DNA of 64,000 nt from Asanoa ishikariensis (GTDB taxonomy: Bacteria; Actinomycetota; Actinomycetes; Mycobacteriales; Micromonosporaceae), in the NCBI RefSeq assembly GCF_900107455.1, contig NZ_FNQB01000002.1:1054001-1118000 (forward strand). Direction: 5' to 3'. This document shows positions 1 to 64,000 of the stretch, in pieces. Numbering within the stretch: the stretch's first letter is position 1; each line of letters opens with the position of its first letter. The position numbers and the translations under genes were made by a program. A model generated the notes under the pieces. That model saw only the letters and a list, made by a program, of their open reading frames with translations, was not told where the DNA came from and ran no database searches.

Positions 1-152
1 CTCTGATGGCCCAGCTCCGTGAGAAGAGCCAGCTCATCATCATCACCCACCAGAAGCGCACGATGGAGGTCGCCGACGCCCTGTACGGCGTGACCATGCG
101 CAACGGCGTCACAGAAGTGATCAGCCAACGACTCGGCGGCGAGGAGGACTGA
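1..152 (+). CDS. smc: Chromosome segregation ATPase SMC, C-terminal end (partial)
   Basis: The window opens inside this gene; reading starts at base 3 and gives the last 49 residues before TGA at 150-152. The segment holds the end of the C-terminal ATPase head, with the [17 protein letters not shown] stretch typical of bacterial SMC proteins just after the Walker B region. SMC compacts and segregates chromosomes together with ScpA and ScpB. Its stop overlaps the next start (TGATG). smc lying upstream of ftsY is the usual actinobacterial order, although here several genes separate the two. Identification rests on this short tail and the gene order. Confidence 0.9.
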
Positions 153-772
153 TGCGCCCGAAGGCCACCGCGCTGCTGGTCGACCTGGACGGCACCCTGC
201 GCCGCTGGGACGCGGCCGTGATCCACGGCATCGAGGCCGCACACGACCTCAAGCCGGGCGCGCTCTACCAGGCCGCGCTCGACTGGTCGCGGCTCATGCC
301 GGCGATCATCGGCGAGATCACCCACGACGAGTGGGCCGACGTCATCGCCGCGGAGCTCGCCGACCAGACGGGCGATCCGGACCGCGCCCGGGCCGCGGTC
401 AAGGAGTGGGAGCAGTACCGGGGCTCGGTGGAGCCGGGCCTGCTCGCGCTGATCCGGGACGCCCGGGCCGCCGGCATCAAGGTCGGCCTGGCCACGAACG
501 CCACGGACCTGCTCCCGGCCGACCTGCGCACCCTGGGCCTGGTCGACGAGTTCGACGCGGTGATCAACTCCTCGGAGCTGCGCATCCCGAAGCCGGCCCC
601 CGAATACTTCGGCGCGGCCTGCCTGGCCCTGCACACGCCGCCGCGCAACGTCCTGTTCATCGACGACAGCGAACGCTTCGTCCTGGGGGCACGCGCCGCC
701 GGATTGGCCGCCTACCGCTGGACCGGCCCGGAGAACCTTCCGTACATCCGAGCGGCACTCAATCTGGCATAG
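152..772 (+). CDS. HAD-family hydrolase
   Basis: A 206-residue soluble protein of the haloacid dehalogenase superfamily, probably a small-molecule phosphatase. Motif I is VDLDGTL at residues 10-16 (nucleophile and acid Asp), motif II is the LATNAT segment near residue 115, motif III the Lys of KPAPEYF near residue 149, and motif IV is FIDDS near residue 171. The cap is a small helical insertion after motif I. The ATG overlaps the smc stop by one base, so translation is probably coupled. The substrate cannot be told from sequence. Confidence 0.9.
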   Translation: MRPKATALLVDLDGTLRRWDAAVIHGIEAAHDLKPGALYQAALDWSRLMPAIIGEITHDEWADVIAAELADQTGDPDRARAAVKEWEQYRGSVEPGLLALIRDARAAGIKVGLATNATDLLPADLRTLGLVDEFDAVINSSELRIPKPAPEYFGAACLALHTPPRNVLFIDDSERFVLGARAAGLAAYRWTGPENLPYIRAALNLA

Positions 773-773
773 C

Positions 774-801
774 GAATGGCATGCGATCATGCATGCCATT
801 C
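774..801 (+). promoter_or_regulatory. Inverted repeat, probable toxin-antitoxin operator
   Basis: Perfect 11-bp arms GAATGGCATGC and GCATGCCATTC surround a 6-base spacer, ending 15 bases before the antitoxin ATG. Toxin-antitoxin pairs commonly repress their own promoter through such palindromes. The assignment as operator is inferred from position. Confidence 0.6.
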
Positions 802-816
802 ACTACCATCATCGAT

Positions 817-1095
817 ATGGGCAAGACCACGATCAGCGTCGAATCTCGCACCCGTGACCGACTAGCGGCGTGGGCAGCCCGACATGGTCGCCCAATGGGG
901 GAGGAGATTGAGGTGTTGCTGGACATTGCTGAGCGCAATGAGTTCTGGGAGAAGGTTTCGATCGGCTATGCCGGCGGCTATGCCGGCGGCGACGATGATG
1001 AGTTCCCCGAGTATGCCGACCTACCGGCCGTCGGTCCGTTCCCGACGCCGCCGGAGATGATCGACGACATTCCGTCGACCGTGCATGACCGGTGA
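817..1095 (+). CDS. MazE-like antitoxin, ribbon-helix-helix type
   Basis: A 92-residue acidic protein. Its N-terminus (TTISVESRTRDRLAAWAARHG, about residues 4-24) fits a ribbon-helix-helix DNA-binding fold, and the C-terminal half is acidic and Pro-rich, as expected of a flexible toxin-neutralising tail. Residues near 51-58 repeat YAGG twice. ATG 817 was chosen because the palindrome at 774-801 would otherwise be coding; in-frame starts at 781 and 793 are possible. The stop overlaps the toxin GTG by four bases (GTGA), so the two are translationally coupled. The function is inferred mainly from the MazF-like partner. Confidence 0.8.
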   Translation: MGKTTISVESRTRDRLAAWAARHGRPMGEEIEVLLDIAERNEFWEKVSIGYAGGYAGGDDDEFPEYADLPAVGPFPTPPEMIDDIPSTVHDR

Positions 1096-1436
1096 GGGCG
1101 GGCACCCTCTACATCGCCGACCTCGGCGAACGACACATCCGCGGCGCGGAGCAGGTCGGGCGGCGTCCCGTCCTGATCGTCCACAGTCATGACTACGCGC
1201 GCATTCCCAACCTGGCGCTGATCTGCCCACTGACCTCGACCAACCGCGGCGTCCCGAATCACGTGCCGCTGGTCCCGGACGCGGAAAACGGCCTGCGTAC
1301 CCCCTGCTTTGTGATGACCGAGCAGATCCGGGCCATTGATCTGGGCTACCTACACCGGCAGGTCGGCCGCATCGGAAATGCCGTGCTCGCCGAGGTCTTG
1401 ACCATCCTCACCGAGCGGCTGATCGCTCGGCGCTGA
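1092..1436 (+). CDS. MazF/PemK-type mRNA interferase toxin
   Basis: A 114-residue protein of the PemK/MazF family, endoribonucleases that cut mRNA when the antitoxin is lost. Family features are the N-terminal GTLYIADLG strand, the GRRPVLIVHSHDY segment with the conserved basic residue before PV-hydrophobic strands, the ICPLTST strand, and the VMTEQIRAID segment near residue 75. Length is normal for the family and no frameshift is seen, so the module looks intact. The GTG start overlaps the antitoxin stop. Confidence 0.88.
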   Translation: MRAGTLYIADLGERHIRGAEQVGRRPVLIVHSHDYARIPNLALICPLTSTNRGVPNHVPLVPDAENGLRTPCFVMTEQIRAIDLGYLHRQVGRIGNAVLAEVLTILTERLIARR

Positions 1437-1442
1437 GCCAGG

Positions 1443-1958
1443 TCAGTCGCCGGTTTTGCCGTCCAGGCGCTCGCGGAGCAGGTCCGCGTGGCCGTTGTGG
1501 CGGGCGTACTCCTCGATCATGTGGGTGTAGACCCAGCGCAGGTTGATCGTGCGGCCGCGGGTCGTGTCGAAGGTGTGGTCCAGCGACAGATCGGCCGCCA
1601 GGGCGTCGGCCTTGGCGCACTCCTCGCGGAACGTCGCGAAGTCCGCCTCGGCCGACTCCGCGGTGCCGTCGTTGAAGTCGCCGTCCAGGTTGTCGTCGCT
1701 GTAGTAGAGGTCCTCGTGCGGCGCGCCGGCCGCGCGGTGGAACCAGCTTCGTTCGACGGCGGCCATGTGCCGCACCAGGCCGAGCAGGCTCAGCGTCGAC
1801 GGCTCGACCGTCTGCCGGGTCAACTCCTCCGCGCCCAGCCCTCGGCACTTCCAGAGCAGCGTGTCGCGGTGCCAGTCGAGCCAGCCTTGCAACATCTCGC
1901 GCTCGTCGGCGACGTAGGGCTCGTTGCGGCGGTCGATATCAGGGGCGATCCAGGTCAT
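1443..1958 (-). CDS. DinB-family (DUF664) protein
   Basis: A 171-residue all-helical protein of the DinB/YfiT superfamily, DUF664 branch. Actinobacterial members are often mycothiol-dependent, metal-binding transferases. Candidate metal ligands are the His of LVRHMAAVE near residue 64 and the late histidines in YTHMIEEYARHNGHADLL (residues about 144-160). The N-terminus MTWIAPDIDRR is typical of DUF664. It is convergent with the toxin gene and lies 7 bases downstream of the PhoD-like gene on the same strand, so the two may be co-transcribed. The substrate is unknown. Confidence 0.87.
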   Translation of the reverse strand: MTWIAPDIDRRNEPYVADEREMLQGWLDWHRDTLLWKCRGLGAEELTRQTVEPSTLSLLGLVRHMAAVERSWFHRAAGAPHEDLYYSDDNLDGDFNDGTAESAEADFATFREECAKADALAADLSLDHTFDTTRGRTINLRWVYTHMIEEYARHNGHADLLRERLDGKTGD

Positions 1959-1965
1959 CGGGGCA

Positions 1966-3744
1966 TCATGCCGGTTCGTTCGCCGGGACGCCGCCCGGTT
2001 TCTGCGCCGGCACCGGGGGCTGCTGCTCTGCCGGCTCGGTCAAGGGCAGCGACGCGACCCGGGTGAGGACGCCGTCCGGTCGGGTGCCTTCGATGGTGAC
2101 CGCGGCCGACAGCCCGGATAGGGACAGCGTGCTGACCGCGTTGCCGAAGTACGGGCCGGCCAGCTTGCGCCAGCCAATGCTGTTCTTGCGTACCCGCGCC
2201 GTCTTGGCCAGCGCGCGGACCAGCGTCGACGGGCCCCGCCACCAACCGAGCGTCATCACCGGCTTCATCACGGCCGGCACCGCGTTGTGGATCGGCGAGC
2301 AGGTCAACTGGTGCACCGGCGTGCTCACCTCGCGGTCACGGAAGCGGACCCGGGCCACATAGGAATGGTGTACGTCGCCGGAGAGCACGCTGATCGACGC
2401 CGGTGCCGGATAGGCCGGGCCGGCGCCGACCCGCTCGTTGCCTGACGTCCGCGGGCCGGAGCCGATCCGGGCGAACAGCTCGGCCAGGTCCTCGAACGAA
2501 CGCTGGAAAGCCGCCCAGTGCTCCAGGTCGACCGCGCGGCGCAGCCGCTCGGCGCCGGCAGCCACGAAGCCGCGGTCCGACGCGGCCAGCCGCTCGTTCC
2601 AGGCTTCCAGGTGGTGGATGCCGTGCGGCAGCAGCCATGGCAGCGACGAGCCGACCACCAGGTGGTCGTAGTCGCCGTGGGCCTGGTCGAGGAACCACGA
2701 CCACTCGCCGGGCGGCAGCATCGCCCGGTGGTCCGGGTCGAGCACCCGGCTGCACCGGTTGTCGAGCACGACCAGCCGGGTCCGGCCGAGATCGACGCGG
2801 TAGGACCACTGGTACTGCGTCGCCCGCCAGCGCTCGGTGTCGTGCGCCGCGTCGGCCTCGCGGTCGACCCGCTGGCCGAAATCGCGCAGGATCTCGGTCG
2901 CGTCGTCGGAACCGACCACCTTCGGGTAGAGCGCGTCGGCGGCCAGCTCGTCCGGGTGGAGGTTGCCCAGGTGCTGGTAGACCCAGTAGGAGGCCAGGCC
3001 GCTGGTGATCCGCTCGCCCCACCAGGGCTGCTCCCTGGCCGCCACCCGCCAGGAGGCCGAGGAGTTCCAGTCGTCGATGATCTCGTGGTCGTCGAAGATC
3101 ATCACGCTCGGCACGGTGGACAGCAGCCAGCGGATCTCCGGGTCGCGCCACGACTCCAGGTAGAGCTGGGTGTACTCGTGGAACGTGACGACCTGGTGCG
3201 GCGGCGCGTCGGTCAGCTTGGCCTTGCGCCGCTTGCGCTGCTTGCGGAGGAACCGGCGTACCTCCTTGGAGGTCATGTCGGCATAGACCTGGTCGCCGAG
3301 CAGCACCAGCAGGTCGGGTCGGACACCCTCGTCGGCCATCAGCCGGCGGGCGAACGCGTCGAGCGCGTCCGGGGGAAGTTTGTGCCCGGTCGAGCGCGGT
3401 GTCGCCTCCCGGCACGATCCGAAGACCAACTTGACCGGCTGGCCGCCGTCGTCACCCATGCGGGTGCGGATCACACTCCGGGGGTACGCGGAGTCGGGCT
3501 CCGGCCACACCTTCTCCTCGTCGACGAACACCTCGTACGGGGTGACCGCGTCCGCCGGCAGCCCCTCGACGACGACCAGGGCGTAGTGGTGGTCGAAGGC
3601 GGTGAAGGTGTGTGCCCTACCTTCCGCACCTCCCTCCGCACGCACTGTGACGACAGCAGGCGTCGCCGTCTCGACCCAGATCGTGGCCCGGGTGTCGACG
3701 ACCCGGCGGAGCACCGGACCGATCAGCAGACGTGCGGTCGACAT
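1966..3744 (-). CDS. PhoD-like alkaline phosphatase/phosphodiesterase
   Basis: A 592-residue protein with an N-terminal beta-sandwich region (about 1-100) followed by a PhoD-type metallophosphatase domain. Metal-site motifs are VFGSCREAT near residue 108, LLGDQVYAD near 148, FDDHEIIDDWN near 215 and LSGDVHHSYV near 457. Classical PhoD enzymes carry a twin-arginine signal peptide and act outside the cell; none is present here, because the protein begins directly with the beta-sandwich, so it is probably cytoplasmic. The C-terminal 25 residues are Pro/Gln-rich and likely disordered. No PHO box was recognised in the 136-base gap to ftsY. Confidence 0.9.
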   Translation of the reverse strand: MSTARLLIGPVLRRVVDTRATIWVETATPAVVTVRAEGGAEGRAHTFTAFDHHYALVVVEGLPADAVTPYEVFVDEEKVWPEPDSAYPRSVIRTRMGDDGGQPVKLVFGSCREATPRSTGHKLPPDALDAFARRLMADEGVRPDLLVLLGDQVYADMTSKEVRRFLRKQRKRRKAKLTDAPPHQVVTFHEYTQLYLESWRDPEIRWLLSTVPSVMIFDDHEIIDDWNSSASWRVAAREQPWWGERITSGLASYWVYQHLGNLHPDELAADALYPKVVGSDDATEILRDFGQRVDREADAAHDTERWRATQYQWSYRVDLGRTRLVVLDNRCSRVLDPDHRAMLPPGEWSWFLDQAHGDYDHLVVGSSLPWLLPHGIHHLEAWNERLAASDRGFVAAGAERLRRAVDLEHWAAFQRSFEDLAELFARIGSGPRTSGNERVGAGPAYPAPASISVLSGDVHHSYVARVRFRDREVSTPVHQLTCSPIHNAVPAVMKPVMTLGWWRGPSTLVRALAKTARVRKNSIGWRKLAGPYFGNAVSTLSLSGLSAAVTIEGTRPDGVLTRVASLPLTEPAEQQPPVPAQKPGGVPANEPA

Positions 3745-3880
3745 GCGTTTCCTACCTCCAGGACGGGTGAGTGGCCGGGACCATCCTTTCTACCCAGGGT
3801 GCCCCGGCGCCATAGTCGAAGGCGCGACACCTCACACCGGCCGCCGCATGGGTCCGCGCGCGGCATGTCAGGATTTCGGT

Positions 3881-5026
3881 ATGGAATACGTGATCCTCGG
3901 AATCGTCCTGGCCGGCGTGCTGCTGCTCGCCGGGGTTGGCCTGCTCGTGCCCCGGATTCGCCGCCGGGCCGTGCCGCCGGCCCCGCCACGCCCGACCGGA
4001 GCGCCCGAGGAGCCCGCCGAGGAGGCCGGTGGTGTCGGCATTCTGGCACCCGAACGCCCGACCGAGGCGCCCGAAGCACCCGCGCCTCCCACGATCGAGA
4101 CCCCGGCACCCACCGCCGGGCGGCTGGTCCGGCTGCGCGGGCGGCTCTCCCGCTCGCAGAACGTGTTCGGCAAGGGCCTGCTGTCCGTGCTCTCCCGGGA
4201 CCGGCTCGACGACGACGCCTGGGAGGAGATCGAAGACAGCCTGATCGGCGCGGACGTCGGCGTCGAGGCCACCGGGGAGATCGTCGGACGGCTCCGGGAC
4301 CGGGTCAAGGTGCTCGGCACCCGCACGCCGGCCGAGCTGCGGGCGCTGCTGTCGGCCGAGCTCGTCGAGGCGCTCGATCCCACGTTGGATCGCTCGCTCA
4401 AGGTCGGCGGCAAGCCCTCGGTGCTGATGGTCGTCGGCGTCAACGGCTCCGGCAAGACCACCACCTGCGGCAAGATCGCCCGGGTGCTGATCGCCGACGG
4501 GCACACCGTGCTGCTGGGTGCCGCCGACACCTTCCGGGCCGCCGCCGCCGAGCAGTTGACCACCTGGGCCGGTCGGGTGGGCGCCGAGGTGGTCCGCGGC
4601 GCCGAGGGTGCCGACCCGGCCAGCGTCGCGTTCGACGCGGTCAAGAAGGGCGTCGACACGGGCGTCGACACCGTGCTGATCGACACCGCCGGCCGCCTGC
4701 AGAACAAGGTCGGCCTGATGGACGAGCTGAGCAAGGTCAAGCGGGTGGTCGAGAAGCACGGCCCCGTCGACGAGACGTTGCTGGTGCTCGACGCCACCAC
4801 CGGCCAGAACGGCCTGGAGCAGGCGCGGGTGTTCACCGAGGTGGTCGACGTGACCGGCGTGGTGCTGACCAAGCTCGATGGCACAGCCAAGGGCGGTATC
4901 GTGATCGCCGTGCAGCGCAAGCTGGGGATTCCGGTCAAACTGGTGGGCCTCGGCGAAGGTCCCGACGACCTGGCGCCGTTCGAGCCGGCCGCCTTCGTCG
5001 ACGCGCTTGTTGGCACGGACGCGTAA
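3881..5026 (+). CDS. ftsY: Signal recognition particle receptor FtsY
   Basis: A 381-residue SRP receptor GTPase. It has an N-terminal membrane segment (residues 4-25), an acidic Pro/Ala-rich linker to about 80, the helical N domain to about 165 and the G domain after that. GTPase motifs are GVNGSGKTT near residue 187, DTFRAAA near 215, DTAGR near 267 and TKLDGTAKGG near 330. It docks SRP-bound ribosomes to the membrane, partnering with Ffh encoded at 15550. The single N-terminal helix is typical of actinobacterial FtsY. ATG 3881 was chosen because it starts directly at the membrane segment. Confidence 0.97.
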   Translation: MEYVILGIVLAGVLLLAGVGLLVPRIRRRAVPPAPPRPTGAPEEPAEEAGGVGILAPERPTEAPEAPAPPTIETPAPTAGRLVRLRGRLSRSQNVFGKGLLSVLSRDRLDDDAWEEIEDSLIGADVGVEATGEIVGRLRDRVKVLGTRTPAELRALLSAELVEALDPTLDRSLKVGGKPSVLMVVGVNGSGKTTTCGKIARVLIADGHTVLLGAADTFRAAAAEQLTTWAGRVGAEVVRGAEGADPASVAFDAVKKGVDTGVDTVLIDTAGRLQNKVGLMDELSKVKRVVEKHGPVDETLLVLDATTGQNGLEQARVFTEVVDVTGVVLTKLDGTAKGGIVIAVQRKLGIPVKLVGLGEGPDDLAPFEPAAFVDALVGTDA

Positions 5027-5074
5027 CCTCGGGTGACCTACCAGCCGCAGGCCTCCGGACTCGGGAGACCGTAC

Positions 5075-5863
5075 GTGACGCAGCAGGAAGTTCCCCTGCG
5101 TGGGGGAAACGTCAGCACCGTCGTGCGGGTCGGCGACACCGTCCGGCGCAACGCCGGGCCGTGGACCCCGTCCGTGCATGCCCTGCTGCGTCATCTGGAA
5201 TATGTCGGTTTTACCGGGTCACCCAAGGTGCTCGGCATGGACGAGCGCAACCGTGAGGTGCTCTCGTACCTCGAAGGGGAGTGCGGCGAGTACCCGCTGG
5301 CCCCGCACTGGGTGACCGACGAGGCGCTGATCACGGTCGCGACGATGCTGCGGATGTTCCACGACGCGCAGTACGGCTTCGCGCCGGAGCGCAACGCGGT
5401 CTGGCGCTCGTTCGGCCCGCCGCCGCCGGACACCGAGGTGATCTGCCACCACGACGCCGCGCCGCACAACGTCATCTGGCGCCCGGACGGCACGCTCGCC
5501 CTGATCGACTTCGACTTGGCCTCGCCCGGCGCGCGGATCTACGACGTCGCCTACGCGGCCTGGACCTGGGTGCCGCTGTTCTCCGACCGCGACTCCTACA
5601 CGCTCGGCTGGAAGCGGCCCAACCGGCCGCAGCGGCTTCGGATGTTCGCCGACGCGTACGGGCTGATCCCGCGCGACCGGCACCGGCTGGTGCGCACGAT
5701 CCGCAAGCGGATCGTCGACCACGTGGAGGGCATCCGCCGGATGGCGGCCGCGGGCGACCCGGCGTTCGTCCGGATCGTGCACAAGGGTCACCTTCGTCGC
5801 CCGATGCGTGATCTTCGCCTGCTCGACTACGAACGCCACACCTTGGAATACGCACTGCGCTAA
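5075..5863 (+). CDS. Aminoglycoside phosphotransferase-like kinase
   Basis: A 262-residue protein of the APH/choline-kinase fold. The catalytic loop is HHDAAPHNV (about residues 129-137) and the metal-binding motif is LIDFDLASPG just after it. The N-terminal phosphate loop resembles degenerate family members. The GTG at 5075 was chosen over an in-frame GTG at 5033 because GGGAGA lies six bases upstream. It sits between ftsY and the amtB operon. The family covers antibiotic kinases, homoserine and choline kinases and many orphans, so no substrate is assigned. Confidence 0.85.
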   Translation: MTQQEVPLRGGNVSTVVRVGDTVRRNAGPWTPSVHALLRHLEYVGFTGSPKVLGMDERNREVLSYLEGECGEYPLAPHWVTDEALITVATMLRMFHDAQYGFAPERNAVWRSFGPPPPDTEVICHHDAAPHNVIWRPDGTLALIDFDLASPGARIYDVAYAAWTWVPLFSDRDSYTLGWKRPNRPQRLRMFADAYGLIPRDRHRLVRTIRKRIVDHVEGIRRMAAAGDPAFVRIVHKGHLRRPMRDLRLLDYERHTLEYALR

Positions 5864-5874
5864 GTGCGGGTTTC

Positions 5875-5911
5875 TTCACACGTACGAAACAACCCGTCAC
5901 GACGCGGTAAC
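5875..5911 (+). promoter_or_regulatory. Candidate GlnR box upstream of amtB
   Basis: Four half-sites follow each other: TTCAC (5875), GAAAC (5886), GTCAC (5896) and GTAAC (5907). Spacings are 6, 5 and 6 bases. The actinobacterial GlnR consensus alternates GTNAC and GAAAC with 6-base spacers, so one spacer is a base short. The site lies 110-146 bases before amtB, a classic GlnR target in Streptomyces and Mycobacterium. Confidence 0.65.
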
Positions 5912-6020
5912 CGACTCGCGACCTTGCGCGAAACAGCGGCCCGGGAAGCTTCCCCCGAACCGGCTGTCGGGCAGCGCTGCTCTGCCTGCCGGGGGGAGGA
6001 ATCTACCGAGAGGAGGCGGC

Positions 6021-7759
<1,739 letters not shown>

Positions 7760-7764
7760 GTGGC

Positions 7765-10011
7765 ATGACGACGACCGGGGGATCGACGCCAGTTTCGACT
7801 GGAGTCGGTCCCCCGGTCATTCCTGTCGGGATCGGGGCGGCTGCTCGGTCGGCTCGCGCGGCCGTTCTGGACGCGTGGCTGCGGGAGTTGTTTCCCGCCT
7901 CGGCTTCCGGCGTGGCGCTCGTGGCCGTTGGTGGCCTCGGGCGTCGTGAGTGCGCTCCGCACGGCGACCTCGACCTGGTGCTCCTGCACGCGGGCGTGCC
8001 CGGGATGGACGAGTTGGCCGCGTCCCTCTGGTATCCGATCTGGGACGCCAAGCTCGGCCTCGACCATTCTGTGCGCACGCTGCCCGAGGCGCTGTCGGTG
8101 GCGCACGACGACGTGAAGGTCGCGCTCGGACTGCTCGATGCCCGGCACATCGCCGGCGACGAGTCGCTGACCGGGCAGCTCGCCGAGGCCGCCTCCGACC
8201 AGTGGCGGCGCACGGCGATCCGGCAGTTGCCGGCGCTGCGTGCGGTCACGACCGCCCGCTGGGAGGCGCACGGCGAGCTCGCGTTCCTGTTGGAGGGCGA
8301 CCTCAAGGAGGCGGCCGGCGGGCTGCGCGACGTCGGTGTGCTGCGCGGCATCGCGCGCTCCGGCGTCACCGACGCGCTGCGGCCGGCCGTACGGGCCGCG
8401 CACCTGCGGTTGCTGGACACCCGCGACGCGCTGCACCTCGCGGTCGGCCGGCGGGTCGACCGGCTCGTCGCACAGGAACGCCTCGCGGTGGCGGGGCTGC
8501 TGGGCCTGGAAGACGGCGACGCGCTGCTGCGGCGGGTGGCGAGCGACGCCCGTACGGTCGCCAACGCGCTCGACGACGCCTGGCGGGCCGCCGACCGGGT
8601 CCGGGTGGTCCGCCGGCGCGGAGGTGACGGCAAGCCGGTGCGCCGCCCCGTCGCCCGCGATGTGGTCGAGCAGGACGGCGAGCTCGTGCTGGCCCGCACC
8701 GCGATCGGTGCCCGGCCGGACCCGTCGCTGTCGCTGCGGATCGCCGCCGCGGCCGCCACGACCCGCCTGCCCATCTCCAGGGCGACCTGCGAGTGGCTGG
8801 CCGCCTATTGCCCGCCGCTGCCCTCGCCCTGGCCCGCCTCCGCGCGGGCCGCGCTGGTCACCCTGCTCGGGGCCGGCAGCGGGCTGGTGCCGGTCTGGGA
8901 GACCTGTGACCGGTACGGGCTGGTCGACGGCTGGCTGCCGGAGTGGGCGCGGATGCGCAGCCTGCCCCAGCACAACCCGGTGCACCGGTTCACCCTCGAC
9001 CGCCACCTGGTGCAGGCGGCGGCCGAGGCGACCGGGTTCACCCGCGAGGTCGACCGGCCCGACTTGCTGTTGCTGGCTGCCTTCCTGCACGACGTCGGCA
9101 AGGGCCTGCCCGGCGACCACAGCACCGTCGGTGCCCCCGTCGCGGCCGCCGTGGCCGCCCGGATCGGGCTGCCGCCGGCCGACGTCGCGCTGATCGAGAA
9201 GCTGGTCCGGCTGCACCTGCTGCTGCCCGAGGTGGCCACCCGCCGGGACCTCTCCGACCCGAAGACGATCGCCGCTGTGGCTCTCGCGGTGGGCGACGCG
9301 ACCACCTTGGACTTGCTGCACGGGTTGGCCCGGGCCGACGCGATGGCGACGGGACCGGCCGCCTGGTCCGACTGGAAGGGCCGCCTGATCGACTCGCTCG
9401 TGCGCCTCACGCACACCGCGTTGGACACCGGCGTGCTGCCGGCCCTGCCGACACCCGACCCGGCGCTGGTGGCCGGGCCGCTGCCGGCCGTACACCTCGA
9501 CGGCGACCGGGTCGCGGTGGCCGCGGCCGACCGGCGTGGACTGCTGGCCGCGGTGGCCGGGTGCCTCGCGCTGCACCGCCTCGACGTGGTGAGCGCCGAC
9601 GTGTCCACGGTGGAGGACCGGGCGCTGGTCGAGTTCCTCACCTCCCCGCGCTACGGCGCGCCGCCTGATCCGATCGCCCTGGCCAACGACCTGCGCCGCG
9701 CCGTGGCCGGCGACGTGTCCGTGACCCAGCGGCTGCGCGGTCGAAGCCGCTCGGGCGGCTCCGGCGCACCGCCCCGGGTCGTCTGGCACCGGGACGCGGC
9801 CACCGACGCGGTCGTGCTGGAGCTTCGGGCCGCCGACTCGCCGGCGCTGCTCTACCGGGTGGCCAGCGCGCTCGACGAGGCCGGGGCGTCCGTGCGGGCG
9901 GCTCGGATCTCCACCCTGGGCGGTGACGTGGTGGACGCGTTCTACCTGGTCGGCATCGGAGCGGGGGAGCAGGCCGTGGAGGCCGCTGTGTTGGCCGCCG
10001 CCCAAGCCTGA
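7765..10011 (+). CDS. glnD: PII nucleotidyltransferase GlnD
   Basis: A 748-residue protein that adds and removes nucleotide on PII according to glutamine level. The nucleotidyltransferase motif VGGLGRRECAPHGDLDLVLL is at about residues 52-71. An HD phosphohydrolase domain follows with FLHDVGKG near residue 440. Two ACT domains lie at the C-terminus (roughly 580-650 and 670-748). In actinobacteria this enzyme usually adenylylates rather than uridylylates. It starts 5 bases after glnK, which fits one transcription unit. It is shorter than enterobacterial GlnD (about 890 residues), as is normal for this phylum. Confidence 0.94.
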   Translation: MTTTGGSTPVSTGVGPPVIPVGIGAAARSARAAVLDAWLRELFPASASGVALVAVGGLGRRECAPHGDLDLVLLHAGVPGMDELAASLWYPIWDAKLGLDHSVRTLPEALSVAHDDVKVALGLLDARHIAGDESLTGQLAEAASDQWRRTAIRQLPALRAVTTARWEAHGELAFLLEGDLKEAAGGLRDVGVLRGIARSGVTDALRPAVRAAHLRLLDTRDALHLAVGRRVDRLVAQERLAVAGLLGLEDGDALLRRVASDARTVANALDDAWRAADRVRVVRRRGGDGKPVRRPVARDVVEQDGELVLARTAIGARPDPSLSLRIAAAAATTRLPISRATCEWLAAYCPPLPSPWPASARAALVTLLGAGSGLVPVWETCDRYGLVDGWLPEWARMRSLPQHNPVHRFTLDRHLVQAAAEATGFTREVDRPDLLLLAAFLHDVGKGLPGDHSTVGAPVAAAVAARIGLPPADVALIEKLVRLHLLLPEVATRRDLSDPKTIAAVALAVGDATTLDLLHGLARADAMATGPAAWSDWKGRLIDSLVRLTHTALDTGVLPALPTPDPALVAGPLPAVHLDGDRVAVAAADRRGLLAAVAGCLALHRLDVVSADVSTVEDRALVEFLTSPRYGAPPDPIALANDLRRAVAGDVSVTQRLRGRSRSGGSGAPPRVVWHRDAATDAVVLELRAADSPALLYRVASALDEAGASVRAARISTLGGDVVDAFYLVGIGAGEQAVEAAVLAAAQA

Positions 10012-10088
10012 TCTACGTTCCCGGGCGTACGCCGGCTGCCGCTCTGGCGCGGACGCGGTTCTGCCGGGCGCCGGGCAGCGTATGGGGC

Positions 10089-10979
10089 ATGGAACCGGTG
10101 GTGTGCGAAAAGCTGACGAAACGGTACGGCGAGGTGGTCGCTGTGCAGGATCTGGATCTCTCGGTCCGGGCCGGTGAGGTGTACGGCTTCCTGGGCCCCA
10201 ACGGCGCGGGGAAGACGACCACCCTGCGGATGCTGCTCGGCCTGGTCCGGCCGACCAGCGGGCGGGTGCTGCTGCACGGCCGGCCGCCCGGCGACCTGTC
10301 CGGCGTCGGCGCGCTGATCGAGGGCCCGGCGTTCTATCCCTACCTGAGCGGGCGGGACAACCTGCGGGTGCTGGCCCGCTACGCCGGCGTCGACGACCGG
10401 CGGATCGACGTCGTGCTGGACCTGGTCGACCTGACCGACCGGGCCCGGCACAAGTTCGCCACGTACTCGCTGGGCATGAAGCAGCGGCTCGGCGTCGCTG
10501 CGGCCCTGCTCAAGGACCCACAGTTGTTGATCCTGGACGAGCCGACCAACGGGCTCGACCCGGCCGGCATGGCCGACATGCGCACGCTGATCCGCCGACT
10601 CGGGGCGGCCGGATCCACCGTGTTGATTTCCAGCCATCTACTCGGTGAGGTCGAGCAGATCTGCGACCGGGTCGGCATCGTCGCGCGCGGCGCGCTGGTC
10701 GCCGAGAACACGGTCGCCGAGCTTCGCAGCGGTGCTGGGCTGCGGATTTTTGCTGAGCCGGTCGACGACGCGGCTGCCTGGCTCCGGCTGCTGCTGGGGA
10801 CTTCGGCGGTGGCGGTCGTCGACGGGGCGCTGGACGTCACGGTCTCGCCGGCGCGGGCGGCCGAGATCAACGAGTCGATGGTCAAGGCGGGAATCGCGGT
10901 CAGTGGGCTGCGTACCCGCGAGCGCGACCTGGAGCAGGTCTTCCTCGAGCTCACCGGAGGCGAGAGCAATGGTCGGTAG
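10089..10979 (+). CDS. ABC transporter ATP-binding protein
   Basis: A 296-residue ATPase of the DrrA/bacitracin-exporter type. Walker A is GPNGAGKTT (about 38-46), the signature is YSLGMKQRLG near residue 131, and Walker B is LLILDEPTNGLDP near 147, followed by the H-loop SSHLLGE. A C-terminal extension of about 80 residues is typical of the CcmA/YhaQ-like exporters. It overlaps the permease gene by 11 bases and is followed by a kinase and regulator, a layout common for drug or peptide export with its own sensor. The substrate is unknown. Confidence 0.93.
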   Translation: MEPVVCEKLTKRYGEVVAVQDLDLSVRAGEVYGFLGPNGAGKTTTLRMLLGLVRPTSGRVLLHGRPPGDLSGVGALIEGPAFYPYLSGRDNLRVLARYAGVDDRRIDVVLDLVDLTDRARHKFATYSLGMKQRLGVAAALLKDPQLLILDEPTNGLDPAGMADMRTLIRRLGAAGSTVLISSHLLGEVEQICDRVGIVARGALVAENTVAELRSGAGLRIFAEPVDDAAAWLRLLLGTSAVAVVDGALDVTVSPARAAEINESMVKAGIAVSGLRTRERDLEQVFLELTGGESNGR

Positions 10980-11790
10980 TTTCCGCGCGGAGCTGATCAA
11001 GCTGAACAAGCGGCCGGCGACGTGGCTGCTGCTGGGGATCGCGTTGACGCTCGGTGCGCTGTTCGCGTACGTGATCCCGTATCTCGGTGCGACCAGTGGG
11101 ACAACAGGAGCGACCGCCGACCGTGGTCTGGCCGCGACCTTGCCGGCGAACATCGTCGGCAACACGCTCGGTGGCTACCCGGTCTTCCTCGGCGCCCTCC
11201 TGGTCGTGCTGGGTGTGCTGTTCGTCGGCGGCGAGTACGGCTGGGGCTCCTGGAAGACCGTGCTGACCCAGGGTCCGTCGCGGACGACGGTGCTTTTCGG
11301 CAAGTTCGGCGTGCTCGCGCTGGCCGCGCTCGGCTTCGTCTTGGCGATCTTCCTGATGGGCACGGTGGCAAGCGTGCTGATCGCGGCTGCCGAGAACGCC
11401 TCGATGACCTTCCCGTCGGCCTTCGACATCGTGCGCGGCATCGGCGCGGGCTGGCTGATCGCGACGATGTGGGCGATGTTCGGCGCGGTGCTGGGCATCC
11501 TGCTGCGCGGCGTCGCGCTCGCGGTCGGGCTCGGTCTCGTGTGGATGCTGGCGGTGCAGAACCTGATCTCGCAGTTGGCCGCGCCGCTGCTGCCGTGGGT
11601 GGACAGCGCGCAACGGGGGCTGCCCGGGCCGGGGGCCGGGGCGCTGGTGGCTTCGCTGGGCGCGCCCACCGGGACGCCGGGCGTGGAGGCGTTGATGGGC
11701 GGCGGGCCGGCGACGCTGGTGGTCGCGGCCTACCTGGTCGTCTTCGTGGCGCTAGGTGCGGTGGTCCTGCGCCGCCGTGACATTCTCTGA
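10969..11790 (+). CDS. ABC transporter permease
   Basis: A 273-residue membrane protein with about six transmembrane segments, resembling ABC-2 type permeases. A short cytoplasmic N-terminus (SFRAELIKLNKRPATW) precedes the first helix, as is usual in this family. The motif VGGEYGWGSWKTVLTQGPSR, at about residues 86-105, is characteristic of BcrB/YhaP-like subunits. ATG 10969 lies inside the ATPase gene's end (11-base overlap), so translation is coupled. It would form a dimer or pair with the ATPase at 10089. Confidence 0.9.
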   Translation: MVGSFRAELIKLNKRPATWLLLGIALTLGALFAYVIPYLGATSGTTGATADRGLAATLPANIVGNTLGGYPVFLGALLVVLGVLFVGGEYGWGSWKTVLTQGPSRTTVLFGKFGVLALAALGFVLAIFLMGTVASVLIAAAENASMTFPSAFDIVRGIGAGWLIATMWAMFGAVLGILLRGVALAVGLGLVWMLAVQNLISQLAAPLLPWVDSAQRGLPGPGAGALVASLGAPTGTPGVEALMGGGPATLVVAAYLVVFVALGAVVLRRRDIL

Positions 11791-11805
11791 CGTGTGGAGG
11801 CTGTG

Positions 11806-12978
11806 ATGAGCTCGTCGGCCCGCCGTGGCGCTGTGCGTCGCTGGGTGGCGGACGGGCTCGTCACGGCGTTTCTGCTGCTCATCGGCGTGTTCGGTTCGCA
11901 TTTCGCCCAGGAGAACCAGGCGGCGACCGGGACGCTGCGGACGCCGCTCGACGCACTCGCGTACGGGCTGGTCATCGGCGCGGCGGCGGTCTCCATCGTG
12001 CGGCGGCGCTGGCCGGTGAGCACGCTCGTCGTCGTGGCCGGGATGTCGGCTGCGTACCTGATCCTCGGGTATCCCTACGGCCCCATCCTGATCACGTTCG
12101 CGGTGGCGGTCTACACCGTGGCGGAGGAACTGCCGCTGCGCCGGGCGGCCTGGTTCGGGGGCGGTGCCTTCGTACTCCTGGCGCTCCACGCCTTCGTGCC
12201 CTTCACGGACCCGACCAACACGAAGTTCGGCGGGCTGTTGCCGGCCGCGGCGTTCGTGGCGGTGCCGTTCGCGATCGGGGTGACCGTCAAGGTGAGCCGG
12301 GAGGCGGTGCAGCGGTCCCGGGCCGACGAGGCGCGCCGGATCGCGGACGACGAGCGGCTGCGGGTCGCACAGGAGGTGCACGACGTGGTCGGGCACGGGT
12401 TGGCCGCGATCAACATGCAGGCGGAGATCGCGCTGCATCTGTTGCCCCGTAAGCCGGAGGAGGCGGAGGCCGCGCTGACCCGGATCAGCCTCAGCAGCAA
12501 GGCGGCGCTCGACGAGCTGCGGGTCACGCTGTCGGTGCTCCGCGAGCGTGGCGACCGCGCGCCGGCGCCGGGGCTCGCGGAGGTGCCGGCGCTGCGGGAC
12601 CGGCTGGCCGAGTCGGGGTTGCCGGTGTCGCTGTCGGTGGTGGGCACGGCGGGGGAGCTGCCGCTGGCGGTGGATCTCGCCGCCTATCGGGTGGTGCAGG
12701 AGTCTCTGACCAACGTCCTGCGGCATGCGGGCGCGGCGACTGCCGCGGTGGTGATCACGTACCTGCCGGCGTCGGTGGTGGTCGAGGTGACGGACACGGG
12801 CCGGGGCGGCGTCGTCGGTGTCGTCCCTGGCCATGGGCTCCAGGGGATGCGGGAGCGGGTGACGGCGTTGGGCGGCACGCTCACGGCCGGGCCACTGAGC
12901 GCCGGTCGGGGCTGGCGGGTGCATGCCGAGTTGCCGGTGGCGCCGTCCGGCGCCGCGTTACCGGATGGGGAATGGTGA
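11806..12978 (+). CDS. Sensor histidine kinase, NarL-type (HisKA_3)
   Basis: A 390-residue membrane kinase. About four or five hydrophobic segments fill residues 15-155. A dimerisation/phosphoacceptor helix follows, with the likely acceptor His in QEVHDVVGHGL near residue 191, then a HATPase domain with SLTNVLRHAG (N box) near 302 and GHGLQGMRERV near 344. ATG 11806 follows GGAGG by five bases; an in-frame GTG lies at 11794. It overlaps the response regulator by seven bases. No large extracellular domain is seen, so it may sense membrane or envelope state, possibly through the adjacent ABC exporter. Confidence 0.93.
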   Translation: MSSSARRGAVRRWVADGLVTAFLLLIGVFGSHFAQENQAATGTLRTPLDALAYGLVIGAAAVSIVRRRWPVSTLVVVAGMSAAYLILGYPYGPILITFAVAVYTVAEELPLRRAAWFGGGAFVLLALHAFVPFTDPTNTKFGGLLPAAAFVAVPFAIGVTVKVSREAVQRSRADEARRIADDERLRVAQEVHDVVGHGLAAINMQAEIALHLLPRKPEEAEAALTRISLSSKAALDELRVTLSVLRERGDRAPAPGLAEVPALRDRLAESGLPVSLSVVGTAGELPLAVDLAAYRVVQESLTNVLRHAGAATAAVVITYLPASVVVEVTDTGRGGVVGVVPGHGLQGMRERVTALGGTLTAGPLSAGRGWRVHAELPVAPSGAALPDGEW

Positions 12979-13652
12979 GTGGCGTGGCTGCGGACGAGAT
13001 CGGTGTGCTGATCGCCGACGACCAGGACCTGGTGCGGATCGGGCTGCGTTCGCTGGTCGAGGCGGAAGACGGGATGCGGGTGGTCGGCGAGGCCGCCGAC
13101 GGCATCGAGGTGGTGGCGGCCGCGGCGGCCACGTCCCCGTCGATCGTGCTGATGGACGTGCGCATGCCCGGCATCGACGGCATCGAGGCGACCCGGCGGA
13201 TCGTGGCCGACCCGGCGCTGGAGCAGACCCGGGTGATCGTGCTGACGACGTTCGAGCTCGACGAGTACGTCTTCGACGCCCTGCGGCACGGTGCCAGCGG
13301 CTTCCTGACCAAGGACACCAAGCCGGCCGAGTTGCTGCGGGCGATCCGGCTGGTGGCGGCGGGTGAGGCGTTGCTGTCGCCGTCGGTGACCCGGCGGGTG
13401 GTGCGGGAGTTCGCCACCCGGCCGTCGCGCACGCTGAAGCCGCACCCGCAGTTGGGCACGCTGACCGAGCGCGAGCGCGAGATCGTCGGGCTGGTCGGCG
13501 AGGGCCTGTCCAACGAGGAGATAGCCGCGCGGTTGGTGGTCTCGCCCGCGACGGCCCGGACCCACGTCAGCCGCGCAATGATCAAGCTGGGCGCGCGGGA
13601 CCGGGCGCAGTTGGTGGTCTTCGCCTATCAGTCGGGGTTGGTATCGCTCTGA
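12972..13652 (+). CDS. Response regulator, NarL/LuxR family
   Basis: A 226-residue two-domain regulator. The receiver domain shows the acidic pair DD at residues 16-17, phosphoacceptor Asp in VLMDVRMPG near residue 62, and the conserved Lys in FLTKDTKP near 114. A LuxR-type helix-turn-helix fills residues 160-226 (LTEREREIVGLVGEGLSNEEI). Partner of the kinase at 11806. Its likely targets include the ABC exporter genes upstream, which is inference from position. Confidence 0.94.
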   Translation: MVSGVAADEIGVLIADDQDLVRIGLRSLVEAEDGMRVVGEAADGIEVVAAAAATSPSIVLMDVRMPGIDGIEATRRIVADPALEQTRVIVLTTFELDEYVFDALRHGASGFLTKDTKPAELLRAIRLVAAGEALLSPSVTRRVVREFATRPSRTLKPHPQLGTLTEREREIVGLVGEGLSNEEIAARLVVSPATARTHVSRAMIKLGARDRAQLVVFAYQSGLVSL

Positions 13653-13786
13653 ACGTCGCAGCCGGTCGTTTCTAACCGTGCCAGCGCCTGGCGATCGTCA
13701 GGCCAAGGAAGTCGATGGTCCCCGCAACGGCTGAGCCATTGGCATGGGCAGTCCGAATCGGACCGCCCATGCCGAGCCACGCGTGT

Positions 13787-13975
13787 TCAGCCCTTCCGCT
13801 CCGACCGTCGCACCAACCGATCGAGGACTGCGCATGACGCTATGAAGGTCAGCGCTGCGTCACCGGTGTCCGGCATTCGCCAAGCCACAAGGGCGAGGCA
13901 GACTGACAGGAATGCGATGACGAGTGTCCTCGTCGAGACGGTGCCGGTCGTCTGTGGTTGGGCCGATTTGGCCAT
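13787..13975 (-). CDS. Small membrane protein
   Basis: A possible 62-residue protein with hydrophobic stretches at about residues 17-32 and 40-50 and a basic C-terminus. AAAGGA lies about nine bases before the ATG on the minus strand. The region has lower GC than its neighbours. No family was recognised. The 134 bases between the response regulator and this gene hold no clear signal. Confidence 0.45.
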   Translation of the reverse strand: MAKSAQPQTTGTVSTRTLVIAFLSVCLALVAWRMPDTGDAALTFIASCAVLDRLVRRSERKG

Positions 13976-14060
13976 TTCATTTGTTCCTTTCGCGTGGTCC
14001 CTCCCACAAACGTCGTGAGCCTAACGGCAGCAGGTCCCCGGTCGCGTCCCACTCCCGAGT

Positions 14061-15008
14061 TCAACTTTTTCGCGCTGCCCAGGTGAGCACCCGGGTGGCT
14101 CGTAGGGTGTTCCAGCGGCTGGGTTGGCCGTCGCCCGCTTCCATGGAGAAGAAGACCAGCCCTGGGTGGGTGTTCTCCAGCAGCCAGGTGCCGTCTGGCT
14201 GTCGCTTGCGCCGCAGTAGATCGACGGCCTCCTGGATGCGTGCGTCGGGTGGTTGGGCGGTGGCTCGGAAATAGTCGAGCGCGCGGAGGACGTCGTAGTG
14301 CCAGCGGAACGGGAACGAGAAGCTCAGCCAGTCTTCGTCGACCACGGCGCCGGTGCTCTTGCGCCGGAACAGGCCGCGCTCGAGGAGGTATTCCTCGCCG
14401 CGCCGGCGGGCCGGCTCGACGTCGAGCGCGCCGCCGGTCTGTTGGTAGGTGAGTAGGCCGTCGAGCACGTTGATTGTGCTGGCGAACGAGGAGACCTCGG
14501 CGCCCCTTTCCAGCTCGCAGTTCCAGCCGCCGTCGGCGTATTGCTCCCCTAGTAGTCGTTCGACGATGCCGTCGACGGGCTGGCCGAAGTAGGCGCCGAT
14601 CCGCACCGTGCGCCCGTTGATGCAGGCCTCGACCTCACCGTCGAAGAACGGCTGGGCCTCGTGCTCCCACCGGACGGTGTCGCGCACGTCGGTGACGGCC
14701 TTCTGGACCTGCTCGTCGGCGGGGTCGATGCCTAGCTCGACCAGCACGTCGAGCGTCGGGAGCGTGGAGACCCACGGTTGGCCGTCGCTCTCGTCGTCAG
14801 GTGGTGGCTCGTGGTTGGCGGGGAAGCATGCGCCGCCGGCCCACCCGCCGCCGTCGTCCCGCTGCGCGAGCAGTTGGGCACCCCACCCCTCGCGGGCTAC
14901 TTTGGCCCGCTCCGCGGCGACGACCTCGGGCGAGGCGCCGGCTAGATCGCGCAGCACCTGCCAACGGATCGCCGGGTCACTGTCGAGCAACCAATCCATG
15001 GCGGTCAT
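14061..15008 (-). CDS. Terpene cyclase/prenyltransferase-like toroid protein
   Basis: A 315-residue protein with spaced motifs of the squalene-cyclase/prenyltransferase alpha-toroid: DGGGWAGGACF (about 52-62), YADGGWNCELE (about 157-167) and QPDGTWLLENTHPG (about 273-286), each like the QW repeats of that fold. The DXDD motif of bacterial squalene-hopene cyclases was not found. It is about half the length of those enzymes, so it holds one toroid, and it has no signal peptide. It probably does not cyclise squalene; a binding or other role is possible. A second in-frame ATG lies nine bases in (14999). Confidence 0.7.
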   Translation of the reverse strand: MTAMDWLLDSDPAIRWQVLRDLAGASPEVVAAERAKVAREGWGAQLLAQRDDGGGWAGGACFPANHEPPPDDESDGQPWVSTLPTLDVLVELGIDPADEQVQKAVTDVRDTVRWEHEAQPFFDGEVEACINGRTVRIGAYFGQPVDGIVERLLGEQYADGGWNCELERGAEVSSFASTINVLDGLLTYQQTGGALDVEPARRRGEEYLLERGLFRRKSTGAVVDEDWLSFSFPFRWHYDVLRALDYFRATAQPPDARIQEAVDLLRRKRQPDGTWLLENTHPGLVFFSMEAGDGQPSRWNTLRATRVLTWAARKS

Positions 15009-15198
15009 AGGCGGAGGCTAACCCGCCCCACCGACAACTCTCGTCCCATGGACCTCGCCCTCAGGCGGACTGCCACCGGGCACGCCGTATGCCTCAGCCC
15101 GGAGCAGGATCGCCAGCGCAAATGGCCGGTGGCGTTCCGGGGGAGGTCTGCCGGCCGGCAGACGGCCGTCGCTGGTGGGCTTGGGTTCCTCGCCCAGT

Positions 15199-15264
15199 GG
15201 CCTTGCCTGCGGCTGGTCAGCGGCCTTGCCTGCGGCTGGTCAGCGGCCTTGCCTCTGGCTGGCC
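15199..15264 (+). repeat. 23-bp tandem repeat, three units
   Basis: Units start at 15199, 15222 and 15245. Each begins GGCCTTGCCT and ends GGCTGGTCAGC; the first two are identical, and the third diverges near its end. It lies between the toroid protein gene and ffh. Confidence 0.8.
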
Positions 15265-15344
15265 ATTGTTGGTGGCGGGCTGCGGCGCGGTGTGGGGGCG
15301 ACACGCCGGGGGTTGATGGCGGGGTGAGGGGGACCGGCGGCGGG

Positions 15345-15412
15345 GCTGGCAAGCGACGCGTCAGCGAGCGATCCCCGGCGGGAGCGACGGTCGCGCCCAC
15401 GGCGAACCCGGG
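15345..15412 (+). repeat. Dispersed intergenic repeat, copy A
   Basis: One of seven related copies of about 70 bp in this window. The shared core reads CCCCGGCGGGAGCGACGGTC, preceded by a run of GCG/AGCG words and followed by an ACCCGGG end. This copy lies 138 bases before ffh. No hairpin strong enough to be a terminator was seen in it. Confidence 0.8.
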
Positions 15413-15549
15413 CAATGTGTTTGCTGGTGTTCTTGGTTGTCGGTCACCCGGCCGTTGGTGGATCGGCCGGAGCGGGCTGAGCCGGATACCCTAACGAGGG
15501 CTCTCATGGCCTGCTTCGCCCACAGAACTATGACAAACGGGATGTTTAC

Positions 15550-17112
15550 GTGTTCGACACCCTGAGCGACCGCCTCAACGGGATCTTCACCAAGCTCCGT
15601 GGCAAGGGGCGGCTGACCGATGCTGACATCGACGCTACGGCGCGCGAGATCCGGTTGGCGCTGCTCGAGGCCGATGTAGCGCTGCCGGTGGTTCGTGGCT
15701 TCATCGCCCGGATCAAGGAGCGGGCGCGTGGGTCCGAGGTCTCCCAGGCGCTGAACCCGGCGCAGCAGGTCATCAAGATCGTGCACGAAGAGCTGGTCAA
15801 CGTGCTGGGTGGCGACACCCGGCGGTTGCAGCTCGCCAAGCAGCCGCCCTCCGTGATCATGCTCGCCGGTCTCCAGGGTTCCGGTAAGACGACGCTCGCC
15901 GGCAAGCTGGCGCGCTTCCTGGCGGGGCAGGGGCACCAGCCGCTGCTGGTCGCGGCCGACCTTCAGCGGCCCAACGCGGTCACGCAGCTTCAGGTGCTCG
16001 GCGAGCGGGCCGGTGTCGAGGTGTTCGCGCCCGAGCCGGGCAACGGGGTGGGCGACCCCGTCGACGTGGCGCGGGCGTCGATCGAGCACGCCAAGCGGGT
16101 GGCGCGTGACATCGTCATCGTCGACACTGCCGGCCGGCTGGGCATCGACGCCGAGATGATGGCGCAGGCCGCCAACATCCGCGACGCGGTCGACCCCGAC
16201 GAGGTGCTGTTCGTCATCGACGCGATGGTCGGCCAGGACGCGGTCAACACCGCCGAGGCCTTCCGTGACGGCGTCGGCATCACCGGCGTCGTGCTGTCCA
16301 AGCTGGACGGTGACGCCCGTGGTGGTGCGGCGCTGTCGGTGCGCGAGGTGACCGGGCAGCCGATCCTGTTCGCGTCCACGGGCGAGAAGCTCGAAGACTT
16401 CGACATCTTCCACCCCGACCGGATGGCGAGCCGCATCCTCGGGATGGGCGACGTGCTCACGCTGATCGAGCAGGCCGAGCAGGCCTTCGACGCCGATCAG
16501 AAAGAGAAGATGACCGCCAAGCTCATGGGCGGTGAGCAGTTCACGCTCGAGGACTTCCTCGACCAGATGGTGGCGATGCGGCGGATGGGCCCGATCGCCA
16601 ACGTCCTGGCGATGATGCCCGGCATGGGCCAGGTCAAGGACCAGTTGGCCGACCTCGACGACAAGCACTTCGACCGTGTCACCGCGATCATCCGGTCGAT
16701 GACCCCCAACGAGCGGGTCAACCCGAAGATCATCAATGGCTCGCGCCGGGCGCGGATCGCGAACGGCTCCGGCGTCACGGTGATGGACGTGAACCAACTG
16801 CTCAACCGCTTCGTCGAGGCGCAGAAGATGATGAAGCAGATGGGCGGGATGATGGGCCTGCCGGGCTCCCGCCGCAAGGCCACGAAGAGCCCGAAGAACA
16901 AGCGCAAGGGCACGAAGGGCGGCTCGCGTCCCCGTCCGGTCGGCGGCGCCGGCATGCCTGGCGGGTTCCCGGGTGGGATGCCGGGCGGGATGCCGGCCGG
17001 CTTCGACCCGTCGGCGTTGTCGGGCGACGGCGCGCAGGGGCTGCCGCCGGGCTTCAAGCTGCCGAAGATCGACTTCAACAAGCTCCGCCGCCAGGAGGGC
17101 AACGAGAAGTAG
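15550..17112 (+). CDS. ffh: Signal recognition particle protein Ffh (SRP54)
   Basis: A 520-residue SRP GTPase. The N domain fills residues 1-90. The G domain has GLQGSGKTT near residue 107, DTAGRLG near 191 and SKLDGDARGG near 250. The Met-rich M domain (about 325-435, with AMMPGMGQ and KMMKQMGGMMG) binds signal sequences and 4.5S RNA. The C-terminal 85 residues add a basic Lys/Arg stretch and a Gly-Met-Pro run (GGFPGGMPGGMP), longer than in most bacteria but usual in actinobacteria. GTG 15550 follows CGGGA. Partner of FtsY at 3881. The SRP RNA gene was not found. Confidence 0.97.
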   Translation: MFDTLSDRLNGIFTKLRGKGRLTDADIDATAREIRLALLEADVALPVVRGFIARIKERARGSEVSQALNPAQQVIKIVHEELVNVLGGDTRRLQLAKQPPSVIMLAGLQGSGKTTLAGKLARFLAGQGHQPLLVAADLQRPNAVTQLQVLGERAGVEVFAPEPGNGVGDPVDVARASIEHAKRVARDIVIVDTAGRLGIDAEMMAQAANIRDAVDPDEVLFVIDAMVGQDAVNTAEAFRDGVGITGVVLSKLDGDARGGAALSVREVTGQPILFASTGEKLEDFDIFHPDRMASRILGMGDVLTLIEQAEQAFDADQKEKMTAKLMGGEQFTLEDFLDQMVAMRRMGPIANVLAMMPGMGQVKDQLADLDDKHFDRVTAIIRSMTPNERVNPKIINGSRRARIANGSGVTVMDVNQLLNRFVEAQKMMKQMGGMMGLPGSRRKATKSPKNKRKGTKGGSRPRPVGGAGMPGGFPGGMPGGMPAGFDPSALSGDGAQGLPPGFKLPKIDFNKLRRQEGNEK

Positions 17113-17182
17113 GCATGTTCCGGGACAGCGGGCGATCTTAGGAGCACTTAGCGTCATGGGCGACTACTCAGAGGAGGAGCCC

Positions 17183-17773
17183 ATGACCGCGGCACCGACC
17201 CTGCCCGAGCGGCAGGAGTGGACGGTCGACGACCTCGGCGAACTGCCCGGGGACCTCCGCTACGAACTGATCAACGGAAGGTTGATCGTGGCGTCGCCCA
17301 CCCACCCCCATCAGGACCTTTGCGTCCGCATCCTGCTCGCCCTCGAGGCCAACTGTCCGGAAGACCAGTACTACGTCAGCCTGGACACCTCGCTGCGGAT
17401 TGATCGACGCAGCGAGCCACGTCCGGACATCGCCGTGATCGTTCCCGATCACAACACGACCAGCCCCATCCCGATCGAAGACGCGATCCTCGCCATCGAG
17501 GTGATCTCACCCGATTCGACCTTCCGCGATCTCTACGACAAGGTCCGCCTATACGGCCGCGCCGGCGTACAACGCTATTGGGTGGTCGACCCGCAGCACG
17601 ACGACATCACGTTGTCCGAGTTCACGCTGTCGGCGAGCGGTGAGCTGGTGCCGTCAGCGCACACCGCGGAGGTCTTCACCACCGAGTGGCCGTGGAAGGT
17701 CACCATCGACCTACCGGCGCTCACTCAGCGGTGGAAGGCGAAGGTCGCGCGCGACGTGCGCAATCGCGGCTAG
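17183..17773 (+). CDS. Uma2-family PD-(D/E)XK nuclease-like protein
   Basis: A 196-residue protein of the Uma2 family (DUF820), common in cyanobacteria and actinobacteria. The fold's acidic and Lys residues are visible in EPRPDIAVIV (about residues 77-86), LAIEVISPDS (about 101-110) and the Lys of YDKVRLYGRAG (about 116). The closing RYWVVDP segment is also typical. ATG 17183 was preferred because GAGGAGGAG lies just upstream; an in-frame ATG is at 17156. The family's role is unsettled, with nuclease activity inferred from the fold. Confidence 0.87.
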   Translation: MTAAPTLPERQEWTVDDLGELPGDLRYELINGRLIVASPTHPHQDLCVRILLALEANCPEDQYYVSLDTSLRIDRRSEPRPDIAVIVPDHNTTSPIPIEDAILAIEVISPDSTFRDLYDKVRLYGRAGVQRYWVVDPQHDDITLSEFTLSASGELVPSAHTAEVFTTEWPWKVTIDLPALTQRWKAKVARDVRNRG

Positions 17774-17824
17774 AGCCCGTCGATCGGCGGTGCCAATGTC
17801 ATACGGCGCGCTTAGGATCGCCGG

Positions 17825-18253
17825 GTGGCATACGAGTTTCAGGTGACCGTCGACTGCGCGGAGCCGCATGTGTTGGCTGACTGGTGGGCCGACGCGCTCG
17901 GGTGGGACGTCGAGGCGCAGGACGAGGCATTCATCCGCCGCATGGTCGAGCAGGGGCACGCCACCGAGGACGAGACCGCCCGGCACAACGGTGCGCTGGT
18001 GTGGAAGAGCGGCGCGGCGATCCGGCACCCCGAAGGGCTCGAGCGCGCGCCACGCCTGCTCTTCCAGCAGGTGCCCGAGCCCAAGACGGTGAAGAACCGG
18101 GTGCACCTCGACGTCCGCACCGGCGACGACCGCGACGCCGTAGTGGCCCGGCTGATCAGCAAGGGTGCCACGCACCTGCACGACGGGCGGCAGGGTCCGC
18201 AGAGCTGGGTGACGCTCGCCGACCCGGAAGGCAACGAGCTGTGCGTGAGCTGA
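17825..18253 (+). CDS. VOC/glyoxalase-like domain protein
   Basis: A 142-residue protein of the vicinal-oxygen-chelate superfamily, Glyoxalase_6 type. Two beta-alpha-beta-beta-beta modules are visible: the first from YEFQVTVDCAEP with WWADALGW, the second from KNRVHLDVRTGD to the closing LADPEGNELCV. Possible metal ligands are the His of RVHLDV and the Glu of EGNELCV. The GTG start is inferred from the family N-terminus. Its last 13 bases overlap the next gene. No substrate can be assigned. Confidence 0.85.
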   Translation: MAYEFQVTVDCAEPHVLADWWADALGWDVEAQDEAFIRRMVEQGHATEDETARHNGALVWKSGAAIRHPEGLERAPRLLFQQVPEPKTVKNRVHLDVRTGDDRDAVVARLISKGATHLHDGRQGPQSWVTLADPEGNELCVS

Positions 18254-19332
18254 CGCCGCTGCACGTCCGCGGGGTGGTGCTTCCCGACGACACCACCCGC
18301 GATCTCTGGCTGGTCGGCGACCGGGTCACGTTCGAGCCCGTGGCCGGCGCCGAGACGATCAGCGACGGCGGTTTCGTGCTGCCGGGCCTGGTCGACGCGC
18401 ACTGCCACATCGGCATCGCGGCCGGCGGCGCGGCGATCTCCACCGTGGAGCAGGCGCTCGCCGCCGCCGTGATCGACCGCGACGCCGGCACGCTGGCGAT
18501 CCGCGACGCGGGCTCGCCGTTCCCCTACCCGGAGCTCGACGACCACCCCGACGCGCCGCGGCTGTCCCGGGCGGGCCGGCACCTGGCCGCGCCGAAGACC
18601 CACCTGAAGGGGATTCCGGTCGAGTGCTCGCCGGAGGAGCTACCCGCGGCCGCGGCCGAGCAGGCCCGGGCCGGCAACGGCTGGGTCAAGCTCGTCGGTG
18701 ACTGGCTGGACCGCTCGCTGGCCGACCTTGGCCCGACGTTCGAGCCCGAGGTGCTGGCCGCCGCCATCGACGCCGCGCACGCGGCCGGTGCGCGGGTGGC
18801 GGTGCACACGTTCAGCGAGACAGCGGTGTCCACATTGGTGCGCGCCGGGGTGGACTCGGTCGAGCACGGCACGGGCCTGTCCCTCGACAACGTCGACGAG
18901 ATGGCGCGACGCGGCACGGTGCTGGTGCCGACAATGATCAATATCGAGACCTTCGACGACATCGCGGCGCGGGCGCAGGAGAAGTTCCCTGGATACGCGG
19001 CCCACATGCGCGACCTGCACGCCCGCTTCCCTGAGGTGGTCCGCGCGGCTCACGAGGCCGGCGTCCCGATCCGCGTCGGCACCGACGCCGGTGGCGCCAT
19101 CCCGCACGGCGTCTGCGCCGACGAGATGCTGATGCTGCACGAGCGGGCCGGCATGTCGGCGATCGACGTCCTGGCCGCCGCTTCGTGGGAGGCCCGCGAC
19201 TGGCTCGGCTTCCCCGGGCTGGTCGAGGGCGGCCTGGCCGACCTGGTCGTCTATGACGCCGACCCGCGCGCGGACCTACGGGTGGTCCGCGACCCGCGCC
19301 GGATCGTCCTACGGGGTCGCGTCATCCGTTAG
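18241..19332 (+). CDS. Amidohydrolase, metal-dependent
   Basis: A 363-residue amidohydrolase of the imidazolonepropionase/prolidase-like group. Metal motifs are VDAHCHIG (His-x-His, about 45-52), the possibly carboxylated Lys in VKLVGDW near residue 151, the His of VAVHTFSE near 186 and of VEHGTG near 206, and the Asp of GTDAGGAIPHG near 279. The C-terminal segment DLVVYDADP returns to the small beta domain. GTG 18241 was chosen because it gives the family N-terminus and overlaps the preceding stop by 13 bases. The substrate is not known. Confidence 0.9.
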   Translation: MRELTPLHVRGVVLPDDTTRDLWLVGDRVTFEPVAGAETISDGGFVLPGLVDAHCHIGIAAGGAAISTVEQALAAAVIDRDAGTLAIRDAGSPFPYPELDDHPDAPRLSRAGRHLAAPKTHLKGIPVECSPEELPAAAAEQARAGNGWVKLVGDWLDRSLADLGPTFEPEVLAAAIDAAHAAGARVAVHTFSETAVSTLVRAGVDSVEHGTGLSLDNVDEMARRGTVLVPTMINIETFDDIAARAQEKFPGYAAHMRDLHARFPEVVRAAHEAGVPIRVGTDAGGAIPHGVCADEMLMLHERAGMSAIDVLAAASWEARDWLGFPGLVEGGLADLVVYDADPRADLRVVRDPRRIVLRGRVIR

Positions 19333-19496
19333 GCGGGAGGCGGTTTCAAGCAGCGTCCGGGCGCCGAGCATGGGACACCCGCGGTCGTGGGACTCGCCCT
19401 GCCTATTGACGCCGGTCGGCGTGACCTCGACGCAGATCACGGCGCCGACCCGACCTGGCATCGGTCGGTTGACGCGGGACCGGCTCGGGATGGGCG

Positions 19497-19886
19497 CTAG
19501 GTGGTGTCGGCTTGTTCGGCGAAGACCGCCAGGGCCGTCTGGTAGGAGTCGAAGGCTCGGGCGGCGCCCGCGTACGCCTCCAGGTGGATGAATAGCTCGA
19601 CGATCTCGGCCTTGGTCACCCCGCTGCCCAGGGCGATCCGCACCTGGCCGCGCAGCGGCTCGTGGGTGCCCAACGTGGCCGCGATCGTCACGGAGATCAA
19701 CGCGCGGGTGCGGTCGTCCAGGCCCGGCCGGCTCCAGGAGTCACCGAACGTGTGCTCGGTCGCCAACCGTCGGAACTCGGCGCCCGTGGCTGGTTCCCCG
19801 GGGCCGAGCGGCAGGTTCAGCGGCTGGCCGAGTAGCCGCTCCGCGGTGTCCAAAGCCTGCCGGTGAGCATCAGGTGTCGTCATCAA
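19497..19886 (-). CDS. Carboxymuconolactone decarboxylase-family protein
   Basis: A 129-residue all-helical protein similar to gamma-carboxymuconolactone decarboxylase (PcaC type). Recognisable segments are the catalytic-loop region WSRPGLDDRTRALISVTI (about 51-68) and the closing HLEAYAGAARAFDSYQTA (about 100-117). It lacks the CxxC of AhpD peroxidases, so a redox role is unlikely. No other aromatic-catabolism genes are nearby. It is convergent with the amidohydrolase across a 164-base gap in which nothing was recognised. Confidence 0.88.
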   Translation of the reverse strand: MMTTPDAHRQALDTAERLLGQPLNLPLGPGEPATGAEFRRLATEHTFGDSWSRPGLDDRTRALISVTIAATLGTHEPLRGQVRIALGSGVTKAEIVELFIHLEAYAGAARAFDSYQTALAVFAEQADTT

Positions 19887-19958
19887 GGCTCAGCGTAAGT
19901 CGCCGAACACTGCATTTCGCCCAAAAGGCCCGGCCCAGGGCGGCCCGTCGCTGGCGCG

Positions 19959-20024
19959 TTTGCTCTGCACCCATCTACGCACCACCCCGTGCGGAAGGTG
20001 GTGCGTATATGGGTGCAGAGCAAA
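19959..20024 (+). repeat. Long near-perfect inverted repeat (28-bp arms)
   Basis: The left arm (19959-19986, starting TTTGCTCTGCACCCAT) and the right arm (19997-20024, ending ATGGGTGCAGAGCAAA) pair over 28 bases with one mismatch around a 10-base loop. It sits 73 bases from the start of the minus-strand gene at 19886 and 195 bases before proS. No T-tract follows on either strand, so it is not a standard terminator. It could be a miniature mobile-element relic, a structured RNA or a protein site. Confidence 0.85.
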
Positions 20025-20043
20025 GCCTGCGATTTTGGCCTAC

Positions 20044-20126
20044 CGCGGACCTGGCAGGGCCGGCCCCTTGTGGGGCCGCCCGGTGCGCGCGGGAGCGAGC
20101 GGTCGTGCCCACGACGGACGCGCGCA
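20044..20126 (+). repeat. Dispersed intergenic repeat, copy B (variant 2)
   Basis: This copy carries the GGTGCGCGCGGGAGCGAGCG variant of the core, shared with copy F at 45361, and starts with CGCGGACCTGGCAG. A GC-rich insert (GGGCCGGCCCCTTGTGGGGC) interrupts its left half. It lies 94 bases before proS. Together with the inverted repeat just upstream it fills most of the 333-base gap between the divergent genes. Confidence 0.75.
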
Positions 20127-20219
20127 CATGACTTGGATCCGCTCAGGTCAGATGATCAAGTCGGCGTACCCGCATTCCGGTCGCGATGATCAAAGACCCC
20201 CTCGCTAGGATTCTCGGTT

Positions 20220-21626
20220 ATGGCTCGCGTGCTTACTCCCCGTGCGGAGGACTTTCCCCGCTGGTACCAGGATCTGATCGCCAAGGCCCAGCTTGCCGAC
20301 AACGGCCCGGTGCGCGGCACGATGGTGATCCGACCGGCCGGGTACTCGATCTGGGAGCGCATGCAGGCCGAGATGGATGCGCGGATCAAGATCGCGGGTG
20401 CGGAGAACGCGTACTTCCCGCTGTTCATCCCCGAGAGCTACCTCAAGCGCGAGGCCCAGCACGTCGAGGGCTTCTCGCCCGAGCTCGCCGTCGTCACCCA
20501 CGGTGGTGGCAAGCAGCTCTCCGAGCCGGTCGTCGTGCGGCCGACCAGCGAGACCGTTATCGGCGAGTTCATGGCCAAGTGGGTGGACTCCTACCGCGAC
20601 CTGCCCCTGCTGCTCAACCAGTGGGCCAACGTCGTGCGCTGGGAGCTCCGGCCCCGGATCTTCCTGCGGACCAGCGAGTTCCTCTGGCAGGAGGGCCACA
20701 CCGCGCACGCCACCGAGGAGGACGCGCGCAGCTACGCGCGCAAGATCCTGCACGAGGTGTACGAGGACTTCATGGTCGGCGTGCTCGGCATCCCGGTGGT
20801 GGTCGGGCGCAAGACCAACCGGGAGCGGTTCGCGGGCGCGACCAGCACCTACACGCTCGAGGGCATGATGGGCGACGGCAAGGCGCTGCAGATGGGCACC
20901 TCGCACGAGCTCGGCCAGAACTTCGCCAAGGCGTTCGACATCAGCTACTCCGCGGCCAGCGGCGGGGTTGAGCACGCCTGGACGACCTCCTGGGGCACGT
21001 CGACCCGGATGATCGGCGGGCTGATCATGAGTCACGGCGACGACAACGGCCTGCGGGTGCCGCCGCGACTGGCGCCGATCCAGGCGTACGTGATGGTCGT
21101 CAAGGACGGTGACGGCGTGACCGCCGCGGCGCACAAGCTGCGCGACGCGCTCCGGGACGCCGGCGTGCGGGTCGGGCTCGATGACCGGGTCGACACGGCG
21201 TTCGGGCGGCGGGCGGTCGACGCCGAGCTCAAGGGCTACCCGGTGCGGATCGAGGTCGGGCCGCGTGACCTGGCGGCCGGCAACGCCGTCGTGGCGCGGC
21301 GGTACGACGGCAGCAAGACCCCCGTGCCCGTGGCCGACGTGGTTGGTCGCGTGCTCGCGGTGCTCGAGGAGGACCAGCAGAGGCTGCACGACGAGGCGCT
21401 GGCGTTCCGTGAGTCGCACACCGTCGAGGTGTCGAACCTGGCCGACGCGATCGCGGCGACGGCGACCGGCTGGGCCCGGGTGCCGTGGTCGGCGATCGGC
21501 GTCGACGGTGAGGCACAGGCCAACGGCCAGGGCGTGACCGTGCGCTGCCTGGTCCGCGCCGACGGCTCCGTGCCCGGCTCGCAGGAAGAGCCGGAGCTGG
21601 TCGCCATCCTCGGCCGCTCCTACTGA
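20220..21626 (+). CDS. proS: Prolyl-tRNA synthetase, short (type 3/archaeal-like) form
   Basis: A 468-residue class II aminoacyl-tRNA synthetase that charges tRNA-Pro. The motif 2 region is RTSEFLWQEGHTAHA (about residues 158-172), motif 3 is GLRVPPRLAP near residue 277, and the ATP/proline pocket includes VVRPTSETVIG near 106. It lacks the editing insertion found in the long bacterial type and matches the short type that has spread among actinobacteria and other bacteria. ATG 20220 gives the family start. Its stop overlaps the next ATG by one base. Confidence 0.96.
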   Translation: MARVLTPRAEDFPRWYQDLIAKAQLADNGPVRGTMVIRPAGYSIWERMQAEMDARIKIAGAENAYFPLFIPESYLKREAQHVEGFSPELAVVTHGGGKQLSEPVVVRPTSETVIGEFMAKWVDSYRDLPLLLNQWANVVRWELRPRIFLRTSEFLWQEGHTAHATEEDARSYARKILHEVYEDFMVGVLGIPVVVGRKTNRERFAGATSTYTLEGMMGDGKALQMGTSHELGQNFAKAFDISYSAASGGVEHAWTTSWGTSTRMIGGLIMSHGDDNGLRVPPRLAPIQAYVMVVKDGDGVTAAAHKLRDALRDAGVRVGLDDRVDTAFGRRAVDAELKGYPVRIEVGPRDLAAGNAVVARRYDGSKTPVPVADVVGRVLAVLEEDQQRLHDEALAFRESHTVEVSNLADAIAATATGWARVPWSAIGVDGEAQANGQGVTVRCLVRADGSVPGSQEEPELVAILGRSY

Positions 21627-22276
21627 TGGGTTTCGCTCCCGGCAGCCTGATCGTCCACCGCAACGCCCGGCACGACCGCCTGGGCTGGGTTCGCCCGGTC
21701 CGGGTGGTCAGTGACGACGAGCGCGGGCTGCTGGTCTGGATCGCCTCCGGCTCGGTGGTGGCCTCCGAGGTCGCGGCCGACGGCCGGGGCATGCGGGCGA
21801 TGCCGTTCGCCGAGTGGGTCACGCTGTCCTACGGGCTGAAGCTGCATCCGTGGCTGGGCAACGGCGTGCTCAAGTTCCATCCGGTCGGCGAGGACCACTC
21901 GGTCTGGTGGTTCCGGAACGCCGAGGGCGGCTTCGCCAACTGGTACGTGAACCTCGAAGAGCGCGCGGTCCGCTGGGACGACGGCGACCTCGCCGGGATC
22001 GACGTGGTCGACCAGGACCTCGACATCGTGGTCGACCCGGACCGGTCGTGGCGCTGGAAGGACGAGGACGAGTTCACCGAGCGGCTGGCGTTTCCGGACC
22101 ACTATTGGGTACGCGATGAGGCTGCCGTCCGCGCCGAAGGCTGGCGGGTCGTCAAGCGGATCGAGGCGGGCGAGTTCCCGTTCGACGGCACCTGGATCGA
22201 CTTCTCGCCGGACCCCGGCTGGGTGACTCCTACTGAGCTGCCGTTGGGCTGGGACCGGCCGGTCGTCGTTCGCTGA
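21626..22276 (+). CDS. DUF402 protein, first of a tandem pair
   Basis: A 216-residue protein with a DUF402 (FAU-1/nucleotide phosphatase-like) domain. The conserved core is WYVNLEERAVRWDDGDLAGIDVVDQDLDIVVDPD, spanning about residues 109-142, followed by WRWKDEDEF; the acidic residues are the likely metal ligands. Known DUF402 enzymes hydrolyse nucleoside di- and triphosphates, but this branch is uncharacterised. The start overlaps the proS stop (TGATG), so it is translated from the proS transcript. The next gene is a paralogue. Confidence 0.85.
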   Translation: MGFAPGSLIVHRNARHDRLGWVRPVRVVSDDERGLLVWIASGSVVASEVAADGRGMRAMPFAEWVTLSYGLKLHPWLGNGVLKFHPVGEDHSVWWFRNAEGGFANWYVNLEERAVRWDDGDLAGIDVVDQDLDIVVDPDRSWRWKDEDEFTERLAFPDHYWVRDEAAVRAEGWRVVKRIEAGEFPFDGTWIDFSPDPGWVTPTELPLGWDRPVVVR

Positions 22277-22314
22277 GCCCCGCAGGCGGGGGTGCGGCTC
22301 GTAGGCTGCTGATC

Positions 22315-22962
22315 ATGACGCTTGCCCCGGGCCGTACCGTGCTGCGGCGCTACTGGCGCGCCGGGCGAATCAGCTTCCTCGTCCCGACGGTCGTGGTCGG
22401 CGACGACGCACAGGGCCTGCGGCTCTGGCATCCGGCCGGCGCCACCTTCTGGCGGCTGATGACGCCCGACGGCCGCACCCATCACGACGGCACGCTGGAC
22501 GAACTTGGCCCGACGGAGCTGACCCCGCAAACCTGGATCGGCGGCCCGCCGCTGTACTTCCACCCCGCCGACGGCTCACCCTGGTCGGTCTGGTGGTTCT
22601 TCGACCAGCACACGGGCGAGTTCGACGGCTGGTACGTGAACCTCGAAGACGCGGTTCGCCGCTGGGACGACGGCACTCTCGCCGGGATCGATACCGCCGA
22701 CCACGCCCTCGACATCCTGGTCGAGCCGGACCGCAGTTGGCGCTGGAAAGACGAGGACGAGCTGGCCGCCAAGACCGACAAGTCGGACTACTGGGATATT
22801 GCGGGCGCCGCCAAGATCCGCGAGAACGGCGAGGCGGTGATCGAGCTGATCGAGGCCGGCAAGTTCCCCTTCGACGGCACCTGGTGTGATCTTCGCCCGG
22901 ACCCGTCCTGGCGGATCCCCGCTGAGCTGCCGCCCGGTTGGGACCGTCAACGGACTGTTTGA
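22315..22962 (+). CDS. DUF402 protein, second of a tandem pair
   Basis: A 215-residue paralogue of the preceding protein. Both contain the same blocks: [40 protein letters not shown] and a closing GWDR. The N-terminal thirds differ more ([18 protein letters not shown] here), which suggests a change of substrate or partner after duplication. A 38-base gap separates the pair. No function is assigned beyond the domain. Confidence 0.85.
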
Positions 22963-22990
22963 CCGGTTTTGTAGTGACCGCGACCAGTGG

Positions 22991-23063
22991 CGAAGCTGGC
23001 AAGCGGAGCGCAGCGGAGCGATCCCCGGCGGGAGCGACGGTCGCGCCGACGGCGGACCCGGGA
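22991..23063 (+). repeat. Dispersed intergenic repeat, copy C
   Basis: Contains the core CCCCGGCGGGAGCGACGGTC and the closing GACCCGGGA. It lies 192 bases before rpsP, in a 292-base gap that must also hold the promoter of the rpsP operon. Confidence 0.8.
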
Positions 23064-23254
23064 CACGGAATTTCATCTCTTCTGACCCGGCGTGGGCATT
23101 CGTAGACCGTCTGGCAGAATGGGTTGTTGGTATCCGGCATGTGTTCGGCGCCCTCTACCCCGAATGCGTTGCCAGTCCACGAACGGTCCTCGGCTCAAAC
23201 CCCACTGCGTCGGCCGACCGATCACCCACGTATCGCAACAGGAGCGAACAGACT

Positions 23255-23782
23255 GTGGCCGTAAAGATCCGGCTTCTGCGGATGGGCAAGATCCGCAACC
23301 CGCAATACCGCATCGTCGTCGCCGACTCGCGCACCAAGCGTGACGGCCGGGCGATCGAGTACGTCGGTATCTACCACCCCAAGGAAGATCCGTCGCTGAT
23401 CGAGGTCAAGTCCGACAGGGTGCAGCACTGGCTGTCCGTGGGTGCCCAGCCGAGCGAGGCCGTGCAGCGGATCCTTGAGAAGACCGGCGACTGGCAGAAG
23501 TTCAAGAACCTGCCGGCTCCTCCGCCGCTGCTGGTCGCCGCCCCGCGCGTCGACAAGCGTGAGGCCTACGAGGTCGAGGCGCGTGCCGCGGCCGGGCTGG
23601 GCGAGGCGCCGGCGCCGACCAAGGCAGCCAAGAAGTCCGCGAAGGCCGCTGAGCCCAAGGCTGAGGCCGAGGCGCCCAAGGCTGACGCACCCAAGGCTGA
23701 CGCACCCAAGGCTGACGCACCCAAGGCTGACGCACCCAAGTCCGAGGAGCAGGCGGTTGCGGACTCCGGCGAGCAGGCCTGA
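23255..23782 (+). CDS. rpsP: Ribosomal protein S16 with long acidic-basic tail
   Basis: A 175-residue protein; residues 1-80 are canonical S16 ([20 protein letters not shown] at the start, then [10 protein letters not shown] near residue 38). The remaining 95 residues are an Ala/Lys/Pro/Glu-rich tail that includes four exact PKADA repeats. Such tails occur in actinobacterial S16 but vary greatly in length. GTG 23255 follows GGAG by ten bases and gives the usual VAVKIRL start. It leads the rpsP-khpA-rimM-trmD operon with gaps of one base or less. Confidence 0.96.
23675..23734 (+). repeat. 15-bp coding tandem repeat in rpsP, four units
   Basis: Four identical copies of CCCAAGGCTGACGCA start at 23675, 23690, 23705 and 23720 and encode PKADA each time. 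The DNA identity is complete, so the expansion is probably recent or variable between strains. Confidence 0.95.
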
Positions 23783-23783
23783 C

Positions 23784-24017
23784 GTGGCACTCCGGCCCGC
23801 GCTGGAGCATCTCGTCAAGGGCATCGTCGATCACCCGGATGACGTTCGTGTCCGGCTGGTCGACTCACGTCGTGGCAAGCGGCTCGAAGTGCGTGTCAAC
23901 CCCGAAGACCTGGGCACGGTGATCGGCCGGGGCGGGCGCACCGCCAAGGCGCTCCGCCAGGTCATCGGTTCGATCGGCGGCCGGGGCGTTCGGGTCGACA
24001 TCGTCGACGCGTACTGA
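23784..24017 (+). CDS. khpA: KH-domain RNA-binding protein KhpA
   Basis: A 77-residue single KH-domain protein. The GXXG loop is GRGG in TVIGRGGRTAKALR (about residues 47-60). KhpA acts with KhpB/Jag as a global RNA chaperone linked to cell elongation in Gram-positive bacteria. GTG 23784 lies one base after the rpsP stop. Its stop overlaps the rimM start (TGATG). Presence between rpsP and rimM is the standard order in Gram-positive genomes. Confidence 0.94.
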   Translation: MALRPALEHLVKGIVDHPDDVRVRLVDSRRGKRLEVRVNPEDLGTVIGRGGRTAKALRQVIGSIGGRGVRVDIVDAY

Positions 24018-24547
24018 TGCTTCTCGTCGTCGGCCGGATCGGTCGGCCACACGGCATTCGCGGTGAGGTCACCGTCGAGGTCCGGACCGACGAACCCGAG
24101 CAGCGGTTCGCTGCCGGGTCGGTGCTGCGCACCGACCCGGCAGCGGCCAGCGTCTCTTCCATCGTGCCCGACACGCTCACCATCGAAGAGGTGCGCTTTC
24201 ACCAGGGGCGCCCGCTCGTGCTCTTCGACGGCTACTACGAGCGTGACCTGGTAGAAAACCTGCGCAACGTGCTGCTCGTCGTCGACTCCTCCGAGATCTC
24301 CGTCCCCGACGATCCGGACGAGTTCCTGGACCACCAGTTGGTGGGTCTGTCCGCGGTAAGCCCCGGCGGTGAGGTGCTCGGCACCGTCACCCGGATCGAG
24401 CACGCGCCGTCCTCGGATCTGCTCGTGCTTTCGCGGCCGGACGGTCGTTCCGCGCTGGTGCCGTTCGTCAAAGAGATCGTGCCCGCGGTCGACCTGGCCG
24501 GCGGTCGCGTGGTCGTCGACGCTCCGGCGGGCCTGCTGGACCTGTGA
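24017..24547 (+). CDS. rimM: Ribosome maturation factor RimM
   Basis: A 176-residue protein that binds S19 and assists maturation of the 30S head. The N-terminal RimM domain begins [19 protein letters not shown] (about residues 4-22); the C-terminal PRC-barrel contains [17 protein letters not shown] near residue 109 and ends PAGLLDL. Length is normal. Start and stop both overlap the neighbouring genes. Confidence 0.96.
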
Positions 24548-25278
24548 TGCGGGTCGACGTAGTAACGATCTTTCCCGACTACCTGGCGCCGTTGTCGCTC
24601 TCGCTGATCGGCAAGGCCCAGGCGACCGGGCTCCTCTCCGTCGGCGTGCACGATCTGCGGTCGTGGACCTCGGACGTGCACCGGACTGTCGACGACACGC
24701 CCTATGGCGGCGGACCCGGCATGGTCATGCGGCCCGAGCCATGGGGTGCGGCGTTGGACTCGCTGGCCACGCCCTCTTCCCGGCTGGTCGTGCCCACACC
24801 TGTCGGTGCTCCGTTCACCCAGGCCACGGCGCACTCACTGGCGGCGGAGTCTCAGCTGATCTTCGCGTGCGGCCGGTACGAGGGCATCGACCAGCGGGTG
24901 ATCGACCACGCCTCGTCCCGGATGCCGGTGACCGAGGTCTCGCTGGGCGACTACGTGCTGTTCGGCGGCGAGGTCGCGGTCCTCGTGATCATGGAGGCCG
25001 TGGTCCGGCTGCTGCCCGGTGTGCTCGGCAACGCCGACTCGCTGGCCGAGGAGTCGCACGCGGCCGGGCTGCTGGAAGCGCCCGTCTATACGAAGCCGCC
25101 GGCGTGGCGGGAGCTCGCCGTTCCGGACATCCTGCGCTCCGGCGACCATGGCCGCATCGCCCGCTGGCGCCGGGACGAGTCGCTGCGCCGCACCGCTTCG
25201 CGCCGCCCCGACATGCTCGTCGGCCCCAACGCACCGGAGCTTTCCAAGGCTGACCGCGCGGTTCTCGACGAGGGCTGA
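24547..25278 (+). CDS. trmD: tRNA (guanine-N1-)-methyltransferase TrmD
   Basis: A 243-residue SPOUT methyltransferase that makes m1G37 in tRNAs and prevents frameshifting. The trefoil-knot SAM site shows [10 protein letters not shown] (about residues 110-119) and [11 protein letters not shown] near 134, then [14 protein letters not shown] 24547 gives [10 protein letters not shown], the usual start; an in-frame GTG lies three bases earlier. It closes the rpsP operon and converges with a TetR gene after 7 bases. Confidence 0.97.
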
Positions 25279-25285
25279 CGGCTCC

Positions 25286-25894
25286 TCAGGCCGTCGTTGC
25301 CGGTGGTGGGTGCGGGAGGGGTTGCGCCCCCTCGGGCCGCAGTCCGTCGAAGATGATCGCCAGGTAGCGGCGCCACAGGTCCGGCGGGGCGTTGGGGACG
25401 TAGCTGACCACGTAGTTGGGCGCGCACATCAGCAGGATCACGTCGGTGCCGGTGACGTCTTTACGCACGGCTCCGCTCTCGTGGGCGTGGTCGACGAGCT
25501 TGTCGATGGTGTCGTACATCCGGGTGCGGACGGCGGTTACCTCCGGAGACAGGTCGCCGGCCTGTTGGAGGAACGAGAGGTCGCGTTGCTGGCGCTGCTC
25601 GGCGGCCGCGGCGAGGAACCCTCTCAGCGCGACGCCGGCGTCGGGTTCCTCTCGCAGCAGTCGCTCGCCTTCGGCGTTCAGAGCGTCCATCCGGTCGATG
25701 ACGATCGCCGCGAGCAGGTCGTCCTTCGTCGCGAAGTGGCGGAACACCGTGCCCTTGCCGACGCCCGCGCGGCGGGCGATGTCGGCGATCGAGGCGTCCA
25801 GGCCGCGCTCGGCGAACTCGTCCGCGGCCGCGGACAGCAGGGCCCGCCGGTTGCGTACGGCATCGGCCCGCTGTGGTCGCGGCGTCTCGGTCAT
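25286..25894 (-). CDS. TetR-family transcriptional regulator
   Basis: A 202-residue repressor. The N-terminal helix-turn-helix covers about residues 14-60 (DIARRAGVGKGTVFRHFATKDDLL). The C-terminal ligand domain is unassigned (possibly TetR_C/SBD-like). It is divergent from the quinone reductase at 25999. Two copies of a palindromic word in the shared gap are likely operators, so it probably represses that gene and itself. Confidence 0.93.
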   Translation of the reverse strand: MTETPRPQRADAVRNRRALLSAAADEFAERGLDASIADIARRAGVGKGTVFRHFATKDDLLAAIVIDRMDALNAEGERLLREEPDAGVALRGFLAAAAEQRQQRDLSFLQQAGDLSPEVTAVRTRMYDTIDKLVDHAHESGAVRKDVTGTDVILLMCAPNYVVSYVPNAPPDLWRRYLAIIFDGLRPEGAQPLPHPPPATTA

Positions 25895-25911
25895 CCGGGG
25901 ACTCTAACAAG

Positions 25912-25981
25912 TTGACCGCCCGGTCCGTTTATTGCTAGCTTCGCCTCCGTCGGAGAAAGTGACCGAGCGGTCCGTTTAGTG
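25912..25981 (+). promoter_or_regulatory. Twin TetR operator sites
   Basis: Two direct copies, about 47 bases apart, of a 22-base word with the palindrome GACCGNNCGGTC (25914-25925 and 25961-25972), each followed by CGTTTA. They lie between the divergent TetR and oxidoreductase genes. Two well-conserved copies in one gap support an operator role. Confidence 0.7.
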
Positions 25982-25998
25982 CGGGTGGGTGCGTGGTG

Positions 25999-26964
25999 AT
26001 GAAGGCAGTGGTGGCGAGCGGGTACGGGCCGCCGGAGTCGCTTTCGGTCGCCGAGGTTCTGGTGCCGGTGGCCGGGCGTGGGCAGATCCAGGTGCGGATC
26101 GCGGCCGCCTCGATCAATCCGGCCGATGTGCGGCTGCCGAGCGGCGACTTTCGTGACGCCGTGCCGTTGGAGTTCCCGCACGTGCCGGGGAACGACTTCG
26201 CGGGGACGGTGAGTGCGGTCGGTGCTGGGGTTACGGGGTTCGTCGTGGGCGACGAGATCTTCGGCCAGGCGGTGCCGCGGGCGCTGCGAGCGATGGCGGG
26301 TCAGGCGCGGCCGTCGCTGAGCACGGGATCGTTGGCGGAGTACGCGGTTTTCGAGGCGGATACGCCGTTTCTCGCCCATCGGCCCTCGGGTCTGGGCGTG
26401 GCGGAGGCGGCCGCGCTGCCGACGGTCGGTCTGACCGCGCGGGCGTTGCTCGCGACGGCGTTGATCAGGCCGGGGGAGCGGGTGCTGGTCGTCGGAGCCA
26501 CCGGTGGCGTGGGAACGGCGGTGGTGCCGCTGCTCTTTGCCGCCGGCGCACAGGTGATCGCGACCGCGACCGCCGTGGACGCGGACCTGCTGCGGGCACT
26601 CGGTGCGGCCGAGGTGATCGGCTACTCGGACTATCCGTCGGGGGTCGACGTGGTGATCAACGCGGTACTGCCGAGCGACGAGCTCGGTCCGGTGGCGAGG
26701 TCGCTGCGACCCGGGGGACGGCTGTTGACGATCACCTACCCGGTGCCGGAGCGGGCTTGGCTCGGCCGGGACGACGTCGACCTGCACTTCGTGCTGGACA
26801 TGGACGGTCGGCTGGGCGGGATGCGCGAGGTGGCCGAGGCGGCGGTGAGCGGCGAACTGCCAGCCACGATCGGCCGCCGCTACACCCTGGCCGAAGGCCC
26901 GCAGGCATGCGTCGACTTCGCGCGCCTACACACAACCGGCAAGCTGGTCGTATCGGTTGCTTGA
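25999..26964 (+). CDS. Zinc-type alcohol dehydrogenase/quinone oxidoreductase
   Basis: A 321-residue MDR-superfamily NADPH-dependent oxidoreductase of the quinone reductase type. The N-terminal GroES-like domain contains the segment PHVPGNDFAGTVSAVG (about 56-71); the Rossmann motif VVGATGGVGTAV is near residue 165. No zinc-binding Cys cluster is present, as in quinone reductases. ATG 25999 was chosen over two in-frame GTG codons just before it. Probably induced by a reactive electrophile or quinone through the TetR protein. The stop codon lies inside the first unit of the tandem array downstream. Confidence 0.9.
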   Translation: MKAVVASGYGPPESLSVAEVLVPVAGRGQIQVRIAAASINPADVRLPSGDFRDAVPLEFPHVPGNDFAGTVSAVGAGVTGFVVGDEIFGQAVPRALRAMAGQARPSLSTGSLAEYAVFEADTPFLAHRPSGLGVAEAAALPTVGLTARALLATALIRPGERVLVVGATGGVGTAVVPLLFAAGAQVIATATAVDADLLRALGAAEVIGYSDYPSGVDVVINAVLPSDELGPVARSLRPGGRLLTITYPVPERAWLGRDDVDLHFVLDMDGRLGGMREVAEAAVSGELPATIGRRYTLAEGPQACVDFARLHTTGKLVVSVA

Positions 26965-27535
26965 CGGGCCAGGCCGGCTGCGGCCTGGGTGTCCGCCTCT
27001 GAGAGGCGGCGCTGGCGCCGCCAGCGGCCGGTTGTGTCAGTTGATTGACGGGCGGGGTCGGCTGCGGTCTTGGCGTCCGCCTCCGGGAGGCGGCGCTGGC
27101 GCCGCCGGCGGCCGGTTGTGTCAGTTGACCTGATGGCCTGCCGGCCGCGGGCCCGGGCGTCCGCCTTGAGGGGCAGCGCTGCCGCCGCCGGCAGGCTGGT
27201 TGTGGTCTGTTGCCTGATGGCCGGCCGCTGTCCTGGGCGTCCGCCTTAAGGGGCCGCACTCCCGCCGCCGGCAGGCTGGTTGTGTCAGTTGCCTGATGGC
27301 CGGCGGCGGACCTGGGTGCCCGCCTCTGGGAGAGCGGCGCTGCTGCCGCCGGCAGGCAGATGGCAGGCTAGTTGCGTCAATCGCCTGCGGGGCCGACCGT
27401 CCGCGGACCTGGGTGCCCGCCGCCGCGGAGCGGCCTTGCCGCCGCCGGCAGGTTGGTTGTGTCAATTGCTTGATGGCCGGCCGGCTGCGGGCCGAGGCGA
27501 CACGCTCTGAGAAACGCCGTTGCTGCCGCGGCGGC
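26957..27535 (+). repeat. Tandem array of about 84-bp units, seven copies
   Basis: Units start at about 26957, 27041, 27125, 27210, 27289, 27380 and 27466. Each starts with a TTG-(C/A)-TTGACGGG-like word, has a GTCCGCCT segment, a GGCGGCG-rich block and ends GGTTGTGTCA. The first unit covers the last two codons and stop of the gene at 25999. Conserved spacing, overall GC richness and possible hairpins within units resemble mycobacterial interspersed repetitive units. No gene was accepted in this 1003-base gap. Confidence 0.85.
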
Positions 27536-27540
27536 TGGCA

Positions 27541-27588
27541 GATCTAGGTAATTCGTTGCTGCTCCAGCAGGAACGAAATACCTAGATC
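27541..27588 (+). repeat. 48-bp palindrome
   Basis: The arms begin GATCTAGGTA and end TACCTAGATC and pair over 23 bases with two mismatches and almost no loop. It immediately follows the 84-bp array. It could act as a bidirectional terminator, a protein site or the trace of a mobile element. No T-tract follows. Confidence 0.85.
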
Positions 27589-27603
27589 TCGAACGCCCGA
27601 CCC

Positions 27604-27679
27604 ACCGCGGACCTGGCAGCGCAGCGGAGCGGAGCGGTCCCGGCGGGAGCAACGGTCGTGCCTCCGGCGGGCCCGGGAC
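27604..27679 (+). repeat. Dispersed intergenic repeat, copy D
   Basis: Contains CGCGGACCTGGCAGCG, a run of AGCG words, and the core with one change (GGAGCAACGGTC). It ends GGGCCCGGGAC, which is also the start of the 49-bp tandem repeat that follows. It lies 288 bases before rplS. Confidence 0.8.
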
Positions 27680-27819
27680 ATCTGCTCGATATTGATCTTG
27701 CATCTGCGGTCGCCGACGGGCCCGGGACGTCGCGTTGCATTGATCTTGGATCTGCGGTCTCCCTGGCTGACCCGGGACATCCGCTTGGTATTGATCTTGT
27801 TCGTGGGGTGATTTCCGGT
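27672..27819 (+). repeat. 49-50 bp tandem repeat, three units
   Basis: CCCGGGAC recurs at 27672, 27721 and 27771, and ATTGATCTTG follows each at 27691, 27739 and 27790. The units are about 75 percent identical. The rest of the gap up to rplS must contain the promoter, but no clear -35/-10 pair was assigned. Confidence 0.75.
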
Positions 27820-27967
27820 GGCGGGCGACGATATGGCAAAGTAGTGGGGTTGCTTGCCGCAGTCGGCCACGCCGTGGACGGGCTGCGAGGATCTCCTGTA
27901 GTCGTGGGGGATCAGGATCACCCGTCGCACGCCGGTTCTGGTGTGCCGTCATATCGAAGGATGAGCG

Positions 27968-28324
27968 ATGAACACCCTGGACGCCCTCGACGCCCAGTCG
28001 CAGCGGTCCGACATTCCCGATTTCCGCGCCGGTGACACCGTCAAGGTGCACGCGCGAGTCGTCGAAGGTGCCCGGTCGCGTGTGCAGATCTTCCAGGGCG
28101 TGGTCATCCGCCGCCAGGGAGCCGGTCTGCGTGAGACCTTCACCGTTCGCAAGATGAGCTTCGCTGTTGGTGTCGAGCGCACCTACCCGATCAACAGCCC
28201 GGCCATCGACCGGATCGAGATCGTGACCCGCGGTGACGTGCGTCGCGCGAAGCTCTACTACCTCCGTGAGCTGCGCGGCAAGAAGGCCAAGATCAAGGAG
28301 AAGCGCGAGAAGCAGCCCAGCTGA
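27968..28324 (+). CDS. rplS: Ribosomal protein L19
   Basis: A 118-residue 50S protein at the 30S-50S interface. Family segments are [20 protein letters not shown] (about 15-34), [14 protein letters not shown] (about 38-51) and the basic end [17 protein letters not shown] lies eight bases before ATG 27968. It is single in its transcript as far as can be seen, with a hairpin downstream at 28346-28379. Confidence 0.97.
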
Positions 28325-28345
28325 CATCTGTCACTGCTGTGCCGT

Positions 28346-28379
28346 GGCCTCGTGCGGTTACGCTAGCCCCCACGAGGCC
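28346..28379 (+). terminator. Hairpin between rplS and lepB
   Basis: A perfect 9-bp stem GGCCTCGTG/CACGAGGCC encloses a 16-base loop and starts 21 bases after the rplS stop. No T-tract follows, which is common in high-GC actinobacteria. Confidence 0.5.
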
Positions 28380-28470
28380 TCTCGATCGGGAACCGCCTCG
28401 GGCAGTATTGCCGTCGATGGACGGCGGCGCCCGCGTGCGGGCGCTTGGCTGACCTGGGGAGAGGCGCGGC

Positions 28471-29373
28471 GTGGATCGAGGCGATACCAGCCAGGAACGT
28501 CGGCGCCGGTTTCCCCGGCGCCGAATGCAAATGCCCCTCTGGCAAGAGCTGCCGCTCCTGCTGATCGTGGCGTTCTGCCTGGCCGTGCTGATTCGCAGCC
28601 TGCTGCTGCAGGCGTTCTTCATCCCGTCCGGCTCGATGGAGAACACCCTGCTGGTCGGCGATCGGGTGTTGGTCAACAAGATCGTTTATGACGTACGGGA
28701 TCCGAAGCGCGGCGAGGTCGTCGTGTTCCGGGGTCCCGAGGCCTGGGCGCCGCAGCCGGTCGACGGCGGCGACCCGGGCCTGTTCAGCAAGTTGGGCCGT
28801 ACCTTCGGCGACCTCATCGGGATCAGCCGGCCGGGCGCCAAGGACTTCATCAAGCGTGTGATCGCCGTCGGTGGCGACCGGGTGAGCTGTTGCGACGACC
28901 AGGGTCGCGTGATGGTCAACGGTAAGGGCCTCGACGAGCCGTACATCTTCGACAACTCGCCGCTCGACGTGCCGCCGGTGGCCGGCGAGTGTCGGTCGCG
29001 CCAGTTCGCCGAAGTGGTCGTGCCGCCCAACCAGTTGTTCGTGATGGGCGACCACCGCGGTGTCTCGCAGGACGCGCGTTGTCAGGGCCCGGTGCCGGTC
29101 GACAACGTGGTCGGGCGCGCGTTCGTGGTGGTCTGGCCCCAGGACCGGTGGGCCAACCTGTCGGTGCCCGACACCTTCGACAGCGTCCCGCCGCCGATCA
29201 ACGGTGACGAGGGCGGCGAGGGCGGCGGCACCGGCGTTCCGATTCGTGGAACTGATTCGCCTCTGTCGGGAAAGGGAGACATTGTCGTCACAATGCCAAT
29301 CTTCGCGTCCGTCCTTTTTCTGGCGCGTTCTCGACGCGGACTCCCAGACCGGCAACGTAGGCTCCGTCCGTGA
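28471..29373 (+). CDS. lepB: Signal peptidase I, first of two
   Basis: A 300-residue membrane-anchored serine protease that removes signal peptides. A transmembrane segment lies at about residues 24-46. The catalytic Ser is Ser55 (PSGSMENTL), and the catalytic Lys is Lys128 (KDFIKRVIAVGGD). The GDHR box is near residue 195. The last 55 residues go beyond the usual domain: a Gly/Glu-rich stretch is followed by a hydrophobic segment and an Arg-rich end. The Cys pair CCDD near residue 140 is typical of the actinobacterial form. The GTG start at 28471 is supported by the basic RRR run before the membrane segment. It overlaps the second lepB by four bases. Confidence 0.93.
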   Translation: MDRGDTSQERRRRFPRRRMQMPLWQELPLLLIVAFCLAVLIRSLLLQAFFIPSGSMENTLLVGDRVLVNKIVYDVRDPKRGEVVVFRGPEAWAPQPVDGGDPGLFSKLGRTFGDLIGISRPGAKDFIKRVIAVGGDRVSCCDDQGRVMVNGKGLDEPYIFDNSPLDVPPVAGECRSRQFAEVVVPPNQLFVMGDHRGVSQDARCQGPVPVDNVVGRAFVVVWPQDRWANLSVPDTFDSVPPPINGDEGGEGGGTGVPIRGTDSPLSGKGDIVVTMPIFASVLFLARSRRGLPDRQRRLRP

Positions 29374-30023
29374 TTGAGGAACAGACCCCCCAGAAGTCAC
29401 CGCGCAGCTCGTCGTTCTGGAAAGAACTGCCGATTCTGCTCGGCGTCGCGATCCTCGTCGCCGTACTGGTACGGGCATTCCTCCTACAGACCTTCTACAT
29501 CCCGTCGCCCTCGATGGAGCACACGCTCAACGTCAACGACCGGGTGCTGGTCAACAAGATCGTCTACAACTTCCGCTCTCCCGAGCGCGGCGAGATCATC
29601 GTGTTCCGCGCGCCCTCCGAATGGCGCAGCGGCCTCGACGACGAAGACTTCATCAAGCGCGTGATCGCCGTCGGCGGCGACCGGATCGAATGCTGCGACG
29701 AGCAGAAGCGGCTGCGGGTCAACGGGCACTCGATCGACGAGCCGTACCTGTTCAACGAGAACGGCATCAGCGACCCCGCCGCGGACCAGCCCTTCGACTT
29801 CACCGTGCCCAAGGGCCGCATCTGGGTGATGGGCGACCACCGGGCCGCGTCCGGCGACTCACTGGAGCACTGGAAGCAGAGCGACGGCGACCCGCTGATC
29901 TCGACCATCACCGAGGACTCGGTGGTCGGCCGGGCGTTCGTGGTCTTCTGGCCGGTGGGCCGGGCGACGTGGCTGTCGGTACCCGAGACCTTCAACACCG
30001 TGCCGGACCCGTCGGCGGGCTAA
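29370..30023 (+). CDS. lepB: Signal peptidase I, second of two
   Basis: A 217-residue paralogue of the preceding protein. Its membrane segment is at residues 18-40, catalytic Ser48 lies in PSPSMEHTLN, and catalytic Lys96 in EDFIKRVIAVGGD. GDHR is near residue 154. Size is normal for the family, without the extra tail of the first copy. The GTG start overlaps the upstream stop (GTGA-like), so both are made from one mRNA. Duplicated lepB genes downstream of rplS are common in actinobacteria, where copies can differ in substrate range. Confidence 0.94.
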   Translation: MIEEQTPQKSPRSSSFWKELPILLGVAILVAVLVRAFLLQTFYIPSPSMEHTLNVNDRVLVNKIVYNFRSPERGEIIVFRAPSEWRSGLDDEDFIKRVIAVGGDRIECCDEQKRLRVNGHSIDEPYLFNENGISDPAADQPFDFTVPKGRIWVMGDHRAASGDSLEHWKQSDGDPLISTITEDSVVGRAFVVFWPVGRATWLSVPETFNTVPDPSAG

Positions 30024-30108
30024 GCCCTGTTGGACTCGGCCGCGTCCGGCCTCAGTCGCGAGACAGGGGCCGGACGGGCTTGTCAGCCCGGCTGACTAAG
30101 CTGGCGCG

Positions 30109-30567
30109 GTGACCGAGTTTCGGCCGCGCCGTGCCGCGCGCGTGTTGCTGGTCGACGACGGTGAGCGAGTGTTGTTGTTCCATGGCGTCGACCCGGCGCG
30201 GCCGGCCCACGACTACTGGTTCACCCCCGGCGGCGGCCTGTCTTCGGGTGAGGCTCCGGCGGCCGGTGCGGTCCGTGAACTGGCCGAGGAAACCGGTCTC
30301 GTGCGCGGCGTTGCCGATCTTGGTGAGCCGGTGTTCCAGGAGACGACGGAGTTTCCGTTCGACGGCGTCTGGTACCGGCAGCAGCAGGAGTTCTTCCTGC
30401 TGCGCGTGCCGACGTGGGTGGTCGACACGACCGGCTTCGACCAGGTCGAGCAGGAGTCGATCACCGAGCACCGGTGGTGGTCGATCGAGGAACTGGAGCG
30501 TACGAAGGAGCGGTACTACCCCGACGTGCTCACCGCCGTCCTGCGCCGGGTGCTGGGGAAGGACTGA
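30109..30567 (+). CDS. NUDIX hydrolase
   Basis: A 152-residue NUDIX protein. The NUDIX box GGGLSSGE...RELAEETGL spans about residues 42-64 with all conserved Glu and Gly residues. Residues 106-136 (QVEQESITEHRWWSIEEL) close the fold. It lies between the signal peptidases and rnhB, 6 bases before the latter. Two short inverted repeats (around 30046 and 30076) precede it and may end the lepB mRNA. Substrate unknown. Confidence 0.9.
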   Translation: MTEFRPRRAARVLLVDDGERVLLFHGVDPARPAHDYWFTPGGGLSSGEAPAAGAVRELAEETGLVRGVADLGEPVFQETTEFPFDGVWYRQQQEFFLLRVPTWVVDTTGFDQVEQESITEHRWWSIEELERTKERYYPDVLTAVLRRVLGKD

Positions 30568-30573
30568 TCAGCC

Positions 30574-31353
30574 GTGCTGACACCACCGCGCACCGTGGTA
30601 CGCCGAGAAGGCGGCCTCTACGCCCTCGAGCGGGCGTTGCAGCGGCGCGGCTTCCGCCATGTGGCCGGTGCTGACGAGGCCGGCCGGGGTGCCTGCGCTG
30701 GGCCGCTCGTGGCCGCGGCCGCCGTGTTGCCGGAGGGCAAGCGCGGGGAGATCGAGGGCCTGGCCGACTCGAAGCTGCTGACCCCGCTGGCCCGGGAGCG
30801 GATCTACGCCGAGGTGGTCAAGCGGGCCTTGGCCTATTCGGTGGTGATCATTCCGGCGGCCGAGGTCGATGCTCGGGGGCTGCACGTCTGCAACCTGCTC
30901 GCGATGCGGCGGGCTTTGGCGTCGCTGCCGGTGGGTCCCGAATACGTGCTGACCGACGGGTTCCCGCTCGACGGCATGGGCGTGCCCGGGCTGGCCGTCT
31001 GGAAGGGCGACCGGGTGGCCGCGTGCGTGGCGGCTGCCAGCGTGCTGGCCAAGGTGACCCGGGATCGGATCATGGTCGAGCTCGACGGGCAGTTTCCCTC
31101 CTACGGCTTTTCGGAGCACAAGGGGTACGTGACTCCCGAGCACAACGCGGCCCTCAGCGAGCACGGGCCGTGTGCGGAGCACCGGTTCTCGTATATCAAC
31201 GTGGCCAATGCGTCGGGGCGGGACTCGCGCCCACCGCGGAGCCGGCGGCCTCGGTCGTTGACGGATCCGTCCAGGTTGGGCGGTGAGGTCGTACCGGACC
31301 TGGATCCGGAGGCCGCGGAGTCGTTGGCGTCCGAGTTGGGCGCCGGATCCTGA
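30574..31353 (+). CDS. rnhB: Ribonuclease HII
   Basis: A 259-residue enzyme that cleaves RNA in RNA-DNA hybrids and removes misincorporated ribonucleotides. The catalytic motif GADEAGRGACAGP is near residues 33-45, a second acidic site is in LADSKLL near 67, and the third in LTDGFPLDG near residue 130. The C-terminal 45 residues are a Pro/Arg- and Glu-rich extension beyond the fold. The GTG start at 30574 lies six bases after the NUDIX stop. Confidence 0.95.
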   Translation: MLTPPRTVVRREGGLYALERALQRRGFRHVAGADEAGRGACAGPLVAAAAVLPEGKRGEIEGLADSKLLTPLARERIYAEVVKRALAYSVVIIPAAEVDARGLHVCNLLAMRRALASLPVGPEYVLTDGFPLDGMGVPGLAVWKGDRVAACVAAASVLAKVTRDRIMVELDGQFPSYGFSEHKGYVTPEHNAALSEHGPCAEHRFSYINVANASGRDSRPPRSRRPRSLTDPSRLGGEVVPDLDPEAAESLASELGAGS

Positions 31354-31384
31354 TCGTGGTTGGCCCGTTTGGTAGATCGGCCGA

Positions 31385-31457
31385 CGCGGACCTGGCAGCG
31401 CAGCGAAGCGGAGCGGTCCCCGGCGGGAGCGACGGTCAGGACCACCGCGAACCCGGG
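31385..31457 (+). repeat. Dispersed intergenic repeat, copy E
   Basis: Reads GCGGACCTGGCAGCGCAGCG at its left end, then the CCCCGGCGGGAGCGACGGTC core and the ACCCGGG end. It starts 32 bases after rnhB. A short frame through it (31360-31548) ends in a hydrophobic stretch but is not accepted as a gene. Confidence 0.8.
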
Positions 31458-31651
31458 TCGTCGCTACTTTTTGGCGGTCTTGGTAGTGGTCTGGATCACT
31501 GCGGCGGGGGTCCTTCGGGTGACGTTCACGCCCGTCCGGATCCGGTAGGGCGCGCGGAGCCCCCAGGGGGTACCGTCGGCGTGGCGTCCGGCGAGCGGCT
31601 TCGGCCGTCCACGCCGGTGGGGGAAGATGGTGCCATGAAGGGCGGAGTGCG

Positions 31652-31975
31652 ATGAGCGCAGAGGATCTCGAGAAATACGAGACCGAGATGGAGCTGCAGC
31701 TCTACCGGGAATACCGCGATATCGTCCGCCAATTCTCCTATGTCGTCGAGACCGAGCGCCGCTTCTACCTGGCCAACCAGGTTGACCTGCATGTCCGCAA
31801 TTCGGACGGCGAGGTCTACTTCGAGGTCGAGATGCACGACGCCTGGGTCTGGGATATGTACCGTCCGGCGCGTTTCGTCAAGAATGTCCGAGTGATGACC
31901 TTCAAGGACGTCAACGTCGAAGAGCTCGAGAAGCCCGACATCTCCCTCCCGGCCGACTCCGGCTTCGGCAGCTAG
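31652..31975 (+). CDS. DUF2469 protein
   Basis: A 107-residue acidic protein of the DUF2469 family, found almost only in actinobacteria and nearly always beside rnhB. The family N-terminus SAEDLEKYETEMELQLYREY is intact, followed by VETERRFYLANQVDL and VRVMTFKDVNVEEL. No membrane segment or catalytic motif is visible. Function unknown. Its strict neighbourhood with rnhB suggests a role in nucleic-acid or envelope housekeeping, but this is speculation. Confidence 0.93.
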   Translation: MSAEDLEKYETEMELQLYREYRDIVRQFSYVVETERRFYLANQVDLHVRNSDGEVYFEVEMHDAWVWDMYRPARFVKNVRVMTFKDVNVEELEKPDISLPADSGFGS

Positions 31976-32008
31976 CGGCGCCTACCACAACGCCACCCCC
32001 GGCGGGCG

Positions 32009-32017
32009 TTATCCACA
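32009..32017 (+). promoter_or_regulatory. Consensus DnaA box (TTATCCACA)
   Basis: A perfect match to the 9-base DnaA box lies between the DUF2469 gene and the peptidase gene; a partial copy (ATCCACAGG) follows at once. Single boxes are not origins but can mediate DnaA-dependent control. Confidence 0.45.
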
Positions 32018-32077
32018 ATCCACAGGCCGCTCTACGCCGCGTTGCCGCTCGCCCCGGCCGCGACGAGGCTGCCATGC

Positions 32078-32875
32078 ATGAGTCGGTACGCACTCCGTAA
32101 CGCCCCGTTGTACTTCGCGGCCGTCGTCCTGGTGGTCGCGGTCGCGATCCTCGTGCCGGTCGGGAGGCTGTCCCCGCCTGCCGCGGCCAGGTTCGGTCCG
32201 GCCGTCGGCGCGGTTCTAGCCAGAGGCTTTCCGGCAGCGGTCCGGGCCGGCCCACCGGCCACCGTCGCGGTCGCCTTCCGGCCTGTTGTCATGCCGCAGC
32301 GCCCGCTATCGGCCGATCTCGCACTCGGCCGGTCCACGTTGCTTGACCGGTCGCCCGGCGGTGCTGTCTTGCTTGACCGGGCTTCCGGCGGAGTTGCGCT
32401 GCTCGATCGATCGCGTGGTCGGGCGCCCGACCTCGGCGAGCCAGGTCCGGTTGTCCGTTCGGCACCTGCTGGTCGCTTCAGACCGCCCGTCGCGCCGCCG
32501 CTGCGGGTCACCCGGCGGTTCGAGGAGCCGCCCAGACCCTGGCTGCCGGGCCATCGCGGCGTCGACCTGGCATCGGCGCCCGGCGCCACAGTGTGGGCGG
32601 CCGGCTCGGGCGAAGTCGTCTTCGCCGGCCGTGTGGCGGACCGCCAGGTCGTCAGCATTCAGCACGCGGGTGGGCTGCGCACCACCTACGAGCCGCTGAT
32701 CCCCGCGGTCCGCCAGGGCGACCACGTCGCCACCGGTGACCCGATCGGCATGGTCGCCCCCGGACACCTCGGGTGCCCGGCGCCCGCCTGCCTGCACTGG
32801 GGGTTGCGGCGCGACGCCGACTATCTCGATCCGATGCTCCTGCTCGGCTTCCGAGTGCGGCTGTTGCCGCTCTAG
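32078..32875 (+). CDS. M23-type peptidase (LytM domain), membrane-anchored
   Basis: A 265-residue protein. An N-terminal hydrophobic segment (about residues 9-26) is probably a signal anchor. A low-complexity linker contains three decapeptide repeats starting LLDRS or LLDRA. The C-terminal M23 domain (about 145-265) has the Zn motif HRGVDLA and the later CLHWGLRR, so the metal site appears intact. Such enzymes cut peptidoglycan cross-links or act as activators. ATG 32078 was chosen because the membrane segment follows directly; an in-frame ATG is at 32042. It is convergent with the aminotransferase, with 7 bases between. Confidence 0.88.
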   Translation: MSRYALRNAPLYFAAVVLVVAVAILVPVGRLSPPAAARFGPAVGAVLARGFPAAVRAGPPATVAVAFRPVVMPQRPLSADLALGRSTLLDRSPGGAVLLDRASGGVALLDRSRGRAPDLGEPGPVVRSAPAGRFRPPVAPPLRVTRRFEEPPRPWLPGHRGVDLASAPGATVWAAGSGEVVFAGRVADRQVVSIQHAGGLRTTYEPLIPAVRQGDHVATGDPIGMVAPGHLGCPAPACLHWGLRRDADYLDPMLLLGFRVRLLPL

Positions 32876-32882
32876 CCGGGGC

Positions 32883-34058
32883 TCACCGCAGCAGGGAGGG
32901 GAGGCTTTCGGCGAAGCGCTCGTACTCGCCGGCGTGGTTGTAGACCTGGCCGCAGATCCGCAGCCAACCACGGCCGTTCCAGGAGTTGAGGCTGACCTCG
33001 GTCTTGAGCTCGTCGGAGATCCGCTCCCGCAGCGTGACGGCTTCGGGTTGGGTGGTGGCGACGCCCTCGGGCAGTGGGATGAGGCGCATGGGCACGTCGG
33101 GGCCGCCCTGGTCGGGCAGCTCCTCGGGCGTCAGTCCGAGAGCCGTGCCGATCACCCGCTGCCCGTAGGCGGCGAGGGCCGCGTTGTGCTCCCGCACCCG
33201 GTCGAGACCGAGGCCGCGCAGCGTGAACAGGCCGACCGGCGCGGCCAGCCACGGCGTGTAGTCCAGCGTGGCCTGGAACTCGACGTTGTCGGGGAAGCCA
33301 TTAGGTTGCTGCCACGACACGACGAGCGGCTCGATCTGGTCGACCCAGCGCTGGGCGACGCTGAGCACGGCGGTGCCGCGCGGCGCGTAAGCCCACTTGT
33401 GGAAGTTGCCCACCCAGAAGTCGGCGCCGATGCGGTCGACCTCGATCGGCAGCATGCCGGGGGCGTGGGCACCGTCCACGAGCACCGCGACGCCCAGCCG
33501 GGCGGCGACGGTGGCGATGGTCGCGACCGGAAGCTGGTACGCGGTCGCCGACGTGACCTGGTCGACGATCAGCAGCTTGGTGCGGTCCGGACGCAACGCG
33601 GCGCCGATCTGCGCGACGAGGTCGGTCTCCCGTGCCCGCAGCGGCAGGGTGACCAGGCCGGCCGTCGCGCCGGTGCGGTCGCACTCGCGCTGGACGGCGT
33701 ACGAGATCGACCCGTACCCGTGGCTGGTCGTGAGGATCTCGTCGCCCGGCCGGAGCCGCAGCGACTGGAGTGCGATCGCGATGCCCGTGGTCGCGTTGCC
33801 GACCAGCGCGGTCCGGTCCGGGTCGGCGCCGAGAAACGACGCGAGGTGGCGGCGGGTGTGCGCGATGCGGTCGAAGAAGCCGCGGTCGAAGAACCGCAGC
33901 GGGTTGCTCTCGACCTCGTCGCGCAGCCGCTGCTGGGCGCGCTGCACGTTGATCGGCACCGCACCGAACGAGCCGTGGTTGAGATGCGCGACGCCCGGGT
34001 CGAGCGAGAACAGCAGCCGGGCGCCGGGGATCGGGGTGGGCGGTTGCGGCTCAGCCAC
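32883..34058 (-). CDS. Class V aminotransferase-fold PLP enzyme
   Basis: A 391-residue PLP enzyme resembling isopenicillin N epimerases and cysteine desulfurase-like lyases. Motifs are HLNHGSFGAVP near residue 25, the PLP phosphate/ring contact region VDGAHAPGM near 193 and the Schiff-base Lys in NFHKWAYAPRG near 217. No penicillin biosynthesis genes are nearby, so the exact reaction is unknown; ergothioneine-type lyases also belong here. It stands alone on the minus strand between two plus-strand genes. Confidence 0.9.
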   Translation of the reverse strand: MAEPQPPTPIPGARLLFSLDPGVAHLNHGSFGAVPINVQRAQQRLRDEVESNPLRFFDRGFFDRIAHTRRHLASFLGADPDRTALVGNATTGIAIALQSLRLRPGDEILTTSHGYGSISYAVQRECDRTGATAGLVTLPLRARETDLVAQIGAALRPDRTKLLIVDQVTSATAYQLPVATIATVAARLGVAVLVDGAHAPGMLPIEVDRIGADFWVGNFHKWAYAPRGTAVLSVAQRWVDQIEPLVVSWQQPNGFPDNVEFQATLDYTPWLAAPVGLFTLRGLGLDRVREHNAALAAYGQRVIGTALGLTPEELPDQGGPDVPMRLIPLPEGVATTQPEAVTLRERISDELKTEVSLNSWNGRGWLRICGQVYNHAGEYERFAESLPSLLR

Positions 34059-34130
34059 GCGCGGACCTCATACCGATGATCGTACGAGTCGTCCCGGTGA
34101 TGGGGGCGGGGTCCGCCGTAGGCTGCGGGA

Positions 34131-34628
34131 ATGGCCTCCCGCGACTCGCACTGCTCGTTCTGTGGCGCCGCCTACGCGCAAGACCAGCCCTGGCCCCGAG
34201 TCTGCGCGGCGTGCGGCCAGACCACCTACCGCAACCCGGTCCCGGTCGCCGTCGCGGTGCTGCCCGTCGACGACGGCGTCCTGGTGATCCGGCGGGCGAT
34301 CCCGCCGCGGGTCGGCCTGCTGGCGCTGCCGGGCGGTTTCGTGGACCACGGCGAGTCGTGGCAACGGGCGGTGACCCGCGAGCTGTTCGAAGAGACCGGC
34401 ATCGTGGTCGCCGAGACCGACGTGTCGCTGTTCGACGTGCACAGTGCCCCGGACGGCACGGTGCTCATCTTCGGCCTCCTGGCGGCGACCACCGCGGCCG
34501 CGCTGCCGGCTTCGACGCCGAACGCCGAGGTGGCCGGCTGGCAGGTCGCCGGCGACACCACCGACCTGGCCTTCGACCTGCACGCGCGGGTCCTGACCCG
34601 CTACCTGTCGGACCGAATCTCCGCCTGA
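34131..34628 (+). CDS. NUDIX hydrolase with zinc ribbon
   Basis: A 165-residue protein with an N-terminal four-Cys zinc ribbon (HCSFCGAAY, VCAACGQ; residues about 6-30) and a NUDIX box GGFVDHGE...RELFEETGI at about 66-87. This is the layout of NADH pyrophosphatase-like (NudC-related) small hydrolases that act on NAD-linked or sugar nucleotides. The stop is 31 bases from the convergent xerC stop. Confidence 0.9.
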   Translation: MASRDSHCSFCGAAYAQDQPWPRVCAACGQTTYRNPVPVAVAVLPVDDGVLVIRRAIPPRVGLLALPGGFVDHGESWQRAVTRELFEETGIVVAETDVSLFDVHSAPDGTVLIFGLLAATTAAALPASTPNAEVAGWQVAGDTTDLAFDLHARVLTRYLSDRISA

Positions 34629-34659
34629 CCCACAAGATCTCGCCGCGGCGATGCGCTGG

Positions 34660-35607
34660 TCAGGCGCGCGGGTGGGCCTGGCGATAAACGGCGCGGAGCC
34701 GCTCCATGGAGACGTGTGTGTAGATCTGCGTCGTGGCCAGCGACGCGTGCCCGAGCAGTTCCTGCACCGCTCGCAGGTCGGCGCCGCCCTCCAGCAGGTG
34801 GGTGGCGGCCGAGTGGCGCAGCCCGTGCGGCGTGGTGTGCGGGAGGCCGGCCGCCCGGGCGTAGCCGCTGACGAGCCGTCGTACCACCGTCGCTTGCAGG
34901 CGGCCACCGCGCGTGCCGAGGAACAGCGCGTCGGCACTCGCTCGGGTCGACAGCGACGACCGGCCCAGCCGGAGCCAGTCGTCGACCGCCTCCTGTGCCG
35001 GTTGTCCATAGGGGACCGAGCGTTCCTTGTCGCCCTTGCCGACCACGCGGACCACCCGACGGCCGGCGTCGACGTCGACCCGGTCCAGGCCGCACAGCTC
35101 GCTGACCCGGATGCCGGTGGCGTACAGCAACTCCAACACCGCGCGGTCGCGCAGCAGCGTCGGCGCCGCCTCGTCGCCCGGCGCCAGCACGAGCTCGGTC
35201 GCCTGGTCGGCGCGCAGCACGGTGGGCAGGTCGCGGTTGGCCTTGGGCGTGGCCAGTCGAGCGCCGACGTCGCTCTCCAGCAGCCCACCGCGGTGCGCCC
35301 AGGCGCTGAACGTGCGGGCCGCGGCGGCCCTGCGGGCCAGGGAAGCGCGGGCGCCGCCGAGGGTACGCAGGCGGGCCAGCCAACTGCGCAGCACGGCGAG
35401 GTCGAGGTCGCCCGGCGTCGCGCTGCCCATGCGCACCGCGTGGTCGAGCAACGAGACGACGTCGCCGACGTACGCGCGTACGGTGTGGGCCGATCGATTT
35501 TCGACGTGTGACAGATGCCGGGCGAACTCGTCGACCGCTTCGCGCATCGCGTGCGGAAGCGACTCGTGCAGTGCCTGCGTCGACCGGCCCATCACCGCGA
35601 CGGTCAC
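34660..35607 (-). CDS. xerC: Tyrosine recombinase XerC
   Basis: A 315-residue site-specific recombinase that resolves chromosome dimers at dif with XerD. The N-terminal SAM-like domain is followed by the catalytic domain: Arg in TGIRVSELCG, Lys in GKGDKERSVP, HGLRHSAATH, GHASLATTQIYTH with the nucleophile Tyr. Start choice is uncertain: TTG 35628, GTG 35607 and ATG 35592 are all in frame; GTG 35607 was preferred for a GAGAGG box upstream. xerC near dprA and rpsB is usual in actinobacteria. Confidence 0.95.
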   Translation of the reverse strand: MTVAVMGRSTQALHESLPHAMREAVDEFARHLSHVENRSAHTVRAYVGDVVSLLDHAVRMGSATPGDLDLAVLRSWLARLRTLGGARASLARRAAAARTFSAWAHRGGLLESDVGARLATPKANRDLPTVLRADQATELVLAPGDEAAPTLLRDRAVLELLYATGIRVSELCGLDRVDVDAGRRVVRVVGKGDKERSVPYGQPAQEAVDDWLRLGRSSLSTRASADALFLGTRGGRLQATVVRRLVSGYARAAGLPHTTPHGLRHSAATHLLEGGADLRAVQELLGHASLATTQIYTHVSMERLRAVYRQAHPRA

Positions 35608-35657
35608 CGCCCCGGGACCTCTCGTCAAGTCGCCGCGCCGTCAGTCGGCCGCCGTCG

Positions 35658-36515
35658 TCAGGCGGCGGCGAGGCCCGCGGCGATCAGCAGGCCGAGGCCG
35701 ACGACCAGGTAGACCGCCGGCGGTCGCAGCCAGCCGCCCGGACCCTCGGCCCGCGCTCCGCCCGTCGTGGCGGCGTAGAGGCCGGCCGCGAGCAGGGGCA
35801 GGCCGGCGATCAGGAACATCCCGGAGACGATGCCCGAGATCACCAGTGCGCCGCTGAACATCGAGTCGAAGAAGATCCGCAGTGCGCCGATCTCGAAGAT
35901 GGCGGTGAGTACGCCGTAGGCGAGCAACAGGCCCGGCCGGCGGGTGCGGTAGACGCCGTCGGCGGGTGCGCCCGGTGCGGCACCGGGGCGGCGCAGCGGA
36001 TCGGTCGGGAAGCGTTGGGTCTCGTCACGCGGCGCGATCGGCGGCATCAGCCCGGTGGGGGCGTTCAGGCCGGCCGCGCTGTCGCCGGGCATTCCCGGCC
36101 CCGGGTCGGGGAGGGCCAGCGGCGGTGGCACCGGCTCGCCGACCGGGATGCGCGGTTCCATCGGCGTGGACCGGGGAAGCTCGCCCGTCGCCGGTCCGGC
36201 CGAGTCGACGGCGTACAGCCGCGGCGGTGCGTCGTCCATCGGGCGCCGCATGCCGTCGGCCGGCAGCGGGCGCGCGGAGGTGTTCCACGACGGCTGGTCC
36301 GGCTGGCCCTCGCCGACCCACCGAGGGTCTCCCGGCGGGCCGCCGTAGCCGCTCACGAACCCGTTGAACGACGGCTCGCCACCGCGGTCGCCGCCGGCCT
36401 CGCGCGGGTAGCCACCCTCGCGCCAGCCGCCACCGCCCGCGCCCTGGTCGTCGTCGTTCCACCGCTGTTGCTGCTCGTCGTCCGGGTATCCGCGTCGTCC
36501 GTCCACGCGCCGCAC
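35658..36515 (-). CDS. Pro/Gly-rich membrane protein
   Basis: A 285-residue protein with a long hydrophilic N-terminal half (residues 1-190) rich in Gly, Pro, Arg and Asp (WNDDDQGAGGGGWREGG), then three hydrophobic segments at about 193-215, 220-245 and 262-284. No signal peptide or catalytic motif. It resembles the many low-complexity membrane proteins of Micromonosporaceae. Function unknown. It lies 50 bases upstream-side of xerC on the same strand. Confidence 0.8.
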   Translation of the reverse strand: MRRVDGRRGYPDDEQQQRWNDDDQGAGGGGWREGGYPREAGGDRGGEPSFNGFVSGYGGPPGDPRWVGEGQPDQPSWNTSARPLPADGMRRPMDDAPPRLYAVDSAGPATGELPRSTPMEPRIPVGEPVPPPLALPDPGPGMPGDSAAGLNAPTGLMPPIAPRDETQRFPTDPLRRPGAAPGAPADGVYRTRRPGLLLAYGVLTAIFEIGALRIFFDSMFSGALVISGIVSGMFLIAGLPLLAAGLYAATTGGARAEGPGGWLRPPAVYLVVGLGLLIAAGLAAA

Positions 36516-36644
36516 GGTAATTGAGGTGCCCGCGAACCGGCCAGCCGAGTATCCGAAATGCGAATTTAAGCGTGGTGATTCCGGTCCCCGTAGAGTGATG
36601 TATCACGCTCCGTGGTGTTCACCACCGGTTTCCACAGGCCGGCG

Positions 36645-36653
36645 TTGTCCACA
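36645..36653 (+). promoter_or_regulatory. DnaA box (TTGTCCACA) before yraN
   Basis: A perfect match to the actinobacterial DnaA box lies 43 bases before the yraN start. A TTTCCACA near-match is at 36629. The same gap carries a short palindrome GTGATGTATCAC (36595-36606) of unknown role. Confidence 0.5.
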
Positions 36654-36696
36654 GGGGAAGATGCGGCGCCGCTGGTCGGTCACGCATGGTCGGCCC

Positions 36697-37056
36697 ATGA
36701 CGGTGGTACGACAGGCGGTCGGCGCCTGGGGTGAACGGCGGGCGGCCCAGCATCTGGCCGACGAGAGCTTCCGGATCGTCGCGCGCAACTGGCGCTGCCC
36801 GCTCGGTGAGATCGACATCATCGCGTGGGACGGCGACGCACTGGTCTTCTGCGAGGTGAAGACCCGGCGCGGGCTCGGCTTCGGTGTGCCGGCCGAGGCG
36901 GTGGTGGCGGCCAAGGCACGGCGGCTGCGCCGGCTCGGTGCGCGGTGGCTGGCCCTCAACAGCGTGCATCCGCGCGAGATCCGGTTCGATGTGATCGCCG
37001 TCCTGGTCCGCCGGCCGGGCACCGTCGAGATCGACCACATCCGTGGCGCCTTCTAG
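36697..37056 (+). CDS. yraN: YraN/UPF0102 family putative endonuclease-fold protein
   Basis: A 119-residue protein of UPF0102, with a PD-(D/E)XK nuclease-like core: GEIDIIAWDG (about 42-51) and FCEVKTRRG (about 56-64) hold the acidic and Lys residues. It has no proven function; it is often near comM/dprA and rnhB. ATG 36697 was chosen because it gives the family start MTVVRQAVGAWGE. Confidence 0.93.
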   Translation: MTVVRQAVGAWGERRAAQHLADESFRIVARNWRCPLGEIDIIAWDGDALVFCEVKTRRGLGFGVPAEAVVAAKARRLRRLGARWLALNSVHPREIRFDVIAVLVRRPGTVEIDHIRGAF

Positions 37057-37080
37057 CACAGCCTGGGCGCGGTGTGTGCG

Positions 37081-37106
37081 TTGTCCACAGCCGAGAGTTG
37101 TCCACA
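37081..37106 (+). promoter_or_regulatory. Pair of DnaA boxes before comM
   Basis: Two perfect TTGTCCACA boxes at 37081-37089 and 37098-37106, 17 bases apart start to start, in the 94-base gap between yraN and comM. With the box at 36645 there are three consensus sites in 462 bases, in the same orientation. Confidence 0.6.
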
Positions 37107-37150
37107 GGCGTCGAGCGGGATCATGCCTTCGCACGGCACCGTCCTACCTC

Positions 37151-38683
37151 GTGAGCTACGCGAAGGTGCTGTCCGTCGGGTTGGTCGGTGTCACCGGACA
37201 TCTGGTCGAGGTCGAGGCCGACCTCTCCGCGGGGCTGCCCGCCGTCGTGATGTCCGGCCTGCCGGACACGGCTCTCAACGAAGCCCGCGATCGGGTACGA
37301 GCGGCGGTCGTCAACTCCGGTGAGCGTTGGCCCAACCGGCGGATCACCGTCAACCTGCTGCCCGCGACCCTGCCCAAACACGGCTCTGCCTTCGACATGG
37401 GCATCGCGGCGGCGCTGTTGGGGGCGGCCGGCGAGCTACCGCTGGCCGCCCTCGACGGCGTCGTGATCCTGGGTGAGCTAGGTCTCGACGGCAGCGTGAG
37501 GCCGGTCCGCGGCGTCTTGCCGATGGTCGTCGCGGCCCTGCGCGCCGGCATCCACCGCGCGGTGGTGCCGCTGGCCAACGCCGCCGAGGCCGCGGTGGTG
37601 CCGGGCATCACGGTCAAGGCCGTCGAGACGCTGCACCGCCTGGTCGCCTACGTCCGCAGCGGCGGCGCGCTGCTCGACCCGCCCTCCGACCACCCGCCGC
37701 CCGAGCCCCTGATGCTCGACCTGGCCGACGTCGCCGGCCAGGCGCTGGGCCGGCGGGCGATCGAGGTCGCCGCGGCCGGCGGGCACCACGTGGCGATGTT
37801 CGGCCCGCCCGGCGCGGGCAAGACGATGCTGGCCGAGCGGTTGCCGTCGCTGTTGCCACCACTCGACGACGAAGCGGCGCTCGAGGTCTCGGCGCTGCAC
37901 TCGGTGGCCGGTCTGCTGCCGGAGGGCGGCCGCCTGGTGCGTCGCCCACCGTTCCAGGCCCCGCACCACTCGGCGACCCTCGCCGCGCTGGTCGGCGGCG
38001 GTTCCGGCCTGGCCCGACCGGGAGCGGTCTCGCTCGCGCACCGAGGCGTGCTCTTTCTGGATGAAGCCCCCGAGTTCGCCACCAGAGCGCTCGAAGCACT
38101 GCGCCAGCCGCTGGAGTCCGGCCGGGTGCTGCTGAGCCGCACGGGCGGCACGACCGAATACCCGGCCCGCGTCCAGCTCGTCGTCGCGGCCAACCCCTGC
38201 CCCTGTGCCAAACCGCAGGGCGACGCGCACTGCGAGTGCACGCCGTTGGCCCGGCGCCGCTACCTGGGCCGGCTGTCGGGTCCGCTGCTCGACCGCATCG
38301 ACGTCCAGATCGAGCTGATGCCGGTCACCGCCGCCGACCTGTTCGTCACCACCAGCGGCGGCGAGCCGTCGGCCGACGTCGCCGAGCGGGTCGCCAAGGC
38401 CCGGGCCGCCGCTTTCGCACGCTGGTCGGCCGAGCGCTGGCGGGTCAACGCCGAGGTGCCCGGCCCGCGCCTGCGCCAGCCGCCCTGGCGGTTGCCGTTG
38501 CGCGACACCCAGCCGTTGCGGCGCCGGCTCGACAGCGGGTCGTTGTCGGCCCGGGGATTCGACCGGGTCCTGCGCCTGTCGTGGTCGATCGCTGACCTCG
38601 ACGGCCGCGACCGGCCGACCGTCGACGACGTCGAAGAGGCGCTGGCGCTGCGCACGGGCGGCGGGAGGCGGTTCGATGGCTGA
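37151..38683 (+). CDS. comM: YifB/ComM-like AAA+ ATPase (Mg-chelatase-type)
   Basis: A 510-residue protein with an N-terminal ChlI-like domain (residues 1-165, with SGLPDTALNEARDRVRAA) and an AAA+ core. Walker A is GPPGAGKT near residue 219, Walker B region LFLDEAPEF near 300. Homologues promote integration of taken-up DNA by branch migration (ComM). GTG 37151 gives the family start SYAKVLSVGL. It overlaps dprA by eight bases, so the two are translated together. Confidence 0.95.
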   Translation: MSYAKVLSVGLVGVTGHLVEVEADLSAGLPAVVMSGLPDTALNEARDRVRAAVVNSGERWPNRRITVNLLPATLPKHGSAFDMGIAAALLGAAGELPLAALDGVVILGELGLDGSVRPVRGVLPMVVAALRAGIHRAVVPLANAAEAAVVPGITVKAVETLHRLVAYVRSGGALLDPPSDHPPPEPLMLDLADVAGQALGRRAIEVAAAGGHHVAMFGPPGAGKTMLAERLPSLLPPLDDEAALEVSALHSVAGLLPEGGRLVRRPPFQAPHHSATLAALVGGGSGLARPGAVSLAHRGVLFLDEAPEFATRALEALRQPLESGRVLLSRTGGTTEYPARVQLVVAANPCPCAKPQGDAHCECTPLARRRYLGRLSGPLLDRIDVQIELMPVTAADLFVTTSGGEPSADVAERVAKARAAAFARWSAERWRVNAEVPGPRLRQPPWRLPLRDTQPLRRRLDSGSLSARGFDRVLRLSWSIADLDGRDRPTVDDVEEALALRTGGGRRFDG

Positions 38684-39863
38684 GACCGACCTCCGGCTGG
38701 CCCGGGTCGCGCTGACGCTGCTCGCCGAGCCCGGCACCCGGGCGGTGCACCGACTGGTCGCCCGGCACGGGCCGCACGAGGCATTGTCGATGGCGTTGGC
38801 GGGCGAGATCCCCGACGAAGCGGCGCGCGACGCGGTCCGCGCCCGCCTGGGTGCCGGCGACCCACGCCCGGCGGCCGAGACGGCCCTGGCGACGGGGGAG
38901 CGACTCGGCGCGCGCGTGGTGATCCCCGAAGACGACGAGTGGCCCGCGCAGCTCGCCACGCTCGAGCACGTCCAACTCGCCGGCACCGACCGCCGGGTCG
39001 ACCGTGAGCTGGCTCCACCGCTGTGCTTCTGGGTGCGCGGGGCGTGGCCGTTGGCCGAGGCGTTCGACCGCTCGGTGGCGATCGTGGGCTCGCGGGCGGC
39101 CACCCAATACGGCGAGCACGTCGCCACGGATCTCGCCTACGGCCTGGCCGAACGTGAATGGACGGTGGTGTCGGGCGGCGCGTTCGGCATCGACGCGGCG
39201 GCACACCGGGGTGCCCTGGCCGCCGGCGGGCTGACCGTGGCAGTGCTCGCGTGCGGCATCGAGCGCGCTTACCCGGTCGCCAACACGGCCCTGTTCGAGC
39301 GCATCGCCGACACCGGCCTCCTGATCACCGAGTGGCCACCGGGCGCCGACCCGCTGCGACCGCGCTTCCTCATCCGCAACCGGGTGATCGCCGCCGTCAC
39401 CCGCGGCACGGTCCTGGTCGAGGCCGCGGCCCGCAGCGGAGCCACCCAAACCGTGCGGCGCGCGATCGCCCTGCGCCGTCCGGCCATGGTCGTGCCGGGT
39501 CCGGTCACGTCGGCCATGTCGGTCGGCTGCCACGAGATCCTGCGGCTGCACGACAGCGCACGCCTGGTCGCCAACGTCGGGCACGTCCTGGAAGAGGTCG
39601 GCCGGATCGGCGCCGACCTGGCGCCGACCGCCCAGGGCCCGGAGAACCCGCGCGACCAGCTCGACGACCAGGCGACCTTCTTGCTGGAGTCGATACCCCG
39701 GCGCGGCGCCATCAGCCCCGACGCGCTGGCCGTCCGGGCCGGCGTCGACATCCGCACGACCCTGCGCAAGCTCACCCTGCTGGAAACGCTGGGCTTCGTC
39801 ACCCGCCGCGACGGCGGTTACGCCCTCGTCCCACTCGCCCTCCGCCGACGCGAGCCGCCATGA
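38676..39863 (+). CDS. dprA: DNA processing protein DprA
   Basis: A 395-residue protein that loads RecA onto single-stranded DNA. The Rossmann-like core spans about residues 125-300: SVAIVGSRAATQYG near 128, VSGGAFGIDAAAHRGAL near 165, then RFLIRNRVIAAV. A C-terminal winged-helix (GAISPDALAVRAGV...) lies at 340-390. ATG 38676 lies inside comM. Neither gene proves natural competence: both are widespread and used in other recombination. Confidence 0.96.
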   Translation: MAETDLRLARVALTLLAEPGTRAVHRLVARHGPHEALSMALAGEIPDEAARDAVRARLGAGDPRPAAETALATGERLGARVVIPEDDEWPAQLATLEHVQLAGTDRRVDRELAPPLCFWVRGAWPLAEAFDRSVAIVGSRAATQYGEHVATDLAYGLAEREWTVVSGGAFGIDAAAHRGALAAGGLTVAVLACGIERAYPVANTALFERIADTGLLITEWPPGADPLRPRFLIRNRVIAAVTRGTVLVEAAARSGATQTVRRAIALRRPAMVVPGPVTSAMSVGCHEILRLHDSARLVANVGHVLEEVGRIGADLAPTAQGPENPRDQLDDQATFLLESIPRRGAISPDALAVRAGVDIRTTLRKLTLLETLGFVTRRDGGYALVPLALRRREPP

Positions 39864-40049
39864 CCGCGCCGCACTTCGCGGCCGGGCGCGCGGCCGCCGG
39901 GTTCCGTGTGGGTAGCCACCGTTGCCTGCCCACGCTGGTGGTCCGCGCGCTGGCTACGCGGGCGGTGATCGTCGAGGTGATCGAGCTCGTGTGCGTGGCC
40001 CGGCCTCCCCGACCGCAGACCCCTCCTCCGGCGTCAAGGAGAACGCGCG

Positions 40050-40253
40050 ATGACCTATCCGACCGAGGACGAGCTGAATGAGCGGCTGCGGGCTGCCGTG
40101 GACGCGGCCGCCCGACGAAGATCGGAGCGCCTTCGGTTCCGGGCTGCCTTCGCTGCTACCCGCTGGGCCGGCCTACAAGAGCGCCATGCGACCAAGCTCG
40201 CGCGCCTGGACCGAGAACTCGCGGACGTCCCCGACCCGACCCCACCGCCATGA
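40050..40253 (+). CDS. Small hypothetical protein
   Basis: A 67-residue basic, Ala/Arg-rich, probably helical protein. AAGGAGAA stands nine bases before the ATG. No membrane segment and no family recognised. The 186-base gap to dprA could hold a further short frame from ATG 39860, which is not accepted. Confidence 0.5.
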   Translation: MTYPTEDELNERLRAAVDAAARRRSERLRFRAAFAATRWAGLQERHATKLARLDRELADVPDPTPPP

Positions 40254-40567
40254 CGGCAGGCACCCGCGAGGCGCGCGGGGCGGTAGTGGCGGATGCGCTC
40301 CGAGATGTGGCGGCCGCCCTGCGGTCGTGGTCCGCGGAGGTGGGGAAGGGGGGCGACTGCAGACGGCGTACACTTGGGTTTTGGCGACCGCCGCAGGGCG
40401 GTCGACCTCGCGCGCCCTTCTCGCGTTCGCGTCCTTGTGGCTCGAGGTGAGCGACGGTCCCCTGGTCCCGATTTTCATTGGGCCCACCATGACTGTCGAC
40501 CGGGCGCCAGGACGCTCGGCCGCCCGGCCGGCGTGACAACCAGGGACAACACGAGGAGTACCCCACC
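40254..40567 (+). other. Leader region of rpsB
   Basis: No gene was accepted. A -10-like TACACT is at 40369 and a small hairpin GACCGCC/GGCGGTC at 40386-40403. The stretch from there to the rpsB ATG is about 165 bases, long enough for a regulatory leader, but no known r-protein leader motif was matched. GAGGAG precedes the start. Confidence 0.4.
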
Positions 40568-41455
40568 ATGGCCGTTGTGACCATGCGCCAGCTGCTGGAG
40601 AGCGGTGTCCACTTCGGGCACCAGACCCGGCGCTGGAACCCGAAGATGAAGCGCTTCATCTTCACCGAGCGTAACGGTATTTACATCATCGACCTGCGCC
40701 AGACTCTCGAGTACATCGAGAAGGCGTACGAGTACATCCGCACCACCGTCGCCGAGGGCGGCAGCGTGCTGTTCGTCGGCACGAAGAAGCAGGCGCAGGA
40801 AGCCATCGCGGAGCAGGCGTCGCGGGTTGGCATGCCCTACGTCAACCACCGCTGGCTGGGCGGCATGCTCACCAACTTCCAGACGGTCTACAAGCGGCTG
40901 CAGCGGATGAAGGAGCTCGAGGCGCTCGGCGACCTCAGCGGCACCGCCGCCGGCTACACCAAGAAGGAGACCCTGCAGCTCTCGCGCGAGAAGATCAAGC
41001 TGACCCGCACCCTGGGCGGCCTGCGCGACATGCAGAAGATCCCGGCCGCCGTCTGGATCGTCGACACCAAGAAGGAGCACATCGCGGTTGACGAGGCCCG
41101 CAAGCTGGGCATTCCGGTCATCGCGGTGCTTGACACCAACTGCGACCCGGACGAGGTCGACTTCCCGATCCCGGGCAACGACGACGCGATCCGGTCGGCC
41201 GAGCTGCTGACCCGGGTTGTCGCGGCTGCCGTGGCCGACGGGCTGATCGCCCGCTCGGGCCGTGGTCGTGGCGGCGACGACAAGCCGGAGCCGGGCGTTG
41301 TCGGCACCGACGAGCCGCTGGCCGAGTGGGAGCGCGAGCTCCTCGAGGGTGCTGACAAGAAGGCCGACGACAAGCAGGCTGACGAGAAGCCGGCCGACGC
41401 CGCGCCGGCTGACGCGAAGCCGGCCGACGAGACCGCAACCGTCGCCGCGGAATGA
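40568..41455 (+). CDS. rpsB: Ribosomal protein S2
   Basis: A 295-residue 30S protein. Family segments are [19 protein letters not shown] (about 9-27), FVGTKKQAQ near 72, [13 protein letters not shown] near 97 and the late [12 protein letters not shown] near 201. The last 45 residues form a Lys/Ala/Asp/Pro-rich tail ([19 protein letters not shown]...), similar in composition to the S16 tail in this window. It opens the rpsB-tsf-pyrH-frr-cdsA-rlmN cluster. Confidence 0.97.
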
Positions 41456-41462
41456 GCTGGTC

Positions 41463-41490
41463 CCGGGTCCGCCCCACCGGGCGGGCCCGG
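41463..41490 (+). terminator. GC-rich hairpin between rpsB and tsf
   Basis: A 12-bp stem starting CCGGGTCCGCCC pairs with GGGCGGGCCCGG across a 4-base loop, one wobble pair. No T-tract. It may lower tsf transcription relative to rpsB or protect the mRNA end. Confidence 0.5.
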
Positions 41491-41527
41491 CCACCACGAC
41501 CCCCACTAACCATCAAAAGAGAGAGTC

Positions 41528-42364
41528 ATGGCTGACTTCACCGCCGCGGACGTCAAGAAGCTCCGCGATCTCACCGGCGCCGGCATGATGGACAGCAAGA
41601 AGGCGCTCACGGAGGCCGACGGCGATTTCGACAAGGCCGTCGAGGTGCTGCGCATCAAGGGTGCGAAGGACGTCGGCAAGCGTGCCGGGCGTACGGCCGC
41701 CAACGGCCTGGTGGCGCACTCCGGCAAGGCGCTGCTCGAGCTCAACTGTGAGACCGACTTCGTCGCCAAGAACGCCGACTTCATCGCGCTCGCTCAGCAG
41801 CTCGTCGAGCACGCTGAGTCCGCTGGCGTGACCGACGTCGAAGGGCTGCTGGCCAGCACGCTGGCCGACGGCCGCACCGTCGCCGACACCGTCCAGGAGG
41901 CCTCGGCCAAGATCGGCGAGAAGCTGGTGCTCAACCGCTTCGCCGTGCTGGACGAGAACGGCTCCGTGGCCGTCTACCTGCACCGCAAGAGCCAGGACCT
42001 GCCGCCGGCGGTGGGCGTGCTCGTGCAGTACACCGGCAAGAGCGACGAGGCCGCCGACGCCGACGCGCGTGGCGTCGCGATGCAGATCGCCGCGATGCGT
42101 CCGAAGTACCTCACGCGTGACGAGGTGCCGGCCGACATCGTCGAGTCCGAGCGCCGCATCGCCGAGGAGACCGCTCGCGAAGAGGGCAAGCCCGAGGCCG
42201 CGCTGACGAAGATCGTCGAAGGCCGCACCAACGCCTTCTTCAAGGACTTCGTGCTGCTCGAGCAGGCTTCGGTCGCCGACAACAAGAAGTCCGTCAAGCA
42301 GGTCGTCGGCGAGGCCGGCATCGACGTGACGCGGTTCGTCCGCTTCGAGGTCGGCCAGGCCTGA
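41528..42364 (+). CDS. tsf: Elongation factor Ts
   Basis: A 278-residue nucleotide-exchange factor for EF-Tu. Residues 1-55 form the N-terminal domain with [16 protein letters not shown]; the core begins [11 protein letters not shown]-like near residue 75, and [16 protein letters not shown] near 240 is typical. AGAGAG precedes ATG 41528. Length is normal for actinobacteria. Confidence 0.97.
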
Positions 42365-42373
42365 CCGGCTGCC

Positions 42374-42424
42374 GCGCCCCCGTCCTTCGGGCGGGGGCGC
42401 GCCACCGGCCGGGGCGCCGGTGGC
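42374..42424 (+). terminator. Two consecutive hairpins after tsf
   Basis: First stem GCGCCCCCGTCC/GGGCGGGGGCGC (42374-42400, 3-base loop, one wobble), then GCCACCGGC/GCCGGTGGC (42401-42424, 6-base loop). No T-tract follows. They start 10 bases after the tsf stop, so most rpsB-tsf transcription probably ends or pauses here. Confidence 0.65.
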
Positions 42425-42448
42425 CCGCGTGGGCAATACGCTCCAGGC

Positions 42449-42517
42449 GGCACCGGATCGGTGCCGAAGCGACGCGCACCGGATCGGTGCCGGGAAGCGA
42501 TGCGCACCGACTGGTGC
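42449..42517 (+). promoter_or_regulatory. Triple palindrome upstream of pyrH
   Basis: Three copies of a palindromic word, GGCACCGGATCGGTGCC (42449), GCACCGGATCGGTGC (42476) and GCACCGACTGGTGC (42504), follow at 26-28 bases, each with a GAAGCGA-like spacer. The array ends 20 bases before pyrH. It could be a multi-site operator or a set of leader hairpins. Confidence 0.6.
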
Positions 42518-42536
42518 CGAGGCGAGAGGCGGTCGG

Positions 42537-43307
42537 ATGACGGACGTGGCAGGCGAGTCGACGCAGGTGGTCGAGGATCCCACCGCACCTCCTCCGGGCC
42601 GGCCCCGCCGGGTCGTACTCAAGCTCTCCGGTGAGGTCTTCGGCGGCGGCATGGTCGGTGTCGACCCCGACGTGGTGCAGGCCGTCGCCCGCCAGATCGC
42701 CTCCGTGGTCCGCCGCGGTGTCCAGGTCGCCGTCGTCGTCGGTGGTGGCAACTTCTTCCGGGGCGCCGAGCTGCAGAAGCGCGGCATGGACCGGGCCCGG
42801 GCCGACTACATGGGCATGCTCGGCACCGTCATGAACTGCCTGGCCCTCCAGGACTTCCTGGAGAAGGAGGGCATCGAGACCCGCGTGCAGAGCGCGATCA
42901 CGATGGCGCAGGTCGCCGAGCCCTACATCCCGCTGCGGGCGATCCGCCACCTGGAGAAGGGTCGCGTGGTCATCTTCGGCGCGGGCGCCGGGATGCCGTA
43001 CTTCTCCACTGACACCGTCGCCGCCCAGCGCGCGCTGGAGATCCGTGCAGACGTGGTGTTGATGAGCAAGAACGGCGTCGACGGGGTCTACACCGCCGAT
43101 CCGCGCACCGACCCGACGGCCAGCAAGTTCGACTCGGTCACGTTCGCCGAGGTGCTCCGGCGCGGGCTGCGGGTGGCCGACGCGGCCGCGTTCAGCCTCT
43201 GCGAGGAGAACGGCTTGCCGATGCTGGTGTTCGGCGCCGAGGGCGACGACACGATCATGAGGGCCGTCGCCGGCGAGCGCATCGGCACCTTGATCACAGC
43301 CAACTGA
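42537..43307 (+). CDS. pyrH: Uridylate kinase (UMP kinase)
   Basis: A 256-residue bacterial UMP kinase of the amino-acid-kinase fold, giving UDP in pyrimidine synthesis. It has [13 protein letters not shown] (about residues 24-36), [14 protein letters not shown] near 64 and the nucleotide region [11 protein letters not shown] near 155. The first 22 residues (up to RPRR) are an extra N-terminal stretch. ATG 42537 follows AGAGGCGG. The palindrome array upstream suggests separate control from tsf. Confidence 0.96.
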
Positions 43308-43338
43308 GCCACATCCCCAGAAGGAGGCGACGGACCCG

Positions 43339-43896
43339 GTGATCGACGACACACTCCTCGAGGCCGAGGAAAAGATGGATGGCGCGGTCAACCACGCCAA
43401 GGAGGAGTTCGCCGTGATCCGCACTGGGCGGGCCAACGCTGCGATGTTCTCCAAGATCGTCATCGAGTACTACGGCACCCCGACGCCGCTGACCCAGATG
43501 GCGTCCGTCGGCACGCCGGAGCCTCGGATGGCGATCATCAAGCCGTACGACAACTCGCAGCTCGGTGCCATCGAAAAGGCGATTCGCGACTCGGACCTCG
43601 GTGTCAACCCCAACAACGAGGGCACCCAGCTTCGCATCGTCCTCCCGCAGATGACCGAGGAGCGCCGCCGCGACATGATCAAGGTGGCGCGGCACAAGGC
43701 CGAGGAAGCCAAGATCGCGGTGCGCAACGTGCGGCGCAAGGCCAAGGAAGAGCTCGACCGCCTGGTGAAAGACGGCGAGACCGGGGAAGACGACGGTCGA
43801 CGGGGCGAGAAGGAGCTCGACGACCTGACCCACCGGTACGTCACCCAGATCGATGAACTCCTTAAGCACAAGGAAGCCGAGCTGCTCGAGGTCTGA
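43339..43896 (+). CDS. frr: Ribosome recycling factor
   Basis: A 185-residue factor that splits ribosomes after termination together with EF-G. Family marks are [15 protein letters not shown] (about 26-40), [16 protein letters not shown] (about 66-81) and the closing [20 protein letters not shown] lies 12 bases before GTG 43339, slightly far. 31 bases separate it from pyrH. Confidence 0.97.
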
Positions 43897-44012
43897 GTCG
43901 GAGGGCCGCGCAGGTGCAGTAGGCTCGGCACGATTCCTCCTGGTCAGGAGATCGATGGGCGAAGGGGGCTCGGCGACATGAGACGTTCGACGGCGGGCTC
44001 GATTGCGGCGTG

Positions 44013-45161
44013 ATGTCCTACTCCGACCCCTATTCGAGCGCTGATCCGCCTCGGGCGCGACACTCCGGTGTCGCGCCCGAGAAGTACGACCCAGGGTTCC
44101 CGGCCAACCTCGATGTCCCGGGTTGGGCCGGCCCCACGCAGCCCGGCATCGGGCTGCCGGAGCCGGACCCGCGCCGGGAGCCGGAGGTCAACGGCTACAC
44201 GGCCGAGACGACCCAGCTCCCTCTGGTCACGCCGCGCGCCCAGCACCAGCCCGGCGACGACGATGCCGACGAGGACGCGACGCCGCCGCGGCGCCCCGGC
44301 CCCGGCAGGCGTCGCGCCGGCCCCGGGCGGCCGCCGACCGTCCAGAAGACCAGTCGCGCCGGCCGCAACCTGCCCGCCGCGATCGGTGTCGGGCTCACCC
44401 TCGGCGCGGTCCTGCTCGTCTCGCTGTACGCGTACAAGCCGGCCTTCCTCGGTGTTCTCGCGGTGGCCGTCGCGGTCGGCATCTGGGAGGTCAGCCGCGC
44501 GACCCGCGAGGTCAAGGCCAACCCACCGACGATCCCGTTGATCGCGGGCGGGGTGTTGATGGTCGGCCTGGCCTGGTACGCCGGTGCCGACGCCCTCATG
44601 CTCGGCCTGGTGGCGACCCTGCTCGCGGCGACCGTGTGGCGGCTCGCCGACGGGCCGAAGGGCTTCAAACGGGACCTGACCGCGTCCGTGCTGATCGCGG
44701 TCTACGTGCCGTTCCTCGCCGGGTTCGCCGCGCTGCTCGCGGTGCCGCAGGACGGCGCCGACCGGGTGCTGGTCGTGCTGATCGGCGTCGTCCTCTCCGA
44801 CACGGGCGGTTACGCGGCCGGTGTCTTCCTGGGCCGCCATCCGATGGCGCCGACCGTGAGCCCGAAGAAGTCGTGGGAGGGCTTCGGTGGCTCGCTCGTC
44901 GCCGCGGCCATCGGCACTGCCCTGAGCTGTTACTTCCTGCTCGGAGTCGACTTCTGGTGGGGCGCGTTGATCGGTGCCGCGATCAGTGTCGCGGCGGTCC
45001 TCGGCGACCTCGGCGAGTCGATGCTCAAGCGCGACCTGGGCATCAAGGACATGAGCCGGCTGCTCCCGGGCCACGGCGGCCTGATGGACCGCCTCGACTC
45101 CATCCTGTTCGCGGTGCCGACCGCCTACCTGCTGCTTGCGATCTTCGCCCCGGTGCGCTGA
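44013..45161 (+). CDS. cdsA: Phosphatidate cytidylyltransferase
   Basis: A 382-residue enzyme that makes CDP-diacylglycerol from phosphatidate and CTP. Residues 1-115 are hydrophilic, Pro/Arg/Asp-rich and disordered; about eight membrane segments follow. The signature SMLKRDLGIKDMSRLLPGHGG with MDRLD after it lies near residues 337-362, and LSDTGGYAAGVFLGR near 261. ATG 44013 or GTG 44010 could be the start. The 116-base gap after frr holds no clear signal. Confidence 0.95.
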   Translation: MSYSDPYSSADPPRARHSGVAPEKYDPGFPANLDVPGWAGPTQPGIGLPEPDPRREPEVNGYTAETTQLPLVTPRAQHQPGDDDADEDATPPRRPGPGRRRAGPGRPPTVQKTSRAGRNLPAAIGVGLTLGAVLLVSLYAYKPAFLGVLAVAVAVGIWEVSRATREVKANPPTIPLIAGGVLMVGLAWYAGADALMLGLVATLLAATVWRLADGPKGFKRDLTASVLIAVYVPFLAGFAALLAVPQDGADRVLVVLIGVVLSDTGGYAAGVFLGRHPMAPTVSPKKSWEGFGGSLVAAAIGTALSCYFLLGVDFWWGALIGAAISVAAVLGDLGESMLKRDLGIKDMSRLLPGHGGLMDRLDSILFAVPTAYLLLAIFAPVR

Positions 45162-45522
45162 CCCTCGGGTCCGGCGGTGGGTGGGGAAAGCGACGTTTCG
45201 GAAATCACTTCATGTGAGCCGGCGTACGCGGATCGGAGCGTTCGCGGCGCGGTCCCGACGGTCCCTGGGGGCATTTGATCGGCTTGAGGCCGCGCATCAC
45301 CTTCCCGTACTTTCGGTGGTGCCTAGCGGGATGCGGGCGCAAATGTGGGCTTTTGGCGGCGCGCGGACCCGGCAGCGAAGCGCAGCGAGCGGTGCGCGCG
45401 GGAGCGAGCGGTCGTGCCCACGACGCACGTGCGTCGATGAATTGACGTTTGATCTTCTTATTTCCGTCCCGGCGCCCGGGCAGGTGAAGGTGATCGAACA
45501 GCCGTGGGAGACTTGAGCCGCC
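45162..45522 (+). other. 361-base gap between cdsA and rlmN
   Basis: No gene was accepted. It holds copy F of the dispersed repeat (45361-45433), followed by an AT-richer stretch (TTGACGTTTGATCTTCTTAT) that may include promoter elements of rlmN. Confidence 0.5.
45361..45433 (+). repeat. Dispersed intergenic repeat, copy F (variant 2)
   Basis: Carries the same GGTGCGCGCGGGAGCGAGCG core variant as copy B, followed by GTCGTGCCCACGACG, and is preceded by TTTTGGC as in copy B. It lies 90 bases before rlmN. Confidence 0.8.
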
Positions 45523-46641
45523 ATGACGAGCCTGCCCATTATTCAGTCGGCCGCCACCGCCGGGCGGCGGCCGGCGATGCCGCCGCGCCATCTTGCCGAT
45601 CTCGACATATCGGGGCGTGAGGCCGCGTTGGTCGCGCTCGGTGAGCCCAAGTTCCGTGCGCGGCAGTTGTCCACGCACTACTTCGGCCGGCTGGAACGCG
45701 ACCCCGAGGCGATGACCGACCTGCCCGCGGCGACGCGCGCGAAGATCGCGGACGACCTGCTGCCGCAGTTGCTGACGCCGGTACGCGAGATGGCCACCGA
45801 CGACGGCGCCACCCGCAAGGCGTTGTGGCGGCTACACGACGGCTCGCTCGTCGAGAGCGTGCTGATGGGCTATCCGGATCGCGTCACCGTCTGCATCTCC
45901 AGCCAGGCCGGCTGCGGCATGGCGTGTCCGTTCTGCGCGACCGGCCAGGCGGGGCTGACCCGCAACCTGTCCACCGCCGAGATCGTCGACCAGGCGGTCT
46001 ACCTCGCGGGCGTCGCGGCTTCGGGTGTGATCGCCGGTTCGCCGTCGCGGCTCTCGCACGTGGTGTTCATGGGCATGGGCGAGCCGCTGGCCAACTACAA
46101 CCGGGTCGTGGCCGCCGTCCGGCGCCTGACCTCGCCGGCGCCCGAGGGGCTCGGGCTCTCGCAGCGACACATCACGATCTCGACGGTCGGCCTGGTGCCG
46201 GCGATGCGCAAGCTTGCCGACGAAGACCTACAAGTGACTCTTGCGTTGTCGCTGCACGCGCCCGATGATGATCTGCGCGATGAACTGGTGCCGGTCAACC
46301 AACGGTGGAAGGTGGCCGAGGTGCTCGACGCCGCGTGGCATTACGCGGATCGCACGGGGCGCCGTGTTTCCGTCGAATACGCGATGATCAAAGACGTGAA
46401 CGACCAGCCGTGGCGAGCTGATCTGCTCGGACGTCTGCTGGCCGGGCGGCAGACGCACGTCAACCTCATCCCGCTGAACCCGACTCCGGGCAGCAAGTGG
46501 GATGCGAGTGCCAAGCCGGTCGAACGCGAGTTCGTCCGGAGGCTGCGCGCGGCGGGCGTGTCGACTACCGTGCGTGACACCAGGGGTCGCGAAATCGACG
46601 GCGCGTGCGGCCAGCTCGCCGCGTCCGAGGTGACGACATGA
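45523..46641 (+). CDS. rlmN: 23S rRNA/tRNA m2A methyltransferase RlmN
   Basis: A 372-residue radical-SAM enzyme that methylates A2503 of 23S rRNA and A37 of some tRNAs. The cluster motif CGMACPFC is near residues 130-137; [15 protein letters not shown] near 243 is typical; a C-terminal Cys lies in DGACGQL near residue 363. The N-terminal helical domain (1-100) is complete. 43 bases separate it from the DivIVA-like gene. Confidence 0.96.
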
Positions 46642-46684
46642 CCGCGTTCGGGGCCGCGGCCGAGCGAACTAACCAGGAGACATA

Positions 46685-47866
46685 GTGGCGAGCCAGGGTC
46701 AACGATTCCGCCGTCGGGCACTGCGTCGCGGCTACAAGGTCGACGAGGTCGACGCCTTCCTGGACCGCGTCGAGGCGACCCTCGCCGGCGATCCGGTCGG
46801 CCAGCCGGTCGGGGCGCAGGAAGTCCACGACATCGTCTTCCGGGTCCGGTTCGGCGGGTACGACGAATGGCAGGTCGACCTGCACCTCGACCGCGTCGAG
46901 CGGCAGGTCGGCGAGCTCGAGGAGCGCAACGGGCGCTCCGGGGGCCCCGACCGGATGGGCCTGCCGGACCGGATGGGCCCTCCCGGCCAGTTCGGCCCGC
47001 CGCCCGGTGATCGGATGGGACCGGGGGACCGGATGGGTCCGCCGATCCCGGCGCCGCCGCCGGGCTCCTTCGGCCCGCCGCCGGACCGTCGTGCCGCGGC
47101 GATGGGCGGCAACCCGCTGCCGACCCGGCCGACCCCCAACGACGACCCCTACGCGCGCCCCGGCCCGCCGCCGCCTTACGGCTCCGGGTTCGATGGCCCG
47201 CGTGGGTACGACGGCCCTGGTCAGCAGGGTGCCGGACCGCTGCCTCCGGGCGCCGGCCAGGGCGCGCCCCCGATGCGGGGTGGCGGCTTCCCGCCGCAGG
47301 ACGACGGCTACGACGGCCCGGAGCAGCCCGGTCGCCGCGGCCGGATGGACATGACAGCCGAGATCCGCATGCCGGAGCGCGGTGACCCGGGCCGTGGTGG
47401 TCCGGTGCACCCGGGCGGCGGCGGTCCCGGCATGGGTGGCGGTCCCGGCATGGGTGGCGGCCCCGGCATGGGCGGTGGCCCGGGCATGGGCGGTGGCCCC
47501 GGCATGGGCGGTGGCGCACCCGGCATGGGTGGCCCCGGCCTCGCGATGGGTGGCGCGCCCGGTGGTGGCATGGGTGCCCCCGGCATGGGTGGCCCGCCGC
47601 TGATGGGCCCGCCCGGCAGCGATCTCGCACGGGTCGACTCGATGCGGCGGTCGTTCCAGGTGCGCCGGTTCGGCAGCGGCTACGACCCGATGCAGGTCGA
47701 CCGCTTCTTCGAGGACGTGCTGACGGGCATGACCGGCCGCGGCCCGATCCCGACCACCGACGCGGACTTCGACGCGGGCCAGTTCGGGCTGGTGCCCGGG
47801 GGCTACTTCGAGGCCGAGGTCGAGCAGGCCCTGCTGGAGATCCGCGACATCGTTCGTCGGCGCTGA
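46685..47866 (+). CDS. DivIVA-domain protein with Gly-Met repeats
   Basis: A 393-residue protein. Two N-terminal DivIVA-type motifs, RRGYKVDEVDAFLDRVEATL (about 14-33) and GYDEWQVDLHLDRVERQV (about 58-75), are joined to a third near the C-terminus, GSGYDPMQVDRFFEDVL (about 330-346). Between them lie Met-Gly-Pro-rich repeats, including six units of GPGMGG or near it (nt 47421-47540). No coiled coil as long as in Wag31/DivIVA is visible, so it is a member of the short DivIVA-like family. A membrane-associated, polar or septal role is inference. A terminator follows. Confidence 0.85.
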   Translation: MASQGQRFRRRALRRGYKVDEVDAFLDRVEATLAGDPVGQPVGAQEVHDIVFRVRFGGYDEWQVDLHLDRVERQVGELEERNGRSGGPDRMGLPDRMGPPGQFGPPPGDRMGPGDRMGPPIPAPPPGSFGPPPDRRAAAMGGNPLPTRPTPNDDPYARPGPPPPYGSGFDGPRGYDGPGQQGAGPLPPGAGQGAPPMRGGGFPPQDDGYDGPEQPGRRGRMDMTAEIRMPERGDPGRGGPVHPGGGGPGMGGGPGMGGGPGMGGGPGMGGGPGMGGGAPGMGGPGLAMGGAPGGGMGAPGMGGPPLMGPPGSDLARVDSMRRSFQVRRFGSGYDPMQVDRFFEDVLTGMTGRGPIPTTDADFDAGQFGLVPGGYFEAEVEQALLEIRDIVRRR

Positions 47867-47884
47867 GCCTTCAGTCGTTTCGCT

Positions 47885-47930
47885 GTCCCGCCCGCTGGTC
47901 TTTTCTGACCGGTGGGCGGGACTGTTTTGT
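47885..47930 (+). terminator. Rho-independent terminator
   Basis: Stem GTCCCGCCCGCTGGTC/GACCGGTGGGCGGGAC with two imperfect pairs and a 6-base loop, followed by TGTTTTGT. It starts 19 bases after the DivIVA-like gene. This is among the clearest intrinsic terminators in the window. Confidence 0.85.
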
Positions 47931-48207
47931 AGGCGGCTCGTCCGGCTGGCGGTCGGAGCGTTTTGATCGACCTCGCGGAACTTGAGCGCAGGCCACTGCC
48001 CGGGGTGCCGCGCTTGTTTCCTGTCGGCTGCCTCGCCGATGGCCGGGAGCTGGAGTCGCGCGCCGGCGGACCACGCCGACGGCACGGCCGTCGGACTCGG
48101 GGTCGGCATCGGCATCGGGGATACGGGCGACGAGGCGCTTGGCGGTCGTCGCGGTGCTCCGCTGGCGGGAGATGTCCGCATTCCAAGCTGCTGGAGCGAA
48201 CGGGTGA
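47931..48207 (+). other. Gap of about 280 bases after the terminator
   Basis: No gene was accepted. Open frames on both strands here have atypical composition and no ribosome site. The amidohydrolase remnant follows directly, so the stretch may be decayed coding sequence. Confidence 0.4.
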
Positions 48208-48357
48208 GATCTGCGAGTTGCCGCCGGTGACACGATCCCGCCGTTCGTGCCGGCAGCCCGCGACCACATCCTGGCCTGCCACGCACACGGCACCCAGGGC
48301 GGTTTCCACGCGATCGGCGACGCGGCGCCGCCCGACGTCCTGGAGGGCCCGGGGTAG
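48208..48357 (+). pseudogene. Remnant of a YtcJ-like amidohydrolase
   Basis: A 49-codon frame between two stops (TGA at 48205, TAG at 48355) reads ...AGDTIPPFVPAARDHILACH, then GGFHAIGDAAPPDVLEG. The FHAIGDAA box with the preceding ACH-x(5)-GGF spacing is characteristic of the YtcJ amidohydrolase family, which normally has 500-550 residues. No start and no other part of the gene was found nearby. It is judged a degraded fragment. Confidence 0.6.
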
Positions 48358-48366
48358 TTCTTGTGC

Positions 48367-48438
48367 CGCGGGCCTGGCAGCGAAGCGGAGCGAGCGGTCT
48401 CCGGCGGGAGCGACGGTCGTGCCCACGACGAATCCGGG
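48367..48438 (+). repeat. Dispersed intergenic repeat, copy G
   Basis: Reads CGCGGGCCTGGCAGCGAAGC, then AGCGAGCGGTCTCCGGCGGG, AGCGACGGTCGTGCCCACGA and AATCCGGG. It follows the amidohydrolase remnant by 9 bases and precedes a tandem repeat. Unlike the others it faces a minus-strand gene. Confidence 0.8.
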
Positions 48439-48475
48439 AAATCCTGGTTCTGGGCTTACGCGGATCTACAGCAGA

Positions 48476-48607
48476 CCCCAGCTAAGGCCGAGGCTTTGGC
48501 CGGCGGTCCGGTCGGCGGCCCCGGCTAAGGCCGAGGCTTGGGCGACGGTCCGGTCGACGACCCCGGCTAAGGCCGAGGCTTTGGCCGACGGTCCGGTCGG
48601 CGTCGGC
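48476..48607 (+). repeat. 42-43 bp tandem repeat, three units
   Basis: Units start at 48476, 48519 and 48561 with CCCC(A/G)GCTAAGGCCGAGGC, followed by GGTCCGGTCG; a partial fourth ends at the stop codon of the minus-strand gene at 48608. Identity between units is high. Confidence 0.85.
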
Positions 48608-48832
48608 TTAGGAGCGCAGGCCGTTGCGGCGGAGGACGGAGTCGCCGATGACCGCGAGGATCAGGGCGGCGGCGATGCCGTTGAGCCAGATGCGCTCGAC
48701 GCCGGTGACCTCGTTGTTGCAGAACTGCATCAGCACCAGTGAGATGGCGACGACGATGGCACCGATCCGGCCGCCCTTGCGGTGGCCCGGCTTCCTCTGG
48801 TCAGGGGCGATGACCGGCTCGTGCTCTGCCAC
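48608..48832 (-). CDS. Small two-helix membrane protein
   Basis: A 74-residue protein: a hydrophilic N-terminus rich in His/Arg/Glu (VAEHEPVIAPDQRKPGHRKGG) precedes two hydrophobic segments at about residues 24-38 and 50-66. GGGAGGAG lies seven bases before the GTG at 48832. No family recognised. Divergent from the Rieske/MBL gene across 133 bases. Its stop abuts a tandem repeat. Confidence 0.7.
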   Translation of the reverse strand: MAEHEPVIAPDQRKPGHRKGGRIGAIVVAISLVLMQFCNNEVTGVERIWLNGIAAALILAVIGDSVLRRNGLRS

Positions 48833-48965
48833 CTCGTGGCTCCTCCCTCGGCTGCGTGCGGAGATCAGTGTGGCATGTCCGTGGCGTCGAGGATCGGGCA
48901 CCCCGGCTCGTCGGGTAGCGTTTTCGCCGTACCTGACGAGCTTTTGATCTTGGGGGTTTGCTGCC

Positions 48966-50564
48966 GTGCGAGTGACCGGGACGGGACATGCCTCTATGCG
49001 GATCGACACCCCAGCGGGGAGCATCCTGTGTGATCCCTGGGTGAATCCGGCCTATTTCGCGTCGTGGTTTCCCTTCCCCGACAACTCGTTGCTCGACTGG
49101 GAGACGCTCGGGCAGGTCGACTACCTGTACCTGAGCCACCTGCACCGCGATCACTTCGACGCCGCGCACCTCAAGCGCTTCGTGTCGAAGAAGGCGCGCG
49201 TGTTGCTGCCGGAGTACCCGACCAGCGAGCTCGAGGACCAGCTCCGCGAGTTGGGGTTCACCGACTTCATCAAGACCGTGTCGGAGGAGGTCCTCGAGCT
49301 CGACGGCGGTCTGAAGATCATGATCCAGGCGTTGACGTCGCCGACGGACGGGCCGATCGGTGACTCCTCTCTGTGGGTCGAGTACGACGGCGTGCGGCTG
49401 CTCAACCAGAACGACGCCCGGCCGACGGACCTGGCGCTGTTCACCTCGCTGGGCCACGTGCACGCGCACATGCTGCAGTTCTCGGGCGCCATCTGGTACC
49501 CGATGGTCTACGAGCTGCCCCAGTCCGCCAAGACCGCCTTCGGCAAGCAGAAGCGGGACCGGCAGTTCGACCGGACGTGGCGCTACATCGACGACCTGAA
49601 GGCGACGAACGTCTTCCCGATCGCCGGGCCGCCGTGCTTCCTGGACGACGAGTTGTGGCAGTTCAACGACATCTTCGGCGACGAGGGCAACATCTTCCCG
49701 GACCAGTCGGTCTTCATGAAGGAGTACGCCAAGGTCGGCGGCACCAACGGCGTCGTCCTCCTGCCCGGCAGCGTCTCGGAGATCACCGAGACCTCGATCG
49801 AGACGACCCACCCGACCGACGTCGATGAGTTCTTCGCCAACAAGGTCGCGCACCTCGAGGAGATGCGGGAGCGCAAGCGCCCGGTCATCGAGGCCGAGAA
49901 GGCGTCGTGGCGGCACCCCGAGATCGATGTGCTCAAGGAGATGAAGCGGCGGATCGAGCCGCTCCTCGAGGAGTCGATCTACCTGGCCAAGGGCGTCGGG
50001 GGTCCGGTCCGCTTCGACCTGGTCGGCTACGACGGCGACGCGGTCGAGTCGATCGTGGTGGACTTCCCGGGCAAGGAGGTCCGGCGGTACGCGGACGAGA
50101 AGGTCCGCTACCGCTTCCGCACCGAGCGCGCGCTCATCGAGCACCTCCTTTTCATCGACGAGGTGGACTGGGTCAACTCGCTGTTCCTCTCCTGCCGCTT
50201 CTCGGCGGCGCGGATCGGGCAGTACAACGAGTTCGTCTACGCCTTCTTCAAGTGCCTGTCCGAGGAGCGGCTGCAGTACGCCGAGGGCTGGTACGACGAG
50301 CACCAGCGCACCACCGACGCCGAGGACATCACCCTTGGCGACTGGGTCGTGCAGCGGCGCTGCCCGCACCTGAAGGCGGACCTCACCCGCTTCGGGATCG
50401 TCGACGGCGACCAGCTGACCTGCCAACTGCATGGGTGGCGGTTCGACCTGCCGAGCGGGCGTTGCCTGACCGGCGTCGGCCACCAGATCCGCGCGCGCCG
50501 GGCAGGCGAGCCCGCACCGACCGCGGACGGCGACGCACCCGAAGCCGCCGCCACGCCGGCCTAG
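48966..50564 (+). CDS. Fused metallo-beta-lactamase-fold and Rieske [2Fe-2S] protein
   Basis: A 532-residue protein. The N-terminal two-thirds has a metallo-beta-lactamase fold with the metal motif SHLHRDHFD near residue 57, and resembles UlaG-type and CMP-sialate-hydroxylase-related hydrolases. The C-terminus (about 455-510) carries a complete Rieske site: CPHL near residue 465 and CQLHGWRF near residue 486. In CMP-sialate hydroxylases the Rieske domain is at the other end, so the substrate cannot be taken from them. The GTG at 48966 starts MRVTGTGHASM. Function unknown. Confidence 0.88.
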   Translation: MRVTGTGHASMRIDTPAGSILCDPWVNPAYFASWFPFPDNSLLDWETLGQVDYLYLSHLHRDHFDAAHLKRFVSKKARVLLPEYPTSELEDQLRELGFTDFIKTVSEEVLELDGGLKIMIQALTSPTDGPIGDSSLWVEYDGVRLLNQNDARPTDLALFTSLGHVHAHMLQFSGAIWYPMVYELPQSAKTAFGKQKRDRQFDRTWRYIDDLKATNVFPIAGPPCFLDDELWQFNDIFGDEGNIFPDQSVFMKEYAKVGGTNGVVLLPGSVSEITETSIETTHPTDVDEFFANKVAHLEEMRERKRPVIEAEKASWRHPEIDVLKEMKRRIEPLLEESIYLAKGVGGPVRFDLVGYDGDAVESIVVDFPGKEVRRYADEKVRYRFRTERALIEHLLFIDEVDWVNSLFLSCRFSAARIGQYNEFVYAFFKCLSEERLQYAEGWYDEHQRTTDAEDITLGDWVVQRRCPHLKADLTRFGIVDGDQLTCQLHGWRFDLPSGRCLTGVGHQIRARRAGEPAPTADGDAPEAAATPA

Positions 50565-50903
50565 CCGGTCTGGCTTCCGGCCCGGACGGCGCCGAGGGGC
50601 CGCTGCGCGGCGAAGGCCGGGCACGCCGGCGCCGGTCTGGATTCTGACCCGGACGGCGCCGAAGGGCCGCTGCGCGGCGGAGGCCGGCTACGCCGGCTAG
50701 CCGGCCGGGATTCTGACCCGGACGGTGCCGAGAGGCCGCTGCGCGGCGAAGGCCCGCCGCGCCGGCCTAGCCGGCCTGGCTCCTGGCCTGAATGGCCCCC
50801 GAGCGCCGGCCGCGCGGCGGCGGCCAGCCACGCGGGCCTGTCTGGCCTGGACGGCGCCGAGAGGCCGCTGCGCGGCGACGGCCGGGCACGCCGGCCCGGC
50901 GGG
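50553..50903 (+). repeat. Tandem array of 60-69 bp units, five copies
   Basis: GGACGGCGCCGA or a near variant recurs at 50584, 50651, 50720, about 50789 (degenerate) and 50849, each followed by GGCCGCTGCGCGGCG and then a GCCGGCCTAGCCGG-like word. The first unit includes the last codons and TAG of the Rieske gene. This fills the whole 339-base gap to the GyrI-like gene; no other signal was seen. Confidence 0.85.
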
Positions 50904-51392
50904 TCAGCGGAGTAGGAAGGCTAGCTCCGTCTCCCATTTGTCGACCGGGACCTCGGCCGGGTTGGACTTGTAGATCTCCAGCCGGCAGCGCCATACGTCG
51001 CCGGCGGGGGAGTCGTGGTGGTCGAACTCCAGGTCGCGGCCGTGTGCCCAGCCGAGGAGGTTGGTGGTCACGTCGAGGAGCTCGTCGGGGTGGCCGACGT
51101 GCGTGACGGTCGCGTAGCGGCCAGCGGGCAGAACGTCGGCGAAGATCTCGCCGCTGCCGCCGACGGGCATGTTGACCGGGACGCCTGCCTCGATCTCGAG
51201 CTCGGCCGCCATGTCGATGACGTTGTATTTGAGGAACGGCGCGCCGACCGCCGCGATGCGGCGTTGAGCTAGGAACGCGAACAGGTCAGGGATGCGATCG
51301 GCGATGTCGGCGATCGAACTCATGGTCACCGTGCGCTTGATGGCGATGTAGTCCTGCGCCGGACGGTCTGTCACGGTGGGCTCGGTGGTCAC
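50904..51392 (-). CDS. GyrI-like effector-binding domain protein
   Basis: A 162-residue stand-alone GyrI-like (AraC effector-binding) domain. The SHV-type duplicated core is visible in VNMPVGGSGEIFADVLPAG (about 80-98) and the closing VWRCRLEIYKSNPAEVP. These proteins bind or modify small molecules, and some relatives are cyclopropanoid hydrolases. AAAGGA precedes GTG 51392 by about seven bases. It lies 88 bases downstream of a TetR gene on the same strand and is probably co-expressed with it. Confidence 0.83.
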   Translation of the reverse strand: MTTEPTVTDRPAQDYIAIKRTVTMSSIADIADRIPDLFAFLAQRRIAAVGAPFLKYNVIDMAAELEIEAGVPVNMPVGGSGEIFADVLPAGRYATVTHVGHPDELLDVTTNLLGWAHGRDLEFDHHDSPAGDVWRCRLEIYKSNPAEVPVDKWETELAFLLR

Positions 51393-51480
51393 GGCCGGTC
51401 CTTTCTCGTGGCTCGATGCGACGGAAACAGTATGTGCGGGGGCTCCGACAGAAACGCGGCCGTGCGTACGCCGGAGCCGG

Positions 51481-52194
51481 TCAGCTCTTGTCGCTGCGCC
51501 CCGTGAACTGGCCGACGTAGGAGTGGAGCTCCATCTCGAACAGCGCCCCGGGGTCGGACACCGCCCACCTCAGGTGGTGGAAGACCTCCATGGACACCAG
51601 CCCGTAGAGCCGGGTCCAGCCGCTGAGGAAAGCCCACGCCACCTCGATCGGCACCTCTTCGCCGTGGCCCGAGCGCAGCGGCTCCAGGTGGGCGGCGAGG
51701 CGTTCCTCCATCAGCGAGCGTGGCGGGGTGGGGTACTGCTCGCGGAGCCAGAGCGCGTTGATCGTCTCCATGAACGGGCGCCCGAACTCGACGCCCGGAT
51801 GGTCCGCGTCGTCGCAGCTCTCTTGGAACGCGACGATTCCGGGCAGCGGGCTGCCGAGGATCAGGGCGAACTCGGCCGGGTGCGCGACCGACCACTCGCG
51901 GAACGCGCGGGCCATCGCGATGATCTGCGTGACCGGGTCGTCGCCGGCATCGTGCTTGGCCGCGCTGACGATCTCGGAAAGCTCGATGTAGAGATCTCCG
52001 GCGAGCGCCTCGACGAGTGCGTCGAGGCTGTCGAAATACCGATAGATCGCGGGCGCGGTCATGCCCATCTCGCGGGCGATCGCGCGCAGGGAGATGGCGT
52101 CCGGGCCGCCGGTGACCAGCAGTCGACGGGCCTCGTCCTTGATCTCGGTGAGAGTCGAGGTGCGGAGGCGCTCGCGGCGTGTCGGCGCACTCAA
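51481..52194 (-). CDS. TetR-family regulator of the MMPL exporter
   Basis: A 237-residue TetR protein with the helix-turn-helix at about residues 20-65 (LRAIAREMGMTAPAIYRYF) and a TetR_C_33-like C-terminal domain. The TTG at 52194 was chosen because a perfect AAGGAGG (52201-52208, minus strand) stands six bases upstream; an in-frame ATG at 52248 has its ribosome site too close. The divergent MMPL gene and the palindrome between the two make it the likely local repressor. Confidence 0.9.
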   Translation of the reverse strand: MSAPTRRERLRTSTLTEIKDEARRLLVTGGPDAISLRAIAREMGMTAPAIYRYFDSLDALVEALAGDLYIELSEIVSAAKHDAGDDPVTQIIAMARAFREWSVAHPAEFALILGSPLPGIVAFQESCDDADHPGVEFGRPFMETINALWLREQYPTPPRSLMEERLAAHLEPLRSGHGEEVPIEVAWAFLSGWTRLYGLVSMEVFHHLRWAVSDPGALFEMELHSYVGQFTGRSDKS

Positions 52195-52217
52195 ACGCGA
52201 ACCTCCTTGACTCCCGA

Positions 52218-52263
52218 GAACGCCGTTGCCATAGTTAACGGCGTTCATTCTCCTAACGCTGTT
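52218..52263 (+). promoter_or_regulatory. Operator between TetR and MMPL genes
   Basis: Perfect 10-bp arms GAACGCCGTT (52218) and AACGGCGTTC (52237) with a 9-base spacer, followed by a third related half-site AACGCTGTTC at 52254. It lies in the 100-base gap between the divergent starts. Confidence 0.65.
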
Positions 52264-52294
52264 CGTAGTTTGGCACAGATCTCTGGGGGGATCC

Positions 52295-54472
52295 ATGTTC
52301 GCGTGGTGGGGGCGGGCGGTGGTCCGGTTCCGTTGGTTCGTGCTGGCGGCCGCGGCAGCGCTGGTGCTGGTCGGCGCGGCGTGGGGCACGGGGGTGTTCG
52401 GCGCGCTGACCGGCGGCGGGTTCGACGACCCGAAGTCCGAGTCGACCCAGTTCCGGGACCGCACGATCGCCGAGCTCGGCAGCCAGGACGTCGACGTGCT
52501 GGTGCTCTACTCCGACCCGGCCGCGGCGGTCGACGACCCGAGTTTCCGCGACCCGGTGACCGCGACGCTGGCCAAGATCCGGGCGTTGCCCGAGGTCGCG
52601 TCGGTGACCAGCTTCTACGACACGCAGTCGCCGGCGCTGGTCTCGGTCGACCGGCGCGCCACCTACGCGATGGTCCAGCTCAAGGCCATCGACCCGGACG
52701 GGAAGACCAGCGCGTACGAGACGATCGAACCGGCGTTGACCGCACCCGGCATCACCACGCAGACGGGCGGCACGGTCCCGTTCCTCCACGAGGCCAACAA
52801 ACAGACGAGCGAAGACCTGGCGCGGGCCGAGATGTTCTCGCTCCCCGTCCTGCTGGTACTGCTCATCCTGATCTTCGGTGGCCTGGCCGCCGCTGCCACG
52901 CCTCTGATGATCGGCGGCATCGCGATCCTGGGCTCGCTGGTCGTGGTGCGGCTGATCAACATGCTCACCGACGTGTCCGTCTTCGCGGTCAACATCATCA
53001 CGTTGATCGGGCTGGGCATGGCGGTCGACTATGCGCTGTTCATCGTGAGCCGGTTCCGCGAGGAGTTGGCCGCCGGTCACGAGCCGCCTGCGGCGATCGG
53101 GCGCACGATGGCCACCGCCGGCCGCACGGTGTTGGTCTCCGGGCTGACCATCGCCCTCGCGCTGGCCAGTCTGTTGATCTTCCCGCAGTCGTTCCTGCGC
53201 TCGATGGGCTTCGGCGGCCTGGCAGCGGTGCTGGTCGCGATGCTGGCCGCACTGACGGCGTTGCCCGCGCTGCTGGCCGTGCTCGGCCACCGGGTCAACG
53301 CGCTGCGCATCCCGCTGCCCTGGCGGCGCGGGCCGGAGCACGCCGGCGGCGACGGCGCCTGGGCCAGGATCGCGCGGAGCGTGATGCGCCGACCCATCGT
53401 GTACGCGGCCGGCGTCATCGTGATCCTCGCCGTGCTCGCGTCGCCGGTGCTCCGGATCAGCTTCGGCGGCTTCGACGAGCGGGTGCTCCCGCCGGGCTCC
53501 GAACCGCGAGTGGTGTCCGACGCGATCACCGCCGACTTCGCGGGTGGCACGGTCGGGCCGATCGAGGTGCTGGTCTCCGGTGGTGGCCAGGCCGAGGCGC
53601 AACGGCTCGCGTCGACCGTGACCGGCCTGCCCGATGTGACCGGGGTCCAGGTGACCGCGTCGGAAGGGGCGTCGTCACTGCTCACCGTCACCTACCCGGG
53701 CGAGTCGACCGGCGACGCGGCGCAGGGTGTCGTGCGGGCGATCCGCGACCTGCCGGCGCCCGCGGGCGTCGACGTCCTTGTCGGTGGCCGCACGGCGGCC
53801 GACATCGACCTGATTGACAGCCTCGTCGCGCACCTGCCGTGGATGGCATTGATTATGGCGTTGGCGACACTGATCCTGCTGTTCCTGGCGTTCGGCTCGA
53901 TCGTGCTGCCGATCAAGGCGGTCCTGATGAACCTGGTCTCGATCGGCGCCTCGTTCGGCGTGGTCGTCTGGGTCTTCCAGGACGGTCACTTCGCCGACTT
54001 CCTCGGCTTCACGCCCACGGGCTTCATCGAACCCAGCAACCCGATCCTGATGCTGGCCGTCCTGTTCGGACTGGCGACCGACTACGAGGTCTTCCTGCTG
54101 TCGCGGGTACGCGAGGAGTGGGACCGCACCGGCGACAACACGGCGTCGGTGGCATCCGGCCTCCAACACACCGGCCGGATCATCACCGCGGCCGCCCTGT
54201 TGCTGACGGTGGTCGTTGCCGGCTTCGCCAGCGGTGGCATCGCCTTCATCAAGCTGATCGGCGTCGGCATGATCGTGGCCATCATCGTCGACGCGACGCT
54301 GGTGCGACTACTCCTCGTCCCGGCGACGATGCGACTACTCGGCCGCTGGAACTGGTGGGCGCCAGGGCCCTTCGGCGCGGTCTACCGCCGGTTCGGCATC
54401 CGTGAGCTCGACCCGCATCCTGACGCGGCGGCCAAGGAGGAAGCCCTGGCCGGAAGCAGCCGCTCCACCTGA
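52295..54472 (+). CDS. MMPL/RND-family transporter
   Basis: A 725-residue exporter with about twelve membrane segments in two halves: one N-terminal helix, a periplasmic loop (residues 35-170), five helices, then the same again. The paired motifs GMAVDYALFIVSRFREEL (about 246-263) and ATDYEVFLLSRVREEW (about 591-606) hold the proton-relay Asp residues. Members export lipids, siderophores or drugs. GGGGGG precedes ATG 52295. Probably repressed by the TetR protein and induced by its unknown ligand. Confidence 0.93.
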   Translation: MFAWWGRAVVRFRWFVLAAAAALVLVGAAWGTGVFGALTGGGFDDPKSESTQFRDRTIAELGSQDVDVLVLYSDPAAAVDDPSFRDPVTATLAKIRALPEVASVTSFYDTQSPALVSVDRRATYAMVQLKAIDPDGKTSAYETIEPALTAPGITTQTGGTVPFLHEANKQTSEDLARAEMFSLPVLLVLLILIFGGLAAAATPLMIGGIAILGSLVVVRLINMLTDVSVFAVNIITLIGLGMAVDYALFIVSRFREELAAGHEPPAAIGRTMATAGRTVLVSGLTIALALASLLIFPQSFLRSMGFGGLAAVLVAMLAALTALPALLAVLGHRVNALRIPLPWRRGPEHAGGDGAWARIARSVMRRPIVYAAGVIVILAVLASPVLRISFGGFDERVLPPGSEPRVVSDAITADFAGGTVGPIEVLVSGGGQAEAQRLASTVTGLPDVTGVQVTASEGASSLLTVTYPGESTGDAAQGVVRAIRDLPAPAGVDVLVGGRTAADIDLIDSLVAHLPWMALIMALATLILLFLAFGSIVLPIKAVLMNLVSIGASFGVVVWVFQDGHFADFLGFTPTGFIEPSNPILMLAVLFGLATDYEVFLLSRVREEWDRTGDNTASVASGLQHTGRIITAAALLLTVVVAGFASGGIAFIKLIGVGMIVAIIVDATLVRLLLVPATMRLLGRWNWWAPGPFGAVYRRFGIRELDPHPDAAAKEEALAGSSRST

Positions 54473-54657
54473 CGATCCGGCCAACGACGGAATGCCGCCG
54501 GTGGACGCACGTCGTCGGGGCGCGCACCCGGCAACTCACGGGCGAGCAGCAGAAGCTCGCCCAGCCTGCGGGCGACCGCCCGGGTGCCCGTCAGGGCGCC
54601 GGGCAGGACGGCGGCGGCAGCCCGCCGGTCTGCGGGGTCCTGGCCCAGAGCACCCGT

Positions 54658-55503
54658 TCACTGGGTGCGCGCCAGAGGAGCCGCTGAGGAGCGGCGCGCG
54701 GCGAGGGTGCTGCTGAGGACGAGCGTTGCCGAATACCCCGCCAGCACAATGACGTGGAACAGGTAGAGCCAGAGCAGCACCGCGACCACAGCCCCGACCG
54801 GGTCGAAGCCGCCGAAAGGGATGCCGAGGTCCAGCGGGAAGGAGGTGAACAGGACGAACCCGTGCAGGAAGCCCGACAGGTTGGCGGCTGTGAACGAGGC
54901 GACCAAGCAGGTCGGGCGCCAATCGGGGCGGCCTGGGCCGACGATCCGGTACACCCAGATCAGCACCGGCGTCAGGACCAGCCAGACGGCCAGGAACGAC
55001 AGGACCACGCCCAGCACCACCGACCAGCCACCGCGGCGGACCAGGCCCGTCGTGTACGGGAGTGCGGCGATCGTGGCCAGCACCAGTGCGGGCGCCGGCG
55101 CCAACAGCGGCAGCAACAGCAGACGGCCGCGCCAGCCCACCAGACGTTCCGTGCCGGGCTCGGCCACTGACACGAACGCCCGCCGCAGGCCCTCGCCGTA
55201 GAACGACGCCGGCAGTAGGGACGCGAGGGCCAGCCACGGTGTCAGGGTGAGGCCCGCCTCGACCAGCGCGGCCGCGGCCCGGTCGGCGCCGATCGACGAC
55301 GGCAGGGTGTCCGTCGCGTACGCGGTCAGCCGCCGCACCCGGTCCGCACCCGCCACCAGGCCGGTGAGCCAGAGGGCGAGCAGCGAGACCGGCACGATCG
55401 CGATCGCGCCGTAGAACGTGATCGCGGCGGCGTGCAGCGACAGGTCCCGGCCACGCAGGGGCGCGAACGCGGCTCGCGCCACCCTTCTCAGGCCCTCGAC
55501 CAT
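54658..55503 (-). CDS. YihY/UPF0761 (ribonuclease BN-like) membrane protein
   Basis: A 281-residue protein with about six membrane segments. The family N-terminus AAAITFYGAIAIVPVSLLAL is near residues 26-45, and FGGFDPVGAVVAVLLWLYLF near 228. Despite the old name it is not a nuclease. ATG 55503 was chosen with GTGAGGGC upstream; an in-frame start lies at 55545. It is divergent from a GNAT gene across 50 bases. The 185 bases to the convergent MMPL gene contain coding-like sequence in frame with this gene after its stop. Confidence 0.88.
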   Translation of the reverse strand: MVEGLRRVARAAFAPLRGRDLSLHAAAITFYGAIAIVPVSLLALWLTGLVAGADRVRRLTAYATDTLPSSIGADRAAAALVEAGLTLTPWLALASLLPASFYGEGLRRAFVSVAEPGTERLVGWRGRLLLLPLLAPAPALVLATIAALPYTTGLVRRGGWSVVLGVVLSFLAVWLVLTPVLIWVYRIVGPGRPDWRPTCLVASFTAANLSGFLHGFVLFTSFPLDLGIPFGGFDPVGAVVAVLLWLYLFHVIVLAGYSATLVLSSTLAARRSSAAPLARTQ

Positions 55504-55553
55504 GCCCTCACTTTCCCTGGAAGGGCGCCCGACACTCCTTAGCATCCGTGGAC

Positions 55554-56090
55554 ATGACGGTCTTCGAGACGGATCGCCTGATCGTTCGGCAGTGGACGGA
55601 GAGCGACGCCGACGTCGCCCGGGTCTTCGACATGCTGTCCCGCTGGGAGGTCGCCCAGTGGCTCGGTGCCCGGCCGCGCGTGCTGGAGAGCCCGAGCGAG
55701 GCGCTCGCCGCGATCCGCCGGTGGCGCGCCCGGGCCGACGACCTGCACGGGATCTGGGCGGTCGACGTCCGCGACACCGGCATCACGGCCGGCTCGGTGC
55801 TGGTCGTGCCGTTGCCCGACGTCGACCATGAGCCGACCGACGACATCGAGGTCGGCTGGCACCTGCATCCGGACTCGTGGGGGCACGGGTACGCGACGGA
55901 ATCAGCGCGCGCCGCCATCGATCGGGTGTTCTCGGCCGGCCTGGATCAGATCTACGCGGTCATCCGGGAGGGCAACGTGCCCTCGATCGCGGTCGCCCGC
56001 CGGCTCGGTATGGCCTCGATCGGAACCCGGACCACCTGGTACGGCGGGATCGAGCTGGACACCTACCGGCTCGCGGCCGGCGATCGCTGA
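55554..56090 (+). CDS. GNAT acetyltransferase, RimJ/RimL type
   Basis: A 178-residue N-acetyltransferase. It has the family start FETDRLIVRQWTESDADV, the acetyl-CoA loop in WGHGYATESARAAID (about 106-120) and NVPSIAVARRLGM near residue 140. The substrate could be a ribosomal-protein terminus or a small molecule. ATG 55554 was preferred to the GTG six bases earlier. The last codons and stop belong to a short duplication (56071-56142). Confidence 0.9.
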   Translation: MTVFETDRLIVRQWTESDADVARVFDMLSRWEVAQWLGARPRVLESPSEALAAIRRWRARADDLHGIWAVDVRDTGITAGSVLVVPLPDVDHEPTDDIEVGWHLHPDSWGHGYATESARAAIDRVFSAGLDQIYAVIREGNVPSIAVARRLGMASIGTRTTWYGGIELDTYRLAAGDR

Positions 56091-56142
56091 CCGGGCAACC
56101 GGCGGCAGGCACCTCGCGGCAGATCGCTGACCGGGCACCCGG
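56071..56142 (+). repeat. Direct duplication across the GNAT stop codon
   Basis: A word beginning CTCGCGGC and containing GATCGCTGACCGGGCA with CCGGCGG after it occurs at 56071 and again at 56113. The first copy includes the TGA of the acetyltransferase gene. Confidence 0.8.
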
Positions 56143-56148
56143 CGGACC

Positions 56149-56697
56149 ATGCCGCCGATCTACCCTCCTCCGGTGCGCATCGTCATCGTCGCCACCCCGG
56201 ATCCCCGGCGGCCCGTCGCGGCCCTCCGCCACGTGTCGCGGTGGGTCTTCCGCAGCTTCTGGGCCGTGGGACTCCTGGTGCTCGCCCTCGGAGTCGTCGG
56301 CATCGTGGTGCTGGACGGCGGCGACCCGGCGCTCGACGCCGCGATCATGGTCATCGGGTTGCTGCTGCTCGCCTCGCCCAGCTTCATGGTGGCGTCCGTG
56401 CGACGGCAACAGCGCGCTACCGCGGGCATGACCATCGAGTACGAGTTCGACGAGGACGGCGTCCTGCAACGCTACGAGGACGGCGAGTCGCGAATGCCGT
56501 GGTCGACCCTGCTGCGCGCGGAGATCTTCTCGAACACACTGCTGCTCTTCCAGGCGAGGAACCGGTACATCCCGATCCCGATCGGGGCGCTCTCCCCGAC
56601 GGACCGCGCCGACCTGCGCGACCTCTTGGAGCGGCACGGGCTTCTGCCACCTCCGCGCGCCGACCTGTGGACAACTTCGGACCCCGCATCCCGATAG
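56149..56697 (+). CDS. YcxB-like membrane protein
   Basis: A 182-residue protein with two membrane segments (about residues 34-55 and 62-82) and a soluble C-terminal part of about 90 residues, rich in beta strands ([20 protein letters not shown]), as in YcxB-family proteins. The start is uncertain: ATG 56149 and GTG 56173 are in frame with no strong ribosome site. It ends 14 bases before dxr. A DnaA-box sequence in reverse (TGTGGACAA at 56666) lies within it. Function unknown. Confidence 0.7.
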
Positions 56698-56711
56698 GGG
56701 AGAATGACCGA

Positions 56712-57938
56712 GTGACCCAAGCAAACCGGACCGCGCCGCGCGAGATCGTCCTGCTCGGCAGCACGGGTTCGATCGGCACTCAGGCGGTCGACATCGTGCG
56801 CCGCAATCCCGAGCGGTTCCGGGTGGTGGCGCTCGGCGCCGGCGGCGGCAACGTCGGGCTGCTCGCCGCCCAGGCGCTCGAGCTCGGTGTCGAGGCCGTC
56901 GGCGTGGCCAGGGCGTCCACCGCGCAGGACCTCCAACTCGCCTTCTACGCCCAGGCGGCCAAGAAGGGCTACGCGACCGGCGACTTCCGCATCCCCAAGA
57001 TCCTGGCGGGGCCGACCGCGATGGCCGAGCTGGCGGAATGGCCGGCCGACCTGGTGCTCAACGGCGTCGTCGGCTCGCTCGGCCTGGCGCCGACCCTGGC
57101 CGCGCTCAGGGCCGGCCGCACCCTCGCGCTCGCCAACAAGGAGTCCCTGATCGCCGGCGGCAGCCTGGTCAAGGCGGCGGTGACGCGGCCCGGGCAGATC
57201 GTCCCGGTCGACTCCGAGCATTCCGCGCTGGCCCAGTGCCTGCGATCCGGCGCCGAGCGCGAGGTGCGCAAGCTGGTGCTGACCGCCAGCGGCGGGCCTT
57301 TCCGCGGGCGGCGGCGAGCAGAGCTGACCGAGGTCACGCCCGACGAGGCGTTGGCGCACCCCACCTGGAACATGGGGCCGGTGGTCACGATCAATTCGGC
57401 CACCATGGTCAACAAAGGGCTAGAAGTGATCGAGGCCCACGAGCTTTTCGACGTCGACTACGACGACATCCAGGTCGTGGTGCACCCGCAGTCGGTGATC
57501 CATTCCATGGTGGAGTTCATCGACGGCTCGACGATCGCGCAGGCCAGCCCGCCGGACATGCGGCTGCCGATCTCGCTGGGCCTCGGTTGGCCCGACCGGG
57601 TGACAGACGCGGCAAAGCCGGTCGACTGGACGACCGCACACACCTGGACCTTCGAGCCTCTCGACGACGCGGCGTTCCCGGCGGTCGAGCTGGCCAAGCA
57701 GGCGGGCCGGGCGGGGCGGTGCCGGCCGGCGATCTACAACGCGGCCAACGAAGAGTGTGTGGCCGCCTTCACGGACGGCCGTTTGCCCTTCCTCGGCATA
57801 GTGGACACCGTGGAGCAAGTCCTCACGGCCGCACCCGACTTCGCCGAACCAGGTACCGTCGATGACGTGCTCGCCGCGGAAACCTGGGCCCGGAGGCAGG
57901 CGCGGGATCTGATCGGGTCAGCGGTGAGGGGAGCTTAA
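56712..57938 (+). CDS. dxr: 1-deoxy-D-xylulose 5-phosphate reductoisomerase
   Basis: A 408-residue NADPH-dependent enzyme of the MEP isoprenoid pathway. The nucleotide motif [14 protein letters not shown] is near residues 13-26; ANKESLI near 142; the metal and substrate region [11 protein letters not shown] near 165 and SGGPFRG near 195; and [16 protein letters not shown] near 217. GTG 56712 has GGGGAGA eight bases upstream. The stop overlaps the rseP start by one base. Confidence 0.96.
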
Positions 57939-59173
57939 TGTATCTGATCGGTGTGGCGCTTTTCGCCCTTGTCATCCTGATATCGGTCAGTTTGCACGAA
58001 GCCGGGCACATGCTTACCGCCAAGGCCTTCGGCATGAAGGTGACCAAATACTTCGTCGGCTTCGGGCCGACGTTGTGGTCGTTCAAGCGCGGCGAGACCG
58101 AATACGGGCTCAAGGGCATTCCGCTCGGCGGCTTCTGCAAGATCGTCGGCATGACGCCGCAGGACGACGACGTCGACCCGGCCGACGAGCCCCGCGCGAT
58201 GTGGCGGTTCCCGCTCTGGAAGCGCACCGTCGTGATGAGCGCCGGCTCGATCACCCACTTCCTCCTGGCGATCGTCACGCTCTGGCTCGCCGCGATGTTC
58301 ATCGGCCTGCCCAACCCGGCACTGGCCGAACCGCAGCCGGCCTACGTCAAGATCACCAATTGTGTGATCGTCGGCGCGACCGCCAACCGTGACTGCATCC
58401 CGGGTGACCCGGCGAGCCCGGCCAAGCAGGCCGGCCTCCAGGACGACGACAAGATCACCGCCATCAACGGCGTCCCGGTGGCGACCTACACCGACCTGGT
58501 CAGCGAGATCCGCAAGCTCCCGGCGGGCTCCCAGGCGACGATCAACTACCAGCGCGGTGGCGCCGACCAGCAGGTCAACGTCAACCTCGCCTCGGTGCAG
58601 CGGCCTCCGGTCGACAACCCCGAAGGCCCGGTCGGTGCCGTGAGCGCCCTCGGCGTGCAGGGCCCCATTCCGCCGCCGGGCGTGCCGGTCATGCTCAAGT
58701 ACAACGCGATCGAAGCCGTGCCCGCGACCGCCGACTACACCGGCAACCTCGCGGTCGGCACCGTCCAGTCGCTCCAGCGGATCCCGCAGAAGATCCCGGC
58801 CCTCTGGGACGCGGTCACCGGTGAGCCGCGCGACGCCGACACCCCGATCAGCGTGGTCGGAGCCAGCCGGCTCGGTGGCGAGGCCGTCGAACACAGCGCA
58901 TGGGAAATCTTTGTCCTGCTGTTCGTCTCGTTGAACTTCTTCATTGGTGTGTTCAACCTGCTGCCGCTGCTACCTCTTGACGGTGGCCACATCGCGATCT
59001 CGTGGTTCGAGCGGGCCAGGTCCTGGGTAGCCGCACGGCTGGGCAAGCCCGATCCAGGGCGCGTCGACTACTACAAGCTGATGCCCGTTACGTACGTCGT
59101 TATCCTGATAGGCGGGGCTTTTACCCTGCTGACGATCACTGCTGACATCATCAACCCCATCACGCTCTTCTAG
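57938..59173 (+). CDS. rseP: Site-2 protease RseP (Rip1-like)
   Basis: A 411-residue intramembrane zinc metalloprotease. HEAGH at residues 20-24 is in the first membrane segment, [19 protein letters not shown] follows near 42, a PDZ domain fills about 150-230, and the third ligand is in [12 protein letters not shown] near residue 345. Three or four membrane segments. Homologues cut anti-sigma factors and control stress regulons. dxr-rseP-ispG is the canonical actinobacterial operon. Confidence 0.95.
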
Positions 59174-59208
59174 AACCCGCGCACAACCGTTCCGAGGTGA
59201 GTGTTCCC

Positions 59209-60381
59209 GTGACCGCGATCAGTCTCGGCATGCCGGCCGTTCCTCCCCCGCCGCTGGCCCCGCGCCGGCAGAGCCGCCAGATCCAGGTCGGCTCGGTGGC
59301 GGTGGGTGGTGGTGCCCCGGTGTCGGTGCAGTCGATGACTACCACGCTGACCGCCGACATCAACTCGACGTTGCAGCAGATCGCCGAGCTCACGGCGTCG
59401 GGCTGCCAGATCGTGCGGGTAGCGGTGCCGTCGCAGGACGACGTGGAGGCGCTGCCCGCGATCGCGAAGAAGTCGCAGATCCCGGTCATCGCCGACATCC
59501 ACTTCCAGCCGAGGTACGTGTTCGCGGCGATCGACGCCGGCTGCGCGGCCGTCCGGGTCAACCCCGGCAACATCCGGCAGTTCGACGACAAGGTCAAGGA
59601 GATCGCCGTCGCGGCGTCGGGCGCGGGGGTGCCGATCCGGATCGGGGTCAACGCCGGCTCGCTCGACAAGCGGCTGCTGCAGAAATACGGCAAGGCCACC
59701 GCAGAGGCGCTGGTCGAGTCGGCGCTGTGGGAGTGCTCGCTGTTCGAGGAGCACGGCTTCCGCGACATCAAGATCTCGGTGAAGCACAACGACCCGGTCG
59801 TGATGATCCGGGCGTACCGGCAGTTGGCCGAGCAATGCGACTACCCGCTGCACCTCGGTGTGACCGAGGCCGGCCCGGCGTTCCAGGGCACGATCAAGTC
59901 GGCGGTCGCGTTCGGCGCGCTGCTGGCCGAGGGCATCGGTGACACCATCCGGGTGTCGCTGTCCGCGCCGCCGGTCGAAGAGGTCAAGGTCGGCCAGCAG
60001 ATCCTCGAGTCGCTGGGCCTGCGCGAGCGCGGCCTGGAGATCGTCTCCTGCCCGTCCTGCGGTCGGGCCCAGGTCGACGTCTACAAGCTCGCCGAAGAGG
60101 TCACCGCCGGGCTCGAGGGCCTGCCGGTGCCGCTGCGGGTCGCGGTCATGGGCTGCGTGGTCAACGGCCCGGGCGAGGCCCGCGAGGCCGACCTCGGCGT
60201 GGCGTCCGGCAACGGCAAGGGCCAGATCTTCGTCAGGGGCAAGGTCATCAAGACGGTGCCCGAAGGCCAGATCGTCGAGACCCTGATCGCCGAGGCCGTC
60301 CGCCTGGCCGAGGAGATGGGCGCCGAGCTCCCCGACGAGCTGCGCGAGCTCGCGATCGGCCCGACGGTAACCGTCCACTAG
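59209..60381 (+). CDS. ispG: 4-hydroxy-3-methylbut-2-enyl diphosphate synthase IspG
   Basis: A 390-residue [4Fe-4S] enzyme, penultimate in the MEP pathway. QSMTTT near residue 43 and the TIM-barrel segment [17 protein letters not shown] near residue 106 are typical; cluster Cys residues are in CPSCGRAQ near 280 and [11 protein letters not shown] near 312. GTG 59209 was chosen because AGGTGAG lies eight bases upstream and it gives the common start MTAISLG; the GTG at 59197 overlaps that site. A strong terminator follows. Confidence 0.96.
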
Positions 60382-60443
60382 CTGTCGTCGTAGCCGGCGC
60401 CGCCGCCCAGCGGCGGCAGGGTTCGCCCTAAGGACAAGAAACG

Positions 60444-60480
60444 GAAAGGCTCCACGAGATCACATCTCGTGGAGCCTTTC
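60444..60480 (+). terminator. Bidirectional terminator after ispG
   Basis: A perfect 17-bp stem, GAAAGGCTCCACGAGAT with its complement ending GGAGCCTTTC, and a 3-base loop. The A-rich and T-rich flanks make it useful in both directions, between ispG and the convergent padR-like gene. Confidence 0.9.
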
Positions 60481-60490
60481 GCGTGAACCG

Positions 60491-61102
60491 TCACCGGGTC
60501 TCGGGGTCTTCGGCCAGGATCGCGTAGAGCTTGCGCCGGGCCTCGTCGAGCACCTCGGCCGCGCGGTTGCGCTGGTCGTCGCTGCCGGTGCGGAGCACCT
60601 GGCGAAGTGCGTTCATGGTGCCCATCGCCGCTTCGCGGATGTCCTGCCAGCTATTGACGGCACCGGCGGCCTCGAAGGCGCTCCAGGGCGCCTGTGCGGC
60701 GGCGTCGGTCGCCTCGGCCTGGCCGGCCTCCGTGAGGGTGAAGCTCTTGCGGCCGCCCTCAGTGGTGCTGACGATCAGGCCCTCGTCCTCCAGCAGTTGG
60801 AGCGTGGGGTAGACCGAGCCGGGGCTGGGTCGCCACATGCCACCTGTGCGCTGCTCGAGCTCCTGGATCATCTCGTAGCCGTGCATCGGCCGCTCTGTGA
60901 GCAGCGCGAGCAGTGCGGCCCGGACGTTGGGCCGGCGTCCGCCCCGACCGCCGCGCCCGCGGCCACCGGGGCCGCCGCCGAAGCCGCCGGCGCCGCCCCA
61001 GCCGAAGCCACCGAAGTCGCCTCCGGGGAAGCCGTGCCCGCGCATCCGTGAGTCATGGCCACCGTGATGGCCGCGATGAAGATTTTCGCGTTGGAACCTC
61101 AT
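60491..61102 (-). CDS. PadR-family regulator with His/Gly-rich N-terminus
   Basis: A 203-residue repressor. Residues 1-55 are low-complexity and rich in His, Gly and Phe (HRGHHGGHDSRMRGHG and FGGFGWGGAGGFGGGP). The PadR winged helix follows (about 58-130: LLALLTERPMHGYEMIQEL, SPGSVYPTLQLLEDEGLI), then a helical dimerisation region. ATG 61102 was chosen for GAGGAGG seven bases upstream; an in-frame start lies at 61150. Palindromes just upstream suggest autoregulation. Confidence 0.9.
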   Translation of the reverse strand: MRFQRENLHRGHHGGHDSRMRGHGFPGGDFGGFGWGGAGGFGGGPGGRGRGGRGGRRPNVRAALLALLTERPMHGYEMIQELEQRTGGMWRPSPGSVYPTLQLLEDEGLIVSTTEGGRKSFTLTEAGQAEATDAAAQAPWSAFEAAGAVNSWQDIREAAMGTMNALRQVLRTGSDDQRNRAAEVLDEARRKLYAILAEDPETR

Positions 61103-61119
61103 GGGGTCCTCCTCCGATC

Positions 61120-61166
61120 TGTTGTCGATACGTTGACGATATATCGGCAATGCATCGCCGACAACA
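61120..61166 (-). promoter_or_regulatory. Operator-like palindromes before the PadR gene
   Basis: An outer inverted repeat (TGTTGTCGAT at 61120 and ATCGCCGACAACA at 61154) encloses the perfect palindrome CGATATATCG (61137-61146). Such ATAT-centred palindromes are common PadR sites. Confidence 0.6.
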
Positions 61167-61263
61167 CGCAGTGACCTGGGTCACGTCGGAAAGTTGGTCG
61201 ATCTAGGGGCCAAACCGGGGGAAGCCGTTCGCACCGCGATCTGGCACGCTTGAGAGCGTGTTG

Positions 61264-62097
61264 ATGGTGCCCGTCCGGCAGCTCGGCGAGACCGAGCGGG
61301 GAGCGGTCGAGCGCTTGCTGGACACCGACCCCTATGGCGGGGCGCAGGTGGCCGAGCGGGTCGCCGCGCGCGGGCTCGCCTGGTGGCGGGCCGACGGGCG
61401 CGTCTTCGGGTACGGGTCGCGCCGGCACGTCGAGGCGCTCTGCTGGCTGGGCGGCCACCTGACCCCCGTCCATGCCGGCCCGACGGCGGTGGCCGCGTTC
61501 GCCGAGCGGCTGGCCGCCGAAGACCGCACCTGCTCGTCGATCGTCGGGCGGGCCGACGCCGTCCTCGGGCTCTGGGAGCGGCTGTCCGACCACTGGGGGC
61601 CGGCCCGTGACGTCCGGCCGCACCAGCCGCTGTTGATGGCCGACTCGATGCCCGACGTGAGCATCGACAAGGCCGTCCGGGTCGTCCGCACCGAGGAGAC
61701 CGACCTGCTCTTTCCGGCCGCGGTGTCGATGTACACCGAGGAGGTCGGCGTCTCGCCGATGCTCGACGACGGTGGCGTCGGCTACCGGCGTCGGGTGGCA
61801 GACCTGGTCCGGGCCCGCCGCGCGTACGCCCGGATGGTCGATGGTGAGGTGGTCTTCAAGGCCGAGCTCGCGGTCGTCACCAAGCAGACCGCGCAGATCC
61901 AGGGCGTGTGGGTCGCGCCGAACTGGCGGGGCAAGGGGCTCGCGGCGCCGGCACTGGCCGCGGTGATGCGCGACGCGCTGCGCCGGGTCGCCCCGACGGT
62001 CAGCCTCTACGTCAACGACTACAACGAGCCGGCCCGTCGGGCGTACGACCGCTGCGGGTTCCGTCCTGTCGGTGAGTTCGCGACTGTGCTGTTCTGA
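61264..62097 (+). CDS. DUF4081/GNAT-family acetyltransferase
   Basis: A 277-residue protein with an N-terminal DUF4081 domain (about 1-130) and a C-terminal GNAT domain with IQGVWVAPNWRGKGLAAPAL (about 216-235) and YVNDYNEPARRAYDRCGF near 253. This gene normally stands just after ispG in actinobacteria, here with the padR-like gene between. GAGAG lies seven bases before ATG 61264; GTG 61258 is also possible. Acceptor unknown. Confidence 0.9.
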   Translation: MVPVRQLGETERGAVERLLDTDPYGGAQVAERVAARGLAWWRADGRVFGYGSRRHVEALCWLGGHLTPVHAGPTAVAAFAERLAAEDRTCSSIVGRADAVLGLWERLSDHWGPARDVRPHQPLLMADSMPDVSIDKAVRVVRTEETDLLFPAAVSMYTEEVGVSPMLDDGGVGYRRRVADLVRARRAYARMVDGEVVFKAELAVVTKQTAQIQGVWVAPNWRGKGLAAPALAAVMRDALRRVAPTVSLYVNDYNEPARRAYDRCGFRPVGEFATVLF

Positions 62098-62199
62098 TCC
62101 CACCTGGTGGGAGGCGTCAGCTAATCTCCGATTGCCGGAATCGGCCCGACCTCTACGCTAAGTGACGAACAAGACACCAAACGTCACTGGAGGTCCTCG

Positions 62200-62715
62200 G
62201 TGGGCAGGATCGAGAAGCAAGTCTCCGAGGGCACGGTCAAGTACTACTGGTACCCGGGCGACAAACGCGAGTGGAAGCGGGCCGCCATCTCGGTCGGGAT
62301 CGGTCTGGGCGCCTTCCTCGTGCTCTACATGATGACCCGCGACCTGTTGCCGGCCGTCGTCGGCGGCACCTCCGTGACGGCGGCCGTCTCCGGCGTGAAC
62401 TTCGGCCGACGGGACGCGCGCGCCCTCACCACCTTCCCCACCCTCACCGGACGTTCCGCGCGCATCGCTGCCGTCACGCAGACCGGCCGGGCCGCCTGGC
62501 GCGGTCTCGTGCACGGGCTCGGCGGGGCGACGGCGGCCGTGCTGATCCTCAACCTCCCGCACGCCGGCGTCATCGCTGACTGGATCCTGCCCGTCGTGCC
62601 CGCGGTCGTCGGCGCGCTCGCGCACCAGGCCGGAATGTTGGCCGAGCAACTGCCCGCGGCGAAGCCCGAAGCCCCGGCGGCCACCGCCGTGCCCGCTGCC
62701 GAAGGAGCAAAATAG
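62200..62715 (+). CDS. Membrane protein of unknown function
   Basis: A 171-residue protein. After a hydrophilic start with KYYWYPGDKREWKR, hydrophobic segments lie at about residues 29-47, 48-62, 105-118 and 124-142; the end is Ala/Pro-rich. GGAGG stands seven bases before GTG 62200. No family recognised. The gap of 102 bases before it holds nothing clear. Confidence 0.75.
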   Translation: MGRIEKQVSEGTVKYYWYPGDKREWKRAAISVGIGLGAFLVLYMMTRDLLPAVVGGTSVTAAVSGVNFGRRDARALTTFPTLTGRSARIAAVTQTGRAAWRGLVHGLGGATAAVLILNLPHAGVIADWILPVVPAVVGALAHQAGMLAEQLPAAKPEAPAATAVPAAEGAK

Positions 62716-62807
62716 GAGGTGCGACGCGGGTAGCACCGCACGGCCGCACGGAAGAAGTATGCTCGGGCGCGACCATGAGCCCCAGCGACATCGAACGAAG
62801 GCGGACG

Positions 62808-63623
62808 ATGGAACAGTCGAGGGCGCTACCGACGGAGGTCGATCTCAGCCGGCCGAGCGCCGCCCGGGTCTACGACTACTTTCTGGGCGGGGCGCACAAC
62901 TTCGAGGTCGACCGGCAGCTCGCCGAGCAGATCGCGGCGATGACGCCGAACCTGGCCGACACCATGCGCGCCGGCCGGGCGTTCCTGCGCCGCGCGGTCG
63001 CTGAGCTCACCCGCCTCGGCGTCGACCAATATCTGGACATCGGCTCCGGCATCCCGACCGTCGGCAACGTGCACGAGGTGGCCCAGGGCATCAACCCACA
63101 GGCCCGGATCGTGTACGTCGACATCGACCCGGTCGCCGTCGCGCACAGTCGCTCCATTTTGGAGGACAACCCGCTCACGGCCGTTATCCAGGCCGACGTG
63201 CGCGACCCGGCACACATCCTGGCCGAAGCGCGCGACACCGGCCTGCTCGACTTCACCAAGCCGGTCGGTGTGCTGCTCGCCGGGGTCGTCCACTTCGTAC
63301 CCGACAGCGATGAACCCGACCGCCTCATGGCGACGTTGCGGGCCGCTGTCCCGCCCGGCAGCTACCTGGTGATCTCCCACTCGACCTTCGAGGACCAGCC
63401 GCAGGAGATGCTCGACGCGCAGAAGCTGTCGGCGCGCACCGCCACCGAGATCACGCTGCGGTCCAAGGCCCAGGTCTCCGCCTTCTTCGGTGATTTCGAG
63501 CTGCTCGAGCCTGGCATCGTCCACATGCCACTGTGGCGTCCGGACTCGCCCGGCGACGTCGACGACCGGCCCGAGCGGTTCGGCGCTTTCGGTGGGGTCG
63601 GCCGAAAGCCGGCCGCGGGCTGA
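62808..63623 (+). CDS. SAV2177-family (DUF574) SAM-dependent methyltransferase
   Basis: A 271-residue protein of the SAV2177/DUF574 family, found in large paralogous sets in actinobacteria. The family start DLSRPSAARVYDYFLGGAHN is near residues 11-30; the SAM-site motif YLDIGSGIPT is near 74; VYVDIDPVAVAHSR near 103; and GVVHFVPD near 162. ATG 62808 gives a normal start; ATG 62775 is in frame. Methyl acceptor unknown. It is followed after 2 bases by a probable c-di-GMP gene, a pairing frequently seen. Confidence 0.9.
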   Translation: MEQSRALPTEVDLSRPSAARVYDYFLGGAHNFEVDRQLAEQIAAMTPNLADTMRAGRAFLRRAVAELTRLGVDQYLDIGSGIPTVGNVHEVAQGINPQARIVYVDIDPVAVAHSRSILEDNPLTAVIQADVRDPAHILAEARDTGLLDFTKPVGVLLAGVVHFVPDSDEPDRLMATLRAAVPPGSYLVISHSTFEDQPQEMLDAQKLSARTATEITLRSKAQVSAFFGDFELLEPGIVHMPLWRPDSPGDVDDRPERFGAFGGVGRKPAAG

Positions 63624-63625
63624 CG

Positions 63626-64000
63626 ATGGCACTCTCCGCTTCGGAGATCAGCACCTCGGGCGCACAGCGTTATGCCGGGCGATGGACGCATGCCGTCACC
63701 CGGCGGGCGTTCGTCACGATGTCCGGCGAACAGGTCGAAGAGCTGCTGACCGCCCACGCGGTCCGGCTCGCGCAGGCCCTGTCCGCCGAGGAGTTCAGCG
63801 CCGACCCCGCTCGCGAGGTCGGTCGGGCGCTGGTCGAGGCCAACCTCACCGAACCCGACACGCTCGGCTGGTCGCTGCGCGCACTCGGCGAGCATCTGGT
63901 CGACGACGTCGTGCCTGGTCTGCGGCTGCCGGACCAGGCGACGCGGCTCACCGAGTTGCAGGCCGCGCTGGCGGAAGGCTTCGCCCTGGCGTTGCGCGAC
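63626..64000 (+). CDS. N-terminal part of a probable GGDEF/EAL protein (partial)
   Basis: The window ends 125 codons into this gene. The visible part is a helical region beginning ALSASEISTSGAQRYAGRW, with HAVTRRAFVTMSGEQVEELL and LGWSLRALGEHLVDDVV. This region resembles the N-terminal part of actinobacterial proteins that carry PAS, GGDEF and EAL domains downstream. None of these domains is within the window, so the call is tentative. ATG 63626 lies two bases after the methyltransferase stop. Confidence 0.6.
   Translation, partial: MALSASEISTSGAQRYAGRWTHAVTRRAFVTMSGEQVEELLTAHAVRLAQALSAEEFSADPAREVGRALVEANLTEPDTLGWSLRALGEHLVDDVVPGLRLPDQATRLTELQAALAEGFALALRD

Follow-up and report, generated by a model that had tools for sequence, protein, structure and literature searches.

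The window studied here, a stretch of 64,000 nucleotides from the genome of Asanoa ishikariensis, raises the question of why one short sequence should recur in it seven times, and what that sequence does. A search with profile R1, itself built in part from these seven copies, recovered all of them on the + strand and between genes, as the initial annotation had described, at E-values of 4e-23 to 4e-12; they were among 11 window matches up to E 1, of which the four others were weak (E 0.048 and above). Copy A (15340..15412, +) occupies a divergent gap upstream of ffh, copy B (20044..20127, +) lies upstream of proS, copy C (22990..23062, +) between a DUF402 gene and rpsP, copy D (27606..27676, +) upstream of rplS, copy E (31385..31457, +) after an RNase HII gene and before a DUF2469 gene, copy F (45362..45436, +) upstream of rlmN, and copy G (48367..48438, +) in a convergent gap between a gene with a DivIVA domain and a small one that opposes it and has no Pfam match. 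The genes named as lying downstream of six of the copies on the plus strand (ffh, proS, S16, L19, DUF2469 and RlmN) were identified correctly. The resemblance among the copies was less uniform than first reported, as the core CGGCGGGAGCGACGGTC is exact only in A, C, E and G, with one change in D and a separate core in B and F, which do form a subtype of their own. Likewise, only D and E carry the motif CGCGGACCTGGCAGCG unchanged, and the ACCCGGG end is present in A, C and E but not in the remaining copies.

In the genome of A. ishikariensis, a member of the Micromonosporaceae, profile R1 revealed a family of 81 matches; five further Asanoa species had 67 or more apiece, these latter counts being lower bounds with about 99 candidates scored per genome. 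A degenerate 17-nt core pattern matched the A. ishikariensis genome 52 times and not once when read backwards, which excludes chance independently of the profile. The same pattern was found in other Micromonosporaceae genera, with up to 49 matches, and no more than two times per genome in 391 other genomes of the class. Sites common to genome G134, from one of these relatives, and A. ishikariensis amounted to one weak protein match (32 % identity) among 40 and 112 flanking proteins. The single orientation seen in the window does not extend to the whole genome, where 33 core matches are forward and 19 reverse. By our own simple gene finder, which supplied the gene calls throughout, 60 of 61 A. 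ishikariensis copies in the stretches examined were intergenic; the copies are many, lie between genes and, as set out below, are polar to stop codons, rather than few, randomly oriented or within genes. Some stand in tandem arrays and the subfamilies are lineage-specific. No earlier description of the repeat appeared among the papers listed by a literature search that reached a minority of subscription papers.

The members of this Micromonosporaceae family are small interspersed repeats of about 70–110 bp with a modular build, consisting of two hairpin modules (an exchangeable left stem and a conserved right hairpin) followed by a T-rich tail. The GGAGCG words previously taken for an internal direct repeat are better read as pieces of these two separate modules. 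The right hairpin has the form CY(GG)CGGG...CCCGRG around a conserved GGGAGCRACGGTC, and here and at TGGCA the sequence is conserved as well as the structure. Compensatory pairs were found in a set of 136 unique copies, three of them from other genera, at columns 23-37 (CG 92, GC 22, TG 6 and TA 2 of 123) and 45-80 (CG 108 and TA 14 of 133). The left stem paired at 95 % of positions in 10 G134 copies, against 86 % after swapping 3' arms (top of 300 swaps, 94 %), and at 86 % in 25 other copies (23 from Asanoa, two from other genera), against 72 % (highest, 79 %); 14 of 24 Actinoplanes-type copies and 32 of 132 others were left unparsed in this test. The B/F subtype has an outer stem GTGCGCGC...GCGCGCAC, its left arm being a GC-hairpin, and the outer left stem GGRCC/GGTCY showed no clear covariation. 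An RNA leader or riboswitch was considered and rejected, since no Rfam covariance model matched the window at its gathering threshold, the single-sequence folding energies of the seven copies were no better than those of shuffles (z -0.73 to 1.84), and RNAalifold found no covarying consensus in the first alignment, the two stems appearing only in the larger set. The consensus ends resemble each other as direct repeats (GCGGACCTGG and GCGGACCCGG, 9/10), while the best inverted 10-mer between them reached 6/10, which bears out the reported lack of terminal inverted repeats; no consistent end tag (GTAG or CGTC) was seen by eye in an alignment of 50 copies. Among the 89 tails that could be parsed from 111 copies, 30 contained TTGAT, compared to 2.7 % of background 45-mers, and the T-rich part is of mixed composition and starts about 7 nt past the stem.

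Six of the seven window copies stand upstream of translation and SRP genes, and between copy F and the start called for rlmN the distance stays at 74-80 bp; both would suit an element that regulates such genes in cis, as a leader or a promoter. The wider family is arranged otherwise. Gap types were assigned to 111 copies from three Asanoa species (60 of 61 distinct copies in the examined stretches of A. ishikariensis, 27 of 27 in G002 and 24 of 26 in G004), some of them mutual orthologs and five forming one tandem array; G002 and G004 have 67 matches each in the whole genome, and the stretches were chosen around copies. These gaps were convergent in 47 cases, codirectional in 56 and divergent in eight, whereas control gaps of at least 90 bp, drawn from 15 stretches of the window region in six species, numbered 25, 97 and 34, respectively (convergent versus divergent, p = 2e-6). 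Within the same stretches, gaps with the element (44/50/8) differed from element-free gaps (16/103/59; p = 9e-13), although this control is biased because the element-free gaps neighbour those with elements. The gene on the 3' side was opposing in 72 of the 111 copies and, of these 72 genes, 55 had their stop codon within 25 bp of the repeat; on the 5' side, 12 of 78 genes on the same strand as the repeat did so. In the window, copies C and E follow the stop of the gene before them by 21 and 29 bp, respectively. Relatives in G134 share this polarity, with an opposing 3' gene in 16 of the 21 copies examined (of 49). The repeat is thus mainly an element of gene 3' ends, its tail directed towards the stop codon of the opposing gene. 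The special tie to translation and SRP genes, or to gene starts, proposed by the initial annotation was not borne out, and the neighbours of the window copies reflect only that the window happens to fall in a ribosomal and SRP gene neighbourhood. Conserved promoter-like sequence also lies between the element and both ffh and rpsP. A leader role is largely refuted for the family and we consider it very improbable, though copy F alone could have been co-opted. Two groups fit a pure gene-end role poorly, namely the eight divergent copies, three of which are orthologs of copy A, and 31 copies with both neighbours on the same strand as the element, five of which are the tandem array.

Retention was assessed, for part of the A. 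ishikariensis copies, at 18 genes whose copy had a score above 50 and lay within 30 bp of the stop of a gene longer than 500 bp. In three relatives, 35 of the 53 orthologous ends had an element in the same orientation after the stop (13/18 in G003, 10/17 in G002 and 12/18 in G004), an occupancy conditional on presence in A. ishikariensis, where the genes were selected. A few matches counted as filled sit 42-84 bp past the stop, and at sites 1 and 8 in G003 another sequence cuts the element, leaving a partial match. Identity was 0.76 between orthologous elements, 0.68 between non-orthologous copies and 0.52 in the sequence beyond, where the flanks of retained elements are almost unalignable. 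In the window, the site of copy A was filled in all six Asanoa genomes, and those of G and F, the latter with its own subtype, in all five genomes with coverage. The gap orthologous to that of copy C was also filled in A. hainanensis and A. iriomotensis, with weaker relatives at a matching distance from trmD at 7 of 19 Actinoplanes/Paractinoplanes loci, and copy E was found in A. ishikariensis only, among five species with coverage. The persistence of many copies at the same genes, amid surrounding DNA that changes, points to a function for some of them, perhaps in transcription termination.

Comparison with transcription terminators gave a mixed picture. A canonical terminator hairpin replaces the element at three empty ends (site 15 in G003 and G004, site 7 in G002). 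Overall, 17 ends lacked a same-orientation element and had a stop that could be found; three of these carried a perfect terminator hairpin, two another hairpin repeat and 12 neither, one of the 12 bearing an inverted element. No U-run immediately follows either hairpin of the repeat, a plain terminator scan of the seven copies found only the tail of F, and scan sites were no commoner than in shuffles (7 versus 6.1; 4 versus 2.1). Hairpins beyond the element were as frequent (15/41) as after ordinary stops (0.36 of 121), and so some genes may have another terminator; for displaced terminators beyond the element the comparison was 15/41 versus 9/41 (p = 0.22).

A selfish origin is one rival reading of this distribution. 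A non-autonomous, REP/MITE-like element, moved as folded single-stranded DNA and inserting with polarity near terminators or stops, would have no host function, gene ends merely tolerating it. The dispersal of the copies, their lineage-specific subfamilies and their tandem arrays are in keeping with this, and known REPs, described in PMC3733652 as intergenic, multi-copy hairpins near gene 3' ends in both convergent and unidirectional arrangements, occupy the same kind of places. Wobble pairs in the hairpins also favour the + strand (GT 97, AC 19 over 13 column pairs taken as helix), and do so in every gene context in a separate count (GT 70, AC 17). However, 74 of the 97 GT wobbles come from two column pairs, 8 of 19 GT in the G134 arms come from one pair, and four mostly unpaired column pairs (24-36, 41-84, 42-83 and 43-82) would add GT 16 and AC 87, so that the count hangs on the choice of helix columns and is weak evidence for a preferred strand. 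Transcription coming from the nearest opposing gene would yield the other strand, so that a + strand preference would tell against the terminator reading; a comparison of pair quality between gene contexts, made to discriminate RNA from DNA, showed no useful difference. Against a selfish element stand the 35 filled orthologous ends and the conservation of A, F and G. A RAYT/IS200 transposase (Y1_Tnp, PF01797) was absent from 8 of 10 carriers, with four matches in G134 and one partial match containing a stop in A. ishikariensis; membership of the RAYT-mobilised REPs was rejected on this basis, and no transposase belonging to the family was found, as previously noted. Filled and empty sites compared between species (E, C, B and two others) yielded no clean empty site or target-site duplication, the flanks being too diverged. 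Insertion into lagging-strand single-stranded DNA was likewise rejected, as the replication-strand bias, calculated on the assumption of a circular chromosome with its origin at dnaA and the terminus opposite, was not significant in either of two genomes (40/67 each, p = 0.14; pooled 80/134, p = 0.03). We regard a purely selfish element as a less probable explanation, though one with an appreciable minority chance.

BIMEs have been described as binding sites for gyrase, IHF or Pol I, and the repeat could similarly be a protein-binding chromosome element that serves topology at gene ends, read as sequence and not as transcript. This would agree with the conservation of sequence beyond structure (GGGAGCRACGGTC, TGGCA), with the occurrence of copies in all gene contexts, divergent ones included, and with their concentration in the origin-proximal half of the chromosome (53/67 and 44/67 copies in two genomes). 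Yet the origin bias may merely follow core genes, and the compensatory changes in two hairpin stems and the tight spacing to stop codons argue the other way, making this explanation improbable.

The reading we prefer, held with about as much belief as doubt, is that a REP/BOX-type interspersed repeat has been retained as a terminator-like boundary at gene 3' ends, its role in termination being predicted from sequence comparison. The folded element would mark and seal the ends of transcription units as a non-canonical terminator or boundary, probably acting both ways, and would thereby block read-through and antisense transcription between neighbouring genes. It may have spread anciently as a non-autonomous repeat by means of a mover, after which inheritance and loss would have outweighed new gains, selection for the boundary role keeping copies in place. 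A bolder version, which we hold only tentatively and think rather unlikely, is a portable transcription-end element, conserved in sequence, without a classical U-run and swappable with ordinary terminators, which was copied and then held by selection, its genus-specific left hairpins interchangeable and its GGGAGCRACGGTC perhaps read by a dedicated Micromonosporaceae termination or RNA-end factor. The repeat bears on how transcription is ended in high-GC actinobacteria, which have few U-run terminators, and on why repeats of the REP/BOX type persist; its numerous natural copies, empty sites and subtypes would allow a transcription-end role to be tested directly. It also supplies markers for this antibiotic-rich family and probably a site that an IS110-type element targets in nature.

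The MIRUs of Mycobacterium tuberculosis are also short intergenic repeats, some in tandem arrays, a likeness drawn by description only; they differ from the Asanoa repeat in lying mainly within operons, where they overlap stop and start codons. Intrinsic (Rho-independent) terminators share its place after the stop codon and were exchanged with it at sites 7 and 15, whereas the repeat has no direct U-run and its own sequence is conserved and repeated. The repeat shares several traits of REPs (high copy number, intergenic position, hairpin formation and closeness to gene 3' ends), although it differs from REP/BIME in comprising two dissimilar hairpin modules, in being polar and in its length of 70-110 bp compared to 20-40. 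A further likeness lies in insertion, as an IS110-like sequence cuts the repeat core at the A. hainanensis counterpart of copy D, its left and right junctions being taken from different copies. A 30-residue fragment of it, which had no Pfam or NCBIfam match, is 67-70 % identical to two transposases annotated on plasmids, one of them as IS110 family; related upstream DNA also supports the assignment. REPs serve as IS insertion targets, according to parts of PMC1525189 and PMC11208160. The BOX element of Streptococcus pneumoniae is modular, as the repeat is, with a middle module that is optional or variable, but it ends in inverted repeats and duplicates its target, and neither trait was seen in the Asanoa repeat; BOX and SPRITE are over-represented between convergent genes, as the repeat is (PMC3049150). 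SPRITE differs from the Asanoa repeat in its AT-rich composition and in the U-rich tract that follows its stem, but it also lies near gene 3' ends and has been proposed to represent co-opted terminators (PMC3049150).

The element is an interspersed repeat of Micromonosporaceae that has a polarity, two modules and the capacity to form hairpins; its copies are mostly inherited and found mainly at gene ends. The initial annotation had placed seven copies in the window, all in one orientation, at 15345 (A, upstream of ffh), 20044 (B, proS), 22991 (C, rpsP), 27604 (D, rplS), 31385 (E, DUF2469), 45361 (F, rlmN) and 48367 (G), and direct reading, alignment and profile recovery all bore this out, with every copy on the + strand and G in a convergent gap; the names of the adjoining genes were confirmed by profiles. 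The association then proposed with translation/SRP genes was not supported, as the window copies are atypical: most lie in divergent gaps or in gaps where both genes run in the direction of the element, amid ribosomal and SRP genes.

A family profile, R1, built from 50 copies of the own genome including the seven window copies, matched 81 times in that 9.09 Mb genome, whose nearest named relatives by TrmD identity were Asanoa hainanensis (95 %), A. siamensis (92 %) and A. iriomotensis (91 %). Matches numbered 67–100 in each of five other Asanoa genomes, 1–4 in 3 of 19 genomes from other genera of the family and none in 16 genomes from other families of the order, all of these counts in relatives being lower bounds. 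Of 150 Micromonosporaceae genomes, 46 contained the degenerate core pattern CGGCGNGAGCRACGGTC, which numbered 34–64 copies in each of six Asanoa, up to 49 in one further genus and 12 in Virgisporangium aliadipatigenens; the reversed pattern, used as a control, never occurred more than once per genome among the same 150. We take the further genus to be Actinoplanes/Paractinoplanes, since named loci of those genera share the same variant. In a class-wide sample the pattern was found in 30/394 genomes, or in 29/391 once the own genome and a further two from the family are excluded, none of these 29 having more than two copies. The alternative core of copies B and F was confined to 7/150 Micromonosporaceae genomes, namely the six Asanoa and V. 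aliadipatigenens.

Position relative to genes was judged from calls of our own gene finder. Sixty of 61 own copies in the fetched stretches were intergenic, and among 114 distinct copies in the stretches of three Asanoa genomes, two lay inside called genes, one at an edge and 111 could be classified by gap type as convergent (47), codirectional (56) or divergent (eight). In 25 of the codirectional cases both neighbouring genes ran against the element and in 31 both ran with it, five of these 31 forming one tandem array. Background gaps of ≥90 bp, taken from the window region of six species (15 stretches), were split 25/97/34 (convergent/codirectional/divergent); relative to these the element was commoner in convergent than in divergent gaps (p=2e-6). 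Gaps of ≥90 bp in the fetched stretches gave 44/50/8 with the element vs 16/103/59 without it, although the element-free gaps stand next to element gaps and hence form a biased control. The element has polarity relative to stop codons: an opposing 3'-side gene had its stop ≤25 bp from the profile end in 55/72 copies, whereas a same-strand 5'-side gene did so in 12/78 (p=2e-14). Where stops were more distant, an intervening hairpin was seen by eye in some copies (e.g. stretches L010, L018, L020, L023 and L030). In G134, a Micromonosporaceae genome outside Asanoa with 49 relatives of the element, the 3'-side gene was opposing in 16 of 21 fetched copies.

On the + strand the element reads CGCGGACC-TGGCA, a left hairpin arm, GGTC, a right module CYGGCGGGAGCRACGGTC...CCCGRG and a tail. 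Six tail positions from +7 to +16 have a T content of 40–55 %, compared with 15 % in intergenic background. The left arm is of two types, AGCG words (GCGNAGC units, a motif known for unusually stable DNA mini-hairpins) or a GC hairpin, and in G134 a long, quite different hairpin takes its place. Right modules also exist without the left half, singly or in tandem, and the consensus ends GCGGACCTGG and GCGGACCCGG are alike as direct rather than inverted repeats. Background-corrected mutual information across 136 unique copies ranked column pairs 23–37 and 45–80 first. Columns 23–37 held CG 92, GC 22, TG 6 and TA 2 of 123 (85 paired expected), a signal that reflects in part the two arm types, and columns 45–80 held CG 108 and TA 14 of 133 (109 expected). 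The 45–80 pair accounts for the TGG subtype, in which CCCGGG is replaced by CCCGAG or ACCGAG (7/7 in the first alignment); the B/F subtype is altered on both sides (CGCGCG/CGYGCG). In both sets examined, pairing in the left stems was higher than after arm swapping. Three results speak against a fold: the outer left stem gave no clear covariation, RNAalifold returned none, and folding energy gave no signal in comparison with shuffles. Wobble pairs favoured the + strand, with 19 GT vs 0 AC in G134 left arms and 97 GT vs 19 AC over 13 helix column pairs, and did so in every gene context. This is weak evidence for the folding strand, since kinship among the copies removes their independence, and inclusion of another four listed pairs, for the most part unpaired, would level the count.

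Comparison of orthologous sites revealed retention of many copies. Among Asanoa genomes, site A was occupied in 6/6, and F and G were each occupied in 5/5 with coverage. Site D was filled in four genomes and held a cut copy in A. hainanensis; the profile found B in two, and G002 has a degenerate copy there; C was occupied in three and E in one. In the alignments listed, the element at site G aligned across species and neither flank did; at A and F the upstream flank was unalignable, and alignment was limited to the sequence immediately ahead of ffh and rlmN. At site C, weaker relatives stood at the corresponding distance from trmD in 7/19 Actinoplanes/Paractinoplanes loci (E 5e-5 to 0.011), six of them just before a motif shared with the rpsP upstream region of the window. 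For 18 own genes ending at a copy, a single joined query served to locate the orthologous ends in three relatives, which were then read: a same-orientation element lay 3' of the stop in 13/18 (A. hainanensis), 10/17 (G002) and 12/18 (G004), and one additional A. hainanensis end carried an inverted element. Mean identity was 0.76 between orthologous elements (52 pairs) and 0.68 between non-orthologous ones; the 80 bp beyond orthologous elements were 0.52 identical, and unrelated flanks 0.45. The own element was closest to its ortholog in 18/32 comparisons, with about 1 in 12 expected by chance. Taken together, occupancy and identity indicate that copies are mostly inherited and kept.

Seventeen ends had a stop and no same-orientation element. 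Three of these carried a perfect terminator hairpin in its place (gene end 15 in A. hainanensis, with a T run, and in G004; gene end 7 in G002, where the first arm matches the element tail of the other species), two another hairpin repeat and 12 neither, two of the 12 folding strongly, presumably for other reasons, and one carrying the inverted element. Further intergenic repeats lie next to the stop at ends without the element (L265 and L271 in G002, L252 in A. hainanensis); one of them is a double hairpin rich in CGGGGC, and another is a long inverted repeat (GATCTCCGG...CCGGAGATC).

With regard to mobility, the Y1_Tnp family (RAYT/IS200) was absent from 8/10 carrier genomes. Element density was higher in the origin-proximal half of two genomes, and replication strand bias was not significant in either (40/67 each; pooled p=0.03). 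Three A. hainanensis copies, all located at or close to the end of a contig, were cut at the core. In copy D (L061:10831-11161) the cutting sequence begins a reading frame that, across 27 residues, is 67–70 % identical to two transposases annotated on plasmids, one of which bears the IS110 family name; the other two (ends of L238 and L245) were cut by one identical end sequence (72/72 bases), which is probably the other end of the IS110-like element in copy D. These cuts make the repeat core a probable target site of this IS110-like element. REP elements are known targets of IS110 elements (PMC11208160).

The surrounding sequence held further repeats. Tandem arrays of the element, which are possible strain-typing markers, comprised five units of period 81 in the own genome (G000:C4:1929928-1930268, L025) and four right-module units of period about 60–70 in G004 (L274), 3' of the gene orthologous to that of L002. 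Directly upstream of copy B (19959–20024) lay a second intergenic palindrome (TTTGCTCTGCACCCAT...ATGGGTGCAGAGCAAA), one arm of which recurs exactly beside elements at L030:2356-2373 and L248:842-859. A third palindrome family (AGATCTAGGTAAT...ATTACCTAGATCT) had both arms exact shortly upstream of a copy in L005, L010, L032 and L052, and a variant upstream of copy D (about 27550–27595). The gap before rplS (26943–27481) contained imperfect tandem repeats of ~80–90 bp distinct from the element, and downstream of copy D two short partial relatives of the 3' part of the element (27754–27789 and 27709–27737; E 0.1–0.2) are perhaps decayed copies. Long direct repeats made two pairs of adjacent genes look duplicated: 21626–22276 with 22339–22962, the second gene being DUF402, and 28531–29373 with 29370–30023. 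Upstream of rlmN (about 45480–45523), an open frame (GTGAAGGTGATCGAACAG...) was seen by eye to be conserved, which suggests that rlmN starts at an upstream GTG nearer copy F than the called ATG.

We infer a 3'-end boundary or terminator role, because position, interchange with terminators and retention all fit it. However, a simple terminator is disfavoured by the missing U-run, the slight bias of wobble pairs to the + strand, the divergent copies and those empty ends that have no hairpin. No description of this repeat was among the papers listed by literature searches with small coverage of subscription papers. The kind of repeat is already known from REP, BOX and SPRITE. Like the element, REPs lie near gene 3' ends; those in convergent gaps are mostly ≤20 bp from the 3' end of either neighbouring gene (PMC3733652). 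The BOX and SPRITE repeats of pneumococcus are modular or terminator-like and enriched in convergent gaps (PMC3049150).
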